Source of the DNA: Candidatus Bathyarchaeota archaeon
GTDB lineage: Archaea; Thermoproteota; Bathyarchaeia; Bathyarchaeales; Bathycorpusculaceae
Length of the DNA: 64,000 nt
Direction: 5' to 3'
Assembly (NCBI GenBank): GCA_003151735.1
Contig: PLYI01000054.1
Coordinates: 62,001 to 126,000 of the forward strand
Shown: piece after piece, positions 1 to 64,000 of the stretch
How the letters are laid out: every line of letters begins with the position of its first letter
How positions within the stretch are numbered: the first letter of the stretch is position 1
The notes under the pieces: generated by a model
Seen by the model: the letters and a program-made list of their open reading frames with translations, nothing else
Database searches by the model: none
What the model was told of the DNA's origin: nothing
Made by a program: the position numbers and the translations under genes

Positions 1-1262
1 TTATGGCGAAGTCTGCGTTTCCATTGTATGAGAAGTAGCCGACTGCGCCAGCGTAAGGTCCACGTCTGCAGGGTTCAAGTTCATCAATGATTTCCATCGC
101 GCGGACTTTGGGTGCTCCAGAAACCGTGCCAGCTGGAAAAACCGCTCGCAAAGCATCGTAGCTTTGCAGGTTATCTTTCAGTTCGCCCACAACTTGGGAA
201 ACGATGTGTTGCACATGGCTGTACTGATGAACCTTCATAAATTCTGGTACACTCACGCTTCCATACTTGGATATTCTGCCCAGATCGTTGCGGGCTAAAT
301 CAACAAGCATTACGTGTTCAGCGCATTCTTTGGGGTCAGCTAGCAACTCGCGTGATAACCTGTTGTTTTCATCTGAGTTTTCTGCGACAGGTTTGGTGCC
401 GGCGATTGGAAAAGTTTCAACCATGCGGTTGTCAACGCGAACAAGCATTTCAGGGCTTGAACCTACAATTTGCCGCTCTCCAAACTTGAGGCAGTACATA
501 TAGGGTGATGGGTTGATGGTGCGAAGGGACTCGTAGAAGGGAATTAAGCTGCCTTGAACTTGGAACTCGAAGCGTTTGGAGAGGACAACTTGGAAAATGT
601 CTCCTGCAGTCACGTACTCTTTGGCTTTTTCAACTGCCTTTTCGAACTGCTTCTTTTTTGTGTTTACAATTCGCTGGGTACATTTTAAGGATTCAGAATC
701 TGACGGTTGCTTTAGCAACGCTTCAACTTTACCTAAGCGGTTTTCCTCGCGGTAATAGTAGAAGGCCTGTTTTACTATGTGGTTGAATATGAATCCGTCA
801 TCGAAAATACCCATCTCCACATCAGGAAAACCAAGGTCGCCACAGGATTTCTCAGGCAGTTTTTCCCAATAGCGAACAGCATCATAAGAAATGTACCCAA
901 CTGCACCACCAGCAAAGCGGAACTGGTTGTTTTGGTCGGCGTCGTTTTTGAGGAGTTTTTCTATTACTTGCAGTGGGTCGCTTGTTGTTTCTGTGGTTGT
1001 TTCATGTGTTTTGCTGTTGGTTATTTGGGCTTTTCCAGCGGTTATTTGTATGGTTGTTTTTGGGTCAAATCCTATGAAGGAGTATTGGGCAAGTTTTTCT
1101 GGTCCTTCGATTGATTCTAAAAGGTAGGCGTTTTGGTAGTGTTTTTGGAGTTTTGAGAATATTTCGAGGGGTTGGTGTGTTGGGTTGATTTTTTTGATTT
1201 TTAGCGGATTAGCTGGTTGGGTTGTGGTTGTTTGTATGCCAAAGGCGATTCCCCATTGTCAT
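1..1262 (-). CDS. trpE: Anthranilate synthase component I (TrpE), C-terminus beyond window, 5' frameshift
   Basis: Converts chorismate plus ammonia/glutamine to anthranilate, the first committed step of tryptophan synthesis. Reading the minus strand, the N-terminal LLES motif typical of the tryptophan feedback site is visible, followed by the chorismate-binding core with GSSPEML, a block containing ECAEHVMLVDLARNDLGR, FPAGTVSGAPKVRAMEI and GAVGYFSYNGNADFAI. The gene runs off the left edge, so the last part is missing. The open frame has no ATG, GTG or TTG near the expected start. ATG codons at 1262 and 1256 lie in another frame, and removing one C from the CCCC run at 1251-1254 would join them to the TrpE frame, giving a start MTMGIAFGIQ. 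I therefore infer a one-base indel there. The rest of a trp operon probably lies to the left. Confidence 0.9.
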
Positions 1263-1294
1263 GCTTCCTTATAGTTCAGAAGCATACTGAAATG

Positions 1295-1327
1295 TATTAT
1301 TTAAGGCTTACCAGTACAAAAGTGTAC
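1295..1327 (-). promoter_or_regulatory. Putative trpE promoter with TGTAC inverted repeat
   Basis: Upstream of trpE on the minus strand is a TATA-like element (TTAAATAATA, 1295-1304), suitably placed for transcription just before the trpE start. About 10 bp further upstream is a perfect inverted repeat GTACA-N4-TGTAC (1314-1327). TrpY of Methanothermobacter binds TGTACA boxes in its trp promoter, so this could be a related operator. That link is inference. It also lies at the 3' end of cutA. Confidence 0.35.
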
Positions 1328-1329
1328 GT

Positions 1330-1656
1330 TTACTTGAGGGCTTGATCCATCCATTCCAAATAAGCCTTCGAACCCTCAACAATTGGAAGCGCCAAAACCT
1401 CCGGAACCTCATAACTATGCAAACCCTTCAAACGCTCAGCCAACTCCCCGAACAAATCCAAACGCGACTTCATAACCACCAAACATTCCTCAGCCCTCTC
1501 AACTTTGCCAGACCAGTGGAAAAACGAGATAACTGGGTTGATGATGTTTGCGCAAGCAATCAGTTTTTCAGTTAGAAGCGACTGTGCGATTTTTTCTGCT
1601 TCCATCTTATTTGGAGTAGTTACCAGAACGATTATGTAGTTGGTGTTTGTGCCCAT
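1330..1656 (-). CDS. cutA: CutA1-like divalent cation tolerance protein
   Basis: A small trimeric ferredoxin-fold protein of the CutA1 family, whose members bind divalent metals; the precise role is unsettled. The sequence shows the family pattern: an N-terminal strand with VLVTTPNKMEAEKIA, LIACANIINPV, a core SFFHWSGKVERAEECLVVMKS, and the C-terminal YEVPEVLALPI followed by YLEWM. An ATG at 1680 is also possible, but the ATG at 1656 begins right before the first family strand and gives the usual length of about 108 residues. The 5' end overlaps the untranslated upstream region of the divergent wHTH gene. Confidence 0.9.
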   Translation of the reverse strand: MGTNTNYIIVLVTTPNKMEAEKIAQSLLTEKLIACANIINPVISFFHWSGKVERAEECLVVMKSRLDLFGELAERLKGLHSYEVPEVLALPIVEGSKAYLEWMDQALK

Positions 1657-1777
1657 GAACGTTCGCCATGTATTGTTCATTTTTGAAAATAAAAAACTTA
1701 CCCATCCTTTTTTTCACTCCGGCATTAATACATTTAAATTTCCCCAAGATTATATATTAACTGTAAGGCGAAACTTC

Positions 1778-2278
1778 TTGAAGGAAGAACACATCAAAAT
1801 CCTAAAAACCATGAACGAAGCCACAAACCGCATGGACATGACCATGTTTGCACAAGCCGTAAACCTGACTCCAAACCAAGCAATAGCAGAAGTGCAAGAG
1901 CTTGCCAAGGAGGGCTTTTTGCGAAAGGTAGGTAGCGGATTTGGCTTAACTGAAAAAGGCAAAATCGCTCTAAAAATGTTCACTCAGGTCCCAAGCGAGA
2001 TGAGTTTTAACTTTTATGTTGATGTTGGAAAGCCATTGGGTTTTAATGCGCAGTCGCTGGAGGAGTTTTACCGGTTCATAAATCAGGTAACAACTGATTC
2101 GCTAGAGTTTCATTTGTACCGTGGCGATTTTGAGAATTGGCTAAGAGAAGTCTGTAAGGATGTAGCGTTGGCTGAAGCGTTTGCAACTCTAAAGGCAGAT
2201 GGACTTAAGGGTGAAACCCTCAGAAAAGCACTCTTGAAAGCAATGGATGAAAGATACGGCATCGGGGATTTACTTTAG
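1778..2278 (+). CDS. Winged-helix domain plus DUF5752-like protein
   Basis: The N-terminal third (about residues 1-65 from the TTG start) looks like a winged helix-turn-helix: LKEEHIKILKTM, then a recognition-helix region and a wing with GFGLTEKGKIAL. The C-terminal part (SFNFYVDVGKPLGF, SLEEFYRFINQV, SLEFHLYRGDFENWLREV) fits the DUF5752 pattern seen in archaeal proteins. Function is unknown; a DNA-binding regulator or accessory factor is possible. I chose TTG at 1778 because AAGGCG sits 7 bp upstream and an ATTTAAATTT TATA-like box is near 1733. A longer in-frame ATG at 1640 would overlap cutA, and an ATG at 1811 would cut the first helix. The 3' end overlaps convergent trmO by 9 bp. Confidence 0.7.
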   Translation: MKEEHIKILKTMNEATNRMDMTMFAQAVNLTPNQAIAEVQELAKEGFLRKVGSGFGLTEKGKIALKMFTQVPSEMSFNFYVDVGKPLGFNAQSLEEFYRFINQVTTDSLEFHLYRGDFENWLREVCKDVALAEAFATLKADGLKGETLRKALLKAMDERYGIGDLL

Positions 2279-2743
2279 TTTTTGCTGTTTTTCCTCGTGC
2301 AGCTTTTTCCACCATTCGGGAACTTTAACGTTTTCTGCCATGTCCCAGAAGTCATAGGTCTTAACATCCAAAACTGGCGTGCCATCATAGGCATCTAAGC
2401 CCCTAACAGTCAAAACGTTGCCATCCACATTAAGCAATTCCACCAAGGTTAATCCGATGGGGTTTGGCCGCAGCATAGTTCTGACAGTGAAAACTCCTTT
2501 TAACGGCAAGTCCGCTCTGCCTCTTGGATGAACCTTCAAAGTTTTTCGCTGCTCAGCTGTAACTTGGTCCAGGTAGAACAGCACAAACAAATGCGAAAAC
2601 TCAGAGATGCCATCCAAACCTTCAACGAACTCGCGGTTGAGAACAATATGTGAAATTAACGATTTATCTTTAACTTCATCGCCGACAGCGCTTGTTTTAA
2701 CGTGACCTATTGGGGACAAAACGATTTTTTCGTCAAAAGGCAA
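2270..2743 (-). CDS. trmO: tRNA (N6-threonylcarbamoyladenosine-37-N6)-methyltransferase TrmO
   Basis: Transfers a methyl group from SAM to the threonylcarbamoyl-A37 of tRNA. The single-domain TrmO/YaeB beta-barrel family is recognised from SPIGHVKT at the start, HPRGRADLPLKGVF, the SAM-site block RTMLRPNPIGLT, and LDAYDGTPVLDVKTYDF near the C-terminus. At 157 residues it matches compact archaeal TrmO proteins, which lack the C-terminal extension of the E. coli enzyme. It is convergent with, and overlaps by a few bases, the wHTH/DUF5752 gene. Confidence 0.92.
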   Translation of the reverse strand: MPFDEKIVLSPIGHVKTSAVGDEVKDKSLISHIVLNREFVEGLDGISEFSHLFVLFYLDQVTAEQRKTLKVHPRGRADLPLKGVFTVRTMLRPNPIGLTLVELLNVDGNVLTVRGLDAYDGTPVLDVKTYDFWDMAENVKVPEWWKKLHEEKQQKLK

Positions 2744-2847
2744 TTTAATTCCTCATCGTTTGATTGGGCTGCGAAAATATATAAGCATTCGACAATATCC
2801 TTGGGCTAACGGTCGTCCACCCAATCTTATCCTTTAATTTCAGCATG

Positions 2848-2921
2848 TTAATTACTCCGAAAAATGTCATTACGACCTACCCTTAGGTTTCTGCAATGAT
2901 ATCCTATTAGGATTCATATTT
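2848..2921 (+). repeat. Dispersed intergenic repeat, copy A (short form)
   Basis: This copy starts TTAATTACTCCGAAAAATG and continues through GACCTAC, CCTTAGGTTTCTGCAAT and ATCCTATTAGGATTCATAT. It aligns with copies B (15045-15144) and C (32215-32315) but lacks about 24 bases in the middle. The TCCTATTAGGA core is an inverted repeat. It lies in the divergent spacer between trmO and the broken glycerophosphodiesterase, in the same orientation as the other copies. Confidence 0.65.
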
Positions 2922-2983
2922 GAAGTTAGTTTTTTAATAAAATTTCAGCAAGATATTATTCTTCGATTAACCAAATCTATGAT

Positions 2984-3658
2984 ATGTTGCGTGTTGGTCA
3001 CCGAGGCGCGAGGGCTTATGCTCCCGAAAATACTTTGACAAGTTTTAAGAAAGCTTTAGAAATCGACGTAGACGCGGTTGAGTTAAACGTTAGAAAAACC
3101 AAAGACAACCAACTGATCGTCATTCACGATGCGGATGTTAAGCGGACAACTAACGGTGAAGGCTGGGTAAGTGAACTTACGCTTGCGCAGGTCAAAAGTT
3201 TTTCTGCTGAGGGCGAAGAGAAGATTCCGACTTTGGAGGAGGCGCTGGATTTCTTGGATAAGAAAGTGAAGGTTTTGATTGAGTTGAAGGAAGCGGGCGT
3301 TGAAGAACAGGTACTCTCGATAGTGTGCAAAAAGGGTCTTGAGAAAAACGTTGTAAATCATATCTTTCCTCGAAGAGGCACTCAAAAAAGTTAGAGCACT
3401 AAGCAAAGAAATCGAAACAGGATTAATCTACGCCAAACATAGCAACCCAATAAAGCAGCATTGGAACTAAAAGCAAACTACCTCATTGCACTTTACAGGT
3501 TTACTCATACAGCCACTGTTCAGAAAGCCCTTGAAAACGGATTAAAAGTCATCGTCTGGACCATAAATAGCCCAGAAGAAGCCCAAGAATACGCAAAAAA
3601 AGGCGCAGACGGAATCGCCAGCGATAAACCAGACATACTCAAGGGACTTAATACATAG
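2984..3658 (+). pseudogene. Glycerophosphodiester phosphodiesterase with two frameshifts
   Basis: GDPD enzymes hydrolyse glycerophosphodiesters to glycerol-3-phosphate and an alcohol. The start RVGHRGARAYAPENTL carries the HRG and PEN signature, followed by VELNVRKTKDNQLIVIHDAD and a TTNGEG turn. The first frame ends at 3394. Homology moves to another frame at about 3360 (SFLEEALKKVRALS) and again at about 3450 (ALELKANYLIALYR), ending with VIVWTINSPEEA and GIASDKPDIL. The summed product would be about 225 residues, close to the family norm of about 240, so only the reading frame is broken. This is either a recent pseudogene or two assembly indels. Confidence 0.8.
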
Positions 3659-4574
3659 CTACCCGTGCTTTGAGAACCCGCTCAATCCGCTCCACATCCG
3701 ATTTGCTCTCGCTGTTTAGTGGCGTCAGTTGTATTTCAACTGGAGACTTAACTCCAAAACCCAGTTCTGCCGCCCTTTTCAGCTGATCCTGCTCAAAAAC
3801 GTCGGCTTCTTCAACTTTCCCTTTAGCACCATACATTTTCAGAATCGCTACTCCAACGGCATCTATGGCTACGCGGTCTTTGCTTGCCAACAAAAGATTA
3901 GGCTCAACCACCTTGCCCTTTTCAGGACCGCCCGTAACGAACGCTTTTATCCCATCCATCAACACAAAGTCCACGTTGTAGTGACTGTTGATTTCAGCAA
4001 TCATCTGCCTCTGAAACGGTGAACCGTGCAGTTCCCACATGTAATCGTACATGCCGCCAGGCACCTTCTTCGCAACCAACCCTACGGAGTTTTTCAGTGA
4101 CAGAGTAAAGTGGCCGCCAAACCTGTGGGTTTTCAGGCAGCAGGTTTGAACGACCTTGTCAGCATCATGGAAAACCTTAGCCATGTAGAAACCTCTTAAC
4201 CAATGGTTAGCGTCCCGCTCAAACTTAACCCAGTCCTCTTTGCCAACGTCGTCCAAAACGACTACATTAAAACCCAGCACTTTCGATAGTTCTAAAACGC
4301 CCATTTGTTCCCGTACTTGCGCGGTGTCGCCCATGCCGCTGCGTTCAGCCAACGTTATCTCGCTGGCGTATGCTCCTTTGAGGGTTTCAACGATTGCCCT
4401 TAACGCGTCTATGTGCGTTGATGCGGGAAATGGGTCTGCACTGTTAAAATTAGCTTTCAAAGCAACATGCTTACCAGAAAAATCTGCTAAGTCAAACTTG
4501 CTCAGCAACGCAGGGACGCCTGTTGCTCGATCCTTTGTTTTAAGAATAAAAACTTCGCCTAAATAATTAGCCAT
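3648..4574 (-). CDS. DUF362 domain-containing protein
   Basis: The protein covers most of the DUF362 domain: VALKANFNSADPFPASTH, TLAERSGMGDT, the CCLKTHRFGGHFTLSLKN block and VDFVLMDGIKAFVTGGPEKG. DUF362 proteins are widespread in archaea and anaerobic bacteria, sometimes fused to ferredoxin domains. No ferredoxin cysteines are present here, and the biochemical role is not established. I chose the ATG at 4574 over the TTG at 4589; GGAG sits about 9 bp upstream of it. It is convergent with the broken GDPD gene and overlaps its 3' end by 11 bp. Confidence 0.8.
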   Translation of the reverse strand: MANYLGEVFILKTKDRATGVPALLSKFDLADFSGKHVALKANFNSADPFPASTHIDALRAIVETLKGAYASEITLAERSGMGDTAQVREQMGVLELSKVLGFNVVVLDDVGKEDWVKFERDANHWLRGFYMAKVFHDADKVVQTCCLKTHRFGGHFTLSLKNSVGLVAKKVPGGMYDYMWELHGSPFQRQMIAEINSHYNVDFVLMDGIKAFVTGGPEKGKVVEPNLLLASKDRVAIDAVGVAILKMYGAKGKVEEADVFEQDQLKRAAELGFGVKSPVEIQLTPLNSESKSDVERIERVLKARVAMY

Positions 4575-4691
4575 TAAAAACTGCTCCAAGAAAATATGGA
4601 GCCGCTTTGTTATTAGTCTTTACTGCATCAAGCTGCAACAACAAAACCGCAAGCTCTATATTACTCAGTGAAGCCCTTTTTCAAACCATGC

Positions 4692-4769
4692 GGGTCCGTA
4701 GCTCAGTCAGGCTAGAGCATCGGACTCTTAATCCGAGGGTCGCGGGTTCAATTCCCGTCGGACCCGCCA
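4692..4769 (+). tRNA. tRNA-Lys (anticodon CTT), CCA encoded
   Basis: A full cloverleaf can be drawn: acceptor GGGTCCG/CGGACCC, T8-A9, D-stem GCTC/GAGC, anticodon stem TCGGA/TCCGA with loop CTCTTAA (anticodon CTT), variable loop GGGTC, T-arm GCGGG/CCCGT with TTCAATT, discriminator G and encoded CCA (4767-4769). There is no intron. It is nearly identical to tRNA-Lys(TTT) at 62187-62264, differing at the wobble base and one T-loop base. Confidence 0.95.
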
Positions 4770-4780
4770 ATTTTTACACG

Positions 4781-4951
4781 TTATTTCCACTTTGTCAGTA
4801 TCTCTTCTCGCTTGAATGTTGATTTGCTCAAGAAGAATAGAAATACATCAGCGATTGCTACAATAGCAGAGAAGATCAGAAGATTATCAACACTGAACGC
4901 AAACAGTCCTTCCGCTCCTGCAAAGAATACAGCAAAGAACGGAATAAACAT
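4781..4951 (-). CDS. Putative 56-aa membrane protein
   Basis: A short minus-strand ORF just beyond tRNA-Lys. It encodes MFIPFFAVFFAGAEG, a second hydrophobic stretch (LLIFSAIVAIADVFLFFL) and a charged cytosolic-looking tail (FKREEILTKWK), giving two predicted membrane segments. An ATG in a neighbouring frame upstream starts MKKNGFSYKK and would join in frame if one base were removed from the CTTCTTCTTCC tract, so the true N-terminus may be longer. There is no clear Shine-Dalgarno. The amphipathic pattern and basic tail make it more convincing than the overlapping plus-strand frames. Confidence 0.45.
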   Translation of the reverse strand: MFIPFFAVFFAGAEGLFAFSVDNLLIFSAIVAIADVFLFFLSKSTFKREEILTKWK

Positions 4952-5027
4952 GGAAGAAGAACAACACTTTCTTATAGGAAAAGCCGTTTTTCTTCATCTA
5001 ACAAAAAAAGGAGTGATTGCTGGCTTT

Positions 5028-5963
5028 CTAAAGTCTACGGGGTTTCTGGAATGGCTGACTTTTTGGTTGGTCAGGGTTCAGTTTGGTTTCTGCTGTTAGG
5101 AGTTGTTTTAGGCGCAAGGCAAGTACGTCGCGGTCGTTGGGTTGCTGTTGCGTCCATTGTGCACGATATTCTCGGAATTCTTGTCCTGTGATTTTGCCCT
5201 TTGTTTGCAGCTCGCTAAGTAGCTTTACGAACGCTCTTAGTTCCAGCTGTTCGTTGGTTACTGCGTTTATGGTTTTTCCTTCTCCTGATGGGTTGGTTGT
5301 GGGTTTTTCGCTGTCTGGCGGGGGATAATTGTTGTATAAGAAAACCGCAAAGTACAAGGCGTCCCAGCCGCGGGTTAAGGGTAAACTGTTTTTGGCTGCT
5401 ATCAGCTCCTCAGTGTAGTGTTCATATTCTTGTCCGAACGAAAAATACTTCGTTTGCCCGCTGGGTGCAACGACGACGCGGTTAACAAAATGGCGCAGAT
5501 GCTGATTATTAAAAATCGGCAGGACCGAGCCGCTTTCATAGCTAAAGCAGAATATGATTTCTTTAGCGAGTTGCTTGTCCTGTCCTAACCCGCCTATTCT
5601 TTCCCATGGGGCGTCGACTCTTTGGGCAAGGGACTTTCGGTTGTCCACTGCGACGCGGAGCAGGTTTTTGAAGTCTCCGATTTGCAGGCGGGCGTTGCGG
5701 TAAACGTTGGAGCTGTTTAGGGTTGAGCGGCCAAGGGGTTTGAGGGAGCCTTCTAGGAGGCGGAAGAATTCGCCGACTTCATCAGGGTTTATCTTGAAGA
5801 GTTTGTCGGCATCCAAGTATTCTATTGACCGAAGATTTTCGGTGAAAGGATACTTTTTCCTGAACTCTTTGAGTAATGCAAGCGCTCTATCGACTTCCGT
5901 GCGGGTTACTTTGACTCGGTCGTATGTGGTTGCTTTTTCAAGCATAGAGTTGCTTCGGGACAT
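5028..5963 (-). CDS. Hypothetical archaeal protein (311 aa)
   Basis: I do not recognise this protein with confidence. The N-terminal 90 residues are helical and charged (RALALLKEFRKKYPF). The centre carries WERIGGLGQDKQLAKEIIFC, resembling a helix-hairpin-helix turn, followed by VLPIFNNQHLRHFVNRVV. The C-terminal 90 residues are polar, with a Pro/Ser/Thr linker and a helical segment (LRAFVKLLSELQTKGKI). No membrane segments or signal peptide are visible. The HhH-like turn hints at nucleic-acid binding, but this is only inference. It stands alone as a minus-strand unit between the small membrane ORF and the broken DUF1634 gene. Confidence 0.65.
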   Translation of the reverse strand: MSRSNSMLEKATTYDRVKVTRTEVDRALALLKEFRKKYPFTENLRSIEYLDADKLFKINPDEVGEFFRLLEGSLKPLGRSTLNSSNVYRNARLQIGDFKNLLRVAVDNRKSLAQRVDAPWERIGGLGQDKQLAKEIIFCFSYESGSVLPIFNNQHLRHFVNRVVVAPSGQTKYFSFGQEYEHYTEELIAAKNSLPLTRGWDALYFAVFLYNNYPPPDSEKPTTNPSGEGKTINAVTNEQLELRAFVKLLSELQTKGKITGQEFREYRAQWTQQQPNDRDVLALRLKQLLTAETKLNPDQPKSQPFQKPRRL

Positions 5964-6053
5964 TTCAAACCAAACCAGATGTTAAATACAATAGAAATGC
6001 AGGTATAACGGTTAAACCTTACCGCACTGGAATTCACAACATCAATTTTGCAT

Positions 6054-6405
6054 CTAGAATAGATAATGCAGAGCCAGACTTATGGTTAGCACAACGAGGA
6101 CAAAGAGGGTTATTACAACGTATTGAGGTTCTTGCTCCATGCAAAGTAGATCACAAAGGCGACTGCGCGTATGAAGGGCGTCAAAATTAAAATTATCAGC
6201 CCCAACGTCATAAACAACAGGGCTTTGGCTGAAACAAACAGGTTTTGAACTTTAACGTAAATGAGCGCGAAAAAGTTTTCTCCCACGATAAAACGGTTTT
6301 GTCTTGGGAAACCATGTCGAGCATGCGCCATCCCCGGGCTAAAAAAAAGATACCAGTTATTAAACCGCCAACAACCCAAAAAAGAATATTAATCTTGAAA
6401 GGGAT
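6054..6405 (-). pseudogene. Broken DUF1634-like membrane protein
   Basis: Three minus-strand frames together resemble a DUF1634 integral membrane protein: a first hydrophobic segment in one frame (NILFWVVGGLITGIFFLARG), a second in another (TLGLIILILTPFIRAVAFVI), and a third in a further frame (YVVITLFVLVVLTISLAL) ending at TAG 6054-6056. At least two frameshifts separate them, at about 6140 and between 6250 and 6300, and no start joins cleanly to the first segment. The gene is therefore broken, or the assembly is locally wrong. The family assignment rests on the LTPFIRAV turn and spacing, so it is moderate. Confidence 0.5.
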
Positions 6406-6425
6406 GTTTGGATTCCGTGACAGCC

Positions 6426-6836
6426 ATGACGAAGCAAGTGTTCATTTCAGGCCCAATAATAGGCATGGAAAAACAGCAGGACTACCGAAAAACCATCACC
6501 GACTTCTGCGTAAAATTGGGGTTTGATGTGATTGACCCATGGAAGAGGGAAAGAGTGCTCTATAATGGAACTGAGGAGTGCTGGTGGGACAAGGTGCCGA
6601 CCTTCGATTTTGTCCAAAGAGACCTCGATGACGCTGACCGATGCGACATCATGGTTGTTTACTTACCCATACTGTCGGCGGGAGCCTGCATGGAAATGTT
6701 CTATGCCAAACGCAAAGGCAAAAAAGTGATTGTTGTGTCGGAAGTGAAGTGCCTGAGCCCATGGATTGTGTTCCACTCAGACATGATAATTAAAAGTTTT
6801 AGACAGCTTGAAGAAGTGCTGAAAAAATTTCTATAG
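6426..6836 (+). CDS. Nucleoside 2-deoxyribosyltransferase-like protein
   Basis: This belongs to the nucleoside deoxyribosyltransferase/N-glycohydrolase fold. The sequence opens VFISGPIIGMEKQQDYR, has VIDPWKRERVL, a conserved acidic stretch (FVQRDLDDADRCDIMVVYLP) and a SAGACMEMFYAK motif carrying the likely catalytic Glu. The length of 136 residues fits the family. Substrate is unknown; nucleotide salvage or sanitation is a reasonable guess. I chose the ATG at 6426, directly before the first strand. A longer start at 6408 would add MDSVTA. It is convergent with the OB-fold gene and overlaps its end by 6 bp. Confidence 0.75.
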   Translation: MTKQVFISGPIIGMEKQQDYRKTITDFCVKLGFDVIDPWKRERVLYNGTEECWWDKVPTFDFVQRDLDDADRCDIMVVYLPILSAGACMEMFYAKRKGKKVIVVSEVKCLSPWIVFHSDMIIKSFRQLEEVLKKFL

Positions 6837-7332
6837 CACTTTGAGGTAGCTCCCATTCACGGTCGACGAAACCAAAAGCATGTTGGAATACATCATATCC
6901 TCAACCCATGGACGATAGTAGCCGCTTACCTCAACCCCTTGCCCAACCGCCAATGGCGGGCAATCGGTTCTCTCGTAATAAACAAGTAGTTCCCCATGCG
7001 GTAGACTGTAAATGGGATTGTTGCTGGAATTGTTGCTCGATATAATGTTCGTTATCTTCAGGGTTATGTAAGCGGGAAATACGTGGTAGCTAGCCAATGT
7101 TAATTTCGTGGTTAAGTGCCACTGTGCTTATTGTTCCGTTAATCGCTAAATTAGCGACGGCTTGGTCTTGAAAGTTCTCAGGATAATCTTCTCGGATGAG
7201 GTTTGTGGCACTTGCCGAAATCAACACCGGTGACACCAAAACCGCAAATGTAGCAACAGAAAATGACTTTCTTCTTGGCAAGCGACCGGTCTTTGGAGTC
7301 AACGGTTGTTTTGGGAGAACTCCGGTTGGCAC
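6831..7332 (-). pseudogene. Membrane-anchored OB-fold protein with a frameshift
   Basis: The first part has a basic stretch (RLPRRKSFS) then a hydrophobic segment (VATFAVLVSPVLISA) and the start of a beta domain (LAINGTISTVAL), ending at a stop at 7090. The second part (YHVFPAYITLKITNII, then ELLVYYERTDCPPLAVGQGV and EVSGYYRP) is in another frame and looks like the rest of one OB-fold, somewhat like CcmE-type domains but without an obvious heme His. The two halves meet at about 7090-7097, so a single indel seems to have split one anchored extracytoplasmic protein. The start is uncertain; a GTG at 7332 follows the preceding gene's stop. Confidence 0.5.
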
Positions 7333-7333
7333 C

Positions 7334-7597
7334 CTATTGGTTATTAGTGTAGAGACCGAGGACAGCACCAATAATCAATGTGGCTAATACAATGGCAAAA
7401 CCCCAAGAAAACGTAATCAAGGACCAAGGTGGCGAGACCATTTCCAAAAAGGCTGCCACAACTAACAAGACACTTATTCCGCCCTTAAACCTGGGAAATT
7501 TCAGTTACACAATCAGAGCCACCGCCAAAATTATGATGAAGACGAGACCAATCACAAGTTTGTATGGGGCAAAGATAACCAATAGGGCAGTTATCAT
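7334..7597 (-). pseudogene. Small membrane protein interrupted by TAA
   Basis: An 88-codon frame starts at ATG 7597 (MITALLVIFAPYKLVIGLVF), is hydrophobic, and meets an in-frame TAA at 7505-7507. The same frame then continues with LKFPRFKGGISVLLVVAAF and two more hydrophobic stretches to TAG at 7334-7336. Without the TAA it would be a protein of about 86 residues with three or four membrane segments. It directly precedes the OB-fold gene, so the two probably formed one operon. I do not recognise the family. Confidence 0.45.
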
Positions 7598-7643
7598 GAG
7601 ATATTAATTGGATAAGTTAGCTTAAGAAATTTGTCCCCAAAGT

Positions 7644-9248
7644 CTACTTCTTCTGAAACTCCTCGCGTATCTTCATCTGCCGTCTCTTAAGGTTGTATCC
7701 CAGCGAGAAGTCGTGGGCTGCGTCTCGGATTTTCCTTAGCAAAAGCATCATTCGGCTGTTCTTATCAAAGTTTCTTGGTGCAGATTCGTTTGGAAGGTAG
7801 ATTTCTTCATGTTCCTTAGCTAAACTGATGAGCGGAAGCTTGAGCCTGAGGGTTTGCAGGGCTGTATTTGCTGCGCTGACTTGTCCTGGTCCACCGTCAA
7901 TTACCACTAAATCAGGCAGGGGGTTTTTCTCTTCTATTTGGCGCTTGTACCTCCTTGCAACGACCTCGTTGACTGCAGCAAAGTCATCCTGCCCCATGAA
8001 AGTTTTGATTTTGAACTTGCGGTAGTTTTTCTTGTCGGGTTTGGCATCTCTGAAGGTAACCATGCCTGAAACCACATGTTCAGTTCCCAAGTTAGATATG
8101 TCAAAGCATTCGATTATGTGAGGTAGCGTTGGAAGGTTCAGGTTGTTCTGCAAATCCACCAGCGCGCTGTCAACATCTAAGCCTGACTCAAGGTTTTTCT
8201 CTGCCAACTGCAAAAGCGCCAGCTTATCATCTCGCCTTGGAATCCGCAACGAAACAGGAGCATTGCGTTTTGCTGAGAGGAACTCTTCCAACGCAGCTTT
8301 TTCTTCAGGTCCCTGCCAACACGGCTTGTTAAGCAGTATTTCACGTGGAATCGGATTTGTTGTGTAGAACGCCTTCAAAAATTCCTGTTCAATTTGCGGT
8401 TGCAGATCTACGCTGAATTCTTTTTTGCCCAGAAGCACGCCTCTTCGCACACCCATCTGAACCGCCAACATTTTCTCGCCAAACTGTTTAAACGCCATCA
8501 CGTCCTGGTCAAAACGCCGCTCGTTATCTACAATTTGATGCTCGGTTACGAGCCGGATGGATTGGATTTGGTTGCGAAGGTCAAGCGCCTCCTCGTACTT
8601 TTGGGTGCTGGAGGCTGTTTCCATCTGCGATTTAAGTTGCTCGATTGTTTGCCTATAATTTCCGTTCAGAAAGGAGCGTGCCTGACGCACCTGTTCACTG
8701 TACTGTTCGGCGGTGACGTTTCCGATGCATGGAGCTGTGCAGAGGTGAATGTGGAAGTTTAGGCAAGCCCGTTTATGTAGCGTTTTGCAGGTCCGCAGTT
8801 TGAATACTCGAACTACTAATCGTTGCAGGTCCTGTCTTGTGAAGCCGTCGGTGTAGGGGCCGAAGGATTCAAGTTTTCGCGACACTTTGCGGCTTGTAAA
8901 TATCCTTGGATAATCCTCGCGTGTCAGCGAGATGTAAGCGAAGGTTTTCGCGTCTTTGAGGTTGATATTGTATTTGGGTGTATGCTGCTTAACCAACTTG
9001 TTTTCCAAGAGCAATGCTTCAACCTCATTATTCACCACAATCCAATCGATACTCCTAATTCTAGAAACCAACTGTTGGGTCTTGATGGGTTGGTCAGAGG
9101 TTGAAAAGTAGCTTTTGACACGTGACCTGAGGCTTTTTGCTTTGCCCACATATAGGATTTCGCCTGCTTCATCCCTGTACAGATAGACGCCTGGATGTGT
9201 CGGTATATCGGAGCTTTTGAAGTCTTGGGGGCACTTTATCTGAATCAT
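7644..9248 (-). CDS. uvrC: UvrABC excinuclease subunit C
   Basis: UvrC makes the 3' and 5' incisions around lesions marked by UvrAB. Order of domains: GIY-YIG nuclease at the N-terminus (THPGVYLYRDEAGEILYVGK), a Cys-rich segment (CKTLHKRACLNFHIHLCTAPC), a UVR motif (YEEALDLRNQIQSI), and the RNase H-like nuclease (IECFDISNLGTEHVVSGM; DLVVIDGGPGQVSAA). At 534 residues it ends right after RKIRDAAHDFSLGYNLKRR, so the C-terminal tandem helix-hairpin-helix domain of bacterial UvrC is absent, and no HhH-coding sequence follows. Its ATG overlaps the uvrA stop (ATGA), showing translational coupling. Confidence 0.97.
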   Translation of the reverse strand: MIQIKCPQDFKSSDIPTHPGVYLYRDEAGEILYVGKAKSLRSRVKSYFSTSDQPIKTQQLVSRIRSIDWIVVNNEVEALLLENKLVKQHTPKYNINLKDAKTFAYISLTREDYPRIFTSRKVSRKLESFGPYTDGFTRQDLQRLVVRVFKLRTCKTLHKRACLNFHIHLCTAPCIGNVTAEQYSEQVRQARSFLNGNYRQTIEQLKSQMETASSTQKYEEALDLRNQIQSIRLVTEHQIVDNERRFDQDVMAFKQFGEKMLAVQMGVRRGVLLGKKEFSVDLQPQIEQEFLKAFYTTNPIPREILLNKPCWQGPEEKAALEEFLSAKRNAPVSLRIPRRDDKLALLQLAEKNLESGLDVDSALVDLQNNLNLPTLPHIIECFDISNLGTEHVVSGMVTFRDAKPDKKNYRKFKIKTFMGQDDFAAVNEVVARRYKRQIEEKNPLPDLVVIDGGPGQVSAANTALQTLRLKLPLISLAKEHEEIYLPNESAPRNFDKNSRMMLLLRKIRDAAHDFSLGYNLKRRQMKIREEFQKK

Positions 9249-12148
9249 GCAGGCTGTTTCACTGCCAAAACAGTTTCTTTGGGTTTGCGGTTAAGTATTT
9301 TTTCTAAAAACAATCCTGTGTAGGAGCCACTGTTTTGTGCGACTTCTTCAGGCGTTCCCTTCGCTAAGAGTTCGCCGCCTGCAGCGCCGCCTTCAGGACC
9401 CAAATCGATGAGGTAATCGCAGCTTTTTATGACGTCCAGATTATGTTCGATGATGTAGACGGTGTTGCCGTTATCCACCAGCCGATTCAGCACCTTAATC
9501 AGCCGTTTTGTGTCGTCAAAGTGCAAGCCTGTGGTGGGTTCATCAAGCATGTAGACAGTGTGTCCCGTCTTGTGTTTGCTGAGTTCGCGGGTGATTTTGA
9601 TACGTTGGCTTTCTCCGCCTGATAGGGTGGTTGAGCTTTGTCCCAGCTTAATGTACCCAAGTCCCACATCCAACAGCGTTTCAAGTTTGCGCGAAACTCT
9701 TGGCGTGTTCTCGAAATACTTCGCCGCTTCCTCCACAGTCATGTCCAGCACTTCAGCGATGTTCTTGCCCTTGTAGAAGATGCCCAACGTTTCTTTGTTG
9801 TAGCGTTTGCCTTTGCATTCGCTGCATTGCACATAGACGTCAGGTAGGAAGTTCATTTCGATTCGGAGCACTCCGTCGCCTTGGCAGGTTTCGCATCTGC
9901 CGCCCTTCACGTTAAAGCTGAATCTGCCTTCCTTGTATCCGCGTGCTTTAGCTTCTTTGGTGGAAGCAAAAATGCGACGGATTTCGTCAAACAGCTTTGT
10001 ATAGGTAGCTGGGTTGCTTCGTGGGGTTCGCCCGATTGGATCTTGGTCGATAACTATAACGTTGCGCACTACCGCGGGAACCTCCAGCGCTTCGTGTTTC
10101 CCAATTTTGTCAACCTGTTCACCGAAAATTTTCCTTAGCGCAGGAATAACAGTCAGATTCATCAGTGTACTTTTGCCTGAACCTGAAACGCCTGTTACTC
10201 CGCACAAGACTCCCAGCGGCAACTGAAGGTTAAGATGTTTAAGGTTGTTTTCTTGTGCTCCCTTAACGGTCATGTAGCCGACGGGTTGCCGTCTCTCGTT
10301 GGGTACTTCTATTTTGAGTTCGCCTGAGAGGTATTTGCCTGTTAGACTGCGAGGATTCTTCATTATTTCCTCCGGTGAGCCTTCTGCAACTATGTGGCCG
10401 CCATGGATGCCTGCGCCAGGTCCCATGTCAACAATGTAGTCGGCGTGACGCATTGTGTCCTCATCGTGTTCAACTACAATTAGTGTATTGCCTAAATCTC
10501 GTAGTCGCTGAAGGGTACTGATGAGTTTGGCGTTGTCCCGTTGATGTAAGCCGATGCTGGGTTCATCCAAGATGTAGAGGACGCCCATCAGGTTGCTGCC
10601 GATTTGTGTGGCTAAACGGATTCTCTGCGCTTCTCCACCTGAAAGTGTTTTGGCGGCACGAGAGAGCGAAAGATAACCTAAACCAACATTCTTCAGAAAA
10701 CCCAGTCGCTCATTGACTTCCTTTAGCACCTGTTTTGCTATAAACAGCTCTTTTTCGTTTAATTTCGCTGGCAAGTCACGGAAGAAATCAACAGAATCCT
10801 CAATTGAAAGGTCAGTAACGTCAATTATGCTTTTGTCCAAGATTTGTACGGCAAGCACCACGGGCTGGAGTTTTTTGCCCTTGCATGAGGCACAGGGACG
10901 GGAAGTCATGTATTTTTCTATGTCTTCTTTTCGCCAGGCGCTTTCGGTTTGGCGGTAAAGCCTCATGGTTTGCGGGATTACGCCTTCCCAACCGTCACGC
11001 ATCCACATGCTGGCACCGTTTGACCAGTTGCCGCTGATTGGTTCCTTGTCGCCATACAGGAGCACTTGAAGTTGCTGTTCAGTAAAGTCTTTGATTGGTG
11101 TAAATACGTCGAATCCATACTTTTGGCCAACTGTGGCAATTTGCTGCGCTCGCCAACTAAGTTCCATTGTGCCCTTGTAAACCGCCAATGCACCATCCAT
11201 GATTGTTAGGTTTTTGTCCGGTATCACTTTGTCAGCTGTTACTTCAGTGATTTCACCTAAGCCATGGCATGTTGGGCAAGCTCCAAACGGCGAGTTGAAA
11301 CTAAACATTCTTGGCTCGAGGCTTTCGAAAACGATTTCAGGGTGGTTTGGGCATGCTCCAAAAGTGCTGTACATAGTTTCATCTCCGAAACGTTCCAGCT
11401 CTTTTTTCTTATCTGCATCCTGGTTAGCCGCGTCGATTACAATCATACTGCCTTTGCCTGTTTTTAGCGCCCCTTCGACGGCTTCAGCAATTCGGGAACG
11501 TTCTTCATTAGAAACAGTGGCTGTATCTATCACAGCTTCTATCCAGTGCTTCTCGTAGCGAACAAGCTTAACTTCTTCCTTAATATGGTCGGATTCATAG
11601 ATTTTCTGGTCTACCCGAATCTTGGTGTACCCTTCTTTCTTAAGGTCGTCAAAAACCTGTTCGTGGGTACCCTTCATGCCCCGGATGATGGGGGCGAGGA
11701 ACGTGAGGGTTTTGTTTTTGTCAGCCATTATCAGGCTGGCTATGTTTTCGGCGCTCTGGGGGTGAATTGAGCTGCCGCATTTGGGGCAGTGGTGTATGCC
11801 GATTCGTGCGAAAAGCAGTCTTAGGTAATCGTAGATTTCGGTGACTGTGCCGACGGTTGACCGTGGATTTTTGCTGGTGCTTTTCTGCTCAATGGAGATT
11901 GCGGGAGATAAGCCATCAATGGAATCCACATCTGGCTTATCCATTAAACCCAGAAACTGGCGGGCGTAAGCGCTGAGGCTTTCAACATATCTTCGCTGCC
12001 CCTCCGCGTAAATTGTGTCAAAAGCCAAAGTGGATTTTCCTGATCCTGAAAGCCCAGTTATAACTATGAATTTGTTTCGGGGCAACTCTAAATCAATATT
12101 TTTTAAGTTGTGTTCCCGCGCACCCTTAATCGAAACGTTATCTCTCAT
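9245..12148 (-). CDS. uvrA: UvrABC excinuclease subunit A
   Basis: UvrA is the DNA-damage sensor and dual ABC ATPase of nucleotide excision repair. Visible features: first Walker [16 protein letters not shown], zinc Cys pairs ([29 protein letters not shown]...CSECKGKR), first signature [12 protein letters not shown], second Walker [12 protein letters not shown], second signature [11 protein letters not shown], and [11 protein letters not shown]. At 967 residues it is full length. It follows uvrB by 78 bp, where a TATA-like AAAATATA near 12170 suggests its own promoter, and overlaps uvrC by 4 bp. The set looks bacterial in origin, as in other archaea that acquired uvrABC. Confidence 0.98.
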
Positions 12149-12226
12149 AACCTAAACCAAATTCCTATACACTATATTTTGTAACCAGTTTGACCGGGAA
12201 GATTAGAACCTTTTTGCATTAAATCG

Positions 12227-14185
12227 TTAATTTTCTGGCTGCACCGCTTCATTTTCCATCTTCCTCTCCAAAGCCCTATTCAACTCTGCAATGGAATCTC
12301 TAAGTTCAATAGCACGTTCAAAGTCCAGTTTCTCCGCTGCTTCCCGCATCTGCGCATCCAACTCGATTATTTGGCGTTTTATGTCGGATGTAGGCAGGTG
12401 TTTAGTGCCTCTGATTACGCCTTCCTTCTGAGAAACGCTCTTGATGATAGTTGTCGGGGTGATACCGTGCTCTTGGTTGTAGCGTTTCTGGAAGCTACGC
12501 CTGTAATAGGTGACTTCCATGGCACGTTTAATCGACTGTGTCTCAACATCAGCGTAGAGAATTACTCTGCCGTTAACGTTTCTTGATGCTCGCCCAATGG
12601 TTTGGATGAGGCTTCGTTCGTCTCGGAGGAAACCTTCCTTGTCAGCATCCAAAATGAATATAGTTGAGACTTCAGGGATGTCTAAGCCTTCACGGAGCAA
12701 ATTGATTCCAACGAGAATGTCGAATTCGCCGATTCGCAGCTGCCTAATTAGTTCTATGCGATCAAGGCTTTGGATGTCTGAGTGCATGTACCTGACGCGA
12801 AAGCCCTCTTTAGCAAGGTAATCTGCAAGGTCCTCAGCCATCCGCTTTGTCAAGGTTGTAATTAACACTCGATCGCCACGCGCAATAGTTTTCTTGGCTT
12901 CCACCATCAAATCCTGCATTTGCCCCTCGATTGGGCGCATTTCAACCTCAGGATCCAAAAGACCTGTGGGTCTTGTGATTAATTCAACTGGCGTACCACT
13001 CTTTTCAAGTTCATAATCAGCTGGAGTAGCAGAGACGAAGAGAACTTTTCCCATTTTCTGCTCGAACTCTTCAAACTTCAGCGGGCGGTTATCCAAGGCG
13101 CTTGGAAGTCTGAAACCGAAGTCGACGAGGTTCTTTTTTCTTGCGTAGTCGCCGTTGTACATGGCTCGGGCTTGTGGGATGGATTGGTGGCTTTCGTCGA
13201 TGATGAGCAGGTAGTCTTTGGGGAAGTAATCTATCAGGGTGAAGGGTGGCACGCCGGGTTTGCGTCCGTCGAAGTGTCGGCTGTAGTTTTCCATTCCGCC
13301 GCAGTACCCGAGTTCCTTTATCATTTCAAGGTCGTAGTTTGTCCGTTGTTTTAGCCTGTGCGCTTCAAGCGGCGGAAGTTCAAACAACCGCTTTTCCAAC
13401 TCCTGTTTAATGTGCTCAAGGGCGAGCGCATGCTTTTCTTCAGGCACAACGTACTGACGTGCAGGATAAAGCGTGAATTTGTCAAGCGAAACTTTTACGT
13501 CGCCGTTTAATGTGTTTACTTCTTTAATCTTCTTGATTGTGTTCCCTTCAAGTTCAACTCGCAAAATATCGTTCTCGTAGGATGGCACCACATCCAGCGT
13601 TTCGCCTCGGACACGGAACCTGCCGGGCTCCAACACCATATCATTGCGCTCATACTGCATATCCACTAGGTCGTGGATGAGTTGCTGCCTTGACATTTGC
13701 TTTCCAACCTCAAGCTCAGCCGCCATAGTGCGGAAGTCCTCTGGGTTGCCTAAGCTGTAGATGCAGCTTATGCTGGCGACGATTATAGTGTCATTTCGGC
13801 TGACAATGCTGGAAACGGCGTGCATACGCATCTTTTCTATCTGTTCATTCACATCCGAGTCTTTCTCGATGTACATGTCTTGGGCGGGCAAATAAGATTC
13901 AGGCTGGTAGAAATCGTAGAAGCTGATGAAGTATTCCACGCGGTTGTTTGGGAAGAGCTCTTTTAATTCACTGTAGAGTTGTGCAGCTAAGGTTTTGTTA
14001 TGTGCAAGAATCAAGGTGGGTTTTTGGAGTTTGTTGATTACGTTTGCCATGACAAAGGTTTTGCCGCTGCCAGTTATACCAAGGAGCGTTTGTTTGGGTT
14101 TTGTGGAGAAGTTTTTCACTAGCTGCTCAACAGCGGATTGTTGCCCTGACGAGATTTGGTATGGTGCGACAAGTTCGAATTGCAC
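12227..14185 (-). CDS. uvrB: UvrABC excinuclease subunit B
   Basis: UvrB is the damage-verification helicase. It has Walker A GITGSGKTFVMANVI, the beta-hairpin region (EYFISFYDFYQPESYLP), DESHQS, helicase motifs V and VI (LREGLDIPEVS; QTIGRASRN) and a C-terminal UVR motif (KLDFERAIELRDSIAEL) for UvrC binding. I chose GTG at 14185 because GGGGAAG lies just upstream and the product then begins VQFELVAPY, as in other UvrB proteins. A TTG at 14218 would add 11 unusual residues. It is the first gene of the uvrB-uvrA-uvrC run. Confidence 0.97.
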   Translation of the reverse strand: MQFELVAPYQISSGQQSAVEQLVKNFSTKPKQTLLGITGSGKTFVMANVINKLQKPTLILAHNKTLAAQLYSELKELFPNNRVEYFISFYDFYQPESYLPAQDMYIEKDSDVNEQIEKMRMHAVSSIVSRNDTIIVASISCIYSLGNPEDFRTMAAELEVGKQMSRQQLIHDLVDMQYERNDMVLEPGRFRVRGETLDVVPSYENDILRVELEGNTIKKIKEVNTLNGDVKVSLDKFTLYPARQYVVPEEKHALALEHIKQELEKRLFELPPLEAHRLKQRTNYDLEMIKELGYCGGMENYSRHFDGRKPGVPPFTLIDYFPKDYLLIIDESHQSIPQARAMYNGDYARKKNLVDFGFRLPSALDNRPLKFEEFEQKMGKVLFVSATPADYELEKSGTPVELITRPTGLLDPEVEMRPIEGQMQDLMVEAKKTIARGDRVLITTLTKRMAEDLADYLAKEGFRVRYMHSDIQSLDRIELIRQLRIGEFDILVGINLLREGLDIPEVSTIFILDADKEGFLRDERSLIQTIGRASRNVNGRVILYADVETQSIKRAMEVTYYRRSFQKRYNQEHGITPTTIIKSVSQKEGVIRGTKHLPTSDIKRQIIELDAQMREAAEKLDFERAIELRDSIAELNRALERKMENEAVQPEN

Positions 14186-14269
14186 GTTGCTTCCCCACAA
14201 ACGACGAGAAATGTTCAAAGGAAGAATTGAATTAATAAGGATTGTCTAAAAACCTGACTTTTTTCGCGG

Positions 14270-14806
14270 CTATTTATGTGGTTCAGAACCTGATGAATGG
14301 CTGTTTTGGAGAGCATATTTTTTCTTTTGCGACTTTATACGGTGGAATTGCCAACGCTTCAGCCCAAACGCCGCCACCGCAGCTACAAACAAGGCATCGT
14401 AAACTATTTTGAAGCCCAAATTCTGTAAATCAAAACTTAAAAGGTTCCCGTGCACTACCCCGAAAAACAATGCTACGTACATGAGTGCATGGAAGGGACG
14501 CCAGTAAGCCACGATTTTTCGCCTTAAGATAACTGCCCCAAACGACACATAAATAGCGATTAGTTCAACGCTGCCGCCGTAAAGAAAAAACAGGTTTAAC
14601 GATTGAACTTGTGGAAGCAGTATGGCTGGGTTTGCCGTTTGAATCGCCACAGTGATTGGATGCAGGGTTATGAGCATTAATCCAGCGGCGGCGAAGTAGT
14701 GGTGCACCTTAGTAAACGGTTTTTTTAGGAATAGTGTTATTTCTTTGATGAATGGAGTCATGATGTCGGCGTTGCTTACGGCGATGAAACCGTTGAGGGC
14801 GAGCAA
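14270..14806 (-). CDS. Ferric reductase-like heme membrane protein
   Basis: An integral membrane protein with the ferric-reductase/YedZ-like pattern. One helix carries HHYFAAAGLMLITLHP and a later one carries FHALMYVALFFGVVHG, giving two His pairs suited to b-type heme. Five or six helices and a basic C-terminal tail are visible. The minus-strand frame stays open upstream to about 14917 (KEIAFFAVIIAFAAAVSIF), clearly another membrane helix, but contains no ATG/GTG/TTG before an in-frame stop. The true start is therefore unclear and an indel near the TTTT run at about 14915 is possible. It may take part in transmembrane electron transfer; the partner is unknown. Confidence 0.65.
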   Translation of the reverse strand: MLALNGFIAVSNADIMTPFIKEITLFLKKPFTKVHHYFAAAGLMLITLHPITVAIQTANPAILLPQVQSLNLFFLYGGSVELIAIYVSFGAVILRRKIVAYWRPFHALMYVALFFGVVHGNLLSFDLQNLGFKIVYDALFVAAVAAFGLKRWQFHRIKSQKKKYALQNSHSSGSEPHK

Positions 14807-15044
14807 ACTAATAAGGAAAATTAGTGGGCTGATTGTGCTTACCCTGAAGGCAAAAATTGATACAGCCGCTGCAAAAGCTATGATGACGGCGAAAAACGCG
14901 ATTTCTTTTCTTAAAACCTAACTTAAACAAATCAGGTCTAAAATAAAAAAATTTCTAAATTACAATAACGACAAAAATCAAGAGCGTTGAAAAATTGAAA
15001 AAATGGTTTAACTAACAATGAGCTTCAGAAATTCCAAAAAAATC

Positions 15045-15144
15045 TTAATTACTCCAAAAACGGCCAATACTGACCTACCACTCTTAGTGAATTGCCACCC
15101 CCTATAGGTTACTGCAATTATTGGATATTAGGATCCAAATATGC
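15045..15144 (+). repeat. Dispersed intergenic repeat, copy B
   Basis: This copy begins TTAATTACTCCAAAAACGG, contains ACTGACCTACC, CTTAGTGAATT, CCCCCTATAGGTTACTGCAAT, and ends TATTAGGATCCAAATATGC. The last 19 bases are identical to copy C. It sits in the 410-bp spacer upstream of the heme membrane protein and downstream of the PepSY gene. The rest of that spacer shows no gene. Confidence 0.7.
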
Positions 15145-15217
15145 CGCTAGCAAGTAAGGTGTTTTCGGGGTTGAAGACATAATTGAACAAAAAAAGATTT
15201 TAGGAAACTAAAAAAAC

Positions 15218-16003
15218 TTAGGGTAGTTCTGTTTGCTGGATGAAGGTTCCGTGCCAGGTGTGGTACCAGACTTGTCCAGTGTAGCCGTCAACGCTTAGCA
15301 TTCCGAAGGTGTCGCCGTTTTGGAGAACTTCGATGGTGTAGTATCCGTAGAAGGCTGTGGCGTCGCCGACAGTTGTTCCAGCATAGTTAGCAGTCAGGTA
15401 CTGTTGGGCATCAGCTTTAGCTTGGTCTTCGGTTACGGTCATGGTTGTTGAAGCGGTTCTTTGCAGACCCATCATGCCCCTGAACCCGCTGAATAAACCC
15501 ATCATACCAGTGGTGGCTGTGTACTTGGTGTTCCACATCATGTTAGGCCCCATCTCGGGGTAAACGTTGCCAGTGTACTTGTCGACTAACAGTTCAAAGG
15601 CTCCATTACCGGTGCTTACCTCATGGATTTGCACATAGAAGTTGTTTGCGTATTCTTCAACTTCTGCTACTTTGAGGTCAGGATTGTTTAAGGCAGTAAC
15701 ATATCTTTGGGCAACTTGCTTTGCTTGGTCGATTGTTAAGGCGGAGGTTGAGTTAGTTGTGTAAGATGGAGCAGCATAGCCAGTCCTAATGCTTCCGCAA
15801 CCACCTCCTCCTCCATTCTGGTAAAGATACGACTGGGCGTTAGGTGTCGTGCCTGCGTATGTGCCCATCATTCCGCCAGTAAAGCCAGTAGCTGGCGTCA
15901 TGGCGCGGTAAGGGTTGAAGGCCGAAGCAAAAGCTACAGTTGCTATTAACGCAACCGCGATGGATGCAACAGTTATTGCCGTTACTATTTTCCAATTTTT
16001 CAT
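15218..16003 (-). CDS. Exported protein with two PepSY-like domains
   Basis: An N-terminal signal or anchor (KNWKIVTAITVASIAVALIA) is followed by a Gly/Met-rich linker with GGGGGCG, then two PepSY-type repeats. The first contains LTIDQAKQVAQRYVTALNN and FELLVDKYTGNVYPEMG; the second contains VTEDQAKADAQQYL and GMLSVDGYTGQVWYHTWHG. PepSY domains often act as protease inhibitors or extracellular chaperone-like modules. The linker is Met-rich (GGMMG, GMMGLFSGFRGMMG) and includes one Cys, which could suit metal binding, but that is inference. It is a single-gene unit on the minus strand. Confidence 0.75.
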   Translation of the reverse strand: MKNWKIVTAITVASIAVALIATVAFASAFNPYRAMTPATGFTGGMMGTYAGTTPNAQSYLYQNGGGGGCGSIRTGYAAPSYTTNSTSALTIDQAKQVAQRYVTALNNPDLKVAEVEEYANNFYVQIHEVSTGNGAFELLVDKYTGNVYPEMGPNMMWNTKYTATTGMMGLFSGFRGMMGLQRTASTTMTVTEDQAKADAQQYLTANYAGTTVGDATAFYGYYTIEVLQNGDTFGMLSVDGYTGQVWYHTWHGTFIQQTELP

Positions 16004-16187
16004 TTTTTAATTACCTCATTTTCCCCTTTTGGTATCTAATGGGTTTGGAGGGATATGATAGTTGGCTGAAACAGTTGTGAAACGGTTTTTTGATACCGTT
16101 TTCAGGATAATTCCAAAGAAAATGAAGTATACTGAAGTAAAAGTATGGATAATCGTTGAAAACTAGGTAGCCAAAAAAAAGGCTGGT

Positions 16188-16481
16188 TTATTCGACGGTT
16201 AACTTTCCGAATTTGCCAACGTTAAGTTGAATTTCACTTTTGAAACTTGTAACGTAGCCGTTTTCGATTTTTATGTTGTCGCCAACGTTGATTTGGTCAA
16301 TCTGCTCGTTCCAAAGCGTTAGTTTTACGCTGCCGGTTTCGTCTGCAACTACAGCGTCAACTATGCGGTAAGTTTCATCTTTGAACCGTGATTTAACTTC
16401 TCGCGGATCTCCCTTATCGACAACTTTGGCTTCAACGCTAACCCGCTTCATACCATCTTGTAAATCTTTAATCGCGACCAT
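16188..16481 (-). CDS. OB-fold single-stranded DNA-binding protein (RPA/SOSS-B-like)
   Basis: A compact single OB-fold protein of 97 residues: IKDLQDGMKRVSVEAKVVD at the start, RIVDAVVADETGSVKLTLW in the centre and GDNIKIENGYVTSFKSEIQL at the end. This is the layout of short archaeal RPA-like and hSSB1-like proteins that bind ssDNA or RNA. It lacks zinc and acidic-tail extensions. A TATA-like TTTATATGA lies near 16545, about 60 bp upstream, so it is transcribed alone. Given the repair genes nearby, a role in ssDNA protection is plausible. Confidence 0.8.
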   Translation of the reverse strand: MVAIKDLQDGMKRVSVEAKVVDKGDPREVKSRFKDETYRIVDAVVADETGSVKLTLWNEQIDQINVGDNIKIENGYVTSFKSEIQLNVGKFGKLTVE

Positions 16482-16609
16482 TCCAATTACCTTCCTCTAA
16501 ACTGCTTACTAATAGTCAGTTTCACTTGCAAAAGTGACCTGCAATCATATAAATATTGCTAACTAAAAAAGAAATGAAAAAATTTTGGCACACGCCTTTT
16601 TGGCGTTGC

Positions 16610-17977
16610 TTAAATCGACCCTACCAGGAAGATCAAAACCAGAATCACTATGGCTAAACTGACGGCTGATATGGTGATGCGTTTAACCATTGAGAATTCG
16701 GGTTTGAGTACCCCAACAACCATGGTGGCTACTGCGCCTAGCCACACGTAGGATACTATGAACATTCCTGAGACGACGGTTCTGAAGGCGAATGTTGATG
16801 CCTCAATGCTGTTGAAGATAGTTGTTGAAGCTGCGGGTAGTGTACGTAGTGCTTCGGCAGGGTAATATAATGCTGCGTATGGGTCAAAGCGTATACCTAG
16901 CGATAGATCATAGGGGTAATAGATGTTTGGCATGGTGAACGTGGCGGCAAGATTAACTAATCCGCGAATAACCATGATGAACATTGCAAAGCCTATTGCT
17001 ACAAATAGTGCTTTCCAAACCACGGTACCTTTCAGTATTCTGCAGAACAAGTAGATTAGCGCCGTTAATATGAACCAGGCGATGAGAAACTGTAGCGAGA
17101 ACAGTTGTAAGAATTGCAGCGCAACTCCCGTGGCATTGTATTGGACAGATGTTAAGTATTGACCGTGGAAGAAGAGGGCGCCGACTTCGATGTTTATGTT
17201 TGAGCTTGTTGGGTAAGTGAAGTCAAGTTTTAATCCTGTTATATTACCCCATTCTGGAGCGCCGCTACTTGTCCAGCCAGAAACGTTTGGTCCAAGGGTA
17301 AGTGTAATGTTAGTCCATTGGCCAATGTTTGATGTGTTTGACAATAGAGACGTTAAATCATACATGTAATAATTTGCGTCCCCATTCGAGTATAGGGTTA
17401 TTGCAGCGCTTTGGGGTACCACTTGCGGCTGAACCTGCTTTAGTGTTATGGATAGGTTCTGGAAGGCGCTTGGACTGCAATCAACAGTTAAGCTGGAAAG
17501 GGGAGTAGCCTTCTGGGCAACCAGGGTTTGGTTGATGCTTCCTAACGCTGACACCATATCTAAAGCCGCAGTTAAGGAGCTTGTATTGTTAACGCTCATT
17601 TCTAGACTGCTGTTTCCAAAGAGTCCAAAGTATGCCTTAGAATCAGTTGTCGGAAGCCCAAAACCTGCAACATAGACAGTATAATTATAGAAATCGTTGA
17701 AATTGTTGCTTAACGCAACGTTGGAACTGCTTCTCCACACCGAAGTTACGTTGTCAATTCCTATAAAGGTAGCATTGGAAAATGTGGATAGCTGATCGAT
17801 TGACGGCGTGGTTTGCTCAGTGTAAGTTTTAGAAAACTGCGAGTACTCATAACCCACTTCTAGACCAATAAATAGAAGTAAAACAATCAATGCACCGAGG
17901 TATTTCGGGTTCGAAACGATGTCTTTGAATACCTTATGCGGCGCATAAACGACTTTCAGGATGTCATCAATAATCAA
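16610..17977 (-). CDS. YIP1-family membrane protein with large extracytoplasmic insert
   Basis: The N-terminus has the YIP1 hallmark (DDILKVVYAPHKVFKDIVSN) and a first helix (LGALIVLLLFIGLEVGY). Then comes about 240 residues of Ser/Thr/Asn-rich extracytoplasmic sequence with many N-X-S/T sites. The C-terminal 170 residues hold five hydrophobic helices (LIAWFILTALIYLFCRIL; VWLGAVATMVVGVL). YIP1 proteins act in membrane organisation in eukaryotes; in archaea their role is unknown. The large luminal insert is distinctive. It is flanked by unrelated minus-strand genes, with spacers of about 130 and 215 bp. Confidence 0.7.
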   Translation of the reverse strand: MIIDDILKVVYAPHKVFKDIVSNPKYLGALIVLLLFIGLEVGYEYSQFSKTYTEQTTPSIDQLSTFSNATFIGIDNVTSVWRSSSNVALSNNFNDFYNYTVYVAGFGLPTTDSKAYFGLFGNSSLEMSVNNTSSLTAALDMVSALGSINQTLVAQKATPLSSLTVDCSPSAFQNLSITLKQVQPQVVPQSAAITLYSNGDANYYMYDLTSLLSNTSNIGQWTNITLTLGPNVSGWTSSGAPEWGNITGLKLDFTYPTSSNINIEVGALFFHGQYLTSVQYNATGVALQFLQLFSLQFLIAWFILTALIYLFCRILKGTVVWKALFVAIGFAMFIMVIRGLVNLAATFTMPNIYYPYDLSLGIRFDPYAALYYPAEALRTLPAASTTIFNSIEASTFAFRTVVSGMFIVSYVWLGAVATMVVGVLKPEFSMVKRITISAVSLAIVILVLIFLVGSI

Positions 17978-18194
17978 ACTGCTAGCTCCCTCGCAATGTG
18001 AGATTACTTGGCATTTATTAAGTGTTATTCAAATCATCAACCAAGCTAACGATAAGTTTGATAATCTACATGACTTAAATCGCTAGTTTAGTACTAACAA
18101 GATAGTGCTGCCAAGATTGTCTATGGCTTGAAAGGCAAAAGTTTAGAAAAGAAATGAAAAATACTAATCAGTAAAAACGGAACATTTTGCCTTG

Positions 18195-19703
18195 TTACAT
18201 TCCTAGTTTTAGTCGTCGGTAGGTTGTGTAGTCTACATATTCTGTAAATGGGTTGTCGGCTTGGAATTTCACGTTGATTTTTTGGCGTTTACGTTTGTCA
18301 AGGAGTTGGCTTGTGGTTCTTAGCATGTAAGCGTCGCTTCCTGCGCCTGAACCGTAACTGGCAACTAAGATGCGTTCATCGGGCTTTGCAACATCCAGCA
18401 CTGCAGCTAAACCAACAAGTACGCAGCCTGAGTAGGTGTTGCCGAACTTGTTGATTTGAAGGGCAGGCAAATACTGCTCATCCTTAAACCCAAGTTCTTT
18501 AGCTATTCTGACTGGGAACTGTGGGTTAGGCTGATGCGGAACAAAATAGTTCAAGTCAGCTGCCTTAACGTCCATTTTTTCCATGAGTTTAGTGGCTGAT
18601 TTACGTACGTGTTTAAAGTAGGCTGGGTCACCTGTGAATCTGCCGCCATGCATTGGGTATTGTTCTCCGTCTCTTCGCCAGAAATCAGGAGTGTCCGAAG
18701 TGCAGGAATACCAGCCTTCGACTTCGGCTATGACATCGTGTTTTCCAAATATGAACGATGCACCTCCATAGCCGACGAAAGCATCTAGTTCTCCGCCTGG
18801 ACAGCCGCGGGGCGCTGCTTGAGAATTGTCTGCTCCAATAACCATGGCGTAGTTTATTCCTGACCTTGGATAGCTAACTAAAGATGCTGCATCCTTGAAC
18901 ATGCTTGTGCCAGCTTTGCACGCAAACTCTGTATCCACGGCGTCGACGCCTTGAACGTCGCCGTCTTCTTCGCCGAGCTGAAGAACCTGAGCAACCTTAG
19001 ATGCAATAGGTTTAACGGCGTACGGGTTCGATTCTGAACCCACGTAGACTTTTCCAACCCATGTGCTGTCAAGACCTGAATGGATGAGCGCAAGTTTGCC
19101 AGCTTCCACAGAAGCCGTCACAGCATCTTCATCGATGAATGGAACAGCTCGCTCTAACCCGCCTTCTTTTATGCGGAAGCGTGAAACGTAAGCGCCGTAG
19201 CCCACGATACCTGGCAACTCGGATTCCTTGTTTGGTTGAACCACTGTGTATTCTTGATGTGGATAATACTCGTCGGCTAAAGTAAAGGCCAAAGAAATTG
19301 TGGGAAGAACTTCGCTTTTTCCAACTGAGTAGCGTCTTCGGAACCGGGGAATTACTTCCCTTCCCTCAAGGCTTGCTAAATCAACGTCGTCGCCATCACA
19401 GATCAATTGGTCAGTTAGCCTTGCAGGAACACGGATTTTGCTGTCATGGAAAGAAACAATTCCGTAAACGTAACTTGAGAGTTTCATGAACTTGTTTGTG
19501 GGCTCGTTAACATAGGTGCAGACTTCCAGTTTGCCCTTATCGTAGAACAGGTCGATGCTGTCCATTTTTCCGTAGCTTTTTCTTCCGCAGTTACTGCAGT
19601 AATCGCGTACTTCAAAGTATTCTTTGGAGCATGTTTGGCAGCGGCTTGCCTTTAAGCGGTCGCCCAAATAAGAAACCCGCCGTTCTATCGGTTCACTACT
19701 CAT
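18195..19703 (-). CDS. DUF35 (zinc ribbon/OB)-HMG-CoA synthase fusion
   Basis: The first 155 residues are a DUF35 module: zinc ribbon C22-x2-C25...C36-x2-C39 and an OB domain ending in PRFRRRYSVG. From about residue 165 (GIVGYGAYVSRFRI) follows an archaeal HMG-CoA synthase with FIDEDAVTASVEAG, the nucleophile motif EFACKAGTSMF, the conserved HQPNP and GSGAGSDAY. HMGCS condenses acetoacetyl-CoA with acetyl-CoA for the mevalonate pathway. In many archaea DUF35, HMGCS and thiolase are separate subunits of one complex; here DUF35 and HMGCS are one chain. The start overlaps the end of the thiolase-like gene by 8 bp, so the two are cotranslated. Confidence 0.88.
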   Translation of the reverse strand: MSSEPIERRVSYLGDRLKASRCQTCSKEYFEVRDYCSNCGRKSYGKMDSIDLFYDKGKLEVCTYVNEPTNKFMKLSSYVYGIVSFHDSKIRVPARLTDQLICDGDDVDLASLEGREVIPRFRRRYSVGKSEVLPTISLAFTLADEYYPHQEYTVVQPNKESELPGIVGYGAYVSRFRIKEGGLERAVPFIDEDAVTASVEAGKLALIHSGLDSTWVGKVYVGSESNPYAVKPIASKVAQVLQLGEEDGDVQGVDAVDTEFACKAGTSMFKDAASLVSYPRSGINYAMVIGADNSQAAPRGCPGGELDAFVGYGGASFIFGKHDVIAEVEGWYSCTSDTPDFWRRDGEQYPMHGGRFTGDPAYFKHVRKSATKLMEKMDVKAADLNYFVPHQPNPQFPVRIAKELGFKDEQYLPALQINKFGNTYSGCVLVGLAAVLDVAKPDERILVASYGSGAGSDAYMLRTTSQLLDKRKRQKINVKFQADNPFTEYVDYTTYRRLKLGM

Positions 19704-20895
19704 TTTTGCTCTCTCCTAAAATGGTAACGTATGCTTTAGTTCCAAAGCCCTCAAACTCCAACACACAGCCTCTGTGAGGTGAACCGTTGCCGATGTTAAC
19801 TTGTCTTTCGCCAGCTTCGCCTCGTAGTTGACGGTAAATCTCGTAGATCTGTGCGCCTCCAGTTGCGCCTAATGGGTTGCCGTCTGCTTTTAAGCCGCCG
19901 TCCGTGTTAACGTAGATTTTTCTGTCGCCTAGGTCATAGCAGTTTTGGCAGCCATGAATGTTTTTCCAAGCGGTTCCAGGCTTGCAGAAACCCAGGTCTT
20001 CGAGAGAAACCATCTCCATCACGGTTGATTGATCGTAAACTTCGATAACCTGCAAATCAGATTGCGCAACTTTAGACATTTGGGAGACATTTTTCATTGC
20101 AAGTTCCGCCGCGACAAAATGGGAAAGGTCTTCTCTTTTGGGATAGTTCAAATAGTCAGTTGCTGAACCGCAGCCTAAAACGCTTATAGACCGCTTGGAT
20201 ATTTTTTTGGCAGCTGAGTCACTCATAAGGATTAGAGCTGATGCACCATCCGAGATTGGGGCAAAATCGTAGAGTCCCAAAGGTTTATGGGCTGTTTTTC
20301 TTGCGTTTAGAACTTGTTCAACTGTGATTTTTCTTTGGTATTGGGCGTATTTATTTTTAGTCGCATTCGCATGATTTTTAACCGTAATCTCAGCCAACGC
20401 CATGTTTAGCTTGTCTAAGTTTTCGCCTGTTATATTGTGTTTTTTAATGTAAGCCCTCAGCATAAGTTCATGGTTTGATTCAGGTGTTCCTCCTGCATAG
20501 TAACTCCATGGGTCATCAAGAAGCATAAGGTCGTCGCGGATTTTGTCCCAGCGATCCGTCATCTTCTCTATACCGCCTACCAGAACTGTGTTGTAAACTC
20601 CAGCTTGAATTGCGTGGCAAGCAGTTAACAAGGCGGCGCTAAAGGAGCGTGTAACTTCCATGGGTACGTGAAGCTCTGTTAATTCTGAGAGGAAGCCTTC
20701 TTCAAGACCCAATTTATTGGTGATTGGGAGAAAACAATCCGACATGTAACAAGCCTCTAAATTTTTGCGTTCGATGCCGCATTCGTTTGAAGCGGCAAGC
20801 CAAGCTTCTTCGATTAGTTTTTCGGGTTCTTTGCCGTAGTGTTCCCCAAACTTAGTGCGGCCAACAGCAACGATAGCTGGGCGGTTTTGCATCAT
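19696..20895 (-). CDS. Thiolase-like protein lacking catalytic Cys and His
   Basis: The archaeal/SCP2 thiolase fold is clear: AIVAVGRTKFGEHYG at the start, VLVGGIEKMTD, FAPISDGASALILMS, EVYDQSTVMEMVSLEDLG and GGLKADGNPLGATGG. Active family members carry ACASG at the nucleophile loop and GHP in the latter motif. Here the loop reads VTRSFSAALL, placing Thr82 where Cys is expected, and the His is replaced by Asn340 (GNP). It may be a non-catalytic scaffold or channel partner of the downstream DUF35-HMGCS, or catalyse another acyl chemistry. It is promoter-proximal in a two-gene unit. Confidence 0.85.
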   Translation of the reverse strand: MMQNRPAIVAVGRTKFGEHYGKEPEKLIEEAWLAASNECGIERKNLEACYMSDCFLPITNKLGLEEGFLSELTELHVPMEVTRSFSAALLTACHAIQAGVYNTVLVGGIEKMTDRWDKIRDDLMLLDDPWSYYAGGTPESNHELMLRAYIKKHNITGENLDKLNMALAEITVKNHANATKNKYAQYQRKITVEQVLNARKTAHKPLGLYDFAPISDGASALILMSDSAAKKISKRSISVLGCGSATDYLNYPKREDLSHFVAAELAMKNVSQMSKVAQSDLQVIEVYDQSTVMEMVSLEDLGFCKPGTAWKNIHGCQNCYDLGDRKIYVNTDGGLKADGNPLGATGGAQIYEIYRQLRGEAGERQVNIGNGSPHRGCVLEFEGFGTKAYVTILGESKNE

Positions 20896-21112
20896 GTTTT
20901 CCCCTTTTTGGTTAGCCTTAAAGGTTTTCCAAAACGACTATTAAGTGTTTGCCAAATTGCCCTGCTAAACATGCAAATAACTTACACAGCAACTCAGCAA
21001 AATACGGTACTGACCGTTAATGGGGAGGAAAAGGGAATGTTAAGTAGTCTACAGAAAGAGTTGACGGGTTTTTTTACAAGTGTGAATACATTAAAGACTA
21101 CGATGAAATCTC

Positions 21113-21149
21113 GCCGCAATGCCGCCATAGCGGAAACAGCTATTGCGGC
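21113..21149. other. Inverted repeat in the pncB-thiolase spacer
   Basis: GCCGCAAT (21113-21120) pairs with ATTGCGGC (21142-21149), with an internal CCGC/GCGG stem. The 293-bp spacer between pncB (ends 21189) and the thiolase-like gene (starts 20895) otherwise holds no convincing gene. The hairpin lies about 40 bp past the pncB stop, so it may protect a 3' end or mark a processing site. Confidence 0.4.
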
Positions 21150-21188
21150 GAATACAAAAAGCGAAACCGCGAAAAAAATTAACCTGTT

Positions 21189-22586
21189 TTAAATGACTCG
21201 TCTATTTATCTCATTTTTTGTTAACTGAAACTTTGTTGTTTCTATAAGGGTCTGAAGTTTCTGGCTTAATTCAACAGGGTACGTTGGAGCATTCATCAAC
21301 TGCTTGTACTCCGCTGGGAGCTTAGCCAGGTTCTCTGAAGCAACGACGCGGATTTGCTCAAGGGATGGTAATTCACGGGATAATTTTCCGTTTTCCATGA
21401 CTTTAACAAGCAAAGCTTCACCCTCCATATGCTCATCTGCCAGGGCAATAACATCTCTACTAAACCCGCCATCCTTACTCTTGAACCGGTAAACTTGCTT
21501 TCTTCCGGGCAGAGTAATTTTATCTTTGCTTAACTTCATTATAGGCGAGAAACTCCCGTTAGCCGTCATGGTTTCGCAGAGTTTGTAGATCACATCAAGG
21601 TATGGTCGGTCGGCGGAGGTGCCCATTTTAGTGCCAACCCCAAACGCATCAATCCGTGCGCCCTCATTAAGAAGCTGTGTAATTTTGAATTCATCCAAGT
21701 CGCCGCTGGCAAAAATCTTAACATAACTTAAACCCCTGTCATCCAAAATTTTCCTAACTTTCTTGCTTGTTTGGGCTAAGTCGCCGCTGTCCAATCGGAC
21801 ACCACCAAGTCTGAACCCTTTTGCTTCAAGCTCTTTAGCTACTATGACGGCTTTTTCTGCGCCTGCAATGTCATCGTAGGTATCTATTAGCAGGGTTGAT
21901 TTGTTGGGGAAGGTTTTGGCGAAGGCGCGGAAGGCATCGATTTCTTTGGGGTAGGACATGATAAAAGAGTGCGCCAGTGTTCCGAAGACTGGAATCCCAT
22001 AAGCCATCCCCGCTAAAACGTTGCTTGTTCCTTGGCACCCTGCGATGTAGCTTGAACGCGCTACCTTCATTCCAGCGTCAATGCCGGGTTCACGCCTTAA
22101 ACCAAACTCAATCACCGATTTGCCCTTTGCTGCCTGAACTACCCGCGAGGCTTTGGTGGCAATCATAGTTTGAAGGTTAATGGTGTTTAAAAGGAAAGTC
22201 TCCACGAGTTGTGCCTCGATAATTGGGGCTGTAACGCGGATTAATGGTTCATTGGGAAAAGCCACGGTGCCTTCTGGCACAGTCCATGCTTCACCTGTAA
22301 ATTTGAAGCCGCCGAGGTAATCGAGAAAATCAGGGCGAAAACCCTGTTTTTTTAGGTAAGCCAAATGCTCCTCAGTAAACTTTATGCTCTGCAGGTACTG
22401 CAACGCCTCATCTAATCCTGCGAAAAGGAAGTAGCTGCGGTTTTCCGGCAGCCGACGTATGAAGAGGTCGAATGTGGCAGGCTCAAAGTTTTTGTTGTCA
22501 AAGTAGCTAGCGCACATAGTTAACTCGTAGTAATCCGTGAATAAACTCATGTTTTGAGGTTTAAGGAAACTGAGAAAACTGCTCAT
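21189..22586 (-). CDS. pncB: Nicotinate phosphoribosyltransferase
   Basis: Joins nicotinate to PRPP, giving nicotinate mononucleotide for NAD salvage. Motifs: SLFTDYYELTMCASYF at the start, FIRRLPENRSYFLFAGLDEA, EFGLRREPGIDAGMKVARSS with GCQGTSNVLAG, FGTLAHSFIMSY carrying the active His, RLDSGDLAQTSKKVR and FGVGTKMGTSADRPYL. The length of 465 residues is typical. An inner ATG (MSLFTDYY) is an alternative start. With nadX in this window the organism appears able both to make and to salvage NAD. Confidence 0.95.
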   Translation of the reverse strand: MSSFLSFLKPQNMSLFTDYYELTMCASYFDNKNFEPATFDLFIRRLPENRSYFLFAGLDEALQYLQSIKFTEEHLAYLKKQGFRPDFLDYLGGFKFTGEAWTVPEGTVAFPNEPLIRVTAPIIEAQLVETFLLNTINLQTMIATKASRVVQAAKGKSVIEFGLRREPGIDAGMKVARSSYIAGCQGTSNVLAGMAYGIPVFGTLAHSFIMSYPKEIDAFRAFAKTFPNKSTLLIDTYDDIAGAEKAVIVAKELEAKGFRLGGVRLDSGDLAQTSKKVRKILDDRGLSYVKIFASGDLDEFKITQLLNEGARIDAFGVGTKMGTSADRPYLDVIYKLCETMTANGSFSPIMKLSKDKITLPGRKQVYRFKSKDGGFSRDVIALADEHMEGEALLVKVMENGKLSRELPSLEQIRVVASENLAKLPAEYKQLMNAPTYPVELSQKLQTLIETTKFQLTKNEINRRVI

Positions 22587-22725
22587 GCGCTACTAGTGAA
22601 AGCAAACAGGATTTAATTCTTTCTAGATCAGCCTTGAGCGTTAGCTAATCAATCTATTGCAACAAATCTGGTGTTCTAACAAGTAGCTTTAAAAGCAGTT
22701 CGCCTAATGAAGGGATTGATGATTA

Positions 22726-25602
22726 ATGCCGCTAATGTACCCCATCAAACATGTCTTTCGCAAATAGAAACTCTTCACTGCACTTCTTATCGGCGTTACT
22801 TTAGCGGCGACTTTCTGTGGAGCCATAGGTGTAAAAGCTAACTTATCCGCTGAACAAACCCTAGACAAGCAAATCAATAACGTAATAACCGACATAAGCT
22901 TCAGAGCTGACCTCAACCAATCAAACCTTGCCTTAGCCTCAAGAACATAACTAATATTGAGGGCATCAAAAAAGTCGATATGGTGGCAAGTTTCTCCATG
23001 CCAATCAGCTTATCTAGCGATAACTACACAACTCCGACTACACGCAGATGGCTAGTTTTCCCAGTACTTCACAAATCTATGACGAATGAGAGAATAAGCC
23101 GTTTGGCGGAATCCCAGAAAACTACACCTCCATCCTCGCTGACAGCGCTTTTGCACAGAAACTCCACGTTGGCGACAATATTACAACTCTGATTGATTTT
23201 CCAACTCCCAAATACTACAATACATCCGCAGTCTACGTTAACCTAACTGTGGCTGGTTTCGCTGAATTAACTGATACAGGATATTCCCTCCTTACAAACA
23301 ATAACGGTGGCATAGTCTATTACGGCGGTTCTGGTATCGCTCCTCCTCCAATCTACGGTGGCTCCTCAAGCAACTATCGAAGCGACATGATGATTGTCGA
23401 CTGGAACAACACACTGCAAAAACTCTGGAACACAACACTAGACAGCAGCACTATAAGTGTTACCTTTGCCGTGAATGTCGACCGCCAAAAACTCATCAGC
23501 CCATGGAACATCGAGACATCAATTACCAATCTGAACCAAATATCCGATACAATCCAGAATCAAGTTATGGCTAACTATTTAGCCCATGGCTACGTCAACA
23601 ACATGCTTCGCGATTCACTATATGGGTATCAAAGTAATTTCCAAGTCATGCTCATCAACTTCGTCGTAGTTTCAATTCCAGTTTTCTTTGTCGCTTGGTA
23701 CCTCGGCTCAACAGTTTCTGACGTTTCCTTCAACATTCGCAGACGAGAAATCGGTCTCCTATCGACAAAAGGGCTCTCAAGCGGGCAGATACAGCGAATG
23801 TTCCTAACTGAAGCCATAGTTATCGGCTTAATCGGCGGAGCCCTCGGCGTAGTCGGCGGATTAATCTTAAACCAATACTACATTGGCACCGTAAACCTAA
23901 ACAATCTTTTTACTTCACAAATGTTTACCCCAGAAATCGCAATTGTAACAATCGTTTTTGGTGTAGGTTTAGCCCTGACCTCGGTGTTTTGGTCATCGAG
24001 AAAAGCTTCTCGGATGCCTGCTGTTGATGCACTCAGAGATTACATGCCGGTTGAGAATAAACCTCGTTTTCGAATTGTACCATGGGTAGCACTTATTCTT
24101 GGAGGCTACAAAATTGTGGTGTTTGTGTTAGGACTTAATATACAGCAGTTAGCTAGTCAATGGATGTATTCAGGAGGAGGCTTCTTCGCAAATATCGTTT
24201 CAGTGCCTCTTGTCTACTTTGACTTATTGATGACTTACTTTGGGACTTTTCTGTTCTTCTGGGGATTCACAAAAGTCGTGATTCGAGACTCCGCTAAATT
24301 CCAGCAAATCGCATCTAAAATCTCATCATTAATGGGTGATTTAGGCGCGTTAGCGGCAAAAAACGTTCGCAGAACCCCTGCCCGACTTGCAGCCATAGCG
24401 TTCATGATTGCCTTCATCATCGGGTTCAGTGTCCAAGTAACCGGGCAAGTTGCAAGTCAACAAGATTACATAGGTAGAACCGTACACGCTCAAGTTGGCG
24501 CAGACGTAACAGTCGCGTAGTTAATGCGTCTAAAGCCCAAGCGGTCTTAGATGACATTTTGGGAAACGTTACTGGAATTAGCAATGCAACTATAGAGCGT
24601 ACAATGAATGCCCCGCTTAGCGATAGTTACAGTCAAATGCAGTTAAGAACTATTGACCCAGATACTTGGGCAACATCCGCTTATTATGAGCCCGGATGGC
24701 TCACTGGAGCAAGCATCGACCAAATGATGAAGGATTTGAAGGGCAGCAACAATACAATCATATTGGATCGAAGCGTCGCCAAACAGTTGAACCTGAAACT
24801 CTACGACGAAGTTGGCATCGACTTCAACTCAGCTCCCCGTAAACTAAGAATTATCGGTTTCTTCGGTCCTGAACCCACCCAGAACAGTTTGCCGCAACCT
24901 GTTTTCATCGGGGACGGAGGGTCAAACGTCTATATCAATCCACTGTACTACTCGTATGTTCCACGAGACCTCTTCAACATGAGTGCCTACAGCGGCATCT
25001 ACACAGTCGAATCCTTCCAAACAAAATATCTAATCAAACTAAACCCAGGCGTTAACGGAACCGTAGTTGTAAACCAAATACGCAACGTAGACCCCACAGA
25101 CGTATTTGCCGTTGACTCCTTTGACCAAGAATGGCAGCAATCAAACTCACTCAATAACCTCAGCACATTCAGCAGCTTACAAATCCTCGACATTCAAGGA
25201 TTAGGATTGGTTTTTGCAGTTCTCTCCGCTTCAGTTGGAACGGCTCTAATAGCCATCGTCAGCTTGAAAGAGCGAAGCCGAGAAGCCACATTTTTGAGTG
25301 TTCGAGGATTATCTTATCGGCAGCTGGTCTGGATGTTCCTAACCGAGAGTATGGCAATTATAACTTTCTCGGTAATCTTGGGCGTAGTTGTTGGCGTAAT
25401 AATTGTTTACGGCACCGTAACCTCAGCTAACAACTCGCTTTACACCGCGCAGTTAGTGATGCAACGCCTAATTTATCCACCCAACGCCATAACCACAATC
25501 GGCATGTACATCGCTCTGATTTAAGCTTCCACAATCGGAGCAATCCTAGTAATGACAAGTCAATACGTAACAAAACTTGAAAAGATGGTTAGAGCAAGAT
25601 GA
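22726..25602 (+). pseudogene. Decayed MacB/FtsX-type ABC transporter permease
   Basis: A permease with two FtsX-like domains can be pieced together from several frames. It begins at ATG 22726 (PLMYPIKHVFRK), meets TAG at 22765, continues with LFTALLIGVTLAATFCGAIG, shifts frame near 22949 and 23100, and then runs open from about 23110 to 24520 (RRREIGLLSTKGLSSGQIQR; MPAVDALRDYMPVENK). It shifts again near 24520 and runs to a TAA at 25522 (ERSREATFLSVRGLSYRQ). The same frame then ends with [18 protein letters not shown], overlapping the ATPase start by 4 bp. At least five breaks make a functional product unlikely unless the assembly is wrong. Confidence 0.85.
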
Positions 25603-26462
25603 GCGGAATGAACGTAAAAATCCGAGACTTAGTCAAAGTGCACCACACAGGCAAAATAGAAGTACAAGCTCTCCGAGGCTTAAACCTAGACATAACAGCA
25701 GGCGAATTGGTTTCCATCATTGGCCCAAGCGGCAGCGGCAAATCCACACTGCTAAACATCATAGGCGGCCTAGACAAAGCCACAGCAGGCACCGTGCAAG
25801 TCGGAGAAAAAAATACCGAAGAAAAGTGGTTGGCCACATATTCCAAAACCTAAATTTAATCCCAACCCTGACAGCGCAAGAAAACATCGAATTTTCCATG
25901 GTTGCGTCAGGTGTCGCACGGGGCAAAAGAAAGCAGCGAGTTCAAGAATTACTAACAACTGTGGGCTTGCAAGACCGCGCACACCATAAGCCTGAAGAGT
26001 TAAGCGGTGGGGAACAGCAAAGAATCGCTACTGCCTCGGCGCTAGCTAATGATGCGCCGATTCTTCTGGCGGATGAACCAACTGGGGAGTTGGATACTGC
26101 GAATGCAAGAATCATTGCGGAGTACCTGGTTAAAATTAACCGTGAACTTGGCAAAACCATCATTATGGTGACGCATGACCCAAGTGTTGCACGTGTTTCA
26201 ACTAGGATATTGCGCATTGAAGATGGCGTCATAAAAACTGCTTTGGCACCTCAGAGGTCATTGTTCAGGAAAGAGCTGTTTCTTATGTGGATCAGATTAA
26301 AGCCAGAATCAGCGAAATCACCATGCAAATTCATCAGTTAGATAGTGACTTCCGCTCTGAAAAATTGACGGAGACGAATATGTCCAGAAACGCCAAAGCC
26401 TAAAAAACATCAAAGACAGCCTCAAAGAAGAATGCTCCCGAATGGGAGTTATTCCTCCCTAA
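25599..26462 (+). pseudogene. Decayed ABC transporter ATP-binding protein
   Basis: The ATPase partner of the broken permease. It starts [20 protein letters not shown] with Walker [20 protein letters not shown], then loses frame near 25840. Homology resumes in another frame with [16 protein letters not shown], signature ELSGGEQQRIATA, LLADEPTGELDT and MVTHDP. The stretch usually found before the Q-loop is shortened, suggesting a small deletion. After 26250 the C-terminal tail changes frame twice more (VSYVDQIKARISEITMQIHQ; RQSLKNIKDSLKEECSRMG), forming a coiled-coil extension ending at TAA 26460-26462. MacB/LolD-like, not functional as read. Confidence 0.85.
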
Positions 26463-26605
26463 AATCGCAATTTTTTTAACCAGACTCAATCTAATTAAAA
26501 ACTAATGGGCTTCACTTTCACTTAACCCTCCACTACGAAAAATACTCCTTTATTCGTTTGTTTTAAATATCCCTAACCATACATCATCCTAAAAGTGTGA
26601 AGATA

Positions 26606-27655
26606 ATGACTGAAGACTCCGATGTTGAAGCGCAGGAAAATAATGAACCAGAAGAATCTATTTTGGAAACAAACAGAAAAAAATATGAGTTCATAGAAGA
26701 CCTGCCAGGAGTCGGGCCAGCAACTGCGCAGAAACTCAAAGAACTAGGCTACCACACCGTGGAATCCTTAGCCATGGCAACAAGCCGTGAACTTGACCCA
26801 GTTGGAGTAAGCGAGAAAAAAGCCTTCCAAATCATTGAAGCCGCACGTTCATCCATCGGCATCTCATTTATCAGAGCAGACGAACTCTTCAAGATGCGCC
26901 AAACCGTCCTGCGTGTAACCACAGGCAGCAAAGCCTTAGACAAAGTCGTCGACGGCGGCTTAGAAACCCAAACCATAACAGAGTTTTATGGTGAATACGG
27001 TAGCGGCAAAAGCCAAATGTGCCATCAACTGTGCATCAATGTCCAGTTGCCTCCTGAAAGAGGTGGACTTAGCGGTGCAGCATTGTACATTGATACCGAA
27101 AACACATTCAGGCTGGAACGCATTGTGCAGATGGCAAAAGGGGCTGGTTTAGATCCTGCTGAAGTGGCTAAAAAAATTATTTACGCTGAAGCCTACACTT
27201 CAGACCATCAAATGTTCCTGCTTGAAAACGCTGATGAAATAATCAAAGCCAACAACGTTAAACTAATCATAGTGGACTCGTTAACTGCCCACTTCCGCAG
27301 CGAATATATCGGAAGAGAAATGCTCGCGTCAAGACAACAAAAACTCAACAAACACATGCATAAACTCATCGCGTTAGCCCGAGCATTCAACGCCGTAGCA
27401 GTTGTAACTAACCAAGTAATGGCTAAACCAGACCAATTTTTCGGCGACGCCATCCACCCAATAGGCGGAAACATCGTTGGCCACACAAGCGCTACACGAA
27501 TCTACCTCAGACGCGCTTCACATGGACCAATCCGCATCGCAAGGTTAGTTTCAAGTCCATATTTGCCTGAAGGCGAGGAAATCCTTAAAGTAACCGAGAA
27601 CGGAATAGAAGATGTCTCTGAAGAGGAGAAAGCAACTAAACCGCGTGGACGCTAA
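26606..27655 (+). CDS. radA: DNA repair and recombination protein RadA
   Basis: The archaeal Rad51/RecA recombinase that forms filaments on ssDNA and drives strand exchange. N-terminal helix-hairpin-helix domain (DLPGVGPATAQKLKELGYHT), linker FIRADELFKMRQ, Walker A FYGEYGSGKSQMCHQL, Walker B LIIVDSLTAHFRSEY, a loop with VTNQVMAKPDQFFGDA and GGNIVGHTSATRIYLRR. ATG at 26606 is preferred; a GTG at 26597 is also possible, and TTTAAATAT near 26565 is a good TATA box. It is followed after 2 bp by a gene with a PCNA-binding box, so the two form an operon. Confidence 0.97.
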   Translation: MTEDSDVEAQENNEPEESILETNRKKYEFIEDLPGVGPATAQKLKELGYHTVESLAMATSRELDPVGVSEKKAFQIIEAARSSIGISFIRADELFKMRQTVLRVTTGSKALDKVVDGGLETQTITEFYGEYGSGKSQMCHQLCINVQLPPERGGLSGAALYIDTENTFRLERIVQMAKGAGLDPAEVAKKIIYAEAYTSDHQMFLLENADEIIKANNVKLIIVDSLTAHFRSEYIGREMLASRQQKLNKHMHKLIALARAFNAVAVVTNQVMAKPDQFFGDAIHPIGGNIVGHTSATRIYLRRASHGPIRIARLVSSPYLPEGEEILKVTENGIEDVSEEEKATKPRGR

Positions 27656-27657
27656 GT

Positions 27658-28131
27658 ATGCCTATTTCACAAGCCTTAGTTACCAGGTACTTCCAGCTCA
27701 TAGTCAGCAGGCAATTCACCGAATCTGAACGTGAGTTGGAACGGGTTAAACAAAAAATGCAGAAAACCGAATGGAACAGAGGATACTTTAGGGCTCTTTA
27801 CGGCATGTATCTTTCACGCAAAAACAGCGCCACAGACGACTACGCATTCTTCTCAAAACTAGATTTAAGTGACAAAGTAACTTTGCATACTTATCGAAAA
27901 GAATTCCTCGAACACATGGGAAACGGTTTGCATGGAGACTTCGACCGCGGCTACTTTTCTGCTTGGGCAGACTGCATGCGTATTATAGCACGCATGGATG
28001 TTCCAGCTTCGACAAATGGCAATGGCAAAGCAGCTGGCGGAGAAGAAAAAATCGAAACGCTTAGAACCGATAAGAGTCAAGCAACTATAGCGAATTTTTT
28101 GGCTAAACCCGAAGAGGATAAAGAAGAATAA
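27658..28131 (+). CDS. RadA-operon protein with C-terminal PIP-box
   Basis: A 157-residue protein of unknown function starting 2 bp after radA. The first 105 residues are helical (LVTRYFQLIVSRQFTESERE; WNRGYFRALYGMYLSRKN; GDFDRGYFSAWADCMRII). An Asn/Gly-rich linker follows, and the acidic tail carries Q141-A-T-I144-A-N-F147-L148, which matches the PCNA-interacting consensus Qxx(I/L/M)xx(F/Y)x. I infer a PCNA-bound accessory factor in recombination or replication repair. No enzyme motif is visible. Confidence 0.75.
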   Translation: MPISQALVTRYFQLIVSRQFTESERELERVKQKMQKTEWNRGYFRALYGMYLSRKNSATDDYAFFSKLDLSDKVTLHTYRKEFLEHMGNGLHGDFDRGYFSAWADCMRIIARMDVPASTNGNGKAAGGEEKIETLRTDKSQATIANFLAKPEEDKEE

Positions 28132-28141
28132 AAAAATATTT

Positions 28142-28444
28142 TTAAGCTCTTCCAACAGCTACAAGAAATACTGTGTAGAAGAGGACAAAAAATGATAGCC
28201 AACTAAAGAAGTACATTCCTATGGCTGTGCTGAGGATTTTTGATTGTTTCTCTATTTTGCTTTTGTAGAATCCTCTTAGGATATAGTAGGTTACGAAGTA
28301 GATGAGCAAAGCCACTGTTATGCTGTTTACGAGGGTGGTTATCTCAGAGCCGCTTTCGAATAAAGCTGCTAAAACCGCAGTTATTGCTCCTGCAACAATT
28401 CCCAATGCAACTCTTAACCAGTAAAGCTGAACTACAGGCGTCAT
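28142..28444 (-). CDS. Small conserved-type membrane protein (100 aa)
   Basis: Three hydrophobic segments are visible: YWLRVALGIVAGAITAVLAA, SITVALLIYFVTYYILRG and IGMYFFSWLSFFVLFYTVFL. A short basic loop (YKSKIEKQSK) lies between the second and third. I do not recognise a named family; the overall plan of short helices and basic loop recalls EMC6-like archaeal membrane proteins, but this is weak. It is convergent with the RadA operon. Confidence 0.6.
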   Translation of the reverse strand: MTPVVQLYWLRVALGIVAGAITAVLAALFESGSEITTLVNSITVALLIYFVTYYILRGFYKSKIEKQSKILSTAIGMYFFSWLSFFVLFYTVFLVAVGRA

Positions 28445-28602
28445 GTGAATCGAATCCTTCCTCAGTATATTTTGTTCTTACTTAAAAAAGATGCCTAAGT
28501 ATTAATCGTTTCTGCCGCCTAAAGGGTGTTCCCCTAAGAATTCAGGGTTTTTAGTGAAAACGGTTATTTTATAGTCAGCAACTATAGATTCCTACAACAA
28601 CG

Positions 28603-30669
28603 GTGCAAGCATTGCGTAAAAAAGACTTCTCAAGCTTTGATATGGTAGCAGTAATCAAAGAACTAAAACAGACATTAGCCGATTCAAGAGTGAACAACAT
28701 CTACCAACTCGACGAAAAAACCGTAATCTTCAAACTCCACAAAACGGATTTGCCGCCTATACGGCTCGTGATCGAGGCAGGCAGAAGACTACACGCAACC
28801 AGCTACGCAGAAGAAAACCCAGCTGAGCCACCGTCATTCTGCATGGCACTCAGAAAATACCTGCGTAACGCATGGGTGGCTGGCATTGACCAGTATGAGT
28901 TTGAAAGAATCGTAACCGTAAGCTTTCGAACCAAAACTGGCTTGCTAAAGCTTGTTGTAGAGCTTTTCGGCGAAGGCAACATAATATTGACAAACGAGCA
29001 AAACGTGATTATTCATGCCTTAGCCTTCAAAAAAATGCGTGACCGCGACATCCTCCACAACGTAGTTCTTGAGCTTCCGCCTTCAAGCAGCAAAAACCCA
29101 TTCAAAGTAACCCAGGGTGAACTGGAAGAAGCCCTCAAAAACGCAGGCGAAACTGAAGTTGTCCGAGCAATAGTGCGTTTCTTGGGGGTTGGCGGAGTTT
29201 ACGCGGAAGAAATTCTGCTGCGAGCCAATATAGATAAAGCCAAGCATTGCAGCGTCCTGATAAGCGATGAAGTTAAAGGGATTTTTGGGGTCTTGCAAAC
29301 TTTGTTGGCTGCGGTTTCAGGTGGCAACTTGGAGGCTTGCATTGTTTTGGGGGAGGATGGGGACTTTGTGGATGTTGTGCCCATTAAACTGAAGCGTTAT
29401 GAAGGCTGCAAAACGCAAGTTTACGATTCATTCAATCAGGCTCTTGACGAATTTTATCTGCGGGTTATCACGGCGGAGAGGGCGTTTGCAAGCGTTGAAG
29501 TTGACAAGTTAAAAAAAGAGGGAGAGCGTCTAAGACGTGTTGTTGCGGAACAGGAAAAATCCATCCATGAAGATGAAGCTAAAGCAGAACGCGACAAACT
29601 CATAGGAGACACCATATACGCTCACTTTAACGAACTGCAAACATTCCAAGAGCAACTCCTCAAAGCCAACAATCAAGGACACAACTGGGAAGCAATCATC
29701 CAGCAAGTTATGGCGGCAAAGAAACTGGGCAAAATCCCTTCGACTTACGTTGAATCTTTTGACGGCAAAAATCTCGCTTTAAACCTTTCCATGGATAATT
29801 TCCATTACAGTTTTAACCTGCGAGATTCACTCTTCGACAACGCTAACAGATATTATGAGCATGGAAAAAGGGCTAAAGAGAAATCTCAAGGCGCCCTTTC
29901 CGCCCTTCAGGATTCTAAGAGGAAACTAGCTAAAATCGATTGGGAATTGGCAGAAGCGGAAGAAATCAAGAGCCTTAAACCAGCAGAAATGATGGAGGCA
30001 CTCTCCAAACGTAAAGTGGCGTTTGAGAATAAGGAGTGGTACGAAAAATTCCGGTGGTTTACTTCCTCGGACGGTTTCTTAGTGGTTGCGGGCAAAGACA
30101 CAGTCAGCAACGAAGTGCTCGTAAAAAAGTACACTATTCAGGACGATGCGGTTTTTCACGCTGAAATCACCGGCGCCCCGTTTGTCGTCATCAAGTCTGA
30201 GGGCAGACCGATAAGTGAGCAGGCGCTGCGTGAAGCTGGCGTGTTTGCAGGTTCTTTTTCTCGGGCGTGGCGTGAAAACGCGGGTTCAGTGGATGTTTAC
30301 TGGGTTAAGCTTGATCAGTTAAGTAAGAGTGGTCCTTCAGGCGAATCAGTTCCGCATGGCGCTTTCTTCGTTGTTGGAAAACGCAACTGGTTACGCAACG
30401 TGCCTCTCCGAGTTGCGGTCGGCATAATTGTTGGTGAGGAAACCAGCTTTGTGGGTGGCCCAGTCGAGGCGGTTAAGGCGAAAACCAAGGCTTACGTGGT
30501 CATTGTTCCTGGAGATATGGCTGGCAAAGAATTGCTTAAACAAATTCTCAAATCTTTAATGCTGAAGCTGACAAAGGAGCTACGGGAAAAAGCAGGAAAA
30601 ACATCGATTGAGCAAATCCGCGAGTTTGTGCCCTATACTAAAGGAACGATAAATCTGAAAGCAACCTAA
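28603..30669 (+). CDS. rqcH: NFACT-family ribosome rescue factor (RqcH/Rqc2 homologue)
   Basis: NFACT proteins bind stalled large ribosomal subunits with a peptidyl-tRNA and can direct C-terminal tailing. The N-terminal NFACT-N domain (FDMVAVIKELKQTLADSRVN; PSFCMALRKYLRNAW) is followed by a long coiled coil (residues about 295-480) and the NFACT-R domain (WYEKFRWFTSSDGFLVVAGK; YWVKLDQLSKSGPSGESV). Where bacterial and yeast proteins have an Asp-Arg pair needed for tailing, this one reads FERIVTV, a Glu-Arg variant. GTG at 28603 fits a leaderless start behind a TTTATAG box. At 688 residues it is full length for archaea. Confidence 0.92.
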   Translation: MQALRKKDFSSFDMVAVIKELKQTLADSRVNNIYQLDEKTVIFKLHKTDLPPIRLVIEAGRRLHATSYAEENPAEPPSFCMALRKYLRNAWVAGIDQYEFERIVTVSFRTKTGLLKLVVELFGEGNIILTNEQNVIIHALAFKKMRDRDILHNVVLELPPSSSKNPFKVTQGELEEALKNAGETEVVRAIVRFLGVGGVYAEEILLRANIDKAKHCSVLISDEVKGIFGVLQTLLAAVSGGNLEACIVLGEDGDFVDVVPIKLKRYEGCKTQVYDSFNQALDEFYLRVITAERAFASVEVDKLKKEGERLRRVVAEQEKSIHEDEAKAERDKLIGDTIYAHFNELQTFQEQLLKANNQGHNWEAIIQQVMAAKKLGKIPSTYVESFDGKNLALNLSMDNFHYSFNLRDSLFDNANRYYEHGKRAKEKSQGALSALQDSKRKLAKIDWELAEAEEIKSLKPAEMMEALSKRKVAFENKEWYEKFRWFTSSDGFLVVAGKDTVSNEVLVKKYTIQDDAVFHAEITGAPFVVIKSEGRPISEQALREAGVFAGSFSRAWRENAGSVDVYWVKLDQLSKSGPSGESVPHGAFFVVGKRNWLRNVPLRVAVGIIVGEETSFVGGPVEAVKAKTKAYVVIVPGDMAGKELLKQILKSLMLKLTKELREKAGKTSIEQIREFVPYTKGTINLKAT

Positions 30670-30805
30670 AACAAGTTGCTTGACTCTAAGCTTACTATTG
30701 TCGGTTAGACGTATGTCAATGTTTTATGATTTGTTATGAACAATTCACAACTGCAGTTATATTTAGCTGAGCATTCAACTGACTAAAAGGTAATATGGTG
30801 AAAAT

Positions 30806-30898
30806 GTGTTTGCAATAATCGATTTAGTTTCAATAGCTGTAATAGTTGCGTCATTTGCCTTTGTAATGTACAAAATCAGATCAGAAATCAAAGAGTAA
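30806..30898 (+). CDS. Putative 30-aa single-helix membrane peptide
   Basis: A GTG-start ORF with GGTGA 4-5 bp upstream. The product FAIIDLVSIAVIVASFAFVM is one membrane helix followed by YKIRSEIKE, a charged tail. Size and plan fit archaeal small membrane proteins. There is no homology evidence, and the spacer is AT-rich, so it remains tentative. It lies between NFACT and the 61-aa ORF. Confidence 0.4.
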   Translation: MFAIIDLVSIAVIVASFAFVMYKIRSEIKE

Positions 30899-30938
30899 TG
30901 CAAGAAACCAAGCCCTAAATTAGCCAGGATTGAGAAAT

Positions 30939-31124
30939 ATGGAATTCAAAAACATAAGCGAAGCATTAAAATTCATAACTCATGAAGCAAAAGCCTATCC
31001 AAGTGAAATAGAATACTACGCATCAGAAGAATACAAAAAAATCTATCCTGAACTTTGCCGCCTAAATCGCATACTACAAGATGCCTACACAGTTCACCAT
31101 GAAGATAGCAACGTTCCGCTTTAA
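30939..31124 (+). CDS. Hypothetical 61-aa soluble protein
   Basis: A small charged, helical product (EFKNISEALKFITHEAKAYP; YYASEEYKKIYPELCRLNRI). There is no signal peptide, membrane segment or metal motif. ATG at 30939 is preferred over one three codons upstream. It is convergent with the monooxygenase-domain gene, which ends 12 bp downstream. Function unknown. Confidence 0.55.
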   Translation: MEFKNISEALKFITHEAKAYPSEIEYYASEEYKKIYPELCRLNRILQDAYTVHHEDSNVPL

Positions 31125-31136
31125 GCTGAGACTGGT

Positions 31137-31436
31137 TTATTGTGGACGCTGAAAAAGTTCAGTTGAATACACTCTGTAATTTTCTATTCTTGGCTCTTTT
31201 TCAAGTGAGTCATGGACTTTTTTGATGGCTGCGGCATAGACTTCTCTCTCAGACTTCTTTAAGGCATCTTCATCTTGCCACAGCGTCAGGATAGTTACTG
31301 CATTGGGGTCTTCAAAGGAAAACATCGACATGTAGCCGCGAAAGCCCTCCGCCTCCTGAGCTAGGGTGTTTAGTATGCGGTCAAGTTCTGAAAAACCTTC
31401 TTCCCGTTTCCCCTTTTTGAAGTACCAAAAAGACAT
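31137..31436 (-). CDS. Antibiotic biosynthesis monooxygenase-like (ABM) domain protein
   Basis: A single dimeric alpha/beta-barrel of about 99 residues: SFWYFKKGKREEGFSELDRI, EAEGFRGYMSMFSFEDPNAV, then TILTLWQDEDALKKSE. This is the ABM/stress-responsive barrel plan, a fold used for cofactor-free oxygenases, heme degraders and stress proteins. No specific catalytic residues can be named, so the reaction is unknown. ATG at 31436 is preferred over an upstream TTG. Confidence 0.7.
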   Translation of the reverse strand: MSFWYFKKGKREEGFSELDRILNTLAQEAEGFRGYMSMFSFEDPNAVTILTLWQDEDALKKSEREVYAAAIKKVHDSLEKEPRIENYRVYSTELFQRPQ

Positions 31437-31579
31437 TCTGGCTAAAACCAACAAATTTCACCTAAAAACAATTGTTATTACTTTCATTTATAGTTTTAAC
31501 GTTGACATTTCTGGGTGTTAAACTGTTAGGCGATTGCTAGGCTGCAGTACATTAGTTTTTTATTTTTAATTCACTAATA

Positions 31580-32203
31580 ATGAAAATGGGTTGTTTGTTG
31601 GATAAGGTTGACTTAAAAAAAGAGTTAAAAAATCTTTACAATCCGTCGTCAAAAGAAGTCACGGTCGTTGATGTTCCAGCTATGAATTTTCTGTTGGTTA
31701 ACGGCGAAGGTGCACCCGCATCACCCAAATACATCGAAGCTATTGAGGCATTATTTAGCGTCTCCTATACACTAAAATTTATAGTTAAGAAAGCAAAAGG
31801 CATCGATTACGCTGTCATGCCGCTTGAATGCCTATGGTGGGTAGACGACATAACCAAGTTCAGCGCGGACAAAAAAGATGAGTGGATGTGGACCGCTATG
31901 ATTATGCAGCCAAAATACGTTACTGCTGACGACATTAACTTGGCAGTTGAACAGGTAAAAAAGAAAAAGAACTTGTTTACGTTGCTCAAGGTTCGGTTTG
32001 AAAGTTTCAAAGAGGGATCTGCCGCACAAATAATGTATGTGGGACCGTTTTCCGCTGAGGGACCAACCATAGCGAAGATAAATGCACAAATCCAAAATAG
32101 CGGACACGCATTAAGCGGTAAACACCACGAAATCTACCTAAACAACCCAGCCAAAACGGCCCCGGAAAAATTGAAAACCATCATAAGACAGCCCATGAAA
32201 TGA
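31580..32203 (+). CDS. GyrI-like small-molecule-binding domain protein
   Basis: Matches the GyrI-like/COG4832 pattern: an N-terminal DLKKELKNLYNPSSKEVTVV, then VPAMNFLLVNGEGAPAS, YTLKFIVKKA, PLECLWWVDD and the C-terminal AQIMYVGPFSAEGPTIAKI with GHALSGKHHEIYLNNP. These stand-alone proteins bind hydrophobic or cationic small molecules and some hydrolyse toxic compounds; the ligand is unknown here. It has no DNA-binding domain, so is not a regulator by itself. It is convergent with the UDG gene; a repeat copy fills the spacer. Confidence 0.8.
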   Translation: MKMGCLLDKVDLKKELKNLYNPSSKEVTVVDVPAMNFLLVNGEGAPASPKYIEAIEALFSVSYTLKFIVKKAKGIDYAVMPLECLWWVDDITKFSADKKDEWMWTAMIMQPKYVTADDINLAVEQVKKKKNLFTLLKVRFESFKEGSAAQIMYVGPFSAEGPTIAKINAQIQNSGHALSGKHHEIYLNNPAKTAPEKLKTIIRQPMK

Positions 32204-32214
32204 CCTGCACCGTC

Positions 32215-32315
32215 TAATGGCTTGAAAAATCGTCGATACCGACCTCCCCATCTTAGGATTTTAACCTACCCCTATAGGTTTCCGCAATCATATTCTATTA
32301 GGATCCAAATATGCA
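32215..32315 (+). repeat. Dispersed intergenic repeat, copy C
   Basis: TAATGGCTTGAAAAATCG, then ACCGACCTCCCCATCTTAGG, AACCTACCCCTATAGGTT and TATTAGGATCCAAATATGC. Two inverted-repeat cores are visible: AACCTA/TAGGTT and TCTATTAGGA. It fills the convergent spacer between the GyrI-like gene and the UDG gene. Copies B and C share the terminal 19 bases exactly. Confidence 0.7.
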
Positions 32316-32336
32316 GTTCTTTATGCGTATTCAACT

Positions 32337-32843
32337 TTAGTTTTGTTGAATTCGTTTTGCCAGTTCAGCGATTTGCTGCCGAAATCTTTCGCCCATTTTT
32401 GTGAAGCGCATCGCAGCTGAAGGATGAATAACTTGGATGTATTCTATTCCTTCTATTCGCGGCGTTTCTTTTGCGGATGCGCCTAAGAGCACGATTATTT
32501 CTGGTTTGATGGTTTTGATCTGCGTGATTAGGTAAGGTAAGCATGCCTTAACTTCATCGTCAAAGGGTTTTCGGTTTTTTGGTGAAACATGCTTGACAAT
32601 GTTGGTTATGAAGATGTCTTCACGTTTTATGCCATTTTCGGCAAGTGTTTTGCTTAAGAATTTTCCTGCTCTACCAATAAACGGCCTGCCAACTTCATTT
32701 TCATCAGCGCCCGGGTTCTGTCCCACAAACATTACCTTGGCGTTTAGCGGTCCTTCGCCTGGTACAGCGTGTTTTGTGCCCTGCCAGAGCCTGCATTTTT
32801 TGCAGCCGTAGATTTGCATGTTAAATTCTTCCATAGATAACAA
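32337..32843 (-). CDS. Family-4 uracil-DNA glycosylase with a Cys-to-His cluster ligand change
   Basis: Removes uracil from DNA after cytosine deamination. Motif 1 is GQNPGADENEVGRPFIGRAG; motif 2 is HPSAAMRF. Family-4 enzymes use four Cys for a [4Fe-4S] cluster. Here C14, C17 and C100 (KACLPYL) are present, but the position usually read as VVKCRPP is IVKHVSP, giving His instead of Cys. The protein has only three cysteines in total, so a 3Cys-1His cluster or loss of the cluster is implied. The length of 168 residues is slightly short for the family. Confidence 0.88.
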   Translation of the reverse strand: MLSMEEFNMQIYGCKKCRLWQGTKHAVPGEGPLNAKVMFVGQNPGADENEVGRPFIGRAGKFLSKTLAENGIKREDIFITNIVKHVSPKNRKPFDDEVKACLPYLITQIKTIKPEIIVLLGASAKETPRIEGIEYIQVIHPSAAMRFTKMGERFRQQIAELAKRIQQN

Positions 32844-32957
32844 TCAAGCCCTATTGTAGCTTATGAGCAGTCACGCAACCTTAAAAAATATCCCTTGATT
32901 AATATTTAATGTTCTTGTCCGTTAAAAACGGCATATGCGGTGTTTTGAGGAAAAATA

Positions 32958-33260
32958 ATGGCGAACAACGAGACGGTTTCTGAATCTTTGGTTGGAGCAA
33001 CTGTTCGAGTCTTAATGAGGGTTGCTTTTGTCTTTGAACCTTTGGCGCCCACGGCAATTACGGCGCTGATGAATCAGCAGTTGCATCGTTTTAAGGAAAC
33101 TGGCGCAATCGGGGAATACAAAGCCCACACAAAACGCCTCGGCAAGTACCATTACCGCATCGAGATTGATTTGGATTTGACAGGTATGCAAGCTGTGCAT
33201 CTTCTAAGTAACTTGTTTCCTACACAGGTAAGCAGGTTTAGGAGGTGGTTCCATGGCTGA
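32958..33260 (+). CDS. Hypothetical 100-aa protein
   Basis: Starts MANNETVSESLVGATVRVLM, continues FVFEPLAPTAITALMNQQLH, KRLGKYHYRIEIDLDLTG and MQAVHLLSNLFPTQVSRF. Mixed alpha/beta, soluble, unknown family. GAGGAAAAATAATG gives a good ribosome-binding site. It is translationally coupled to the next small gene, overlapping it by 8 bp. Confidence 0.65.
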   Translation: MANNETVSESLVGATVRVLMRVAFVFEPLAPTAITALMNQQLHRFKETGAIGEYKAHTKRLGKYHYRIEIDLDLTGMQAVHLLSNLFPTQVSRFRRWFHG

Positions 33261-33405
33261 AATGGGTGAAAAGAAAGGCAAATTGAAAGTTACCGTTGAA
33301 CTTGAAGTCAATGAGGAATTGATGGGTGTGGTTAAAGACGCAATGTCTAAGGCTTCCACCAAGATTCCTGAAATGATGAGGCGAGGCGGAGAAAACAAAC
33401 AATAA
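33253..33405 (+). CDS. Small 50-aa protein overlapping the preceding gene
   Basis: ATG at 33253 lies inside the end of the upstream gene, with a strong GGAGGTG about 5 bp before it. The product has a beta-strand-like KGKLKVTVELEVNEELMGVV followed by a helix (DAMSKASTKIPEMMRR). The clear RBS and overlap argue that it is real. The two genes probably form a small complex. Function unknown. Confidence 0.65.
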   Translation: MAEMGEKKGKLKVTVELEVNEELMGVVKDAMSKASTKIPEMMRRGGENKQ

Positions 33406-33449
33406 AACTCTTCTTTTTCCAAATATTTTTCTTATTTTTTTAAAAACAT

Positions 33450-33689
33450 CTATGCTTTGCTTGCTTCATCCAGTACCTGTATTATCAAATGGTCGCGGAT
33501 GCGTTCGGCTTCCTCTTCGGCAGCTTTAGGATCCTTTATTTTTTGAGTATGCTTCTCAACGTGGGCTTCGATCACTTCGCTTATGGCATTAACGTTAGGA
33601 GCTAACAAGATTTCAGCCCCACAATAACATCTAATCATAAACAAACCTTTCTTGCCGCTGATTTTTTTCCTGGAAATTTGCTTTGGCAC
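33450..33689 (-). CDS. Small zinc-site-like protein
   Basis: A basic start (PKQISRKKISGKKG) leads into IRCYCGAEILLAPN and then VIEAHVEKHTQKIKD, so a Cys-x-Cys and His-x4-His set could bind one metal. The rest is a charged helix (AAEEEAERIRDHLIIQVLDE). An internal ATG (MIRCYCG) would give a 62-aa product. It has no named family. Spacer 33690-33973 upstream holds no gene that I can support. Confidence 0.6.
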   Translation of the reverse strand: MPKQISRKKISGKKGLFMIRCYCGAEILLAPNVNAISEVIEAHVEKHTQKIKDPKAAEEEAERIRDHLIIQVLDEASKA

Positions 33690-33973
33690 TTCTTTGACCT
33701 TCGCTTTTCTGTTTCACGTATCACTGCTTTAATTCTATAAAAGTTTATTTCCAAATTATAATATATCGTTGGGAAAATCCTTGCCTGCAGAAAATATTTG
33801 AAAAACGACTATGAGACTCCACTTTTTAGCATGCTTAACTTCAAGAACCCTCTGTTTTCCTTTTCACAGAAAGACTTTATACTACAAAACAAACATTTTG
33901 AATTAAGGATAAAAATGAAACTTTTGGTAATACAAGAAGCAGCAGGTTCCCATGGAGCCAGCGGGTTTTAATC

Positions 33974-34528
33974 ATGGGATGTCACGGCGGTTTTAACCTC
34001 GATGAAGCGACAAGGCGGTCATGGTATAACCCCGAAGCCATACTGAAAGATTTGCGCTCAGGCATGGTTTTCGTTGATGTAGGCTGCGCCGACGGCTTCT
34101 TTAGCATTTTAGCGGCTAAAAAGGTAGGTGAAAACGGGAAAGTGTACGCCATCGACATCGATACTTCAGCAATTGAAAAGCTCAAACAAAAGACCAAAGC
34201 AGAAGGCTTGAAAAACATCACTGCCAAAGTGGGGAAGGCTGAGGATACGGTTTTCTGTGAGAGGTGTGCTGATTTTGTTTTTTATAGCATGGACCTGCAT
34301 GATTTTAGCGACCCAGCCAGAGTGCTGCAGAACGCTAAACAAATGATAAAACCAAATGGACAACTAATCGATTTGGATTGGAAAAAAATTGAAATACCCT
34401 TTGGTCCTCCTGTCTCCATAAAGTTCAGCGGGGAACAAGCAGCAGGCTTGATGCGCTCTGCAGGTTTCACTACAGCGGAAGTTAGGGATGCCGGACCTTA
34501 CCATTATCTTATAGCTGCAAGACCCTGA
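33974..34528 (+). CDS. Class I SAM-dependent methyltransferase
   Basis: The Rossmann methyltransferase motifs are clear: motif I VFVDVGCADGFFSILAA, motif II acidic end VYAIDIDTSAIE, a central D in AKVGKAEDT, post-motif FVFYSMDLHDFSDP and IKPNGQLIDLDWKK. The closest general type is UbiE/Methyltransf_11. Substrate unknown. The CxxC-like CERCADF is unusual but may be structural. It is convergent with the alpha/beta hydrolase, with a 5-bp gap. Confidence 0.85.
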   Translation: MGCHGGFNLDEATRRSWYNPEAILKDLRSGMVFVDVGCADGFFSILAAKKVGENGKVYAIDIDTSAIEKLKQKTKAEGLKNITAKVGKAEDTVFCERCADFVFYSMDLHDFSDPARVLQNAKQMIKPNGQLIDLDWKKIEIPFGPPVSIKFSGEQAAGLMRSAGFTTAEVRDAGPYHYLIAARP

Positions 34529-34533
34529 TTAGT

Positions 34534-35133
34534 CTACTCTGCGTTTGCGTAGAGCTCAAGCAAATCCCGCTTAAACCTATCAGGCTCGTCTTTATAGGCA
34601 GAATGGTTTGCACCGTCGTAGACGACGAGTTTAGCGTTTGGCAGTTTGTCAGCTAAGGTACGCATGTCTTCGCTTGCAACTATGTTGTCTTGTGAACCCC
34701 AAACTATAGTTGTTGAAAACTTAAATTGGCTATAAAGTTGCACTAAGTCGGGTTCAAGGGCTCGTGAAGGCGCAACCAAAAGTAAACCCTTCACTGGAAA
34801 CCGAGCAGCATACCGCAACGCCATGTTTCCACCAATGCTGGCGCCGACAAGTACCGGTACCTCTGAACCAAAAAAAGTTTTGGTAGATTCATTTGCGAAC
34901 GCTATATTTTTTTGTGGATCACGAGTTTTAGGTTGGCACTGGCTCTTTAAGCCGTAAGGCATGTTTAAAGCTAGAAAAGGCACACGTTTTTTCATCAGCA
35001 GATCTGTTACACCTATCCGCTGCCAAATGTCAGCGCCATACGATAAGCCATGTAGAAAAACAATGGGTACACCTGACGCGGTATAGTACAGGGCTGGGCA
35101 CTTGTACCCCGCAACATTCAATGTTTTCTCCAT
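34534..35133 (-). CDS. Alpha/beta hydrolase
   Basis: A 199-residue alpha/beta hydrolase fold: oxyanion FLHGLSYGADIWQ, nucleophile elbow VLVGASIGGNMALRYA (Ser), acid TIVWGSQDNIVA (Asp) and catalytic His GANHSAYKDEPDRF. There is no signal peptide, so it is cytosolic. It looks like a small esterase or thioesterase; substrate unknown. It is convergent with the methyltransferase gene. Confidence 0.85.
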   Translation of the reverse strand: MEKTLNVAGYKCPALYYTASGVPIVFLHGLSYGADIWQRIGVTDLLMKKRVPFLALNMPYGLKSQCQPKTRDPQKNIAFANESTKTFFGSEVPVLVGASIGGNMALRYAARFPVKGLLLVAPSRALEPDLVQLYSQFKFSTTIVWGSQDNIVASEDMRTLADKLPNAKLVVYDGANHSAYKDEPDRFKRDLLELYANAE

Positions 35134-35227
35134 CCACTCACCATTCTAGCTATGCACGTAGTCTCTCTTATATCATTTAATTTGATTTGCGAAAGGAATA
35201 ATAGCCCTAAAAAACCTCTAGTTCTCG

Positions 35228-35713
35228 GTGAATTTTTTGACAGTTAAAGTCGGCGACAAAGCGCCTGATTTCACATTGCCCTCCCAAATGGGCGATAACG
35301 TGACGCTCTCAGAGTTTTTGGGCAAAAAAAATGTGGTTTTATACTTTTATCCCAAAGACGAATCGATAGGTTGCACGAAAGAAGCCTGCACTTTCAGGGA
35401 CAACTACGAAGAACTAACAAAGTTGGGTGCTGAAGTGCTTGGCGTAAGTGGGCAGAGCGTGGAATCTCACAAATCGTTCGCAAGCCATTATGGGTTGCCG
35501 TTTATTCTTCTCAGCAACCAAGGCAACAAAGTCAGGGAACTCTACGGTGTGCCCTCAACCATGGGCATAATTCCTGGGCGAGTCACCTACATCATCGACA
35601 AAAAAGGCATCGTCCGTCACATTTTCAATTCCCAAACCCAAGCGCCGCGACATGTGGAAGAAGCAAAGAAAACCCTTATGGAAATAGAGAAAGAAGAAAA
35701 AGTTAACGCTTAA
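35228..35713 (+). CDS. Peroxiredoxin (BCP/PrxQ type)
   Basis: Reduces hydrogen and alkyl peroxides. [20 protein letters not shown] begins the thioredoxin fold, [20 protein letters not shown] carries the peroxidatic Cys and a second Cys five residues on, and [19 protein letters not shown] follows. The usual TPGC reads SIGC here. GTG at 35228 or TTG at 35237 may be the start. The CysRS-like gene starts 13 bp after its stop, so they are likely cotranscribed. Confidence 0.92.
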
Positions 35714-35726
35714 CGGGGAAGTAACA

Positions 35727-36956
35727 TTGCTCAAAATATACAACACGTTAACACGGAAAATCGAAGATTTCAAGCCCCAAGAAGATATGCAGGTTAAAAT
35801 GTACACTTGCGGTCCATCAACCTACCAGCCCGCGCACATCGGCAACTACAGAACCTTCCTCTTCGAAGACATACTACAACGCTACATGGAATACTTAGGC
35901 TACAACGTTAAGCGGCTAATGACGCTGACCGACGTGGAAGACAAAGCAATAGCGCAGGCAAAAAAGGAAAACCTCACTGTGGAAGAGTTAACGCTTAGAA
36001 ACGAAGAGGTTTTCTTCAGGGATTTCGAGGTTTTGAAAATCAAAAAGCCCGATTACCCAATTCGAGCTTCAACAACAGTGGATCAGGTGGTAACATTGAT
36101 TTCGAAACTTTTGGAAAAAGGCATCGCTTACCGTTACGCCTATGAGGGCGCGGAAAACCTGTATTTTGATCCTTTAAAATTCAGGGGCTTCGGAAAACTT
36201 GCTCATTTGGACATGAGCAAATGGCCCGGGAAGAAACGGCGCTTCCACAAAGATACCTATCCTGGCACGCCTTGGAATCGGGGGGATTTTGTGCTTTGGC
36301 ACGGCTGCAAACAAGACGACGTCTGTTACCAAACACAGATTGGCTGTGGACGACCTGCATGGAACATTCAAGACGCAGCGATAGTAAGTAAACACTTAGG
36401 CTTCACTATAGATGTTGGATGCGGCGGAATCGACAACTTAGTCAGGCACCACGACTACACCCTTGCAGTTGCAGAAGCGGTTTCATGCAAACCGTTCTCA
36501 CGTTATTGGCTGCATGGTGGTCACCTGTTTGTAGATGGCAAAAAGATGTCCAAAAGCAAGGGCAACGTGTACTTCCCCAGCGACCTTTTAGCCAAAGGAT
36601 TTAGCGGTGGGCAACTGAGGTTCTTTCTTATTTATGGACCGTACAGGAAAAAGCTGAATTTCACGTTTGAAAAGCTGGCTCAGATAAGTCAGAAGCTTAA
36701 CTCATTCAAAAGTATGGTGGAGGAGTTACAAGAAGCAAAGCCGCGTAGCCAAGCCGAAGATCTGCCTGCTCTTAACTTAGATTCTGATTTTGAAAATCAT
36801 ATGAATAATGATTTGGACGTAAAATTTGCCTTCGACAGCCTATATGAGACAGTCAGCGAACTCCATAAAAAACGGAGGTCGCTAAGCGACAAAAACCTAA
36901 AAAATACGTTGAGTGATCTACACAAAATTGATAATGTATTGCAATGCATTTTTTAG
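35727..36956 (+). CDS. Divergent cysteinyl-tRNA synthetase paralogue
   Basis: Class Ia synthetase closest to CysRS: IYNTLTRKIEDFKP, C28 in MYTCGPSTYQ, HIGN at 37-40, FHKDTYPGTPWNRGDFVLW and KMSKSKGNVYF. In E. coli CysRS zinc is held by C28, C209, H234 and E238. Here C28 and the His remain, but GWHIECSAM is replaced by AWNIQDAAI (Cys to Asp) and HHENE by HHDYT (Glu to Thr). The product is shorter (409 aa), with a reduced anticodon-side domain. It may charge another amino acid, act on a non-tRNA substrate, or be a weak CysRS. Confidence 0.75.
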   Translation: MLKIYNTLTRKIEDFKPQEDMQVKMYTCGPSTYQPAHIGNYRTFLFEDILQRYMEYLGYNVKRLMTLTDVEDKAIAQAKKENLTVEELTLRNEEVFFRDFEVLKIKKPDYPIRASTTVDQVVTLISKLLEKGIAYRYAYEGAENLYFDPLKFRGFGKLAHLDMSKWPGKKRRFHKDTYPGTPWNRGDFVLWHGCKQDDVCYQTQIGCGRPAWNIQDAAIVSKHLGFTIDVGCGGIDNLVRHHDYTLAVAEAVSCKPFSRYWLHGGHLFVDGKKMSKSKGNVYFPSDLLAKGFSGGQLRFFLIYGPYRKKLNFTFEKLAQISQKLNSFKSMVEELQEAKPRSQAEDLPALNLDSDFENHMNNDLDVKFAFDSLYETVSELHKKRRSLSDKNLKNTLSDLHKIDNVLQCIF

Positions 36957-37201
36957 ATGAGTTCGCCTACAAATTTCACTCTTGTAAACGTTTCCTCTCG
37001 ATGCGGAGCCATATCAAGTTCTTCAGTTAAGTCTTTGCCCGCATCATGCATGCCCATATGGTCTCCTTCCAACCAGAAACTGCTTGCTGAAACATCGTAA
37101 ACCTTGCCCTGATACGCTATATAAGCTGGTTTACCATTTTTTCCATTATTTTCTTGCAGTTCTTGGCGTGTTATCTTTTTTTGTTCTGCCAAAAAATTCA
37201 C
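36953..37201 (-). CDS. Cytochrome b5-like heme-binding domain protein
   Basis: A small soluble domain with AYIAYQGKVYDVSASSFW, then EGDHMGMHDAGKDLTEELDM and APHREE. This is the short archaeal/bacterial cytochrome b5-like pattern, with His residues that may coordinate heme. It probably carries electrons or binds a hydrophobic ligand. It is convergent with the CysRS-like gene, overlapping by 4 bp. Confidence 0.8.
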   Translation of the reverse strand: MNFLAEQKKITRQELQENNGKNGKPAYIAYQGKVYDVSASSFWLEGDHMGMHDAGKDLTEELDMAPHREETFTRVKFVGELI

Positions 37202-37258
37202 CTTGTCCTATCTTTCTAAAGTTTGAAGACAGTTTTAAACGTTTAGGGCTTTATGAAG

Positions 37259-38335
37259 TCAGTTACTTAAGTTGGGACCAGTTGATGACAGGAAATTAGC
37301 CTTTATGTTGATGCTGCCCAGGTTTGTTCGATCGTTGATTTCGATGTTGCTTGCGGCAGGGTAATTGTCTGATTGGATGGGGGATTTGTTGCCTGAAAAA
37401 TTATGCAGATTCGAATGTATACTTCCCAGATTGGTTTGCGAAATGATTTTGGCTCCAACACCTCTATCGACTTGTAATCCAACATTTACGGTGCCCAAAT
37501 CTGTGACAGCGTCTACCTGAAGGTTTCCTTGGAGAGTCTGAGTTTGTGTTATATCCATGGTTACAGAGCCAGCGTTTGAATGCAAGTTAACCGTCTGGTT
37601 GCCTTGAACGTTGGCTTGGCTCATTCCAAAATACACTGTTCCCGCTTGAGTTTCAAGGGTTAGATTTCCAGCGATTGTGGCGTTTTGCAGGGTTGCTTCA
37701 ACGCTTCCTGTGTTAGCCTGAAGGTTAATTGATTGGAAAGTTGCAGGTTTCTCAGCGGATAGAGTGATTTTTCCCGCTTGTGTGGTTACGTTGAGGTTTA
37801 TGTTTAACGCTGGGTTAACGTAGACGGTGCAGGTTACATGGAGATTACCTGCGAAGGGCCCGTTTGTATCAATAACTTTCGCGTTGACTGTTAACACATC
37901 ATTCACCGTTTCGTTGGTAAAACTCACGTTTACAAGATTGGTTGAGCCAAAAATGCTTCTGGAGCCAGCTGCAGAGGTGATTATTAAGATGTTTTTGTCG
38001 GTTCCGTTTTGGGTTACAATATCTACTTGTGCTGCTGAAGCTTGCAAATTTAGATTCATCGTGTTTATGTTCGGGTGGCTGTCCTGATTTATCTGGTTAA
38101 AGTTAACTGGGTAGAGGGGCGCGAAAACTACTGCCGTCACAATCACCGCTGCAATCAATATGGCGATTAACGCGATGGCGGCTATCACTAACGGCTCTTT
38201 CCTCATGGGCCTAGCCTGCGTTGGCGGAGTTGCAGGCGCCGCAGGTGGTGCAAACGTCGCAACTGGCGTTCCACATTTATGGCAAAAATGTGCATCCTCG
38301 TCAAGTTTAGTTTCGCATCTTCGACAATAAGGCAA
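37259..38335 (-). CDS. Zinc ribbon, membrane anchor and DUF4097-like beta-helix protein
   Basis: The N-terminus is a zinc ribbon (YCRRCETKLDEDAHFCHKCG), followed by a Pro/Ala linker, one helix (LVIAAIALIAILIAAVIVTA) and about 260 residues of extracytoplasmic beta repeats rich in Asn and Thr. These carry recurrent blocks (NLNVTTQAGKITLSAEKP; LTLETQAGTVYFGMSQ; NLHSNAGSVTMDITQ; ISQTNLGSIHSNLHN) as in DUF4097-type parallel beta-helices. A cytosolic sensor ribbon with an external ladder suggests an envelope-sensing or adhesive role; this is inference. Confidence 0.7.
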   Translation of the reverse strand: MPYCRRCETKLDEDAHFCHKCGTPVATFAPPAAPATPPTQARPMRKEPLVIAAIALIAILIAAVIVTAVVFAPLYPVNFNQINQDSHPNINTMNLNLQASAAQVDIVTQNGTDKNILIITSAAGSRSIFGSTNLVNVSFTNETVNDVLTVNAKVIDTNGPFAGNLHVTCTVYVNPALNINLNVTTQAGKITLSAEKPATFQSINLQANTGSVEATLQNATIAGNLTLETQAGTVYFGMSQANVQGNQTVNLHSNAGSVTMDITQTQTLQGNLQVDAVTDLGTVNVGLQVDRGVGAKIISQTNLGSIHSNLHNFSGNKSPIQSDNYPAASNIEINDRTNLGSINIKANFLSSTGPNLSN

Positions 38336-38474
38336 CAGTGAACCTCAAGTTACGGGTATTGCGTTTTATAATTTAAGCATTGCCAAAGTTTTGTTATTGG
38401 AATTTTGAAACGATTTCAAAATTTATTGCGAATAGTTTTTGTCTGCCTACAACGCATTGTAGGGTAGTGAATGT

Positions 38475-39344
38475 TTGGTGCCGTTGATTTCAAGCTTTGA
38501 CCCTTGGCGTTCAGGCCTATGCACATGCCCACCGAAGCTTACGTTTAACCCTTACACGGGATGCGACCACCAATGCATCTACTGCTACGCGTCAGGCTAT
38601 ATCCCGAACTTCAAAGATTGCCACCCCAAAAAAGAAGCCCTCGCCCAGCTGAAGCGGGAAGCTGCCAAACTCAAGGGCGAAACCGTCTCCATATCCAACT
38701 CGTCAGACCCCTATCCAAGGGTGGAAGCGACTGAAGGCTTAACGAGACGGTGCCTTGAAATTCTTGTAGAAAGTAAATGTAAAATTCAAATCATCACAAA
38801 AAGCAACCTAGTAACCCGAGACGACGACTTGCTCATCAAGGTTCCCGCGACGGTTGCGTTAACTATAACCACACATGACAACGGGTTGGCAAAATTAATC
38901 GAGCCATTTGCTCCGTCGCCGTCCAAGCGTCTAAGAGCCGTACAAGACCTGACCAAAGCAGGCATTCCAGTTTCAGTGCGAATCGACCCCATCATCCCAT
39001 TAGTAAATGACCAGCCGCAAAAACTCATCGCGGAACTTGCAAATATAGGAGTTAAGCACATAACCTGCTCAACATACAAGGCAAAAGCAGACAATTGGAT
39101 GCGGCTTACAGCATCGATGCCTCAGGTGGCGGAGAAACTAAAACCCTTGTATTTTGTGCGGGGTGAAAAAATCGGCGGAAGCACTCTTCTTCCAAAAGAA
39201 TTCAGGTACAAAATCCTCAAGGGCGTGCGGGATTTGGCTGAAGTGAACGGAATGAAGTTTGGTGTTTGCCGAGAGGGCTTAGCCCAACTGAACACTGCAT
39301 CCTGCGATGGTTCATGGTTAATGCCTAAAGCAAAGGATGTGTGA
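38475..39344 (+). CDS. SPL-family radical SAM protein
   Basis: A radical SAM enzyme of the spore photoproduct lyase/COG1533 group. LTFNPYTGCDHQCIYCYASG holds the CxxxCxxC cluster motif, followed by SISNSSDPYPRVEATEGLTR and VSVRIDPIIPLVND. The real substrate of archaeal COG1533 proteins is mostly unknown; spore photoproduct repair is only known for bacterial SPL. It ends 3 bp before dpo4, so the two are cotranscribed, which suggests a link to DNA damage. TTG at 38475 is the likely start. Confidence 0.82.
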   Translation: MVPLISSFDPWRSGLCTCPPKLTFNPYTGCDHQCIYCYASGYIPNFKDCHPKKEALAQLKREAAKLKGETVSISNSSDPYPRVEATEGLTRRCLEILVESKCKIQIITKSNLVTRDDDLLIKVPATVALTITTHDNGLAKLIEPFAPSPSKRLRAVQDLTKAGIPVSVRIDPIIPLVNDQPQKLIAELANIGVKHITCSTYKAKADNWMRLTASMPQVAEKLKPLYFVRGEKIGGSTLLPKEFRYKILKGVRDLAEVNGMKFGVCREGLAQLNTASCDGSWLMPKAKDV

Positions 39345-39347
39345 AAG

Positions 39348-40451
39348 TTGCAGAATCGTGTGGTTATGCTGGCTGATTTTGATTATTTCTTCGCTCAATG
39401 CGAGGAGCTTCGCAATCCTTCAATCAAAGATAAACCTGTAGTTGTAGGCGTTTATTCTGGACGAACCGAGGAAAGCGGCGCAGTAAGCACAAGCAACTAC
39501 ATCGCCCGAAAATACGGCATCAAATCCGGCATGCCATTATTCCTGGCTAAACGCAAACTAGAAGGCATAGAATCGGTTTTCTTCAAAGTTGACCACGAAT
39601 ACTACGACCAAATCAGCGACCGCATCATGCAAATTCTTCAAATTTATGCAACCAGCTTGGAACAAGTGAGCATAGATGAAGCTTATCTGGATGTAACTGA
39701 GCAGGTGGAAAGCAGCTTTGAAAAGGCAAAAGATTACGCCCAAAAAATAAAAACAGATGTCAAAAACCAAGTCGGAATCTCCTTCACTATCGGTGTCGGA
39801 CCAAACAAACTTGTGTCAAAGATTGCTTGTGATAGCCAAAAACCCGACGGCTTAACCATCGTGAAACCCCAAGAAGCCCGTACTTTTCTTGAACCGTTGG
39901 AAGTTGATAGACTTTTAGGGGTCGGCAAAAAAACGTTCATACGGATGGAGCAGATGGGCATCAAAACAATCGGCGACCTCGCAAAATATGATTGCCAGAG
40001 ACTCATCGAAGTTTTCGGCAAAGTCATGGGCATTTATTTCCACAACGTCGCAAACGCAGTCGACAACGAACCCGTCCGAGAGCAAGGCGAGGCAGAATCC
40101 ATCAGCCGCATCGGCACTCTAAAACAAGACACCCGCGACTTAGAATTTATCTTGCAGAAAACCGACGAATTAACAGTCGACGTCTACCAAGAAATCTCAG
40201 AGAAAAACCTCAGCTTCAAACAAGTCGCCATCTACGTGGTTATGACGGATCTTAGCAGCAAAAGCCGCTCGGTGACGCTTGAGCAACCTGGCAAGGACAA
40301 AGAAACCATCACCCGAAACGTCCGCTCACTCTTCGAAAAATATCTGAGCGAATCCACGCTTGAAATGCGAAGAGTTGGCGTGAAAGTTTCAGGTTTCAGC
40401 CGCGAAGAACCCAGGCAAAAGCAGCTGACAAGCTTCTTCCAAACAGGATAA
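39348..40451 (+). CDS. dbh: DNA polymerase IV (Y-family, Dpo4/Dbh type)
   Basis: Translesion polymerase. VVMLADFDYFFAQCEE carries the first catalytic Asp; SIDEAYLDVTE carries the DE pair. SFTIGVGPNKLVSKIACD and DRLLGVGKKTFIRMEQMG (HhH) follow, with a little-finger domain after residue 230. The C-terminus is a classic PIP-box, QKQLTSFF (residues 357-364), for PCNA binding. Start TTG at 39348 is 3 bp after the radical SAM gene. Confidence 0.95.
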   Translation: MQNRVVMLADFDYFFAQCEELRNPSIKDKPVVVGVYSGRTEESGAVSTSNYIARKYGIKSGMPLFLAKRKLEGIESVFFKVDHEYYDQISDRIMQILQIYATSLEQVSIDEAYLDVTEQVESSFEKAKDYAQKIKTDVKNQVGISFTIGVGPNKLVSKIACDSQKPDGLTIVKPQEARTFLEPLEVDRLLGVGKKTFIRMEQMGIKTIGDLAKYDCQRLIEVFGKVMGIYFHNVANAVDNEPVREQGEAESISRIGTLKQDTRDLEFILQKTDELTVDVYQEISEKNLSFKQVAIYVVMTDLSSKSRSVTLEQPGKDKETITRNVRSLFEKYLSESTLEMRRVGVKVSGFSREEPRQKQLTSFFQTG

Positions 40452-40493
40452 TTAAAGCAAACTTTTTCTTTATCTTAACCCTATTTTCAGATA

Positions 40494-41094
40494 GTGACCA
40501 TTTTGTCTTCTAAAAAACAGCAAAGTCAGCTTCCGCCCGACCAAACTGCAACAGACCGCATTCTGCGCTGGGGCACCGACCATCCAGGCATTAATTCAAC
40601 TAACCCGCAGCTGAAACTGGAAACCTACACCCTTACCATCGACGGCGAAGTCGAAAACCCCGTGAAGCTCAGCTGGAACGATTTTTTGCAGTTGCCTAAA
40701 ACCGTTTCTGTCAGCGATTTTCACTGTGTCGAAGGCTGGAGCGTATTGGACTGCAAGTGGGAAGGAATCAAAATCAAAGATATCGAAAGGCTTGTCAAAC
40801 CCAGAGCTGTGGCTCGAGCAGTAACCTTCGATTGTGCCGACAACTACCGGACTTCGCTTTTTCGGGAGGAACTTACAGGCGACGATGTCATGTTAGCTTA
40901 CAAGCTTAATGGTGAACTGCTCGAAGAGGGATTAGGAGCTCCCTTGCGCCTTATCGTGCCCGCCAAGTATGCGTACGAGTGCGTTGTGGGTTGTGCGTTT
41001 GGGGTTTTCCAGGGGCAAAGAACTGGGGTTCTGGGAGAAGCGTGGATACAGTGATTGTGCCGATGTGTGGAAAAACGACCGTTTCAACCGCTAA
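40494..41094 (+). CDS. Molybdopterin-dependent oxidoreductase (sulfite oxidase/MsrP-like) with C-terminal frameshift
   Basis: The sulfite-oxidase fold is seen in LTIDGEVENPVKLSWNDFLQ, SDFHCVEGWSVLDCKWEG (Moco Cys in HCVEGW) and LGAPLRLIVPAKYAYE. The first frame ends at 41054 with a meaningless tail, while the next frame encodes ALWVVRLGFSRGKELGFWEK, then RGYSDCADVWKNDRF, which is the expected family C-terminus. One indel near 40965-40985 explains this. Without a signal peptide it appears cytosolic. Whether the break is real or an assembly error cannot be told here. Confidence 0.82.
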
Positions 41095-41248
41095 GTGGGA
41101 AGAATAGCTGTGTAGAATTAACTTGCTTACTATGTGAATTATTTTTTCATTTACAATCATTTAATTAGCCAAAGAACGTTTTTAAAATTGGGATAAAGCT
41201 TATAACCGTAATCCAGCATTTCGTTGGCTCTTCAAGAGGTCAAAAAAT

Positions 41249-41395
41249 ATGTCACAGAAAAATGAAGTAAGGCACAACTCAAACGGCCCAATAACCGTCA
41301 AAACCACGGTTAAATTATTAAGCTGTAGCTCAAAAGTGCCTTCACAAAAAAGAAAAGAAGAAGCAAAACCAACACTCTACCTAAACAGAGTATAA
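41249..41395 (+). CDS. Putative 48-aa basic protein
   Basis: ATG at 41249 has AAGAGGTC about 8 bp upstream and a CTTATAA box further upstream. The product is short, basic and Ser/Lys-rich (VRHNSNGPITVKTTVKLLSC; SQKRKEEAKPTLYLNRV). No family is known. The promoter and RBS make it plausible; it occupies an otherwise empty spacer of about 390 bp. Confidence 0.45.
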   Translation: MSQKNEVRHNSNGPITVKTTVKLLSCSSKVPSQKRKEEAKPTLYLNRV

Positions 41396-41488
41396 GCCTA
41401 AGCTTCTTTTTTTCAATAGAACAGTTTGTTTCAGTTTAACTCTTTTATACTTGTAATTCTCCGTTTTAACGCAGAAGAGGCAACAAGC

Positions 41489-41932
41489 TTGAATTACACT
41501 GAAGCCAAACTTGGAAGAATCTTTGTCCTAAGACTCCACAACAACGAAACACTCCACGAAGTTATAGAAAAATTCGCAGCCCAAAAACAAGTCAAAAGCG
41601 CCCTCTGCTTTTTCCTCGGCGGCGCCCAAGACAAAAGTAAAGTCGTCGTGGGACCTAAAGATGGCAACGTAATACCCCCCGAACCAATGGTAACGCTTTT
41701 AAGGGGTGTCCATGAAGCCTGCGGCGTAGGAACAATCTTCAGCGATGAAGAAGGAAAACCCAAGCTGCACATGCATGCTAGTTTTGGAAGAAACGATAAC
41801 GCAGTTACTGGTTGTGTGCGAATGGGTGTGGATGTTTGGCAGATTGGCGAGGTGGTCATTTTGGAGTTGGCTGGCGGTTCGGCTAAAAGAGCTAAAAACG
41901 CGGAAACTGGCTTTGAATTTTTGGAATGCTAA
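41489..41932 (+). CDS. PPC/DUF296-domain protein
   Basis: One plant-and-prokaryote conserved (PPC/DUF296) domain: LGRIFVLRLHNNETLHEVIE, SALCFFLGGAQDKSKVVVGP, KLHMHASFGRNDNAVTGC with the conserved His pair, and EVVILELAGG. Members form trimers; in plants the domain accompanies AT-hooks, and in prokaryotes it stands alone, possibly with bound metal. TTG at 41489 follows AGAGGC and gives the family start. It is convergent with GT39, overlapping by 4 bp. Confidence 0.82.
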   Translation: MNYTEAKLGRIFVLRLHNNETLHEVIEKFAAQKQVKSALCFFLGGAQDKSKVVVGPKDGNVIPPEPMVTLLRGVHEACGVGTIFSDEEGKPKLHMHASFGRNDNAVTGCVRMGVDVWQIGEVVILELAGGSAKRAKNAETGFEFLEC

Positions 41933-43608
41933 CCTAAAAATCTGACTAGGAAAATTCTGTAGCCCATGTTGCCGTAGAAGTCGCCCCAGAACGGCTGGTC
42001 CTGCGGGTCGCCAAATCTGCCTGTACTGTAAATCATGGTTTCAACCTTTGTGTAGTCTAAGGTTGTGTTGAAGAATTGAGTATGAATTCCATAGTCGAAA
42101 AGTATTATGTATTTTACGTTACGTTGCTGGCAGAGACTCAGGAAGTCTGTGATGTTAAAGTTAGGTGTGAAGGCATCGACTGCCAGGGATGGGTACTGCC
42201 AGATTTGGTCTCTGGACATGTTTGAAGGCATGTAGAAGCGAAACATGTCTTGGTCAAGAAGGTTAAAGGCGCAGACAAGCACGGCGGATTGGTTTTGATC
42301 CAGATGCGTTGCCAAGTAATCTGTTGCTTCTTGAATTGGAATGTGAATCTGGTCGCGAGCAGTCATCTGGTAAGAGTCATAACTGGCGTAGGCAACCGCA
42401 ATAGCTATTATGACGATGAACAATGCCGCTGACAACTTCTTTAGGCGATCACCCTTAAAGCCAATTTGCCGAGGCTTCCAAGCGCGGACTCTGCCATAAA
42501 GGAACATTATGAAGCATGCGGAGGAAATGGCTAAAATCGGAAAAAGCGGAGTCACATACCGCCATTGCCTGTTTGGAATAATGGTAAAGAAAACGTAAAC
42601 CACCAAAAACCATGTGAGGAAAAAGACGTCCTGTTTTTTTCTTCGGTAAGCAAACAACCCCAAACCAGATAGGCCCAGAGCAAAAATCGGCAGCGAGATG
42701 GGATGGACAGCGATGTCTTTGAAAGGCCAAGTCATCTCTGTCAAGTAGTAGAGGGGAACCGGCTGGAATCGGTTGCTGTATGCTGGTCGGTCTTGGCCGC
42801 CCTCGCTCATGACGTATTGGAGGGTTTGAAACTTTGTGATTCCGTCGTAGTGATAGATCATTGCAAACCAGGGCAACACGACCAAAACGACAATTACAAA
42901 AATCAAAAGTAACTTTGCTAAACTCAGTTTCAAACGTTTTCTACTCAGAAACAATATGCTAAGAAGCATTGCGATGGCGGCAACTACAATCTGGTATTTT
43001 GCGAGAACGCCAATGCCTAACGCTAAGCCGCTGAAAATTAGCGTCTTGTTCGTGTCCTTAATTAGCCACGAGTAGAAAGTGAACATTACAAGTGTGAAGA
43101 AGAAGATGAGCATGGTTTCTAGCATTGTTACGCGGGAAAGCCAGAAGAACCCGGGCATTGTGCCCAAAAGGACGGCTGCGATCAACGCGTTTCTCTGCCC
43201 GTACGTACGTTTGGTGAACTCATACAAAAGCCCAATCGCTAACAACGAAAAAGTCACCGCCACCAGACGCCCCGCAATCTGGGTTGCCCCAAAAATCTGG
43301 AAGTAACCCGTCACAACAAGGTCGAAGACTGGCGGGTAGTATCCGTAGGTGGTCATGTAATCCCAGGTTTGCCCATGTGAAAGCATTGTGGCACCGACAA
43401 GATGGGGCATTTCATCCCACTGCACCGACATATAACCCAGATTGTACAGCGAAGCAACCGCAAAGATAACTAAGAAAACCAGCAGTGCCAATGTATACTG
43501 ATGCTTTTTTGCGAAACTTAGCCTTCCATTGGAAGACTGTTCGCTGATATTGGCGGTTGAGGTTATGTTGGGTGGCCCCTTTTTAGATTGAGAATTAGTA
43601 GTCGGCAT
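41929..43608 (-). CDS. GT39-type membrane glycosyltransferase (PMT_2)
   Basis: A polytopic glycosyltransferase of the ArnT/PMT superfamily. After a polar N-terminus, the first helix (YTLALLVFLVIFAVASLYNL) leads to the luminal acidic motif (SVQWDEMPHLVGATMLSHG), then many helices (ALIAAVLLGTMPGFFWLSRV; LLIFVIVVLVVLPWF) and a C-terminal soluble region. It probably transfers sugar from a polyprenyl-phosphate donor to a protein or lipid at the outer face. The acceptor is unknown. Confidence 0.85.
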   Translation of the reverse strand: MPTTNSQSKKGPPNITSTANISEQSSNGRLSFAKKHQYTLALLVFLVIFAVASLYNLGYMSVQWDEMPHLVGATMLSHGQTWDYMTTYGYYPPVFDLVVTGYFQIFGATQIAGRLVAVTFSLLAIGLLYEFTKRTYGQRNALIAAVLLGTMPGFFWLSRVTMLETMLIFFFTLVMFTFYSWLIKDTNKTLIFSGLALGIGVLAKYQIVVAAIAMLLSILFLSRKRLKLSLAKLLLIFVIVVLVVLPWFAMIYHYDGITKFQTLQYVMSEGGQDRPAYSNRFQPVPLYYLTEMTWPFKDIAVHPISLPIFALGLSGLGLFAYRRKKQDVFFLTWFLVVYVFFTIIPNRQWRYVTPLFPILAISSACFIMFLYGRVRAWKPRQIGFKGDRLKKLSAALFIVIIAIAVAYASYDSYQMTARDQIHIPIQEATDYLATHLDQNQSAVLVCAFNLLDQDMFRFYMPSNMSRDQIWQYPSLAVDAFTPNFNITDFLSLCQQRNVKYIILFDYGIHTQFFNTTLDYTKVETMIYSTGRFGDPQDQPFWGDFYGNMGYRIFLVRFLG

Positions 43609-43685
43609 CTAAAAAGAGTTTGCGATAACTCCAAGAATGCCCTCTATCAGAATTTTCTGGAAAACACTTGGTTTCTAAGATATGG

Positions 43686-44339
43686 CTAACCTTTCTTTAT
43701 CATCCGCTTAACTCTTTGAAGCTCCATCTCAAGGTTCAATGTAACTGGCACTGCTTTACCGAATGGTTGGCAATGCCCCTCCACTATGGCTTTAGCGATT
43801 GCTTCGACGCTCAATTCAGAGGCTTCTATTTTGGTGTACCCATAACCTATTTGCGGGCCATAATGCGCGTCGGTTCCGGCCACACGAGGAAGTTTCAAGC
43901 GTTCAGCTGTTTCCGTCGCTTTTTTTACGCTTCTTTTAAAGGGGAAGGCTCGGGCATTTATTATTTCGATTGCGTCGAAAGTTGAGCAGACTTTATCCTT
44001 TAAGCAGCCTTTGAACAAGACAAACGGGTGGCATGCAATTGCGACTCCGCCTGCCCGATGGATTCGCATAACTGTTTCGGCGGCGGTTAAACCTCTTGGG
44101 ATAAGCTCATTGACGTTTAGCGCAACAATATGCCCTTCGCTGCTGGAGACTTCCATGCCTGGGATAACTGGGAAATCTGTTTCTTTGGCGATTTTGTAGG
44201 CGCCTTCAAGTTGGTTGTGGTCGGTTACGGCTACGGCGTCCAAGCCTTTTTTATTTGCATAATAAACGAGGTCTTTTGGGGTTATCAGTGAGTCTTTTGA
44301 GTAGGTGGTGTGGACGTGGAGGTCAGCTTTTATCTGCAT
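43686..44339 (-). CDS. PHP-domain metal-dependent phosphoesterase
   Basis: The PHP metal motifs are in order: ADLHVHTTYSKDS, AVTDHNQLEGAYK, PVIPGMEVSSSEGHIVAL, GVAIACHPF and RVAGTDAHYG. These residues bind two or three metal ions for phosphate ester hydrolysis. The substrate is unknown (nucleotide or sugar phosphate). It follows metG by 11 bp and is likely cotranscribed with it. Confidence 0.87.
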   Translation of the reverse strand: MQIKADLHVHTTYSKDSLITPKDLVYYANKKGLDAVAVTDHNQLEGAYKIAKETDFPVIPGMEVSSSEGHIVALNVNELIPRGLTAAETVMRIHRAGGVAIACHPFVLFKGCLKDKVCSTFDAIEIINARAFPFKRSVKKATETAERLKLPRVAGTDAHYGPQIGYGYTKIEASELSVEAIAKAIVEGHCQPFGKAVPVTLNLEMELQRVKRMIKKG

Positions 44340-44350
44340 CAGCGCCGCCC

Positions 44351-46045
44351 CTATTTTGGACCTAGCCTTTCTCGGACCTGTGCCAACTGCTCTTCAAGTT
44401 TTGCTTCGTCAGCATCAATTTTATGGAATAACGGCGTTGGCTTCGCAATTTTGTGCCCTGCTTCCAAGGGTTTCAAGGCTTCGTTCCAGCCGCTTTTGTC
44501 GACGTTTTCGGGTAGGTTTAGTGTTTGCCATAGCTGCTGTGCCGTCTGAGGCATGAAAGGCTCGGAGACAACGGCAACTGCCTTAACAACTTGTGCTGCC
44601 ACGTAAAAGATGGCCCCCGCCTTCTCCTTGTCTGTTTTCATTAGATTCCATGGTTCCTTCGTGTTTAGGTACTGGTTTCCTATGCGGCTTATGCTGATGA
44701 GCGTGTTTGCGGCGGATTGCAGCCATGAATCCTCAATTTCCTTAGCCGCCCGCTCCACCTTTTCCTTTATCGCCTGTAGTACCGCATCGTCGTCTTTGTC
44801 AAGTTTAGTTGGCGCTGGGATTTGTCCATCAAACTTGCTGTTTATGAACGATAGGGTTCGGTGGATGAAGTTGCCAAACGTATCGTTTAAGTCGGCATTT
44901 ATTTTCTCGATAAAAGCGGTCCATGTGAAGTTGGTGTCTTTGCTTTCGGGTCTTGTGGCTATGAGGAAGAAGCGCCAATAGTCGACTGGAAACATCTCTA
45001 GGGCTTCATCTATCCAGATGCCAACCCGCTGGCTTTTTGAGGCTTTTTGACCTTTGAACTGGAGAAATTCGGTGGCGGAAACGTTCCAGGGCAAATTGTA
45101 GCCTTGACCCGAAGCTAACAGTAGCGCTGGCAAAATGATTGTGTGGAAGGGAATGTTGTCTTTGCCCACGAAATAGAGGGTTTTGGCTTGTTTATCGAAC
45201 CAGAACTCCCGCCACTTCTCAGGCTGCCCCAGACGCTGGCACTGCTCAATGGTAGCGGAAACGTAGCCTAAAACGGCGTCAACCCAAACGTAGATTGTTT
45301 TGCCCTCTGCTCCCTCAAAGGGTGCTGGGATGCCCCATTCAATGTCGCGGGTGACGGCTCGGGGTTTTAAGCCTTCTTTTATCCAATTTAAGCTAAAGTT
45401 TTTGACGTTGGTTGGCAGATGCGGGTTTTCTTTTAGGTACTGGGTTAGGGGTTCTGAGAGTTTTGTGAGGTCAATGTACCAGTGCCGCGTGGTTTTCACG
45501 GTGGGTTTGCTCTTGCAGATAACGCAGTACGGCTCAACCAGCAGCGTTGGCTCCAAAAGTTTGCCGCAGGCGTCGCATTGGTCGCCGCGGGCTTTCTCGC
45601 AGCCACAGTAGGGGCATTTGCCTTCGACAAAGCGGTCGGGCAGGAAACGCTGGTCATGCTCGCAATAGAGCATTTGGGTGTCTTGTGCGAAGATGTAGCC
45701 GTTTTTCTGGATTTGCAAAAGGGTTTTTTGAACGAATTCTTCGTGGATTGGGCTCTCTGTGCTGGTGTAATTGTCAAATGAGGCTTCCCATCGGCGGAAG
45801 AGCTCGCTGACTTTGGCGTGGTTGCGGTCCGTCAAAGCCTTGGGAGTTATGCCCTGTTTTATGGCTTCCACTTCAATGGGGGTGCCATGCGTGTCTGAAC
45901 CGCTAACCATCAACACGTCGCTACCTTTCAGGCGGTAGTAGCGGGCTGTGACGTCGGCGGATAAAACTGAGCCGACAAGGTTGCCAAGGTGGGGCGTGAC
46001 GTTGATGTATGGCCAAGCGGATGTAACTAGAACTTTTTCAGGCAA
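44351..46045 (-). CDS. metG: Methionyl-tRNA synthetase
   Basis: Charges tRNA-Met. VTSAWPYINVTPHLGNLVG holds the HIGH-type motif; YCEHDQRFLPDRF, CPYCGCE, CDACG and CVICK form the zinc knuckle; the KMSKS motif reads KASKSQRVG; an anticodon-binding helical domain follows (IHRTLSFINSKFDGQIPAPT). At 564 residues it lacks a C-terminal tRNA-binding OB extension. It stands in a minus-strand run with valS, nadX and the PHP gene. Confidence 0.96.
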   Translation of the reverse strand: MPEKVLVTSAWPYINVTPHLGNLVGSVLSADVTARYYRLKGSDVLMVSGSDTHGTPIEVEAIKQGITPKALTDRNHAKVSELFRRWEASFDNYTSTESPIHEEFVQKTLLQIQKNGYIFAQDTQMLYCEHDQRFLPDRFVEGKCPYCGCEKARGDQCDACGKLLEPTLLVEPYCVICKSKPTVKTTRHWYIDLTKLSEPLTQYLKENPHLPTNVKNFSLNWIKEGLKPRAVTRDIEWGIPAPFEGAEGKTIYVWVDAVLGYVSATIEQCQRLGQPEKWREFWFDKQAKTLYFVGKDNIPFHTIILPALLLASGQGYNLPWNVSATEFLQFKGQKASKSQRVGIWIDEALEMFPVDYWRFFLIATRPESKDTNFTWTAFIEKINADLNDTFGNFIHRTLSFINSKFDGQIPAPTKLDKDDDAVLQAIKEKVERAAKEIEDSWLQSAANTLISISRIGNQYLNTKEPWNLMKTDKEKAGAIFYVAAQVVKAVAVVSEPFMPQTAQQLWQTLNLPENVDKSGWNEALKPLEAGHKIAKPTPLFHKIDADEAKLEEQLAQVRERLGPK

Positions 46046-46118
46046 ATTGTATCATCAACAAATCGTTTGGTGCCAACCTTATTAAAATTTCTATACTGCA
46101 ATTTATCAGAAAGAGATC

Positions 46119-46856
46119 TTAACTTTCAAGTAATGTCTGCAATAGTTTTATGGCTGACCAAGCTGCAAGTGCGCTGGTGTGGGGGTTTTCTGGGTGCGGG
46201 TCGTTTGCAAAACGCATAAACATTTCTCCAAACCTCCACTTCACTTGAATTTCGTGGGTATTGCGTTTGACGGCTGGGTCAGAAACTACTTTCACCCTGA
46301 CTTTTGCAGGCTTAACGGTTAGTGCCAGTGTTGCGGCAACATTCATTTCACGTGGAAACAGTTTAGCCGCTTCCTCAGCGTAACCCTCGTAAATGGTGGC
46401 TTCCTCGGTGTTGGTTTTTCCTAGGGCTTTGGGGTTTTTTCTTGAGGTTATCGTGACTTCATCTATTCCTGCCAGAGCTGCGCTTGCAAGTGCGTCCAAT
46501 CCTCCGATTGCGCCTGAGGAAAAGTGGACGTTGGGGTTTTCTGTGTTTAAGCTAAGTAACGCGCCTGTGCTCATTACGATTAAATCAACGTTTGCCGCCA
46601 AGATTTTTTCGTAGTATTCGCGTACTGCCTGCTGGGATGCCGCTTCAACCACAACCTTAGGCTTAGCAGCGAGCAATTCGTCAACGTTTGCCACTATCTT
46701 AACTGGGAAATCAAGCGCGACCTTAAGCTTCTGGGCTTTGGCAGCGTCAACATCAAAAACTACCAGTTCATCGCAAACAACCAACTTGCGCTCAATAGCT
46801 TCCGCCAAAACGGTGCCGATGGCGCCGCAACCTACCAACCCAACTTTTTTCGCCAA
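46119..46856 (-). CDS. nadX: L-aspartate dehydrogenase
   Basis: Oxidises aspartate to iminoaspartate with NAD(P), the first step of quinolinate and NAD synthesis. N-terminal Rossmann KVGLVGCGAIGTVLAEAIE, then VVVEAASQQAVREYYEKIL, SSGAIGGLDALASAALAG, ATIYEGYAEEAAKLFPREMN with NVAATLAL, and a C-terminal NPHTSALAAWSAIKLL. The length of 245 residues fits. It sits 13 bp beyond valS, so it is probably cotranscribed. Confidence 0.93.
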   Translation of the reverse strand: MAKKVGLVGCGAIGTVLAEAIERKLVVCDELVVFDVDAAKAQKLKVALDFPVKIVANVDELLAAKPKVVVEAASQQAVREYYEKILAANVDLIVMSTGALLSLNTENPNVHFSSGAIGGLDALASAALAGIDEVTITSRKNPKALGKTNTEEATIYEGYAEEAAKLFPREMNVAATLALTVKPAKVRVKVVSDPAVKRNTHEIQVKWRFGEMFMRFANDPHPENPHTSALAAWSAIKLLQTLLES

Positions 46857-46869
46857 TTTTGTTCACCGT

Positions 46870-49332
46870 TTAATATTCTGGTTTGATATACACTTCGTAT
46901 TGACCGACTTGTCGGCCTTCACCCAGCTTTTCAGATATCACCTTGATGTTCTCAATTTTAAGCGTAGCCGCGATATCTACACATCCCTGGTTTATTGCAT
47001 CTGCTATCTCAGCGTTTCCCGCATAGACGGTTAGGTTTTCGATTGGCGCATTAAGCGGCAGTTTCTTTTCTGCTTTGTCACGTCGAACCTCGCTCATAAC
47101 GGCTATGATTAAGTCACCATTCTTCTCGGCGACGTCGTCAACGAGCGCGAGGTTAAATTTTGGCCAAGGCGAAATCTGCAGGCTCTTGAAACCTTTGCCG
47201 TCCAAGTACATGCATTGGTAAATTTCTTCAGTTAAGTGGGGTGTAATGGGTGCTAAAAGCTGCAACATACGGTATAACACTTCGTATAGAGTGTACTGTG
47301 CCGCTGATTTGTTGGCTTTGCCGTAGACTTCTGATTTGTATAGTCTGTCTTTTATGGCTTCCACATAGAAGTCACAGAAGACGTGCCATGTGAAGTTGCG
47401 GATTTCTTCGACGGCTATGTTGAACTGGCATTTTTCGAAGGCTTCGGTGACTTTTTTGGTTAGGTTTTCGGTTTTGCTAAGTATCCATTTATCCAGCAGT
47501 TGAAGCTCCATGTCGGCGCTGTCTTGTGGTTTGTAGTCAGCGAGGAGGTTGCTTGCGAAACCTGAAACGTTCCAGAGCTTAACTAGGAATCGCCTGCCGT
47601 ATTCAACGTCTTGGGCGCGGTAGGGTATGTCTGAGCCTGTTGCTCCGCCTCCAGCTGCCCACTGCCGAGTTGCGTCAGCGCCGCTTTTGTTTAGGACTTC
47701 GGGCGCCGCAGCGTAATTCTTCAGCGACTTGCTCATTTTTCTGCCATCTGCACCAAGCACCATACCATTTATCAGGACGCTATTGAATGGGCGCTCATCA
47801 AATAGGGCTAGGTGGCGTACCATAAGGTAGTATGCCCAGGTTCGGATGATGTCTGTGCCTGATGGGTGAATGCTGGCTGGGAAAAGGCGTTTCCAGTCGG
47901 CTCGGTCGGGCCAGCCAGCGTGGACAGCGCAGGTGATTGAGGAATCCATCCACGTATCCAACACATCGGTTTCGCCTGTGAATTCGGTTCCGCCGCATTT
48001 GGGGCATTTGTCTATTCGGGGTTTTTCCATTCGCGGGTCAATTGGCACCCAGCTTTCTTGGGCAACGATGACTTCGCCGCAGCTCTTGCAGTACCAAACT
48101 GGAATTGGCGTGGCGAAGAGTCTCTGTCGGCTGACAACCCAATCCCAATCCAGGGCGCGTGTCCAGTCGATTAGGCGGTTTTTCATGTAATCTGGGTACC
48201 AAGGGATTTCGTTAGCGATCTTCTCTACTGCCTCCGAGAGTGGCATCGTTTTCATGAACCACTGCTTAACCTCTAAAATTTCAACTTGAGCTTTGCAGCG
48301 GTCACAGACACCGACTTCCTGCTGAATCTTCTCTGACTTTTCCAGTAAACCGGCAGCTGTTAAGTCAGCAACGATGGCTGCGCGCGCTTGATTAACGTAT
48401 AAGCCATCGTATTTGCACCCGGCTTCGCTGATTCTGCCGCTTTCAGTTAGAAGTCGAATAACTGGGAGCTTGTGTTTAATGACGGTTTTCACGTCTTCTT
48501 TGTCGCCGTAAGTGCAAATTTGGACAACACCCGTGCCGAAGCAGGGGTCAACTGATTCCTCGCCGATGATAGTTACCTCACGGTTCATGAGGGGAACAGA
48601 GATTTTTCGGCCAATGTATTTGTTGTAACGTTCATCTTTGGGGTTAACTTCCACAGCAACACAAGCGGGTATGAATTCTGGCCGTGAAGTGGCGATTAGT
48701 AGGTATTCGCTGCTTCCTTCAAGACTAAAACGGATGTAGTGCAGAACGCCGTCTTTCTTTACGTGGTCAACTTCCGCGTCTGCGATGGCGGTTTCGTCTC
48801 TGGGACACCAGTTCACGGGGTGCGTGCCCCGGTACATGTAGCCTTTTTTGTGAAGTAAGACGAAGCTAAGTTGGGTTCTGCGCCAATAATCTGGATCCAT
48901 TGTTTTGTATTCGGTTGTCCAATCTACGCTTGCACCCATCTGAAGTATACCTGTCTTCATCATCGCAATGTATTTCTCGACAAGTTCAATGCACCAAGCA
49001 CGGAATTGGTCAGGGGGCACATCGCGTTTGCGGATGTTTCTTGCTTTTTCAACTTGTATCTCTATGCCCAGCCCGTGGCAGTCCCAGCCCTGAGGGAACA
49101 GCACGTTGAAGCCTTGCATGCGTTTGTAGCGGGCGACCATGTCAAAGTATGTCCAGTTGAGAACGTTGCCCATGTGCAGTTCGCCCGACGGGTAAGGCGG
49201 CGGCGTATCGATGCTGTATGGAACACGCACTTTGTTGTTCCAGTCATAATGGTAGATGCCCATTTCTTCCCATTTACTCTGCCATTTCCGCTCAATTTCA
49301 GCAAAATTGTATTCCTTAGGCATAGACTGCAT
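46870..49332 (-). CDS. valS: Valyl-tRNA synthetase
   Basis: Charges tRNA-Val and edits threonine. YSIDTPPPYPSGELHMGNVL holds the HIGH motif; the editing domain contains LLIATSRPEFIPACVAVEVN; ALDWDWVVSRQRLFATPIPV and CKSCGEVIVA follow with a zinc knuckle (CPKCGG). GRKMSKSLKNY is the KMSKS loop, and a helical anticodon domain ends the chain. At 820 residues it has no C-terminal coiled coil, as in archaea. An internal ATG (MPKEYNFAEIE, 49323) is an alternative start. Confidence 0.95.
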   Translation of the reverse strand: MQSMPKEYNFAEIERKWQSKWEEMGIYHYDWNNKVRVPYSIDTPPPYPSGELHMGNVLNWTYFDMVARYKRMQGFNVLFPQGWDCHGLGIEIQVEKARNIRKRDVPPDQFRAWCIELVEKYIAMMKTGILQMGASVDWTTEYKTMDPDYWRRTQLSFVLLHKKGYMYRGTHPVNWCPRDETAIADAEVDHVKKDGVLHYIRFSLEGSSEYLLIATSRPEFIPACVAVEVNPKDERYNKYIGRKISVPLMNREVTIIGEESVDPCFGTGVVQICTYGDKEDVKTVIKHKLPVIRLLTESGRISEAGCKYDGLYVNQARAAIVADLTAAGLLEKSEKIQQEVGVCDRCKAQVEILEVKQWFMKTMPLSEAVEKIANEIPWYPDYMKNRLIDWTRALDWDWVVSRQRLFATPIPVWYCKSCGEVIVAQESWVPIDPRMEKPRIDKCPKCGGTEFTGETDVLDTWMDSSITCAVHAGWPDRADWKRLFPASIHPSGTDIIRTWAYYLMVRHLALFDERPFNSVLINGMVLGADGRKMSKSLKNYAAAPEVLNKSGADATRQWAAGGGATGSDIPYRAQDVEYGRRFLVKLWNVSGFASNLLADYKPQDSADMELQLLDKWILSKTENLTKKVTEAFEKCQFNIAVEEIRNFTWHVFCDFYVEAIKDRLYKSEVYGKANKSAAQYTLYEVLYRMLQLLAPITPHLTEEIYQCMYLDGKGFKSLQISPWPKFNLALVDDVAEKNGDLIIAVMSEVRRDKAEKKLPLNAPIENLTVYAGNAEIADAINQGCVDIAATLKIENIKVISEKLGEGRQVGQYEVYIKPEY

Positions 49333-49764
49333 GCTTTTGTTCCTCGTAAGTGTGATGGCTTAGGGAAAACAAGAAAATCACCTAAAAACATTATCCTATA
49401 TAACTTTGAAATTTTCCCCTTCACTCAAACGGTTTAGCGAAGTCTATTAGCTGTTTTCTTATGCTATCAAAAACAGTCTTCGGAGTTAGGATTCGGGTTT
49501 CCTAAACTGAGTTTAAAAGAATTTGTCTTTTTTTAGGATGATCTCTGCTTTTTTCTTGCTCACTCGACTGCCTCAGCAATGATTGCATCAATGGATTCTT
49601 TACTGGTTGTTTTGTCAATTTTTTTTAGCGATTTCTACAACGGATGTCATAGAATCAAATATGTTTTCCAGGTAAATAAATTTCTACATGTCAAAGCCAG
49701 TAAGAACCCGAAAGAAAAAGCGCCTTTTAGCAAAACTAATATGTTACTGAGGTGCATTATCCCC
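49333..49764. other. Intergenic region without a supported gene
   Basis: This 430-bp divergent spacer separates valS from the thiamine unit. On the minus strand at about 49567-49655 there is a short broken frame (TSVVEIAKK, then IDKTTSKESIDAIIAEAVE after a shift in an A8 run), which might be a gene remnant. I cannot support it as a gene. AT-rich stretches near 49670 and 49740 may hold the promoter of the riboswitch unit. Confidence 0.4.
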
Positions 49765-49767
49765 TTA

Positions 49768-49862
49768 GTTCTTGGGGAGCTGGGAAAGTACCTGGCTGAG
49801 AGGACGGCTGTTTGCTGTCGACCCTTAGGAACCTGAACCAGGTAATACTGGCGGAGGGAAAA
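49768..49862 (+). promoter_or_regulatory. TPP riboswitch (THI element) before thiT
   Basis: The conserved thiamine pyrophosphate-binding cores are plain: GGGGAGC, GGCTGAGAGGA, ACCCTTAGGAACCTGAACC, AGGTAATACTGGCGGAGGGA. A 3' GGAGGG (49853-49858), which forms part of the P1-side core, is also the Shine-Dalgarno for the ATG at 49866, 7 bp away. TPP binding should therefore hide the ribosome-binding site and lower translation. An upstream TCCCC...GGGGA pairing (about 49760-49777) may form an alternative fold. Confidence 0.93.
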
Positions 49863-49865
49863 ACA

Positions 49866-50453
49866 ATGAACCAAAATACTGAACAACCTAGAAACCAAAA
49901 ATCTAACACTATATTCCAAACTAAAATTTTAACGGAAATAGCTATTTTTTCGGCACTATCCGCCGTACTATACATTCTTCGACCCTTTTCTTTGCCTTTT
50001 GGCGGTGCTATAACGTTGGGCAGTATGGTTCCGGTAATGTGGCTCTCACTTAGAAGGGGAATACGCATTGGGATTATAGCAGGTGTGATTTTTGGCACTC
50101 TTGCATTATTCATCGATGTTTTATCGCTTGGAGCATCATCGGTTATTGCAACACCATTACAGGCCGTGTTGGAATATCCCGTCGCCTCTGGTTTGCTAGG
50201 GCTAACAGGAATATTCCACAGAAAAACTGTAAATTTCGCAATAGCAGGCGCAGCCATTAGCGTTTTCCTCAAGTTCCTTGTACACTACTTCGTCGGAGCC
50301 TTTGTTTGGTACTACGTTTATGCGTTCCCTGCGTACGGACAATGGGTTTATCCAGCCATTTATAACGGTAGCTTCCTAATAGTAGAATTCATAATAAGCT
50401 CCATACTCTTAGCAATACTTGTTAGAAGAGGAACACTCGACTACCGCCTCTAA
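49866..50453 (+). CDS. thiT: Thiamine transporter ThiT (ECF S-component)
   Basis: Substrate-binding membrane subunit of a thiamine ECF transporter. After a polar N-terminus (NQNTEQPRNQKSNTIFQ) come six helices: ILTEIAIFSALSAVLYIL, PFGGAITLGSMVPVMWLSLR, IGIIAGVIFGTLALFID and ATPLQAVLEYPVASGLLGL. The latter carries the conserved EYP-type thiamine-site loop. The ATG at 49866 lies directly behind the riboswitch RBS. No EcfA or EcfT genes are in the window, so the energising module is shared from elsewhere. Confidence 0.9.
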   Translation: MNQNTEQPRNQKSNTIFQTKILTEIAIFSALSAVLYILRPFSLPFGGAITLGSMVPVMWLSLRRGIRIGIIAGVIFGTLALFIDVLSLGASSVIATPLQAVLEYPVASGLLGLTGIFHRKTVNFAIAGAAISVFLKFLVHYFVGAFVWYYVYAFPAYGQWVYPAIYNGSFLIVEFIISSILLAILVRRGTLDYRL

Positions 50454-50469
50454 ACAGAGGAAAAACCGA

Positions 50470-51468
50470 ATGGGAAAACTCGCTCCTGAAGACCTCCAAA
50501 AAATCTTGGGCTGCATAAAGAAGGATTTCCGAGTCATCGTTCCGCCCATGATTGGATATGATGCAGGTGTTCACCTTTTACATGGCAAATACGTGGCAGT
50601 TGCCACTGACCCATGCACCGGCGTTCCCAAAGAATGGTTTGGGTGGCTGCTCATCAATTATGCCGCTTCAGACGTGGCACTCTTCGGAGCAAAACCTGAA
50701 TTCTGCACCATCAACCTCCTCGGACCCACAGGAACAAAACCTGAAGTATTCCAAAAAATAATGAAGCAAACATGCAACGCCGCCGACGAATTAGATATTG
50801 CCATAGTTCGCGGTCACACAGGCATGTACGGCAGCCTCAATGATATGCTTGGGGTTTGCACCGTTTATGGAAATGTAGAACCAAGGAAGTTGATTACCCC
50901 AGGAAACGGCAAGGCGGGCGATTTGATTTTGTGCACAAAGCCCCTTGGTTTAGAAACAATCACCAACTTGTCGTTAACTTACCCAGCACTGGCACAAACA
51001 ATCTTTGGGAAACAACAACAGAAAATCCTTGCGTCTCAGGTTCACATGCAAAGCTGCGTTCGAGAAGCACTTAAATTAGCGGAAACGAACGGTGTTCACG
51101 CTATGCATGATGCTACGGAAGGCGGGTTTATGGCGGCGCTCAACGAGTTGGCACAAGCCTCCAATGTAGGCTTTAAGGTGAAATGGGAACAGTTGCCGCT
51201 TAACAAAGAAATCTTGGCTTTGCAAAGCTACTTCAAGTTCAGCGATGAGCAGTTGTTGGCGATGTCTTCAACGGGCACTATTTTGGCAGCTGTTGCTCCT
51301 GAAGCACAGGGAAAAGTCAAAGCAGCCTTAACCAAGAATGGACTCTCAGCATGCTTTGTAGGGAATTTTACAGCAAACAAAGATCGGGTTCTAATTAAAG
51401 AAGGAAAAGAAACGCCTTTTCCACAGGTTGCCGAAGACCCATACACACTGATTTTGTCGGGAAAATAG
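50470..51468 (+). CDS. AIR synthase/ThiL-superfamily protein in the thiamine operon
   Basis: PurM-like ATP-binding fold: PPMIGYDAGVHLLHGKYVAV and VATDPCTGVPKEW, with NYAASDVALFGAKPEFCTIN, then VRGHTGMYGSLNDMLG and MHDATEGGFMAALNELAQAS. These align with ThiL, HypE and SelD domains. Its place 17 bp after thiT under one TPP riboswitch suggests a part in thiamine phosphorylation or salvage, but the sequence is closer to general AIR synthase-related proteins than to classical ThiL, so function is inference. ATG at 50470 follows AGAGGAA. Confidence 0.82.
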   Translation: MGKLAPEDLQKILGCIKKDFRVIVPPMIGYDAGVHLLHGKYVAVATDPCTGVPKEWFGWLLINYAASDVALFGAKPEFCTINLLGPTGTKPEVFQKIMKQTCNAADELDIAIVRGHTGMYGSLNDMLGVCTVYGNVEPRKLITPGNGKAGDLILCTKPLGLETITNLSLTYPALAQTIFGKQQQKILASQVHMQSCVREALKLAETNGVHAMHDATEGGFMAALNELAQASNVGFKVKWEQLPLNKEILALQSYFKFSDEQLLAMSSTGTILAAVAPEAQGKVKAALTKNGLSACFVGNFTANKDRVLIKEGKETPFPQVAEDPYTLILSGK

Positions 51469-52347
51469 CTACTTTTTGAGTTCCCGTAGTACAAAGTTCA
51501 CTATTTCTTCAGCTATGTTAACTTTCGCGACCATCTGCAGCCCTTTCCAGCCCGGTTGACTATTCACATCAACGATGCGTGGTCCATCTGGTCCTTCCAA
51601 AATGTCTACGCCAGCGATTTTGCAGCCAACAGCTTTAGCGGATTTTACGGCTATTTCCTCGAATTCTTTGCTGATTTTGGCTGGGGCAGGTTTTGCTCCT
51701 TGGCTATAGTTAGTTTTCCATCCTTTAGCTACTCTTCGCATCGATGCGACGACTTGGTTACCGATGACGAATGCGCGTATGTCTGAGTGTCCGTGGGGAA
51801 CGAATTCTTGCATGTAGATTACGCCGTGGTGGAAGGTGATGGCTTTGAAGACTGTGTCGGCGATGTCTATGTCGTTTACGCGTGTGGCTCCTTGTCCGCG
51901 TGAACCGAAGATTGGTTTAACTACGACGTCGCCGCCAAGTTCATTGAAGGCCTTTAAGGCTTCGTTGACGCTCTCAGTAGCCAAGGTGCGGGGTACAGGA
52001 ACACCCTCATCCTCGAGGATGGCTAAAACATCGTATTTGTCAACGCAATGCTCGATAGCTGTCGGCGGATTAACCATGTAGAAGCCTTGGCGCTCCAGCT
52101 TGTAGAGCATATCCATTCTGAAAACCAGTTCCTCAAGCGAACCCCGCCCAATTGGACGAATGATAAGCGCATCCAAATCGTCTAGGATGCTTGTTCCGTT
52201 AACTTTAAAGTAAGGCTTGTATGCAAGTCTCGCAACGAGGCGTGGAAAAGTGAAGCATTCGTATGGGATGCCCCGTCTAGTTAGTGCTTCTCGGACTTGC
52301 GTGCTGCTCCAAGCTTCCATATTACGCGTCATTATTCCAAATTTCAA
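51469..52347 (-). CDS. RimK/MptN-family ATP-grasp glutamate ligase
   Basis: ATP-grasp ligase of the RimK/CofF/MptN group, which adds glutamate to proteins or to pterin/deazaflavin cofactors. FGIMTRNMEAWSSTQVREAL begins the pre-ATP domain; DALIIRPIGRGSLEELV, DKYDVLAILEDEGVPVPRTL, VVVKPIFGSRGQGATRV, YMQEFVPHGHSDIRAFVIG and GVDILEGPDGPRIVDVNSQP follow. An MptN role (tetrahydromethanopterin glutamylation) is likely for an archaeon of this kind but unproven. It is convergent with the PurM-like gene with no gap. Confidence 0.85.
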   Translation of the reverse strand: MKFGIMTRNMEAWSSTQVREALTRRGIPYECFTFPRLVARLAYKPYFKVNGTSILDDLDALIIRPIGRGSLEELVFRMDMLYKLERQGFYMVNPPTAIEHCVDKYDVLAILEDEGVPVPRTLATESVNEALKAFNELGGDVVVKPIFGSRGQGATRVNDIDIADTVFKAITFHHGVIYMQEFVPHGHSDIRAFVIGNQVVASMRRVAKGWKTNYSQGAKPAPAKISKEFEEIAVKSAKAVGCKIAGVDILEGPDGPRIVDVNSQPGWKGLQMVAKVNIAEEIVNFVLRELKK

Positions 52348-52465
52348 TGTAAATCTGTCCTTACTTTAGTCTTAGAACATGCTGAGAGATTGTGCTCTTA
52401 AAGTTTCTGGGAAGATGGAGAAAAATGGGAACTTCACAGTTCCGCTAAGCCAAAGATAAAATAAG

Positions 52466-52975
52466 CTATTTTCTGATTTTTCCTCTAAGTTCATAGGCAA
52501 GCGACATTACTGTTTCTTTATTTTTGCCTATCAAGTCACCGATGAATGCTCCTAAAACCAAGCAGATTGTTAGGGTTGTTGCGGCAAAGAAGTCTTCACC
52601 TAATGAACTTGCAATTTTAGAGATAACTCCAGTTGCATTAAAGGAAAGCACCATTGCAACCCAAATGCTGAAGCCAAAGATGGATGCTCCAACAAAAATG
52701 AACGTTGCTCGTTTATTGTAACCTGCGACAGTTCTAAACCCAATGTAGAATGCAAAGCCTAACACCGAAAGAATGCAGCCTAACATCAACAACTCTTTTT
52801 CCAGAGGAATCTGCGTTAAGACTCCATAGGCAAGAGTGAAAACAAGAATAATTAATGTCAAGGTTACCCAGTAAAATTTACTCTTCAAAAGGCTTACTTG
52901 TTTTAGTTGTGCCTTAGACTGGTTCTTCTTCAGCTTGCCCTTTTTAGGATGCGCCTTCGGATAAGTCTTAGGCAT
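52466..52975 (-). CDS. Hypothetical four-helix membrane protein
   Basis: A basic N-terminus (PKTYPKAHPKKGKLKKNQSK) precedes four hydrophobic helices: FYWVTLTLIILVFTLAYGVL, LLMLGCILSVLGFAFYIGFR, FIFVGASIFGFSIWVAMVL and FFAATTLTICLVLGAFIGDL. The C-terminus is charged (RGKIRK). ATG at 52975 is preferred to one eight codons upstream. No family is recognised. It is divergent from the P-type ATPase gene. Confidence 0.6.
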   Translation of the reverse strand: MPKTYPKAHPKKGKLKKNQSKAQLKQVSLLKSKFYWVTLTLIILVFTLAYGVLTQIPLEKELLMLGCILSVLGFAFYIGFRTVAGYNKRATFIFVGASIFGFSIWVAMVLSFNATGVISKIASSLGEDFFAATTLTICLVLGAFIGDLIGKNKETVMSLAYELRGKIRK

Positions 52976-53128
52976 GAACCTTATGTCAAAATTAAGCACT
53001 TATTAATATTTCACAGAGTATCCAGCGAACTCTATGGTCTCTTTTTTTGCTGGATGAACCCAAAACTAACAATTAGAGAGATATGCCTTTAAGCGACTCG
53101 CAAGTTTTTTTCCAGTGTTGATGACCTG

Positions 53129-55690
53129 ATGCGAGATATTGACGTAGACTCGATAACAGGCCTTTCAAGTGCAGATGTTTCGCGAAAGCTGAAAAGTGAA
53201 GGCTACAATGAACTTCCGTCTTCTGGAAAACGCAGCGTTTTCGCAATAATCTTTAGTGTCATTAAAGAACCAATTTTCCTGTTGCTTGTCGCCAGCGGCA
53301 GTCTCTACTTCATAATAGGCGATGTAACCGAGGGTCTGGTGCTCTTAAGTTTTGTCTTTGTCATCATCGGCATCACCGTTTATCAAGAGCAAAAAACCGA
53401 AAACGCATTAGATGCCCTCAAAAATCTATCCAGCCCCAGAGCCCTAGTAATTCGGGACGGAGAACAAAAAAGGATTCCCGGACGTGAAGTTGTTTCAAAA
53501 GATAAGCTTATCCTCTCAGAAGGAGACCGTGTGCCAGCAGATTGCCTCTTATTAACATGCAACAACCTGATGGTTGATGAGTCGCTTCTTACTGGAGAGT
53601 CAGTTCCCGTGCGCAAGGTTGCTTGGGATGGTATAGAGCAAACGTATCGACCAGGCGGCGACGATTTACCCTATGTTTATTCTGGAACATTAATCATTCA
53701 AGGTCAAGCAATTGCTGAAGCCCAAGCCACTGGACCAAAAACAGAAATGGGCAAAATCGGCACCGTTCTGCAGAAGGTTGAAAGAGACGAAACAAGGCTC
53801 AAACACGAGATCAGTCACATAGTTAGAAACAGCGCTACAGTTGGGCTTAGTCTATGTGCCATAGTAATAGTTGTCTATGGATTGACACGTTTTGATTGGA
53901 TAGACGGTTTCTTAGCTGGAATAACACTGGCTATGGCAATTTTGCCTGAAGAATTCCCTGTTGTCCTCACTATATTCCTTGCTTTAGGCGCTTGGCGGAT
54001 GTCAAAGAAAAAAGTGCTTACCCGACAAGTTCATGCAATTGAGAATCTGGGTGGTGCCACAGTTTTGTGCGTTGATAAGACAGGCACCTTAACACAGAAC
54101 AAAATGTCCGTACAAAAATTATTTGCAAACGGCAAAGTATGTGAATTAAAGTCACCAATAGAGTTGCCTCCTGACTTTTCTCATGAATTAATTGAATTCA
54201 GCGTACTGGCATGCAAAAAAGACCCGTTTGATCCAATGGAAAAAGCCATAAGAAGTTTCACTGAGGGCGAGCTTGCAAAAACCGAGCATGTCCATAATGA
54301 TTGGCAGATAGTTCAGGAGTATCCGCTTTCTCAGAAGCTACTTGCGATGTCCAACGTTTGGATTTCACCCAGCGGCGAAGACTACATAATAGCATCGAAG
54401 GGTGCACCGGAAGCTATAGCTGATCTTTGCCATTTTGATGACGAAAAAACAAAGGCGTTATCTGTTCATATTCAAGCAATGGCAAGAGAAGGCCTAAGGG
54501 TGCTTGGCGTAGCGAAGGCGTCTTTCAAGCAAACTGGATTACCACCTGAACAGCACGATTTTGTTTTTAGCTTTATAGGGCTTGTAGGATTCGCAGACCC
54601 CGTTAGACCAAACGTTGAGGGCGCTGTGAAGGAATGTTACAATGCAGGCATCCGCTTGGTAATGATTACAGGCGATTACCCATTAACTGCCCAGAATATC
54701 GGTCGACATATAGGCCTTAAATCTCCAGAAAACTGCATCACAGGGCTCGAACTCGAACAAATGTCAGATGAAGAACTGAAACTCCGCATTAAAGACGTCA
54801 ATATTTTTGCTCGGGTTGTTCCTGAACAGAAACTTAGAATTGTAAATGCCTTCAAAAATGCAGGCGAAATTGTGGCAATGACTGGCGACGGCGTAAATGA
54901 TGCACCAGCTCTTAAATCCGCAAACATTGGCATTGCCATGGGTGGACGAGGCACTGACGTTGCAAGAGAATCTGCATCAATGGTGCTTTTAGATGATGAT
55001 TTTACTTCGATTGTTAGCGGAATCAGAATGGGTCGCAGGATTTATGACAACTTAAAGAAGGCTATAGCATACATTTTTTCAATCCATATTCCCATCGCAG
55101 GTATGTCTGTTCTTCCAGTATTGTTTGGTTGGCCTCTGATTCTGCTTCCAGTACACATCGTTTTCTTAGAGTTAATTATTGATCCCGCATGCTCAGTAGT
55201 TTTTGAAACTGAAGAAGAAGAAACCAACGTGATGAAGCGCAAGCCCCGCAGTATGGATAAAAAACTTTTCAACAGAGAAGCTGTTGTAGCGGCTTTCCTT
55301 CAAGGCTTTGTTGTTCTACTTATTGTGGTCTTAGTATTCGTTGTTTCTATTAATCGCGGGCTTGGTGAACCGACTGCTCGAACAATGGCGTTTGCAACCA
55401 TAGTTACTGCAAATTTGGCGTTGATTCTGACCAACAGGTCTTGGGAACACACAATCATCGGAACAATACGCAAGCGAAACAAGGCTTTCTGGTGGATACT
55501 CGGGATAGCATCACTTGCTTTGGCACTCGTTATCTATGTCCCACAGCTCAGCAATCTGTTCCGTTTCAGCGCTCTTAGCCCAGTTAACCTCTTTATCTGT
55601 ATCGGTGCAGGTTTAGTTAGTATAATATGGTTCGAAATATACAAAGCTGCAAAAATAATAGTTAACCGCAAGAATCCAACTGTAGAATGA
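53129..55690 (+). CDS. P-type cation-transporting ATPase (P2-like)
   Basis: Full-length P-type ATPase without metal-binding N-terminal domains. Order: cation ATPase N domain (SSADVSRKLKSEGYNELPSS), actuator VDESLLTGESVP, TM4, phosphorylation site CVDKTGTLTQNKMSV, nucleotide site IIASKGAPEA, hinge AMTGDGVNDAPALKSANIGI, and six C-terminal helices. The TM4 motif reads LPEEFPVV rather than the PEGLP of Ca2+ pumps, so ion choice is uncertain. It is convergent with the heavy-metal ATPase, with a 37-bp gap. Confidence 0.92.
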   Translation: MRDIDVDSITGLSSADVSRKLKSEGYNELPSSGKRSVFAIIFSVIKEPIFLLLVASGSLYFIIGDVTEGLVLLSFVFVIIGITVYQEQKTENALDALKNLSSPRALVIRDGEQKRIPGREVVSKDKLILSEGDRVPADCLLLTCNNLMVDESLLTGESVPVRKVAWDGIEQTYRPGGDDLPYVYSGTLIIQGQAIAEAQATGPKTEMGKIGTVLQKVERDETRLKHEISHIVRNSATVGLSLCAIVIVVYGLTRFDWIDGFLAGITLAMAILPEEFPVVLTIFLALGAWRMSKKKVLTRQVHAIENLGGATVLCVDKTGTLTQNKMSVQKLFANGKVCELKSPIELPPDFSHELIEFSVLACKKDPFDPMEKAIRSFTEGELAKTEHVHNDWQIVQEYPLSQKLLAMSNVWISPSGEDYIIASKGAPEAIADLCHFDDEKTKALSVHIQAMAREGLRVLGVAKASFKQTGLPPEQHDFVFSFIGLVGFADPVRPNVEGAVKECYNAGIRLVMITGDYPLTAQNIGRHIGLKSPENCITGLELEQMSDEELKLRIKDVNIFARVVPEQKLRIVNAFKNAGEIVAMTGDGVNDAPALKSANIGIAMGGRGTDVARESASMVLLDDDFTSIVSGIRMGRRIYDNLKKAIAYIFSIHIPIAGMSVLPVLFGWPLILLPVHIVFLELIIDPACSVVFETEEEETNVMKRKPRSMDKKLFNREAVVAAFLQGFVVLLIVVLVFVVSINRGLGEPTARTMAFATIVTANLALILTNRSWEHTIIGTIRKRNKAFWWILGIASLALALVIYVPQLSNLFRFSALSPVNLFICIGAGLVSIIWFEIYKAAKIIVNRKNPTVE

Positions 55691-55727
55691 AAAAAGCTCT
55701 AAACCTGTTTAAAGACAAAAATTTTAG

Positions 55728-57689
55728 CTACTTTATTCTTTCAAGCCGCAGAGTATTCAGCAGTAGCAGCAGGGTAACTCCATCGTCTCCTGAAGCCACT
55801 GTAAACCACAACGGCGTTAAACCCATCAAACCCAAAGCGCCCAAAATCAACTTTACAACCAATGAAGCAGCAATATTTTGCCTTGCAATAGTCATTGTTT
55901 TATCACTTAACTTTAGCAGATAAGGAATTTGGGCAAGCTCATCCTTCACTAATACGACGTCTGCTGATTCAAGGGCGACGTCAACTCCGCGTGCACCCAT
56001 GGCTATTCCAACGTCGGAAGCAGCAAGCGCAGGAGCATCGTTAACACCGTCGCCAACCATTGCTACAAGCCCGCCTTTCTTTTTCATGTCTTCAATACAA
56101 TCCAGCTTATCTTCAGGCAGCAGCCCCGCATACACATCGCTAATTCCTAATGACTTCGCAGTGTCCTTGGCAATTTCAGCGCTATCTCCAGTTAACATGG
56201 CGGTTTTTATGTTCAACCGCTTCAAGGTGGTAATGGCTTTTAATGCGTCTTCTCTAACTTCGTCAGCAATACAAACCGCGGCTAAACCTACTTTACCGAC
56301 CGAGACACAGACAGCTGTGTGAATGTCGCCGGAAATAATTTCAAAGGCTTCTGTGCAATCACAGCCTAATTCACGCATGAACACCACGTTGCCAATCGCT
56401 ACATGTTTGCCGTTTACTAAGCCGACTATGCCTTTGCCTGGAACCTCTACCACATCAGTAACTTTGACTTTGCTAAGGTCAACGCCTCGTTCCATAGCCT
56501 TTCGAACAATAGCTTGTGCTATAGGATGGTTAGAGTACTGGTCCAACGCTGCAGCGTATGTTATTGCTTCATCCTCAGCTCGGGAAATGTCAACGCGCCT
56601 TATCTCGTGCACTGACTGTCGTCCAAGCGTCAATGTACCTGTTTTGTCAAAAACCACTGATTTGACGCGAGCAAGTTTTTCGATGAAGACGCCTCCCTTA
56701 ATTATCACTCCCCTTTTTGCAGCAATCGTTATTGCGATGAAGACGGTTGCGGGAACAGAGATAATAAATGCGCTTGGGCAAGAGACCACAAGTAGGATGA
56801 GGGAACGGTAAAACCACGTTCTAAAACCTCCGCCGACTAGGTAAGGCAAGGCTCCAGCAGTGAAAACTGCAAGAGCAATCACGATGGGCACGTAAATTCT
56901 GGCAAATCTGTCAACCAACCGCTCTATCGTCGCTTTTCTCTTCTGAGACTCCACCACAAGCTGAACGATGCGTGAAACCAAAGTTTCGGTGGCTTTCTTG
57001 GTAACCTCAATCTTGAGGACACCAGTCGTGTTTAGGGTGCCGGCGAATACGCAGTCATTTACTTTTTTAGGCACAGGTACAGATTCACCCGTAACCAACG
57101 CTTGGTCAACATGCGAAAAACCATCAATCACGTTGCCATCTAACGGTATTCTTTCTCCAGGTTTGACAAGCAAAATCGCTCCTGTGTCAACTTGGTTAAC
57201 ATCCACACTTTTCTCTTGCCCCTCCTCTAAAACACGGGCTTTTTCAGGAATAACCTTAGATATTTTCTCAACTGTCCGCCTTGCTCTGTTCTGGATGTAT
57301 CCTTCAAAGTACTCGGCTAAACAGTAGAGGAACAGCACAGTGGCAGCTTCAAAACGGTAATCAAGGAAAAGAGCGCCTAAACCCGCAACCGCCATCAGAA
57401 ACTCTACGCTGAAACGCCTCTCCAAAACCAGCTCCTTTAAGCCGACAACTCCAATGTAAATAGCCGCCGTCAGAACCGCAACGTAGTAGAAAATCAAGGA
57501 TAAAGTTGCAGGAACGTTGAGGATTGGCATGGTGAAGCCAAGCAGCAAACCCTTAGCAAACAGGTCCAGTAAACCGCTGACAAGAATGGTTACGCCCAGC
57601 CAAACCGCAAACCCAACTAGCACTACCTTGTTGTCTTCTTCTCCTGTTACGGTTGTTTTTTTCTCTGGCTTCTCTTCGCACGTACCCAT
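55728..57689 (-). CDS. Heavy-metal P1B-type ATPase
   Basis: P1B transporter without an N-terminal HMA domain. Actuator VDQALVTGESVPVPKK, TM6 CPS motif (VVSCPSAFIISVPATVF), phosphorylation VFDKTGTLTLGR, the P1B HP motif (YSNHPIAQAIVRKA), GDGVNDAPALAASDVGIAMG, and a final helix with SGDDGVTLLLLLN. Zn/Cd pumps usually have CPC in TM6; CPS with the following AF is a variant. Metal specificity is unknown; Zn/Cd/Co is most likely. Confidence 0.92.
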   Translation of the reverse strand: MGTCEEKPEKKTTVTGEEDNKVVLVGFAVWLGVTILVSGLLDLFAKGLLLGFTMPILNVPATLSLIFYYVAVLTAAIYIGVVGLKELVLERRFSVEFLMAVAGLGALFLDYRFEAATVLFLYCLAEYFEGYIQNRARRTVEKISKVIPEKARVLEEGQEKSVDVNQVDTGAILLVKPGERIPLDGNVIDGFSHVDQALVTGESVPVPKKVNDCVFAGTLNTTGVLKIEVTKKATETLVSRIVQLVVESQKRKATIERLVDRFARIYVPIVIALAVFTAGALPYLVGGGFRTWFYRSLILLVVSCPSAFIISVPATVFIAITIAAKRGVIIKGGVFIEKLARVKSVVFDKTGTLTLGRQSVHEIRRVDISRAEDEAITYAAALDQYSNHPIAQAIVRKAMERGVDLSKVKVTDVVEVPGKGIVGLVNGKHVAIGNVVFMRELGCDCTEAFEIISGDIHTAVCVSVGKVGLAAVCIADEVREDALKAITTLKRLNIKTAMLTGDSAEIAKDTAKSLGISDVYAGLLPEDKLDCIEDMKKKGGLVAMVGDGVNDAPALAASDVGIAMGARGVDVALESADVVLVKDELAQIPYLLKLSDKTMTIARQNIAASLVVKLILGALGLMGLTPLWFTVASGDDGVTLLLLLNTLRLERIK

Positions 57690-57834
57690 TTTCTCAATCC
57701 AAAATTCCCTGAAAACTGCTCGCTTACTAATTATAAAATAGGCTCTTAATAAAAAGAAATCTGTCAGCGTCTGTTGCGGGTGGGGTTTTGCAAAATAATA
57801 AAAGGCAACTCAAACAAAATAAGGTTTGGCAAAT

Positions 57835-58743
57835 ATGCAGAAAAAAGTATTTTCAGCAATCGTTATCCTGGCGCTCTTAACTTCAGCGGCTTTTAGCCTT
57901 CAAGTTTCTTCCGTTGTTTCAGCCAATCTTGAAGGGTCAATTCCAGCGTTATCCATGCCCATTGAACACGTCAACTACACCATCACACGCATCAACGGTA
58001 CCTTATGGGCGAAAATTGATGGAAACTACCCAATCTACATCCAAAATCAATCGGTTTTTAACGGCGACTTGCCGATGGTTTACCCAATGCCGCCTGGAAC
58101 AACCAACATCCATGTCACGTTAGGCGACCAGGAACTCATCTGGAGCAACTACACCCAATCATATCCCGACGCTCTGCATCACACTGCCATCGGCGACTGG
58201 TGGATGATCTACAGCGTGCTTAGAAATGTTTCAGATTTTTTCGTCCTAAAAATCCATTATGAGCATCCACTTGAAATGGTTAATGGGAGCTACATGTTTC
58301 TCTACGACCTAAACATCAGCCCATACCTATCCCCGCAAAGCACCAACTCCACCGCATACTTCACAGTCCACATAGAAACCAACACCACCAGCCTGCGCGC
58401 CTATACCACGGAAACTGACACCAAATGGAACCCCATAAACTACACAACCACTACAGAAGGCTCCACAAATTTCGTTGAAATCCAAATGCATTCCGAATAT
58501 GACATACCTCTGCAGGGCGATTTAGTTGTGGTTTTCTCGGATGCTGAGCAAGTGTTGGAATTGTCAACCTGGATTATTCCTGTTTTTGTCGATGTTGTTT
58601 TGATTGGGTTGCTGCTTTACGTTAATAGAAAGACGATTCTTTCAGCTTTGTCTTCAAGAAAAACAGCTAAGACAGAATTTTCGTTTGCTTTTTTATCTTG
58701 GTGTTTTTTGATTTGCGTGGGTCCAGCAGGATATTTTTTGTAG
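57835..58743 (+). CDS. Secreted/membrane-anchored glycoprotein-like protein
   Basis: Signal peptide QKKVFSAIVILALLTSAAFS with a cleavage-like SSVVSANLE, then about 220 residues rich in Asn, Thr, Tyr and N-X-S/T sites (VNYTITRINGTLWAKIDGNY; HTAIGDWWMIYSV). One C-terminal helix (LSTWIIPVFVDVVLIGLLLY) anchors it. The final 35 residues include another hydrophobic stretch (FAFLSWCFLICVGPAG) that could be a second helix or an out-of-frame tail. It looks like a surface-exposed protein of unknown role. Confidence 0.7.
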   Translation: MQKKVFSAIVILALLTSAAFSLQVSSVVSANLEGSIPALSMPIEHVNYTITRINGTLWAKIDGNYPIYIQNQSVFNGDLPMVYPMPPGTTNIHVTLGDQELIWSNYTQSYPDALHHTAIGDWWMIYSVLRNVSDFFVLKIHYEHPLEMVNGSYMFLYDLNISPYLSPQSTNSTAYFTVHIETNTTSLRAYTTETDTKWNPINYTTTTEGSTNFVEIQMHSEYDIPLQGDLVVVFSDAEQVLELSTWIIPVFVDVVLIGLLLYVNRKTILSALSSRKTAKTEFSFAFLSWCFLICVGPAGYFL

Positions 58744-58896
58744 CTTGGTGGTTCCTCGAACCAAAAAGTGGAGTTTTTCTCATTTTGTTTTTCTCCAGCT
58801 AAAGGGCATGGACAAGTTGAGTTTAAAATCTTTTTGTTTTTCATAGGTTTTTGGGGTAGTACAGCAAGCCTTAAGGCTGTTTCTCGATTGGATTCG

Positions 58897-59523
58897 TCAG
58901 AAAAAGCAAGGAATGTAATCCCGAATTTTGAAGCGCACGCATAAACCATCCGCGACCATTTGCGCCTTCGCCAAATCCAATTCAGGCAGCCGCACTACCG
59001 TAACCTCAACGTCAAGCACCAACTTGGTTCTGCGAATAAAATCCATCACCGCCTCGTAGGCATCTGGAAACGTGGGCTTGCAAATCTCCACGTAAGTTTC
59101 TCTGTCTCCAGCGTTCAAACTAACGCTAACCTTGTCAAAGCCAGCTGCCTTCAACTCAGCCGCAACATCCCTACCAGGATTCAAAGCGTAACCGTGCCCG
59201 TTCGTATCTAAACGAATTTGCAGCGGTCTCCCATAATGCTGCCTTACCCACCTTGCAACCTCAAGAAGCACATCCAGCCGTTCTATTGGTTCGCCGAAGC
59301 CGCAGAAAACTAGGCCATCCCAACTTCGCATGTGCAAAACTTCGGCAAGCTCAATTATAATTTGGGCGACGCTGGGTTCTTTTGTGAGTTTTAGGTTAAA
59401 GCCACCAACGCCGCGCCTGTAGCGTTTGAGACAGAAATAACAGCTGTTTGAGCACTGGTTGGTTATGTTTAGATAGAGTGTGTTGTCTATCCAGTAAACT
59501 GTCCTTGCTTTTTCTACCGTCAT
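58897..59523 (-). CDS. TatD-linked radical SAM protein
   Basis: YWIDNTLYLNITNQCSNSCY carries the CxxxCxxC cluster motif (CSNSCYFC), then LKRYRRGVGGFNLKLTKEPS, GLVFCGFGEPIERLDVLLEV and IRLDTNGHGYALNPGRD. This is the TIGR04038-like subgroup often linked to TatD. No tatD lies in the window. The reaction is unknown. ATG at 59523 is preferred. The gene is complete, with the stop at 58897. Confidence 0.82.
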   Translation of the reverse strand: MTVEKARTVYWIDNTLYLNITNQCSNSCYFCLKRYRRGVGGFNLKLTKEPSVAQIIIELAEVLHMRSWDGLVFCGFGEPIERLDVLLEVARWVRQHYGRPLQIRLDTNGHGYALNPGRDVAAELKAAGFDKVSVSLNAGDRETYVEICKPTFPDAYEAVMDFIRRTKLVLDVEVTVVRLPELDLAKAQMVADGLCVRFKIRDYIPCFF

Positions 59524-59601
59524 ACTATGTCCCAGCACTTGGAATGGTTTATGTTGCAGCCTAAGAAAAACTATGCTCTATGCCACTGAATTTCATCATG
59601 C

Positions 59602-59648
59602 TAATGGCTCCAAAAAACAACAATAGCACCTGCCCCCTTAGAGATTTG
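59602..59648 (+). repeat. Dispersed intergenic repeat, partial copy D
   Basis: TAATGGCTCCAAAAAACAAC, then AATAGCACCTGCCCCCTTAG match the left half of copies A-C (TAATxxCTCCAAAAA, ATACxGACCT, CTTAG). The right half is missing. It sits in the 200-bp spacer upstream of the radical SAM gene and downstream of the CdvA-like gene. Confidence 0.4.
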
Positions 59649-59722
59649 TAAAATCTTGTTTAGAACAAATAAAAACTTTGAAAATTTAAAGTACAAAAAA
59701 GAAAAAGAAGATTATTTTCTAT

Positions 59723-61321
59723 TTATTCAGTTGTGCTTTCTTCGCTTCCGTCTACTTGGGGGGTTTGGTCGTTGTCCGCTGTCACTGTTTCCGAATGCGC
59801 CTGCTGAGGCGCTTCTGAAGGGTGGGCATGAACATGGGCCTCCTCCACCAAAATACTGCTAACTGGTTCAATTACTGATTCTTCTTCTAGGACTTTTTCA
59901 AGGGTTGTTTCAACTGGAGCTTGCTCTGTTACTTCGAAGGCTTGGAGCGGAGCTTCAACGACTGGTTGTTCTTGGGCTGTTTCAGCAGCTGGTTCGATTG
60001 GGGCAACTGCTTCTACTGGAGTTTCAGCTGCAACTATTGGAGCTTCTTCTGCTACGGCAGTTGGTTGCTCAATTGGAGCTGCTTCAGCTATGACTGGCGC
60101 TTCGGCAACTATTTCTTGAACTGCTGGTTCAATGATTACGACTTCAAGAGCTGCTTCTGTTATTATTTCGGCTGTCTCTGGTTCAGCGGCAATTACTGGG
60201 GCTTCTTCCACTGGGGCTGCTTCTAGGATTGGAGTTTCAACTGCTAGAGCCTCAACAATTGGGGCTTCCTCAACTGGGGCAGTTTCAACTGGGGCTATCT
60301 CTATTGGAGCGGCTTCTTCAACAACTGGAGCTGCTTCTGCAAATGCTTCTATTGGAGCTGCTTCAACTATAACTAGAGTTTCGATTATTGGAGCTGTTTC
60401 AGCCGGAGTTGCTTCTGCTGAGGCAGTCTCGATTGGGGCTTGCTCAATCGGAGAGGTCTCAACTGGAGCTTGCTCGATTGGAGCTGCTTCTTCAACCACA
60501 ACTGCGGGAGCTACTTCGACGATTGCTGCGGGTACTTCAACTGGAGTTTCAATCACTGGGGCTACTTCGACTACGAGAGTTTCTTCAGCTGGAGCTTCAA
60601 CTGCGGGAGATTGCTCAATAACTGGCGTGCTTTCAACAACTGGAGCGGTTTCAATTGGGGCTTCGATGGTGGCTTGCTCAACTTGAGCTTCCACTTGGGC
60701 CTCTAAAGGGGCCGCTTCTGCCGGGGCTGCTTCCGCCTGTATTGTTTCAACTGGAGCTTCTAGTGGGGCAGTTTCAACTGGCGCTGTTTCAACAATGACC
60801 GGTTCGATTGGAGCGGTTTCAATTGGGGCCTCTAAAGGGACCGTTTCTACTGCCGCTGGCTGGGCAATTGGAGCTTCAATTATTGGGGCAACGGGTTCGA
60901 TTGGAGCGGTTGGAGCTTGGATTGGTTGTTCTGTGGGGAAAATTTGGTCTATTGCTTGTTTTATAACGCCTAGTTCGTTTCTTGTTGTTTCGAGAGTTGT
61001 TGAGAGGAGGTTTATTTCTCGTCCGTAGCTTTCTTCGTCTATTTCTCCAACAACATGTTGGATTTCGTAGTTAGCGAGAAGCATTTCTAATGATTTAAGT
61101 TGAGTTTCTAGCTCCTGGGTTTTTGCTTGCATTTTTGTTGCGAGATCTTGTCGTTGACTTTCGATTTCGGTTATTGCCGAATTGATGTCGCCGGTGAAAG
61201 AGTCGCGTGTTGATTGCGAGATTTTGCCTGTTACAAAAAGGTTGTCTAAGGCTTGCTTCTTTTTCTCAGCTATTTCATATTCTTCATTTAATCGTTTAAA
61301 TGTATATTTCCATGAAATCAC
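59723..61321 (-). CDS. CdvA-like coiled-coil protein with long Pro/Glu/Ala/Val tail
   Basis: The first 145 residues form a coiled coil of the CdvA-like group: SWKYTFKRLNEEYEIAEKKK, GKISQSTRDSFTGDINSAIT, LKSLEMLLANYEIQHVVGEI and DEESYGREINLLSTTLETTR. CdvA recruits ESCRT-III-like CdvB in archaeal division. No PRC barrel is visible. The next 380 or so residues are a low-complexity series of degenerate PVETAPIE/AAPIEQ/VVEEAAP units, ending in a His/Glu/Asp-rich tail (HVHAHPSEAPQQAHSETV). GTG at 61321 is the start. It may act at the membrane or divisome; the tail could be a disordered spacer. Confidence 0.72.
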   Translation of the reverse strand: MISWKYTFKRLNEEYEIAEKKKQALDNLFVTGKISQSTRDSFTGDINSAITEIESQRQDLATKMQAKTQELETQLKSLEMLLANYEIQHVVGEIDEESYGREINLLSTTLETTRNELGVIKQAIDQIFPTEQPIQAPTAPIEPVAPIIEAPIAQPAAVETVPLEAPIETAPIEPVIVETAPVETAPLEAPVETIQAEAAPAEAAPLEAQVEAQVEQATIEAPIETAPVVESTPVIEQSPAVEAPAEETLVVEVAPVIETPVEVPAAIVEVAPAVVVEEAAPIEQAPVETSPIEQAPIETASAEATPAETAPIIETLVIVEAAPIEAFAEAAPVVEEAAPIEIAPVETAPVEEAPIVEALAVETPILEAAPVEEAPVIAAEPETAEIITEAALEVVIIEPAVQEIVAEAPVIAEAAPIEQPTAVAEEAPIVAAETPVEAVAPIEPAAETAQEQPVVEAPLQAFEVTEQAPVETTLEKVLEEESVIEPVSSILVEEAHVHAHPSEAPQQAHSETVTADNDQTPQVDGSEESTTE

Positions 61322-61734
61322 TTTTAGGCACCATAGCTCCCTACGGTAAAATAAGAGTTAACGTTTGTTAACATGCCCATATATCGCTAACTATTAAGAA
61401 TAATGGTTTATGCAGAAAAATGGAAATTTTAAATTAAAAATGGATTGGTATTGTGAGGGGGTATGTATATTAATAGTGAAATTTTTCTTGAAATTAAGGT
61501 GGTTAAAATGACATTTCTATGTAAACTATCACTTGTAGAATTGCATATTATGTAGCTATACATGGAAAGCAGTTGAGTAGTTTTGAGCGGTTTTTTTTTG
61601 GCGCGGTTAGTTTGCGGGTTTTTGAGGCGTTCATTTTGTTTATACTTTTCTTGGTTTGTTATAACTTATTATTCTAAATCCGAATAAGTCTTATATATCT
61701 AAACACGAATAAACAATAATGAGCGTGCAAAAAC
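61322..61734. other. AT-rich intergenic region, no supported gene
   Basis: A 413-bp divergent spacer between the CdvA-like gene and padR. It is low in G+C and contains a short frame (ATG 61463 to 61555, 30 aa) behind GAGGGG that sits too close to the start to be convincing. The right end carries the padR promoter and paired repeats. Confidence 0.5.
61673..61712 (+). promoter_or_regulatory. Putative padR promoter with two direct repeats flanking the TATA box
   Basis: Two 15-bp units, TCTAAATCCGAATAA (61673-61687) and TCTAAACACGAATAA (61698-61712), differ at two bases and start 25 bp apart. A TATA box (TTATATAT, 61691-61698) lies between them. The padR ATG is at 61735. PadR-type regulators often bind their own promoters, so these may be operator sites; this is inference from position. 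Confidence 0.55.
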
Positions 61735-62106
61735 ATGGTAGCATTAACAATAACAGTAAATGGAGAAAAATCCGAAGCAAGAATAATCAAAAAAATGCAT
61801 GAACGAGTAATCAAAAGCTTCATGGATACAATAATAATGGCTGAACTACAAAACGGCCCCATAAGCGGATACGACGTAATATCGTTCATACACAATAAAT
61901 TCGGCTTCCTCGCCAGCTCAGGCACAGTTTACTCACTGCTCTATTCGCTTGAGCGAAATGGGTTAGTTGAAGGAATCTGGATTGAACGAAAAAGAGTCTA
62001 CAGACTCACCGAAAAAGGCGCAAAAACAATCGCAACCATACTCAACTCACAAGACAAAATCAAAGGCTTCATGACAACAATCCTTAGAGCCCAAACAACC
62101 CATTAA
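61735..62106 (+). CDS. PadR-family transcriptional regulator
   Basis: Winged-helix regulator: SFMDTIIMAELQNGPISGYD, VISFIHNKFGFLASSGTVYS, LLYSLERNGLVEGIWIERKR and VYRLTEKGAKTIATIL. The GTVYSLLYSLERNGLV recognition helix and wing are typical of PadR. The first 25 residues form a polar extension. It may repress its own gene through the paired repeats around the TATA box. The effector is unknown; no partner transporter is adjacent. Confidence 0.88.
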   Translation: MVALTITVNGEKSEARIIKKMHERVIKSFMDTIIMAELQNGPISGYDVISFIHNKFGFLASSGTVYSLLYSLERNGLVEGIWIERKRVYRLTEKGAKTIATILNSQDKIKGFMTTILRAQTTH

Positions 62107-62186
62107 CAGTTTCTTTTTATCGCTAAACCAATAGAAATACTAAAAAACCCCTTCGTGTTTTCCTATCAGCCGCAACGAATCTTTGC

Positions 62187-62264
62187 GGGTCCGTAGCTCA
62201 GTCAGGCTAGAGCATCGGACTTTTAATCCGAGGGTCGCGGGTTCAACTCCCGTCGGACCCGCCA
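62187..62264 (+). tRNA. tRNA-Lys (anticodon TTT), CCA encoded
   Basis: Cloverleaf identical to the Lys tRNA at 4692 except for the anticodon loop CTTTTAA (anticodon TTT) and one T-loop base (TTCAACT). Acceptor GGGTCCG/CGGACCC, discriminator G, CCA at 62262-62264. With the CTT tRNA it covers both Lys codons. Confidence 0.95.
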
Positions 62265-62350
62265 AAATTCGCTTTGTTTTTTGGACCCTTCAGTTCTTTA
62301 GAATCCGTTTTCCGCAAGGTAGAAAAAGGAGCGTTCACCGACTTACAATT

Positions 62351-63106
62351 ATGCCAAAACCTGATCCAACGCAAAAAACAAAAAAGCAGCGGTGCCTCTG
62401 GCTGGATGAATTAAGCACCAAACAAGCAAGCCCAAGCCGCAAAAGACGACGCAATCGTAATTTTTCCCATTGGAAGCGTCGAGGAACATGGCGACCCCCT
62501 GCCTCTATGCACAGACAGCATCCAACCCGAATACATTGCTTTGAAAGTAGCTGAGAAAACAGGGTGTTTTGTTGCTCCCTCGCTGAGGTATGGAATTTGT
62601 AATGCAGGCGCAATTTTGCGGGCACAATAACGATTGAATTTGATACATTTTACAGGATGGTTCATGAGATATTGTCCGAGTTGATCCGTAACGGTTTTAG
62701 AAGAATCATCGTGCTTAGCGGTCATGCGGGCAATTCTCATATGGTTGCGCTTCGGCTTGCAGCACAAGACATCGTCATAAAAAAAGATGAGGCGAAAGCG
62801 GAGAAGAAAACTCGGATTATGGTTCTATCAGATTACGACTTTGCAAAAGAATTAACACCTAAATATGCTTCAGAAAAAGATGGGCACGCAGGCACACTTG
62901 AGACATCCCGGGTAATGTCAATTAAACCTGAGCTTATCAAAGCGAAAGGTTCCTCTAGCTTCCCAGAGATGCCACGTTTCGAGGTTGTTGCGCACCCTGA
63001 ACTTTACTTTCCCAGCGGAGTCAACGGTGACCCCACAGCAGCATCTGCAGAAAAGGGACAAAAAATAAACGAGTACATAATTGAACAGGTCGCAAAATTA
63101 GTGTAG
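62351..63106 (+). pseudogene. Creatininase-family amidohydrolase with frameshifts
   Basis: Three frames together give a creatininase-like protein: a start with CLWLDELSTKQA; then, after a shift near 62430, IVIFPIGSVEEHGDPLPLCT (metal Glu/His) and GCFVAPSLRYGICNAG; then, after a shift near 62612, FAGTITIEFDTFYRMVHEIL, RRIIVLSGHAGNSHMV and DGHAGTLETSRVMSIKPELI. Active family members hydrolyse cyclic amides or act on formamide-type substrates. The breaks suggest a pseudogene or two indels; catalytic residues are otherwise present. Confidence 0.8.
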
Positions 63107-63187
63107 ACCATTAAGGAATAAGCAACTTACCCCATTTAGGATTGGATAACAAAGAAAAAGAATAGTGATAAATGCCTTAGCGTTTGT

Positions 63188-63367
63188 TTATTTCTTTGGT
63201 TTTGCGGGAGCTTTAGAGGCAGCGCTTTTTGCTGATGCTTTAACAGGTTTCATGGGGTCCTCGCAACAAATAAGTTCGCATGTTTCGTCGCATTCACATG
63301 GATTTTCAATCAAAACAACAAGGCCGCATTCATCACACTTATACTGTTCACCTTTCTTTTTTGCCAA
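63188..63367 (-). CDS. Desulforedoxin-like iron protein with Lys/Ala/Pro tail
   Basis: EQYKCDECGLVVLIENPCEC, then DETCELICCEDPMKPVK is the desulforedoxin/desulfoferrodoxin N-terminal motif (CxxC...CELICC), which binds one iron through four Cys. The superoxide reductase domain is absent, so it is a stand-alone module, perhaps an electron carrier. The C-terminus is a basic Ala/Pro/Lys tail (ASAKSAASKAPAKPKK). TTG at 63367 is preferred because GGTGA sits 4 bp upstream. Confidence 0.75.
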   Translation of the reverse strand: MAKKKGEQYKCDECGLVVLIENPCECDETCELICCEDPMKPVKASAKSAASKAPAKPKK

Positions 63368-63655
63368 AAAATCACCTTCTAAAAAGCCGATACATAATGA
63401 ATTGTCTTCTAAAAATACAAGAATTTCTGGAAAAAGCACATTTTAGACCCAGTAACTCAATCTATCAAAATTAAACATTAAATTTCCATGAGTCAAACCT
63501 GCCTACAGAAAAAACCAGTAAACATCAAACTGCAAGCATATTTCACTGATATTTTCGGTTTTTGCATGGATAACTCCGGAAAGTATGATCATATGAGGCC
63601 GTCTGAAACAAAGCTTGTATGTTAAACAGTAGAGTTAACGGCTGATGGATGGAGT

Positions 63656-63973
63656 ATGAAGGGAGCAATAGTATTCCTCGTAGTATTTGCAATAGTTCTC
63701 GTCGTTACCTTAGCATACATATCGATTCCGCCTGGAAAAGCCATATATCGAGCAGATCTGCCCAACACAGAACAATACACCTCAACCTACGCAATAGCTG
63801 GTACCAACGCCTTCGCGTTAATAATCGCTGTTTTCAACGGCGTCATCTACGCGTTCGTAGCTTGGCTAATATTCACGTTAGCGACGTGGGGCAGCAGGAA
63901 AGACAAAAACCAGCAGAAAGTAGTCGTCATCGTAAACAACCAAACCACATCATCACCGCCACCACCCCAATAA
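63656..63973 (+). CDS. Small two-helix membrane protein
   Basis: KGAIVFLVVFAIVLVVTLAY is the first helix, then a loop with ISIPPGKAIYRADLPNTEQY, a second helix region (AFALIIAVFNGVIYAFVAWL), and a polar C-terminus (GSRKDKNQQKVV) ending in Ser/Pro. No family is recognised. The 216 bp upstream of it holds no other gene. Confidence 0.55.
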   Translation: MKGAIVFLVVFAIVLVVTLAYISIPPGKAIYRADLPNTEQYTSTYAIAGTNAFALIIAVFNGVIYAFVAWLIFTLATWGSRKDKNQQKVVVIVNNQTTSSPPPPQ

Positions 63974-64000
63974 TCACGTGGCAGCAAGCCAAACCCACTA

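Follow-up and report, generated by a model that had tools for sequence, protein, structure and literature searches.

R1 copies in the analysed window

The window, a DNA stretch of 64,000 nt, contains four copies of a repeat designated R1 (E-values refer to the search of its own genome):

2843..2921, + strand: R1 copy A, short form with 5′ module and one core unit (65.5 bits, E 9.8e-18)
15041..15143, + strand: R1 copy B, long form with intact GGATCC core (54.6 bits, E 2.4e-14)
15126..15141, + strand: palindromic core of copy B, TATTAGGATCCAAATA
32214..32313, + strand: R1 copy C, long form, matched in a 3′ piece (R1 positions 34-85, E 2.7e-12) and a 5′ piece (positions 7-53, E 0.002)
32296..32311, + strand: palindromic core of copy C, TATTAGGATCCAAATA
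59596..59641, + strand: R1 copy D, 5′ half only (R1 positions 2-49, E 4.4e-5)

All four copies had been noticed in the original prediction, and the R1 profile, built on sequence only, recovered each of them. Its model comprises 22 rows, with copy A included and copies B, C and D left out; DNA of copy C was used for the first collection of the family. The search gave 116 matches in the own genome, 104 of them with E ≤ 1e-3, and no match at that level was found in 198 of 250 genomes of the class (a sample run with stricter filters and 18 candidates scored per genome), which argues against chance. The further copies for which a search of relatives had been proposed were also present, since R1 matched in 42 of the 90 genomes of the taxonomic family. 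These data confirm that the dispersed intergenic family is real. As had been stated, the copies lie in gene spacers: they fall between program-called ORFs (minimum length 90 aa) and are not overlain by any of them, and copies B and C have an exact 19-base 3′ end in common.

The copies differ in composition. The palindrome of copy A is altered (TATTAGGATTCATATT), and the homologous spacers of two other genomes, G016 (L066) and G015 (L074), contain no R1 match at E ≤ 0.1. Copy B carries an additional GACCTACC..CTTAG module. The site of copy C is common to G037 and G016, with a different module content there. No core unit was recognised in copy D.

Architecture of R1

R1 elements are intergenic, about 85–180 bp long and built of modules, each element having between one and three core units. 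Homology stops within about 40 bp on either side of R1 (40 loci), and the 3′ end is variable. The best-conserved part is the core TTTCTGCA-(9 nt)-TATTAGGATCCAAATA, whose 3′ half forms a 16-bp palindrome, nearly perfect and centred on GGATCC. The CCTA/TAGG arms emphasised in the original prediction are present in part of the copies, but it is the GGATCC-centred palindrome that is conserved best. Avoidance of GGATCC as a restriction site was considered and dropped, as the motif is not avoided in the window (5 seen versus 3.6 expected).

A spacing of 34 nt was identical in all 35 pattern matches from three named MAGs, although the pattern permitted six lengths. In all 114 units from G000, G031 and G061, core positions 8 and 19 were either A or T, and this restricted kind of variation suggests constraint on the core. 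Covariation between the palindrome arms did not exceed that in shuffles. Units from G016, G037 and G081, which entered the core-variation, arm-covariation and nearest-neighbour sets, were mostly gathered via the exact pattern and are therefore biased at the pattern positions. Read by eye, the two-box core also recurs in f4, another family within the order.

The fixed spacing, the A/T-only positions and the recurrence of the core in f4 would suit a chromosome-wide binding site of a putative host protein (of the nucleoid, segregation or occlusion type) that is kept by selection and lost when the protein is lost. We regard this explanation as unlikely on the whole. In its extended form, which we rate just as low, a putative Bathyarchaeia DNA-binding protein would have its core selected across genera and in family f4 as well, old sites would be replenished one module at a time, and a lineage of IS would have evolved to use the site as a safe landing pad.

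Distribution of R1 among genomes

R1 is abundant but patchy. Among 32 members of the genus, eight have at least 50 matches, one has 12, three have 2-3 and 20 have none. Near all-or-none copy numbers are what the binding-site explanation would lead one to expect, with loss of the protein letting dozens of sites decay together, but the 20 genomes of the same genus without a match also speak against it. On a one-gene UvrA tree covering 29 of the 32 genus members, the label "none" required 5 changes, 4 of them forced by well-supported branches. Absence was clustered on this tree (a value as low in 1 of 500 shuffles), whereas the R1-rich label was not (104 of 500).

For 0.69 of 144 units the nearest neighbour came from the same species, compared to 0.25 after shuffling, a comparison that includes the pattern-biased units of the three genomes named above. 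These observations suggest multiplication of R1 in lineage-specific bursts. R1 copies can be long-lived, since three species have retained site C and other R1 sites are common to two. The retention of site C would also fit selected binding sites, but few of the sampled sites match between species (part of the sites of each genome being sampled), which weakens that view. In viral contigs, two R1 patterns gave 0 matches.

Spacing and strand of R1 sites

R1 sites are spaced more regularly than random in three genomes (CV 0.635, 0.686 and 0.651; P 0.0002, 0.009 and 0.0013); for G000 the test comprised 63 sites from 14 contigs longer than 60 kb and not every match. Regular spacing would again support a binding site. 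It can, however, be reproduced if neighbours on the same strand are excluded over a range of 20-30 kb in G031 or 30-50 kb in G061, and close pairs on opposite strands are not scarce: in the three genomes, 10 close same-strand neighbours were seen versus 27.1 expected, compared to 25 versus 27.1 for opposite strands. Imposing a minimum distance of 10 kb on all sites likewise reproduces the G031 spacing (P 0.23). As the shortage is confined to same-strand pairs, we no longer took the regular spacing to indicate a function. The shortage itself is exploratory, since the cut-offs for close pairs (15, 25 and 10 kb) were picked after the gaps had been seen and a plain two-sided binomial test of 10 in 35 close pairs gives P 0.017. 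Missing close direct-repeat pairs are what recombinational pruning would give; this strand-specific shortage suggests that close direct R1 copies may be lost, or selected against, via homologous recombination.

The common orientation described for the four copies holds within the window but is not a trait of the family: the 74 distinct sites of G031 (an assembly of 3 contigs) comprise 33 on the plus and 41 on the minus strand. Such random orientation would be in agreement with a palindromic binding site.

Folding and regulation

The original prediction had also offered a folded RNA. Conserved sequence in spacers would be in line with this or with a cis-regulatory leader or terminator, but the folding data are not: RNAalifold gave −2.66 kcal/mol with no compensatory pair, so that R1 was rejected as a structured RNA family with covarying structure. 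With RNA parameters, the mean folding z of 60 copies was −0.41 for the plus and 0.04 for the minus strand, compared to 0.11 for 60 flank controls. Folding no better than shuffled leaves a folded RNA unsupported, and the stable single-strand hairpin typical of REPs was not found in these 60 copies. In two of three sets the flanking genes show a mild lean (G000: upstream 20 versus 11; named MAGs: downstream 16 versus 7), but no orientation was preferred consistently over the three sets, and cis-regulation by gene orientation was rejected. The window has no Rfam match at the gathering level, in accordance with the earlier statement that no named family was recognised. We consider an RNA or cis-regulatory role highly improbable.

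Possible mobility of R1

Target-site duplications and empty sites had been proposed as checks for a non-autonomous mobile element. No duplication was found in 62 copies from four species, and words shared by the left and right flank were no longer within a copy than between copies (P 0.84 for 27 copies of G000, 0.88 for 26 copies of G031). No clean empty site was obtained, the compared spacers being too diverged. An autonomous R1 with a gene was not seen, outside of any dedicated search.

The intergenic position, the size and the sharp ends of R1 would fit a classical MITE that arose by deletion from one DDE-type IS and transposes by cut-and-paste, and R1 copies of G031 show a possible, imperfect end similarity by eye (TTTTCAAC..CTATTGG versus TCAACGAACCTATTTGG). 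The lack of target duplication and the variable 3′ end argue against this origin, which we consider quite improbable, less so than the RNA reading but more so than a binding site.

The search for the Y1 transposase (PF01797) was negative in 18 of 23 R1-rich genomes, and it gave no match in G000, G016 and G031. Over the 90 genomes the transposase was present in 15: 5 of the 23 R1-rich genomes (at least 12 matches), 1 of 19 with 1-11 matches and 9 of 48 with none; control genomes for the search were positive in 5 of 14 cases. A RAYT link was rejected, as occurrence of the Y1 transposase does not track R1. R1 is a high-copy extragenic palindrome, as REPs are, but we do not assign it to REPs or MITEs, because target duplications are missing and the RAYT-type transposase does not follow it.

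An IS and a miniature element inside R1

A miniature element of 120-121 bp with the TIRs GAGGGGTGTGCATTATTC and GAGAAGTGTGCATAATTC lies within the GG(A/C)TCC-type centre of R1 in 8 of 8 strong G000 matches, each adjoining an R1 match that ends at model position 77-78, which is GGATCC. Of the 7 full-length copies, 3 have identical 6-bp flanks and the other 4 have 1-2 mismatches. Identical flanks occur with variant letters (GACTCC at L128, GGCTCC at L132), which argues for true duplication. In two relatives, G016 and G037, R1 harbours a 1.03-kb IS at the corresponding place, with ends matching those of the miniature element; in G000 no IS with matching ends was found at E ≤ 1e-20. Given its TIRs, the duplicated target and an IS that is a candidate parent, the 120-121-bp element has the features of a MITE. 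Its position and the 6-bp duplications suggest that the DDE IS and the miniature element, which has ends of a similar kind, both land in the GG(A/C)TCC-type palindrome, and the IS may mobilise the miniature element.

The IS targeting the palindrome is GAG-ended; TAG-ended relatives are located elsewhere.

Our best reading is that R1 is REP-like dispersed DNA that serves as a dedicated IS landing site. More fully, R1 probably represents dispersed, non-coding, modular palindromic DNA repeats of Bathyarchaeia, REP- or MITE-like, which spread in lineage bursts, lose close direct copies and are entered by the IS and the miniature element. Of the three interpretations offered originally, the mobile element is the likeliest, in view of the patchy distribution at high copy number and the species-specific resemblance of copies, with a putative mover and no target duplication; the folded RNA was not supported.

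Comparison with known systems

Bathyarchaeia occur widely and have rarely been cultured. Among the papers listed for Bathyarchaeia and those listed for archaeal repeats generally, none was seen to describe repeats of this type. Chromosomal sites for nucleoid occlusion or partition, Noc-binding sites among them, are short palindromes dispersed in dozens of copies. R1 palindromes are likewise short, dispersed and present in dozens; unlike Noc sites, they are embedded in a larger repeat, and many close relatives gave no R1 match. Pneumococcal BOX elements consist of ordered boxes with an inner unit in variable number. R1 is modular in the same way, a likeness at the level of structure. BOX elements are mentioned in PMC10969869.

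With the REP/RAYT (TnpA-REP) system, as described in PMC8266576 (see also PMC2817692), R1 shares dispersed extragenic palindromes and composite multi-unit forms. In REPs the stem is flanked by a tag of the GTAG or CGTC type (PMC3733652). R1 differs from the system in its missing folding signal and in those 18 of 23 R1-rich genomes without detected Y1.

The insertion of IS into dispersed palindromic repeats is best known from bacterial REPs. In the REPs of Sinorhizobium meliloti, ISRm22 (IS4 family, Transposase_11) lies within a REP in 10 of 10 copies according to the table of Tobes and Pareja (2006, PMC1525189), while their text gives 9 copies, six of them with perfect repeats; it inserts on the axis of the REP palindrome and has 6-bp direct repeats. 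R1 corresponds to this case as a high-copy extragenic palindrome hit by an IS with 6-bp duplications. It differs in its archaeal host, its larger size and modularity, and a miniature element that also follows the target; the REP-targeting study covered 19 bacterial genomes (PMC1525189). If our reading is right, archaea share with bacteria the combination of a dispersed palindromic repeat and an IS that depends on it, and the GAG-ended IS and its TAG-ended relatives would represent a natural experiment on changing target choice.

Anatomy of the Repeat Family R1

Copies A–D were read directly and then aligned to one another. They and two other observations in the window are:

2843–2921, +, copy A
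15041–15143, +, copy B
32214–32313, +, copy C
59596–59641, +, copy D
49763–49876, +, aptamer of a TPP riboswitch (RF00059 in Rfam, 61.2 bits); the genome looks archaeal
59723–61321, −, protein with a CdvA-like coiled-coil domain; its proline-rich part has an Extensin_1 match below cut-off

With copy C as query, BLAST gave 46 matches on both strands of the source genome, G000 (E ≤ 10; 3.5 Mb in 124 contigs), where the window spans C49:62001–126000. The sequence-only profile R1, with 22 short copies as rows, copy A included, gave 116 matches at E ≤ 1, of which 104 at E ≤ 1e-3 (one long copy can give two matches). A, B, C and D are all among the 116, which confirms the original prediction that the four spacer copies are one real family. 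An exact gapped pattern matched 35 stretches among 84,980 species genomes, all within three Candidatus Bathyarchaeota MAGs (Zod_Metabat.546, AM-2014_bin-0583 and fen_992); each of the 35 matches is 34 nt long, with six lengths permitted. Coinciding match coordinates and an identical protein lead us to equate these MAGs with the relatives G081, G037 and G016.

R1 consists of the following modules:

5′ module: (CTACTGG)TTTTCAACATGCTAATG..GCCAATA
optional module, 3′ of the 5′ module: GACCTACCCCTCTTAG and a few bases
core units, one to three per copy, after the optional module: (ACCTACCCCnCTATAGG)TTTCTGCAnnGAnnnnCTATTAGGATCCAAATA
often after the core units: GGTTCGTTG-like sequence
in part of the copies of G000 and of the relative G031: an additional 3′ extension

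Similarity between loci stops near the R1 edges (40 loci, 40-bp bins). Across 190 core units the two boxes hold 1.1–2.0 bits per position and the middle stretch 0.1–1.1, with a bias at the positions of the exact pattern, through which most units of the relatives G016, G037 and G081 were obtained. In the 3′ box, TATT-A-GGATCC-A-AATA, 7 of the 8 positions in each arm are self-complementary. The TCCTA/TAGGA and AACCTA/TAGGTT arms noticed originally are present in part of the copies and absent from others. Another recurrent spacer box near R1, by eye TATA-box-like and resembling GACTATAGCCCCCTTATTTAAAGC or GACCTCCYCTCCCTTATATAAAGC, was seen in G016 (locus L066, near 3850–4115 and 17350–17500) and upstream of R1 in G081 (L050, L051, L065).

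Folding, Gene Context and Spacing

The proposed folded RNA found no support: RNAalifold gave −2.66 kcal/mol with zero compensatory pairs, and the mean z of 60 R1 copies was −0.41 on the + strand and 0.04 on the − strand, versus 0.11 for 60 flank controls. A folded RNA was rejected on these folding energies and z values. Flanking genes showed no strand preference consistent over three sets of 36, 16 and 31 loci, counting callable strands (plus/minus 20/11, 6/7 and 13/13 upstream; 15/13, 6/7 and 7/16 downstream).

R1 sites were spaced more evenly than chance would give in G031 (74 sites, CV 0.635, simulated 0.924, P 0.0002), G000 (63 sites on 14 contigs, CV 0.686, P 0.009) and G061 (45 sites, one contig, CV 0.651, P 0.0013). 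A functional array was the first impression; it was rejected, since the shortage is confined to same-strand pairs. At distance cut-offs set post hoc, 10 close same-strand neighbours were observed versus 27.1 expected (Poisson P 1.5e-4), while opposite-strand neighbours showed no shortage (25 versus 27.1); the direct strand split, 10/35, gave P 0.017. Loss of DNA by deletion between directly repeated copies, or selection against such deletions, would explain the same-strand shortage.

A Miniature Element and an IS with Matching Ends in the Palindrome

Two R1 copies of G000 are interrupted by an almost identical insert, a miniature element 120–121 bp long whose TIRs measure about 18 bp. Searched against G000, it gave eight strong matches (E ≤ 1.8e-20; seven near full length, one truncated) and 15 further short rows (E ≥ 0.004). 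All eight adjoin an R1 match ending at model position 77–78, which is GGATCC, and both orientations occur. Three of seven copies have identical 6-bp flanks, the variants GACTCC and GGCTCC among them; in the other four the flanks differ at 1–2 bases. An additional copy in G037 (L061), also within R1, was discovered via R1 itself. In the R1 copy L003 the sequence is GGATCCGGATCC, a possible excision footprint.

In G016, a 1,027-bp IS, first discovered via R1, lies inside an R1 copy; its TIRs match the miniature, and GGCTCC flanks it on each side. Its 284-aa DDE transposase (PF01609, E 2.9e-16) scored below cut-off against the NCBIfam models of IS1182, IS5, IS982, IS4 and IS1634. A protein search of 90 genomes (E ≤ 1e-20) gave 16 matches in 10 genomes and none in G000. 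There, contig C44 (L149, 5231–5485) holds an 84-aa ORF that by eye resembles a DDE transposase end, with a TAG-type right end just downstream.

Of the 16 matches, 11 were examined for their ends: both could be placed at eight loci, and three others had one or a doubtful end. The three GAG-ended copies all have perfect 6-bp duplications; two lie in R1 (G016, G037), and the third (G019) lies outside it in a similar palindrome, TATTTGATTCCAATAA. By eye, none of the five TAG-ended copies (L170, L172, L173, L174, L180) is in R1; two have 7-bp duplications and three no clear duplication. We infer from these ends and targets that target choice shifted within this IS lineage.

For R1 itself, no target duplication was seen in 27 G000, 26 G031 and 9 other copies, and viral contigs gave zero matches to two patterns. 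Y1 transposase occurs in 15 of 90 genomes: 5 of the 23 that are R1-rich, one in which R1 copies are few, and 9 of the 48 lacking R1.

Distribution and History of Sites

At E ≤ 1e-3, R1 was found in 42 of 90 genomes of the taxonomic family, G000 counted; a class sample gave matches in 52 of 250. Within the genus (32 genomes), eight have at least 50 matches, one has 12 and three have 2–3; R1 was not found in 20 under stricter filters. Outside its own family, matches (1–3 per genome, best E 1.3e-7) all fall in one further family of the order, where by eye the two-box core is retained with changed letters. One R1-like site in this second family was probably inherited vertically, since three congeneric genomes share it, flanks included, in almost the same sequence (L253, L254 and L256 in G153, G199 and G126).

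The original prediction also offered a chromosomal binding site. Core positions 8 and 19 are exclusively A or T in 114/114 units (G000, G031, G061), and transversions to transitions outside the middle number 102:66, 64:11 and 36:5, respectively, where 2:1 is expected at equal rates, so that G031 and G061 alone deviate. Such restricted variation, with survival of the core in the second family, suggests constraint as for a binding site. This counts against our preferred reading of R1 as a REP-like dispersed repeat, and we therefore keep the binding site as an alternative of low probability.

A tree was built from UvrA for 29 genomes (G012, G019 and G022 left out), with 10 of its 26 inner branches open. 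On it the R1-free label took 5 changes, at least 4 of them forced, and was clustered (shuffled mean 9.0; 1 of 500 shuffles as low). The R1-rich label did not cluster (6 changes versus 7.1 shuffled). The closest unit came from the same species for 0.69 of 144 units versus 0.25 shuffled, the G016, G037 and G081 units being biased by exact-pattern sampling.

Site C, with a GyrI-like gene ahead and a uracil-DNA glycosylase gene facing it, is occupied in G000, G016 and G037 with unlike content (an extra inner module, the minimal form and two core units, respectively); G020 has the same gene pair and, by eye, no R1 there. Homologous spacers of site A in G016 and G015 lack an R1 match, as does the shorter G037 spacer at site B, where missing neighbouring ORFs precluded comparison with G016. 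G016 in turn carries one R1 where the aligned window flanks stand 30 bp apart. A partial between-species sample (G000 41, G031 20, G037 13, G081 12, G016 7; G016's own site-C copy, for one, is outside it) gave three two-flank pairs (two G000–G037, one G000–G031) and five one-flank pairs. Some R1 positions thus persist with changing content, and others are not common to species. Collinearity of the window's genes with contig C82 of G037 breaks near 18196, 46093–46459 and 59502; a G037 R1 copy (L071:12847) lies near one break.

Comparison with Known Repeats

In archaea, REPs are reported by a survey of 2025 (PMC12306157), whose main text contains no word that starts with bathyarch, transposase or insertion sequence. 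Bacterial REPs are documented as IS targets, and ISRm22 (PMC1525189) is the nearest match.
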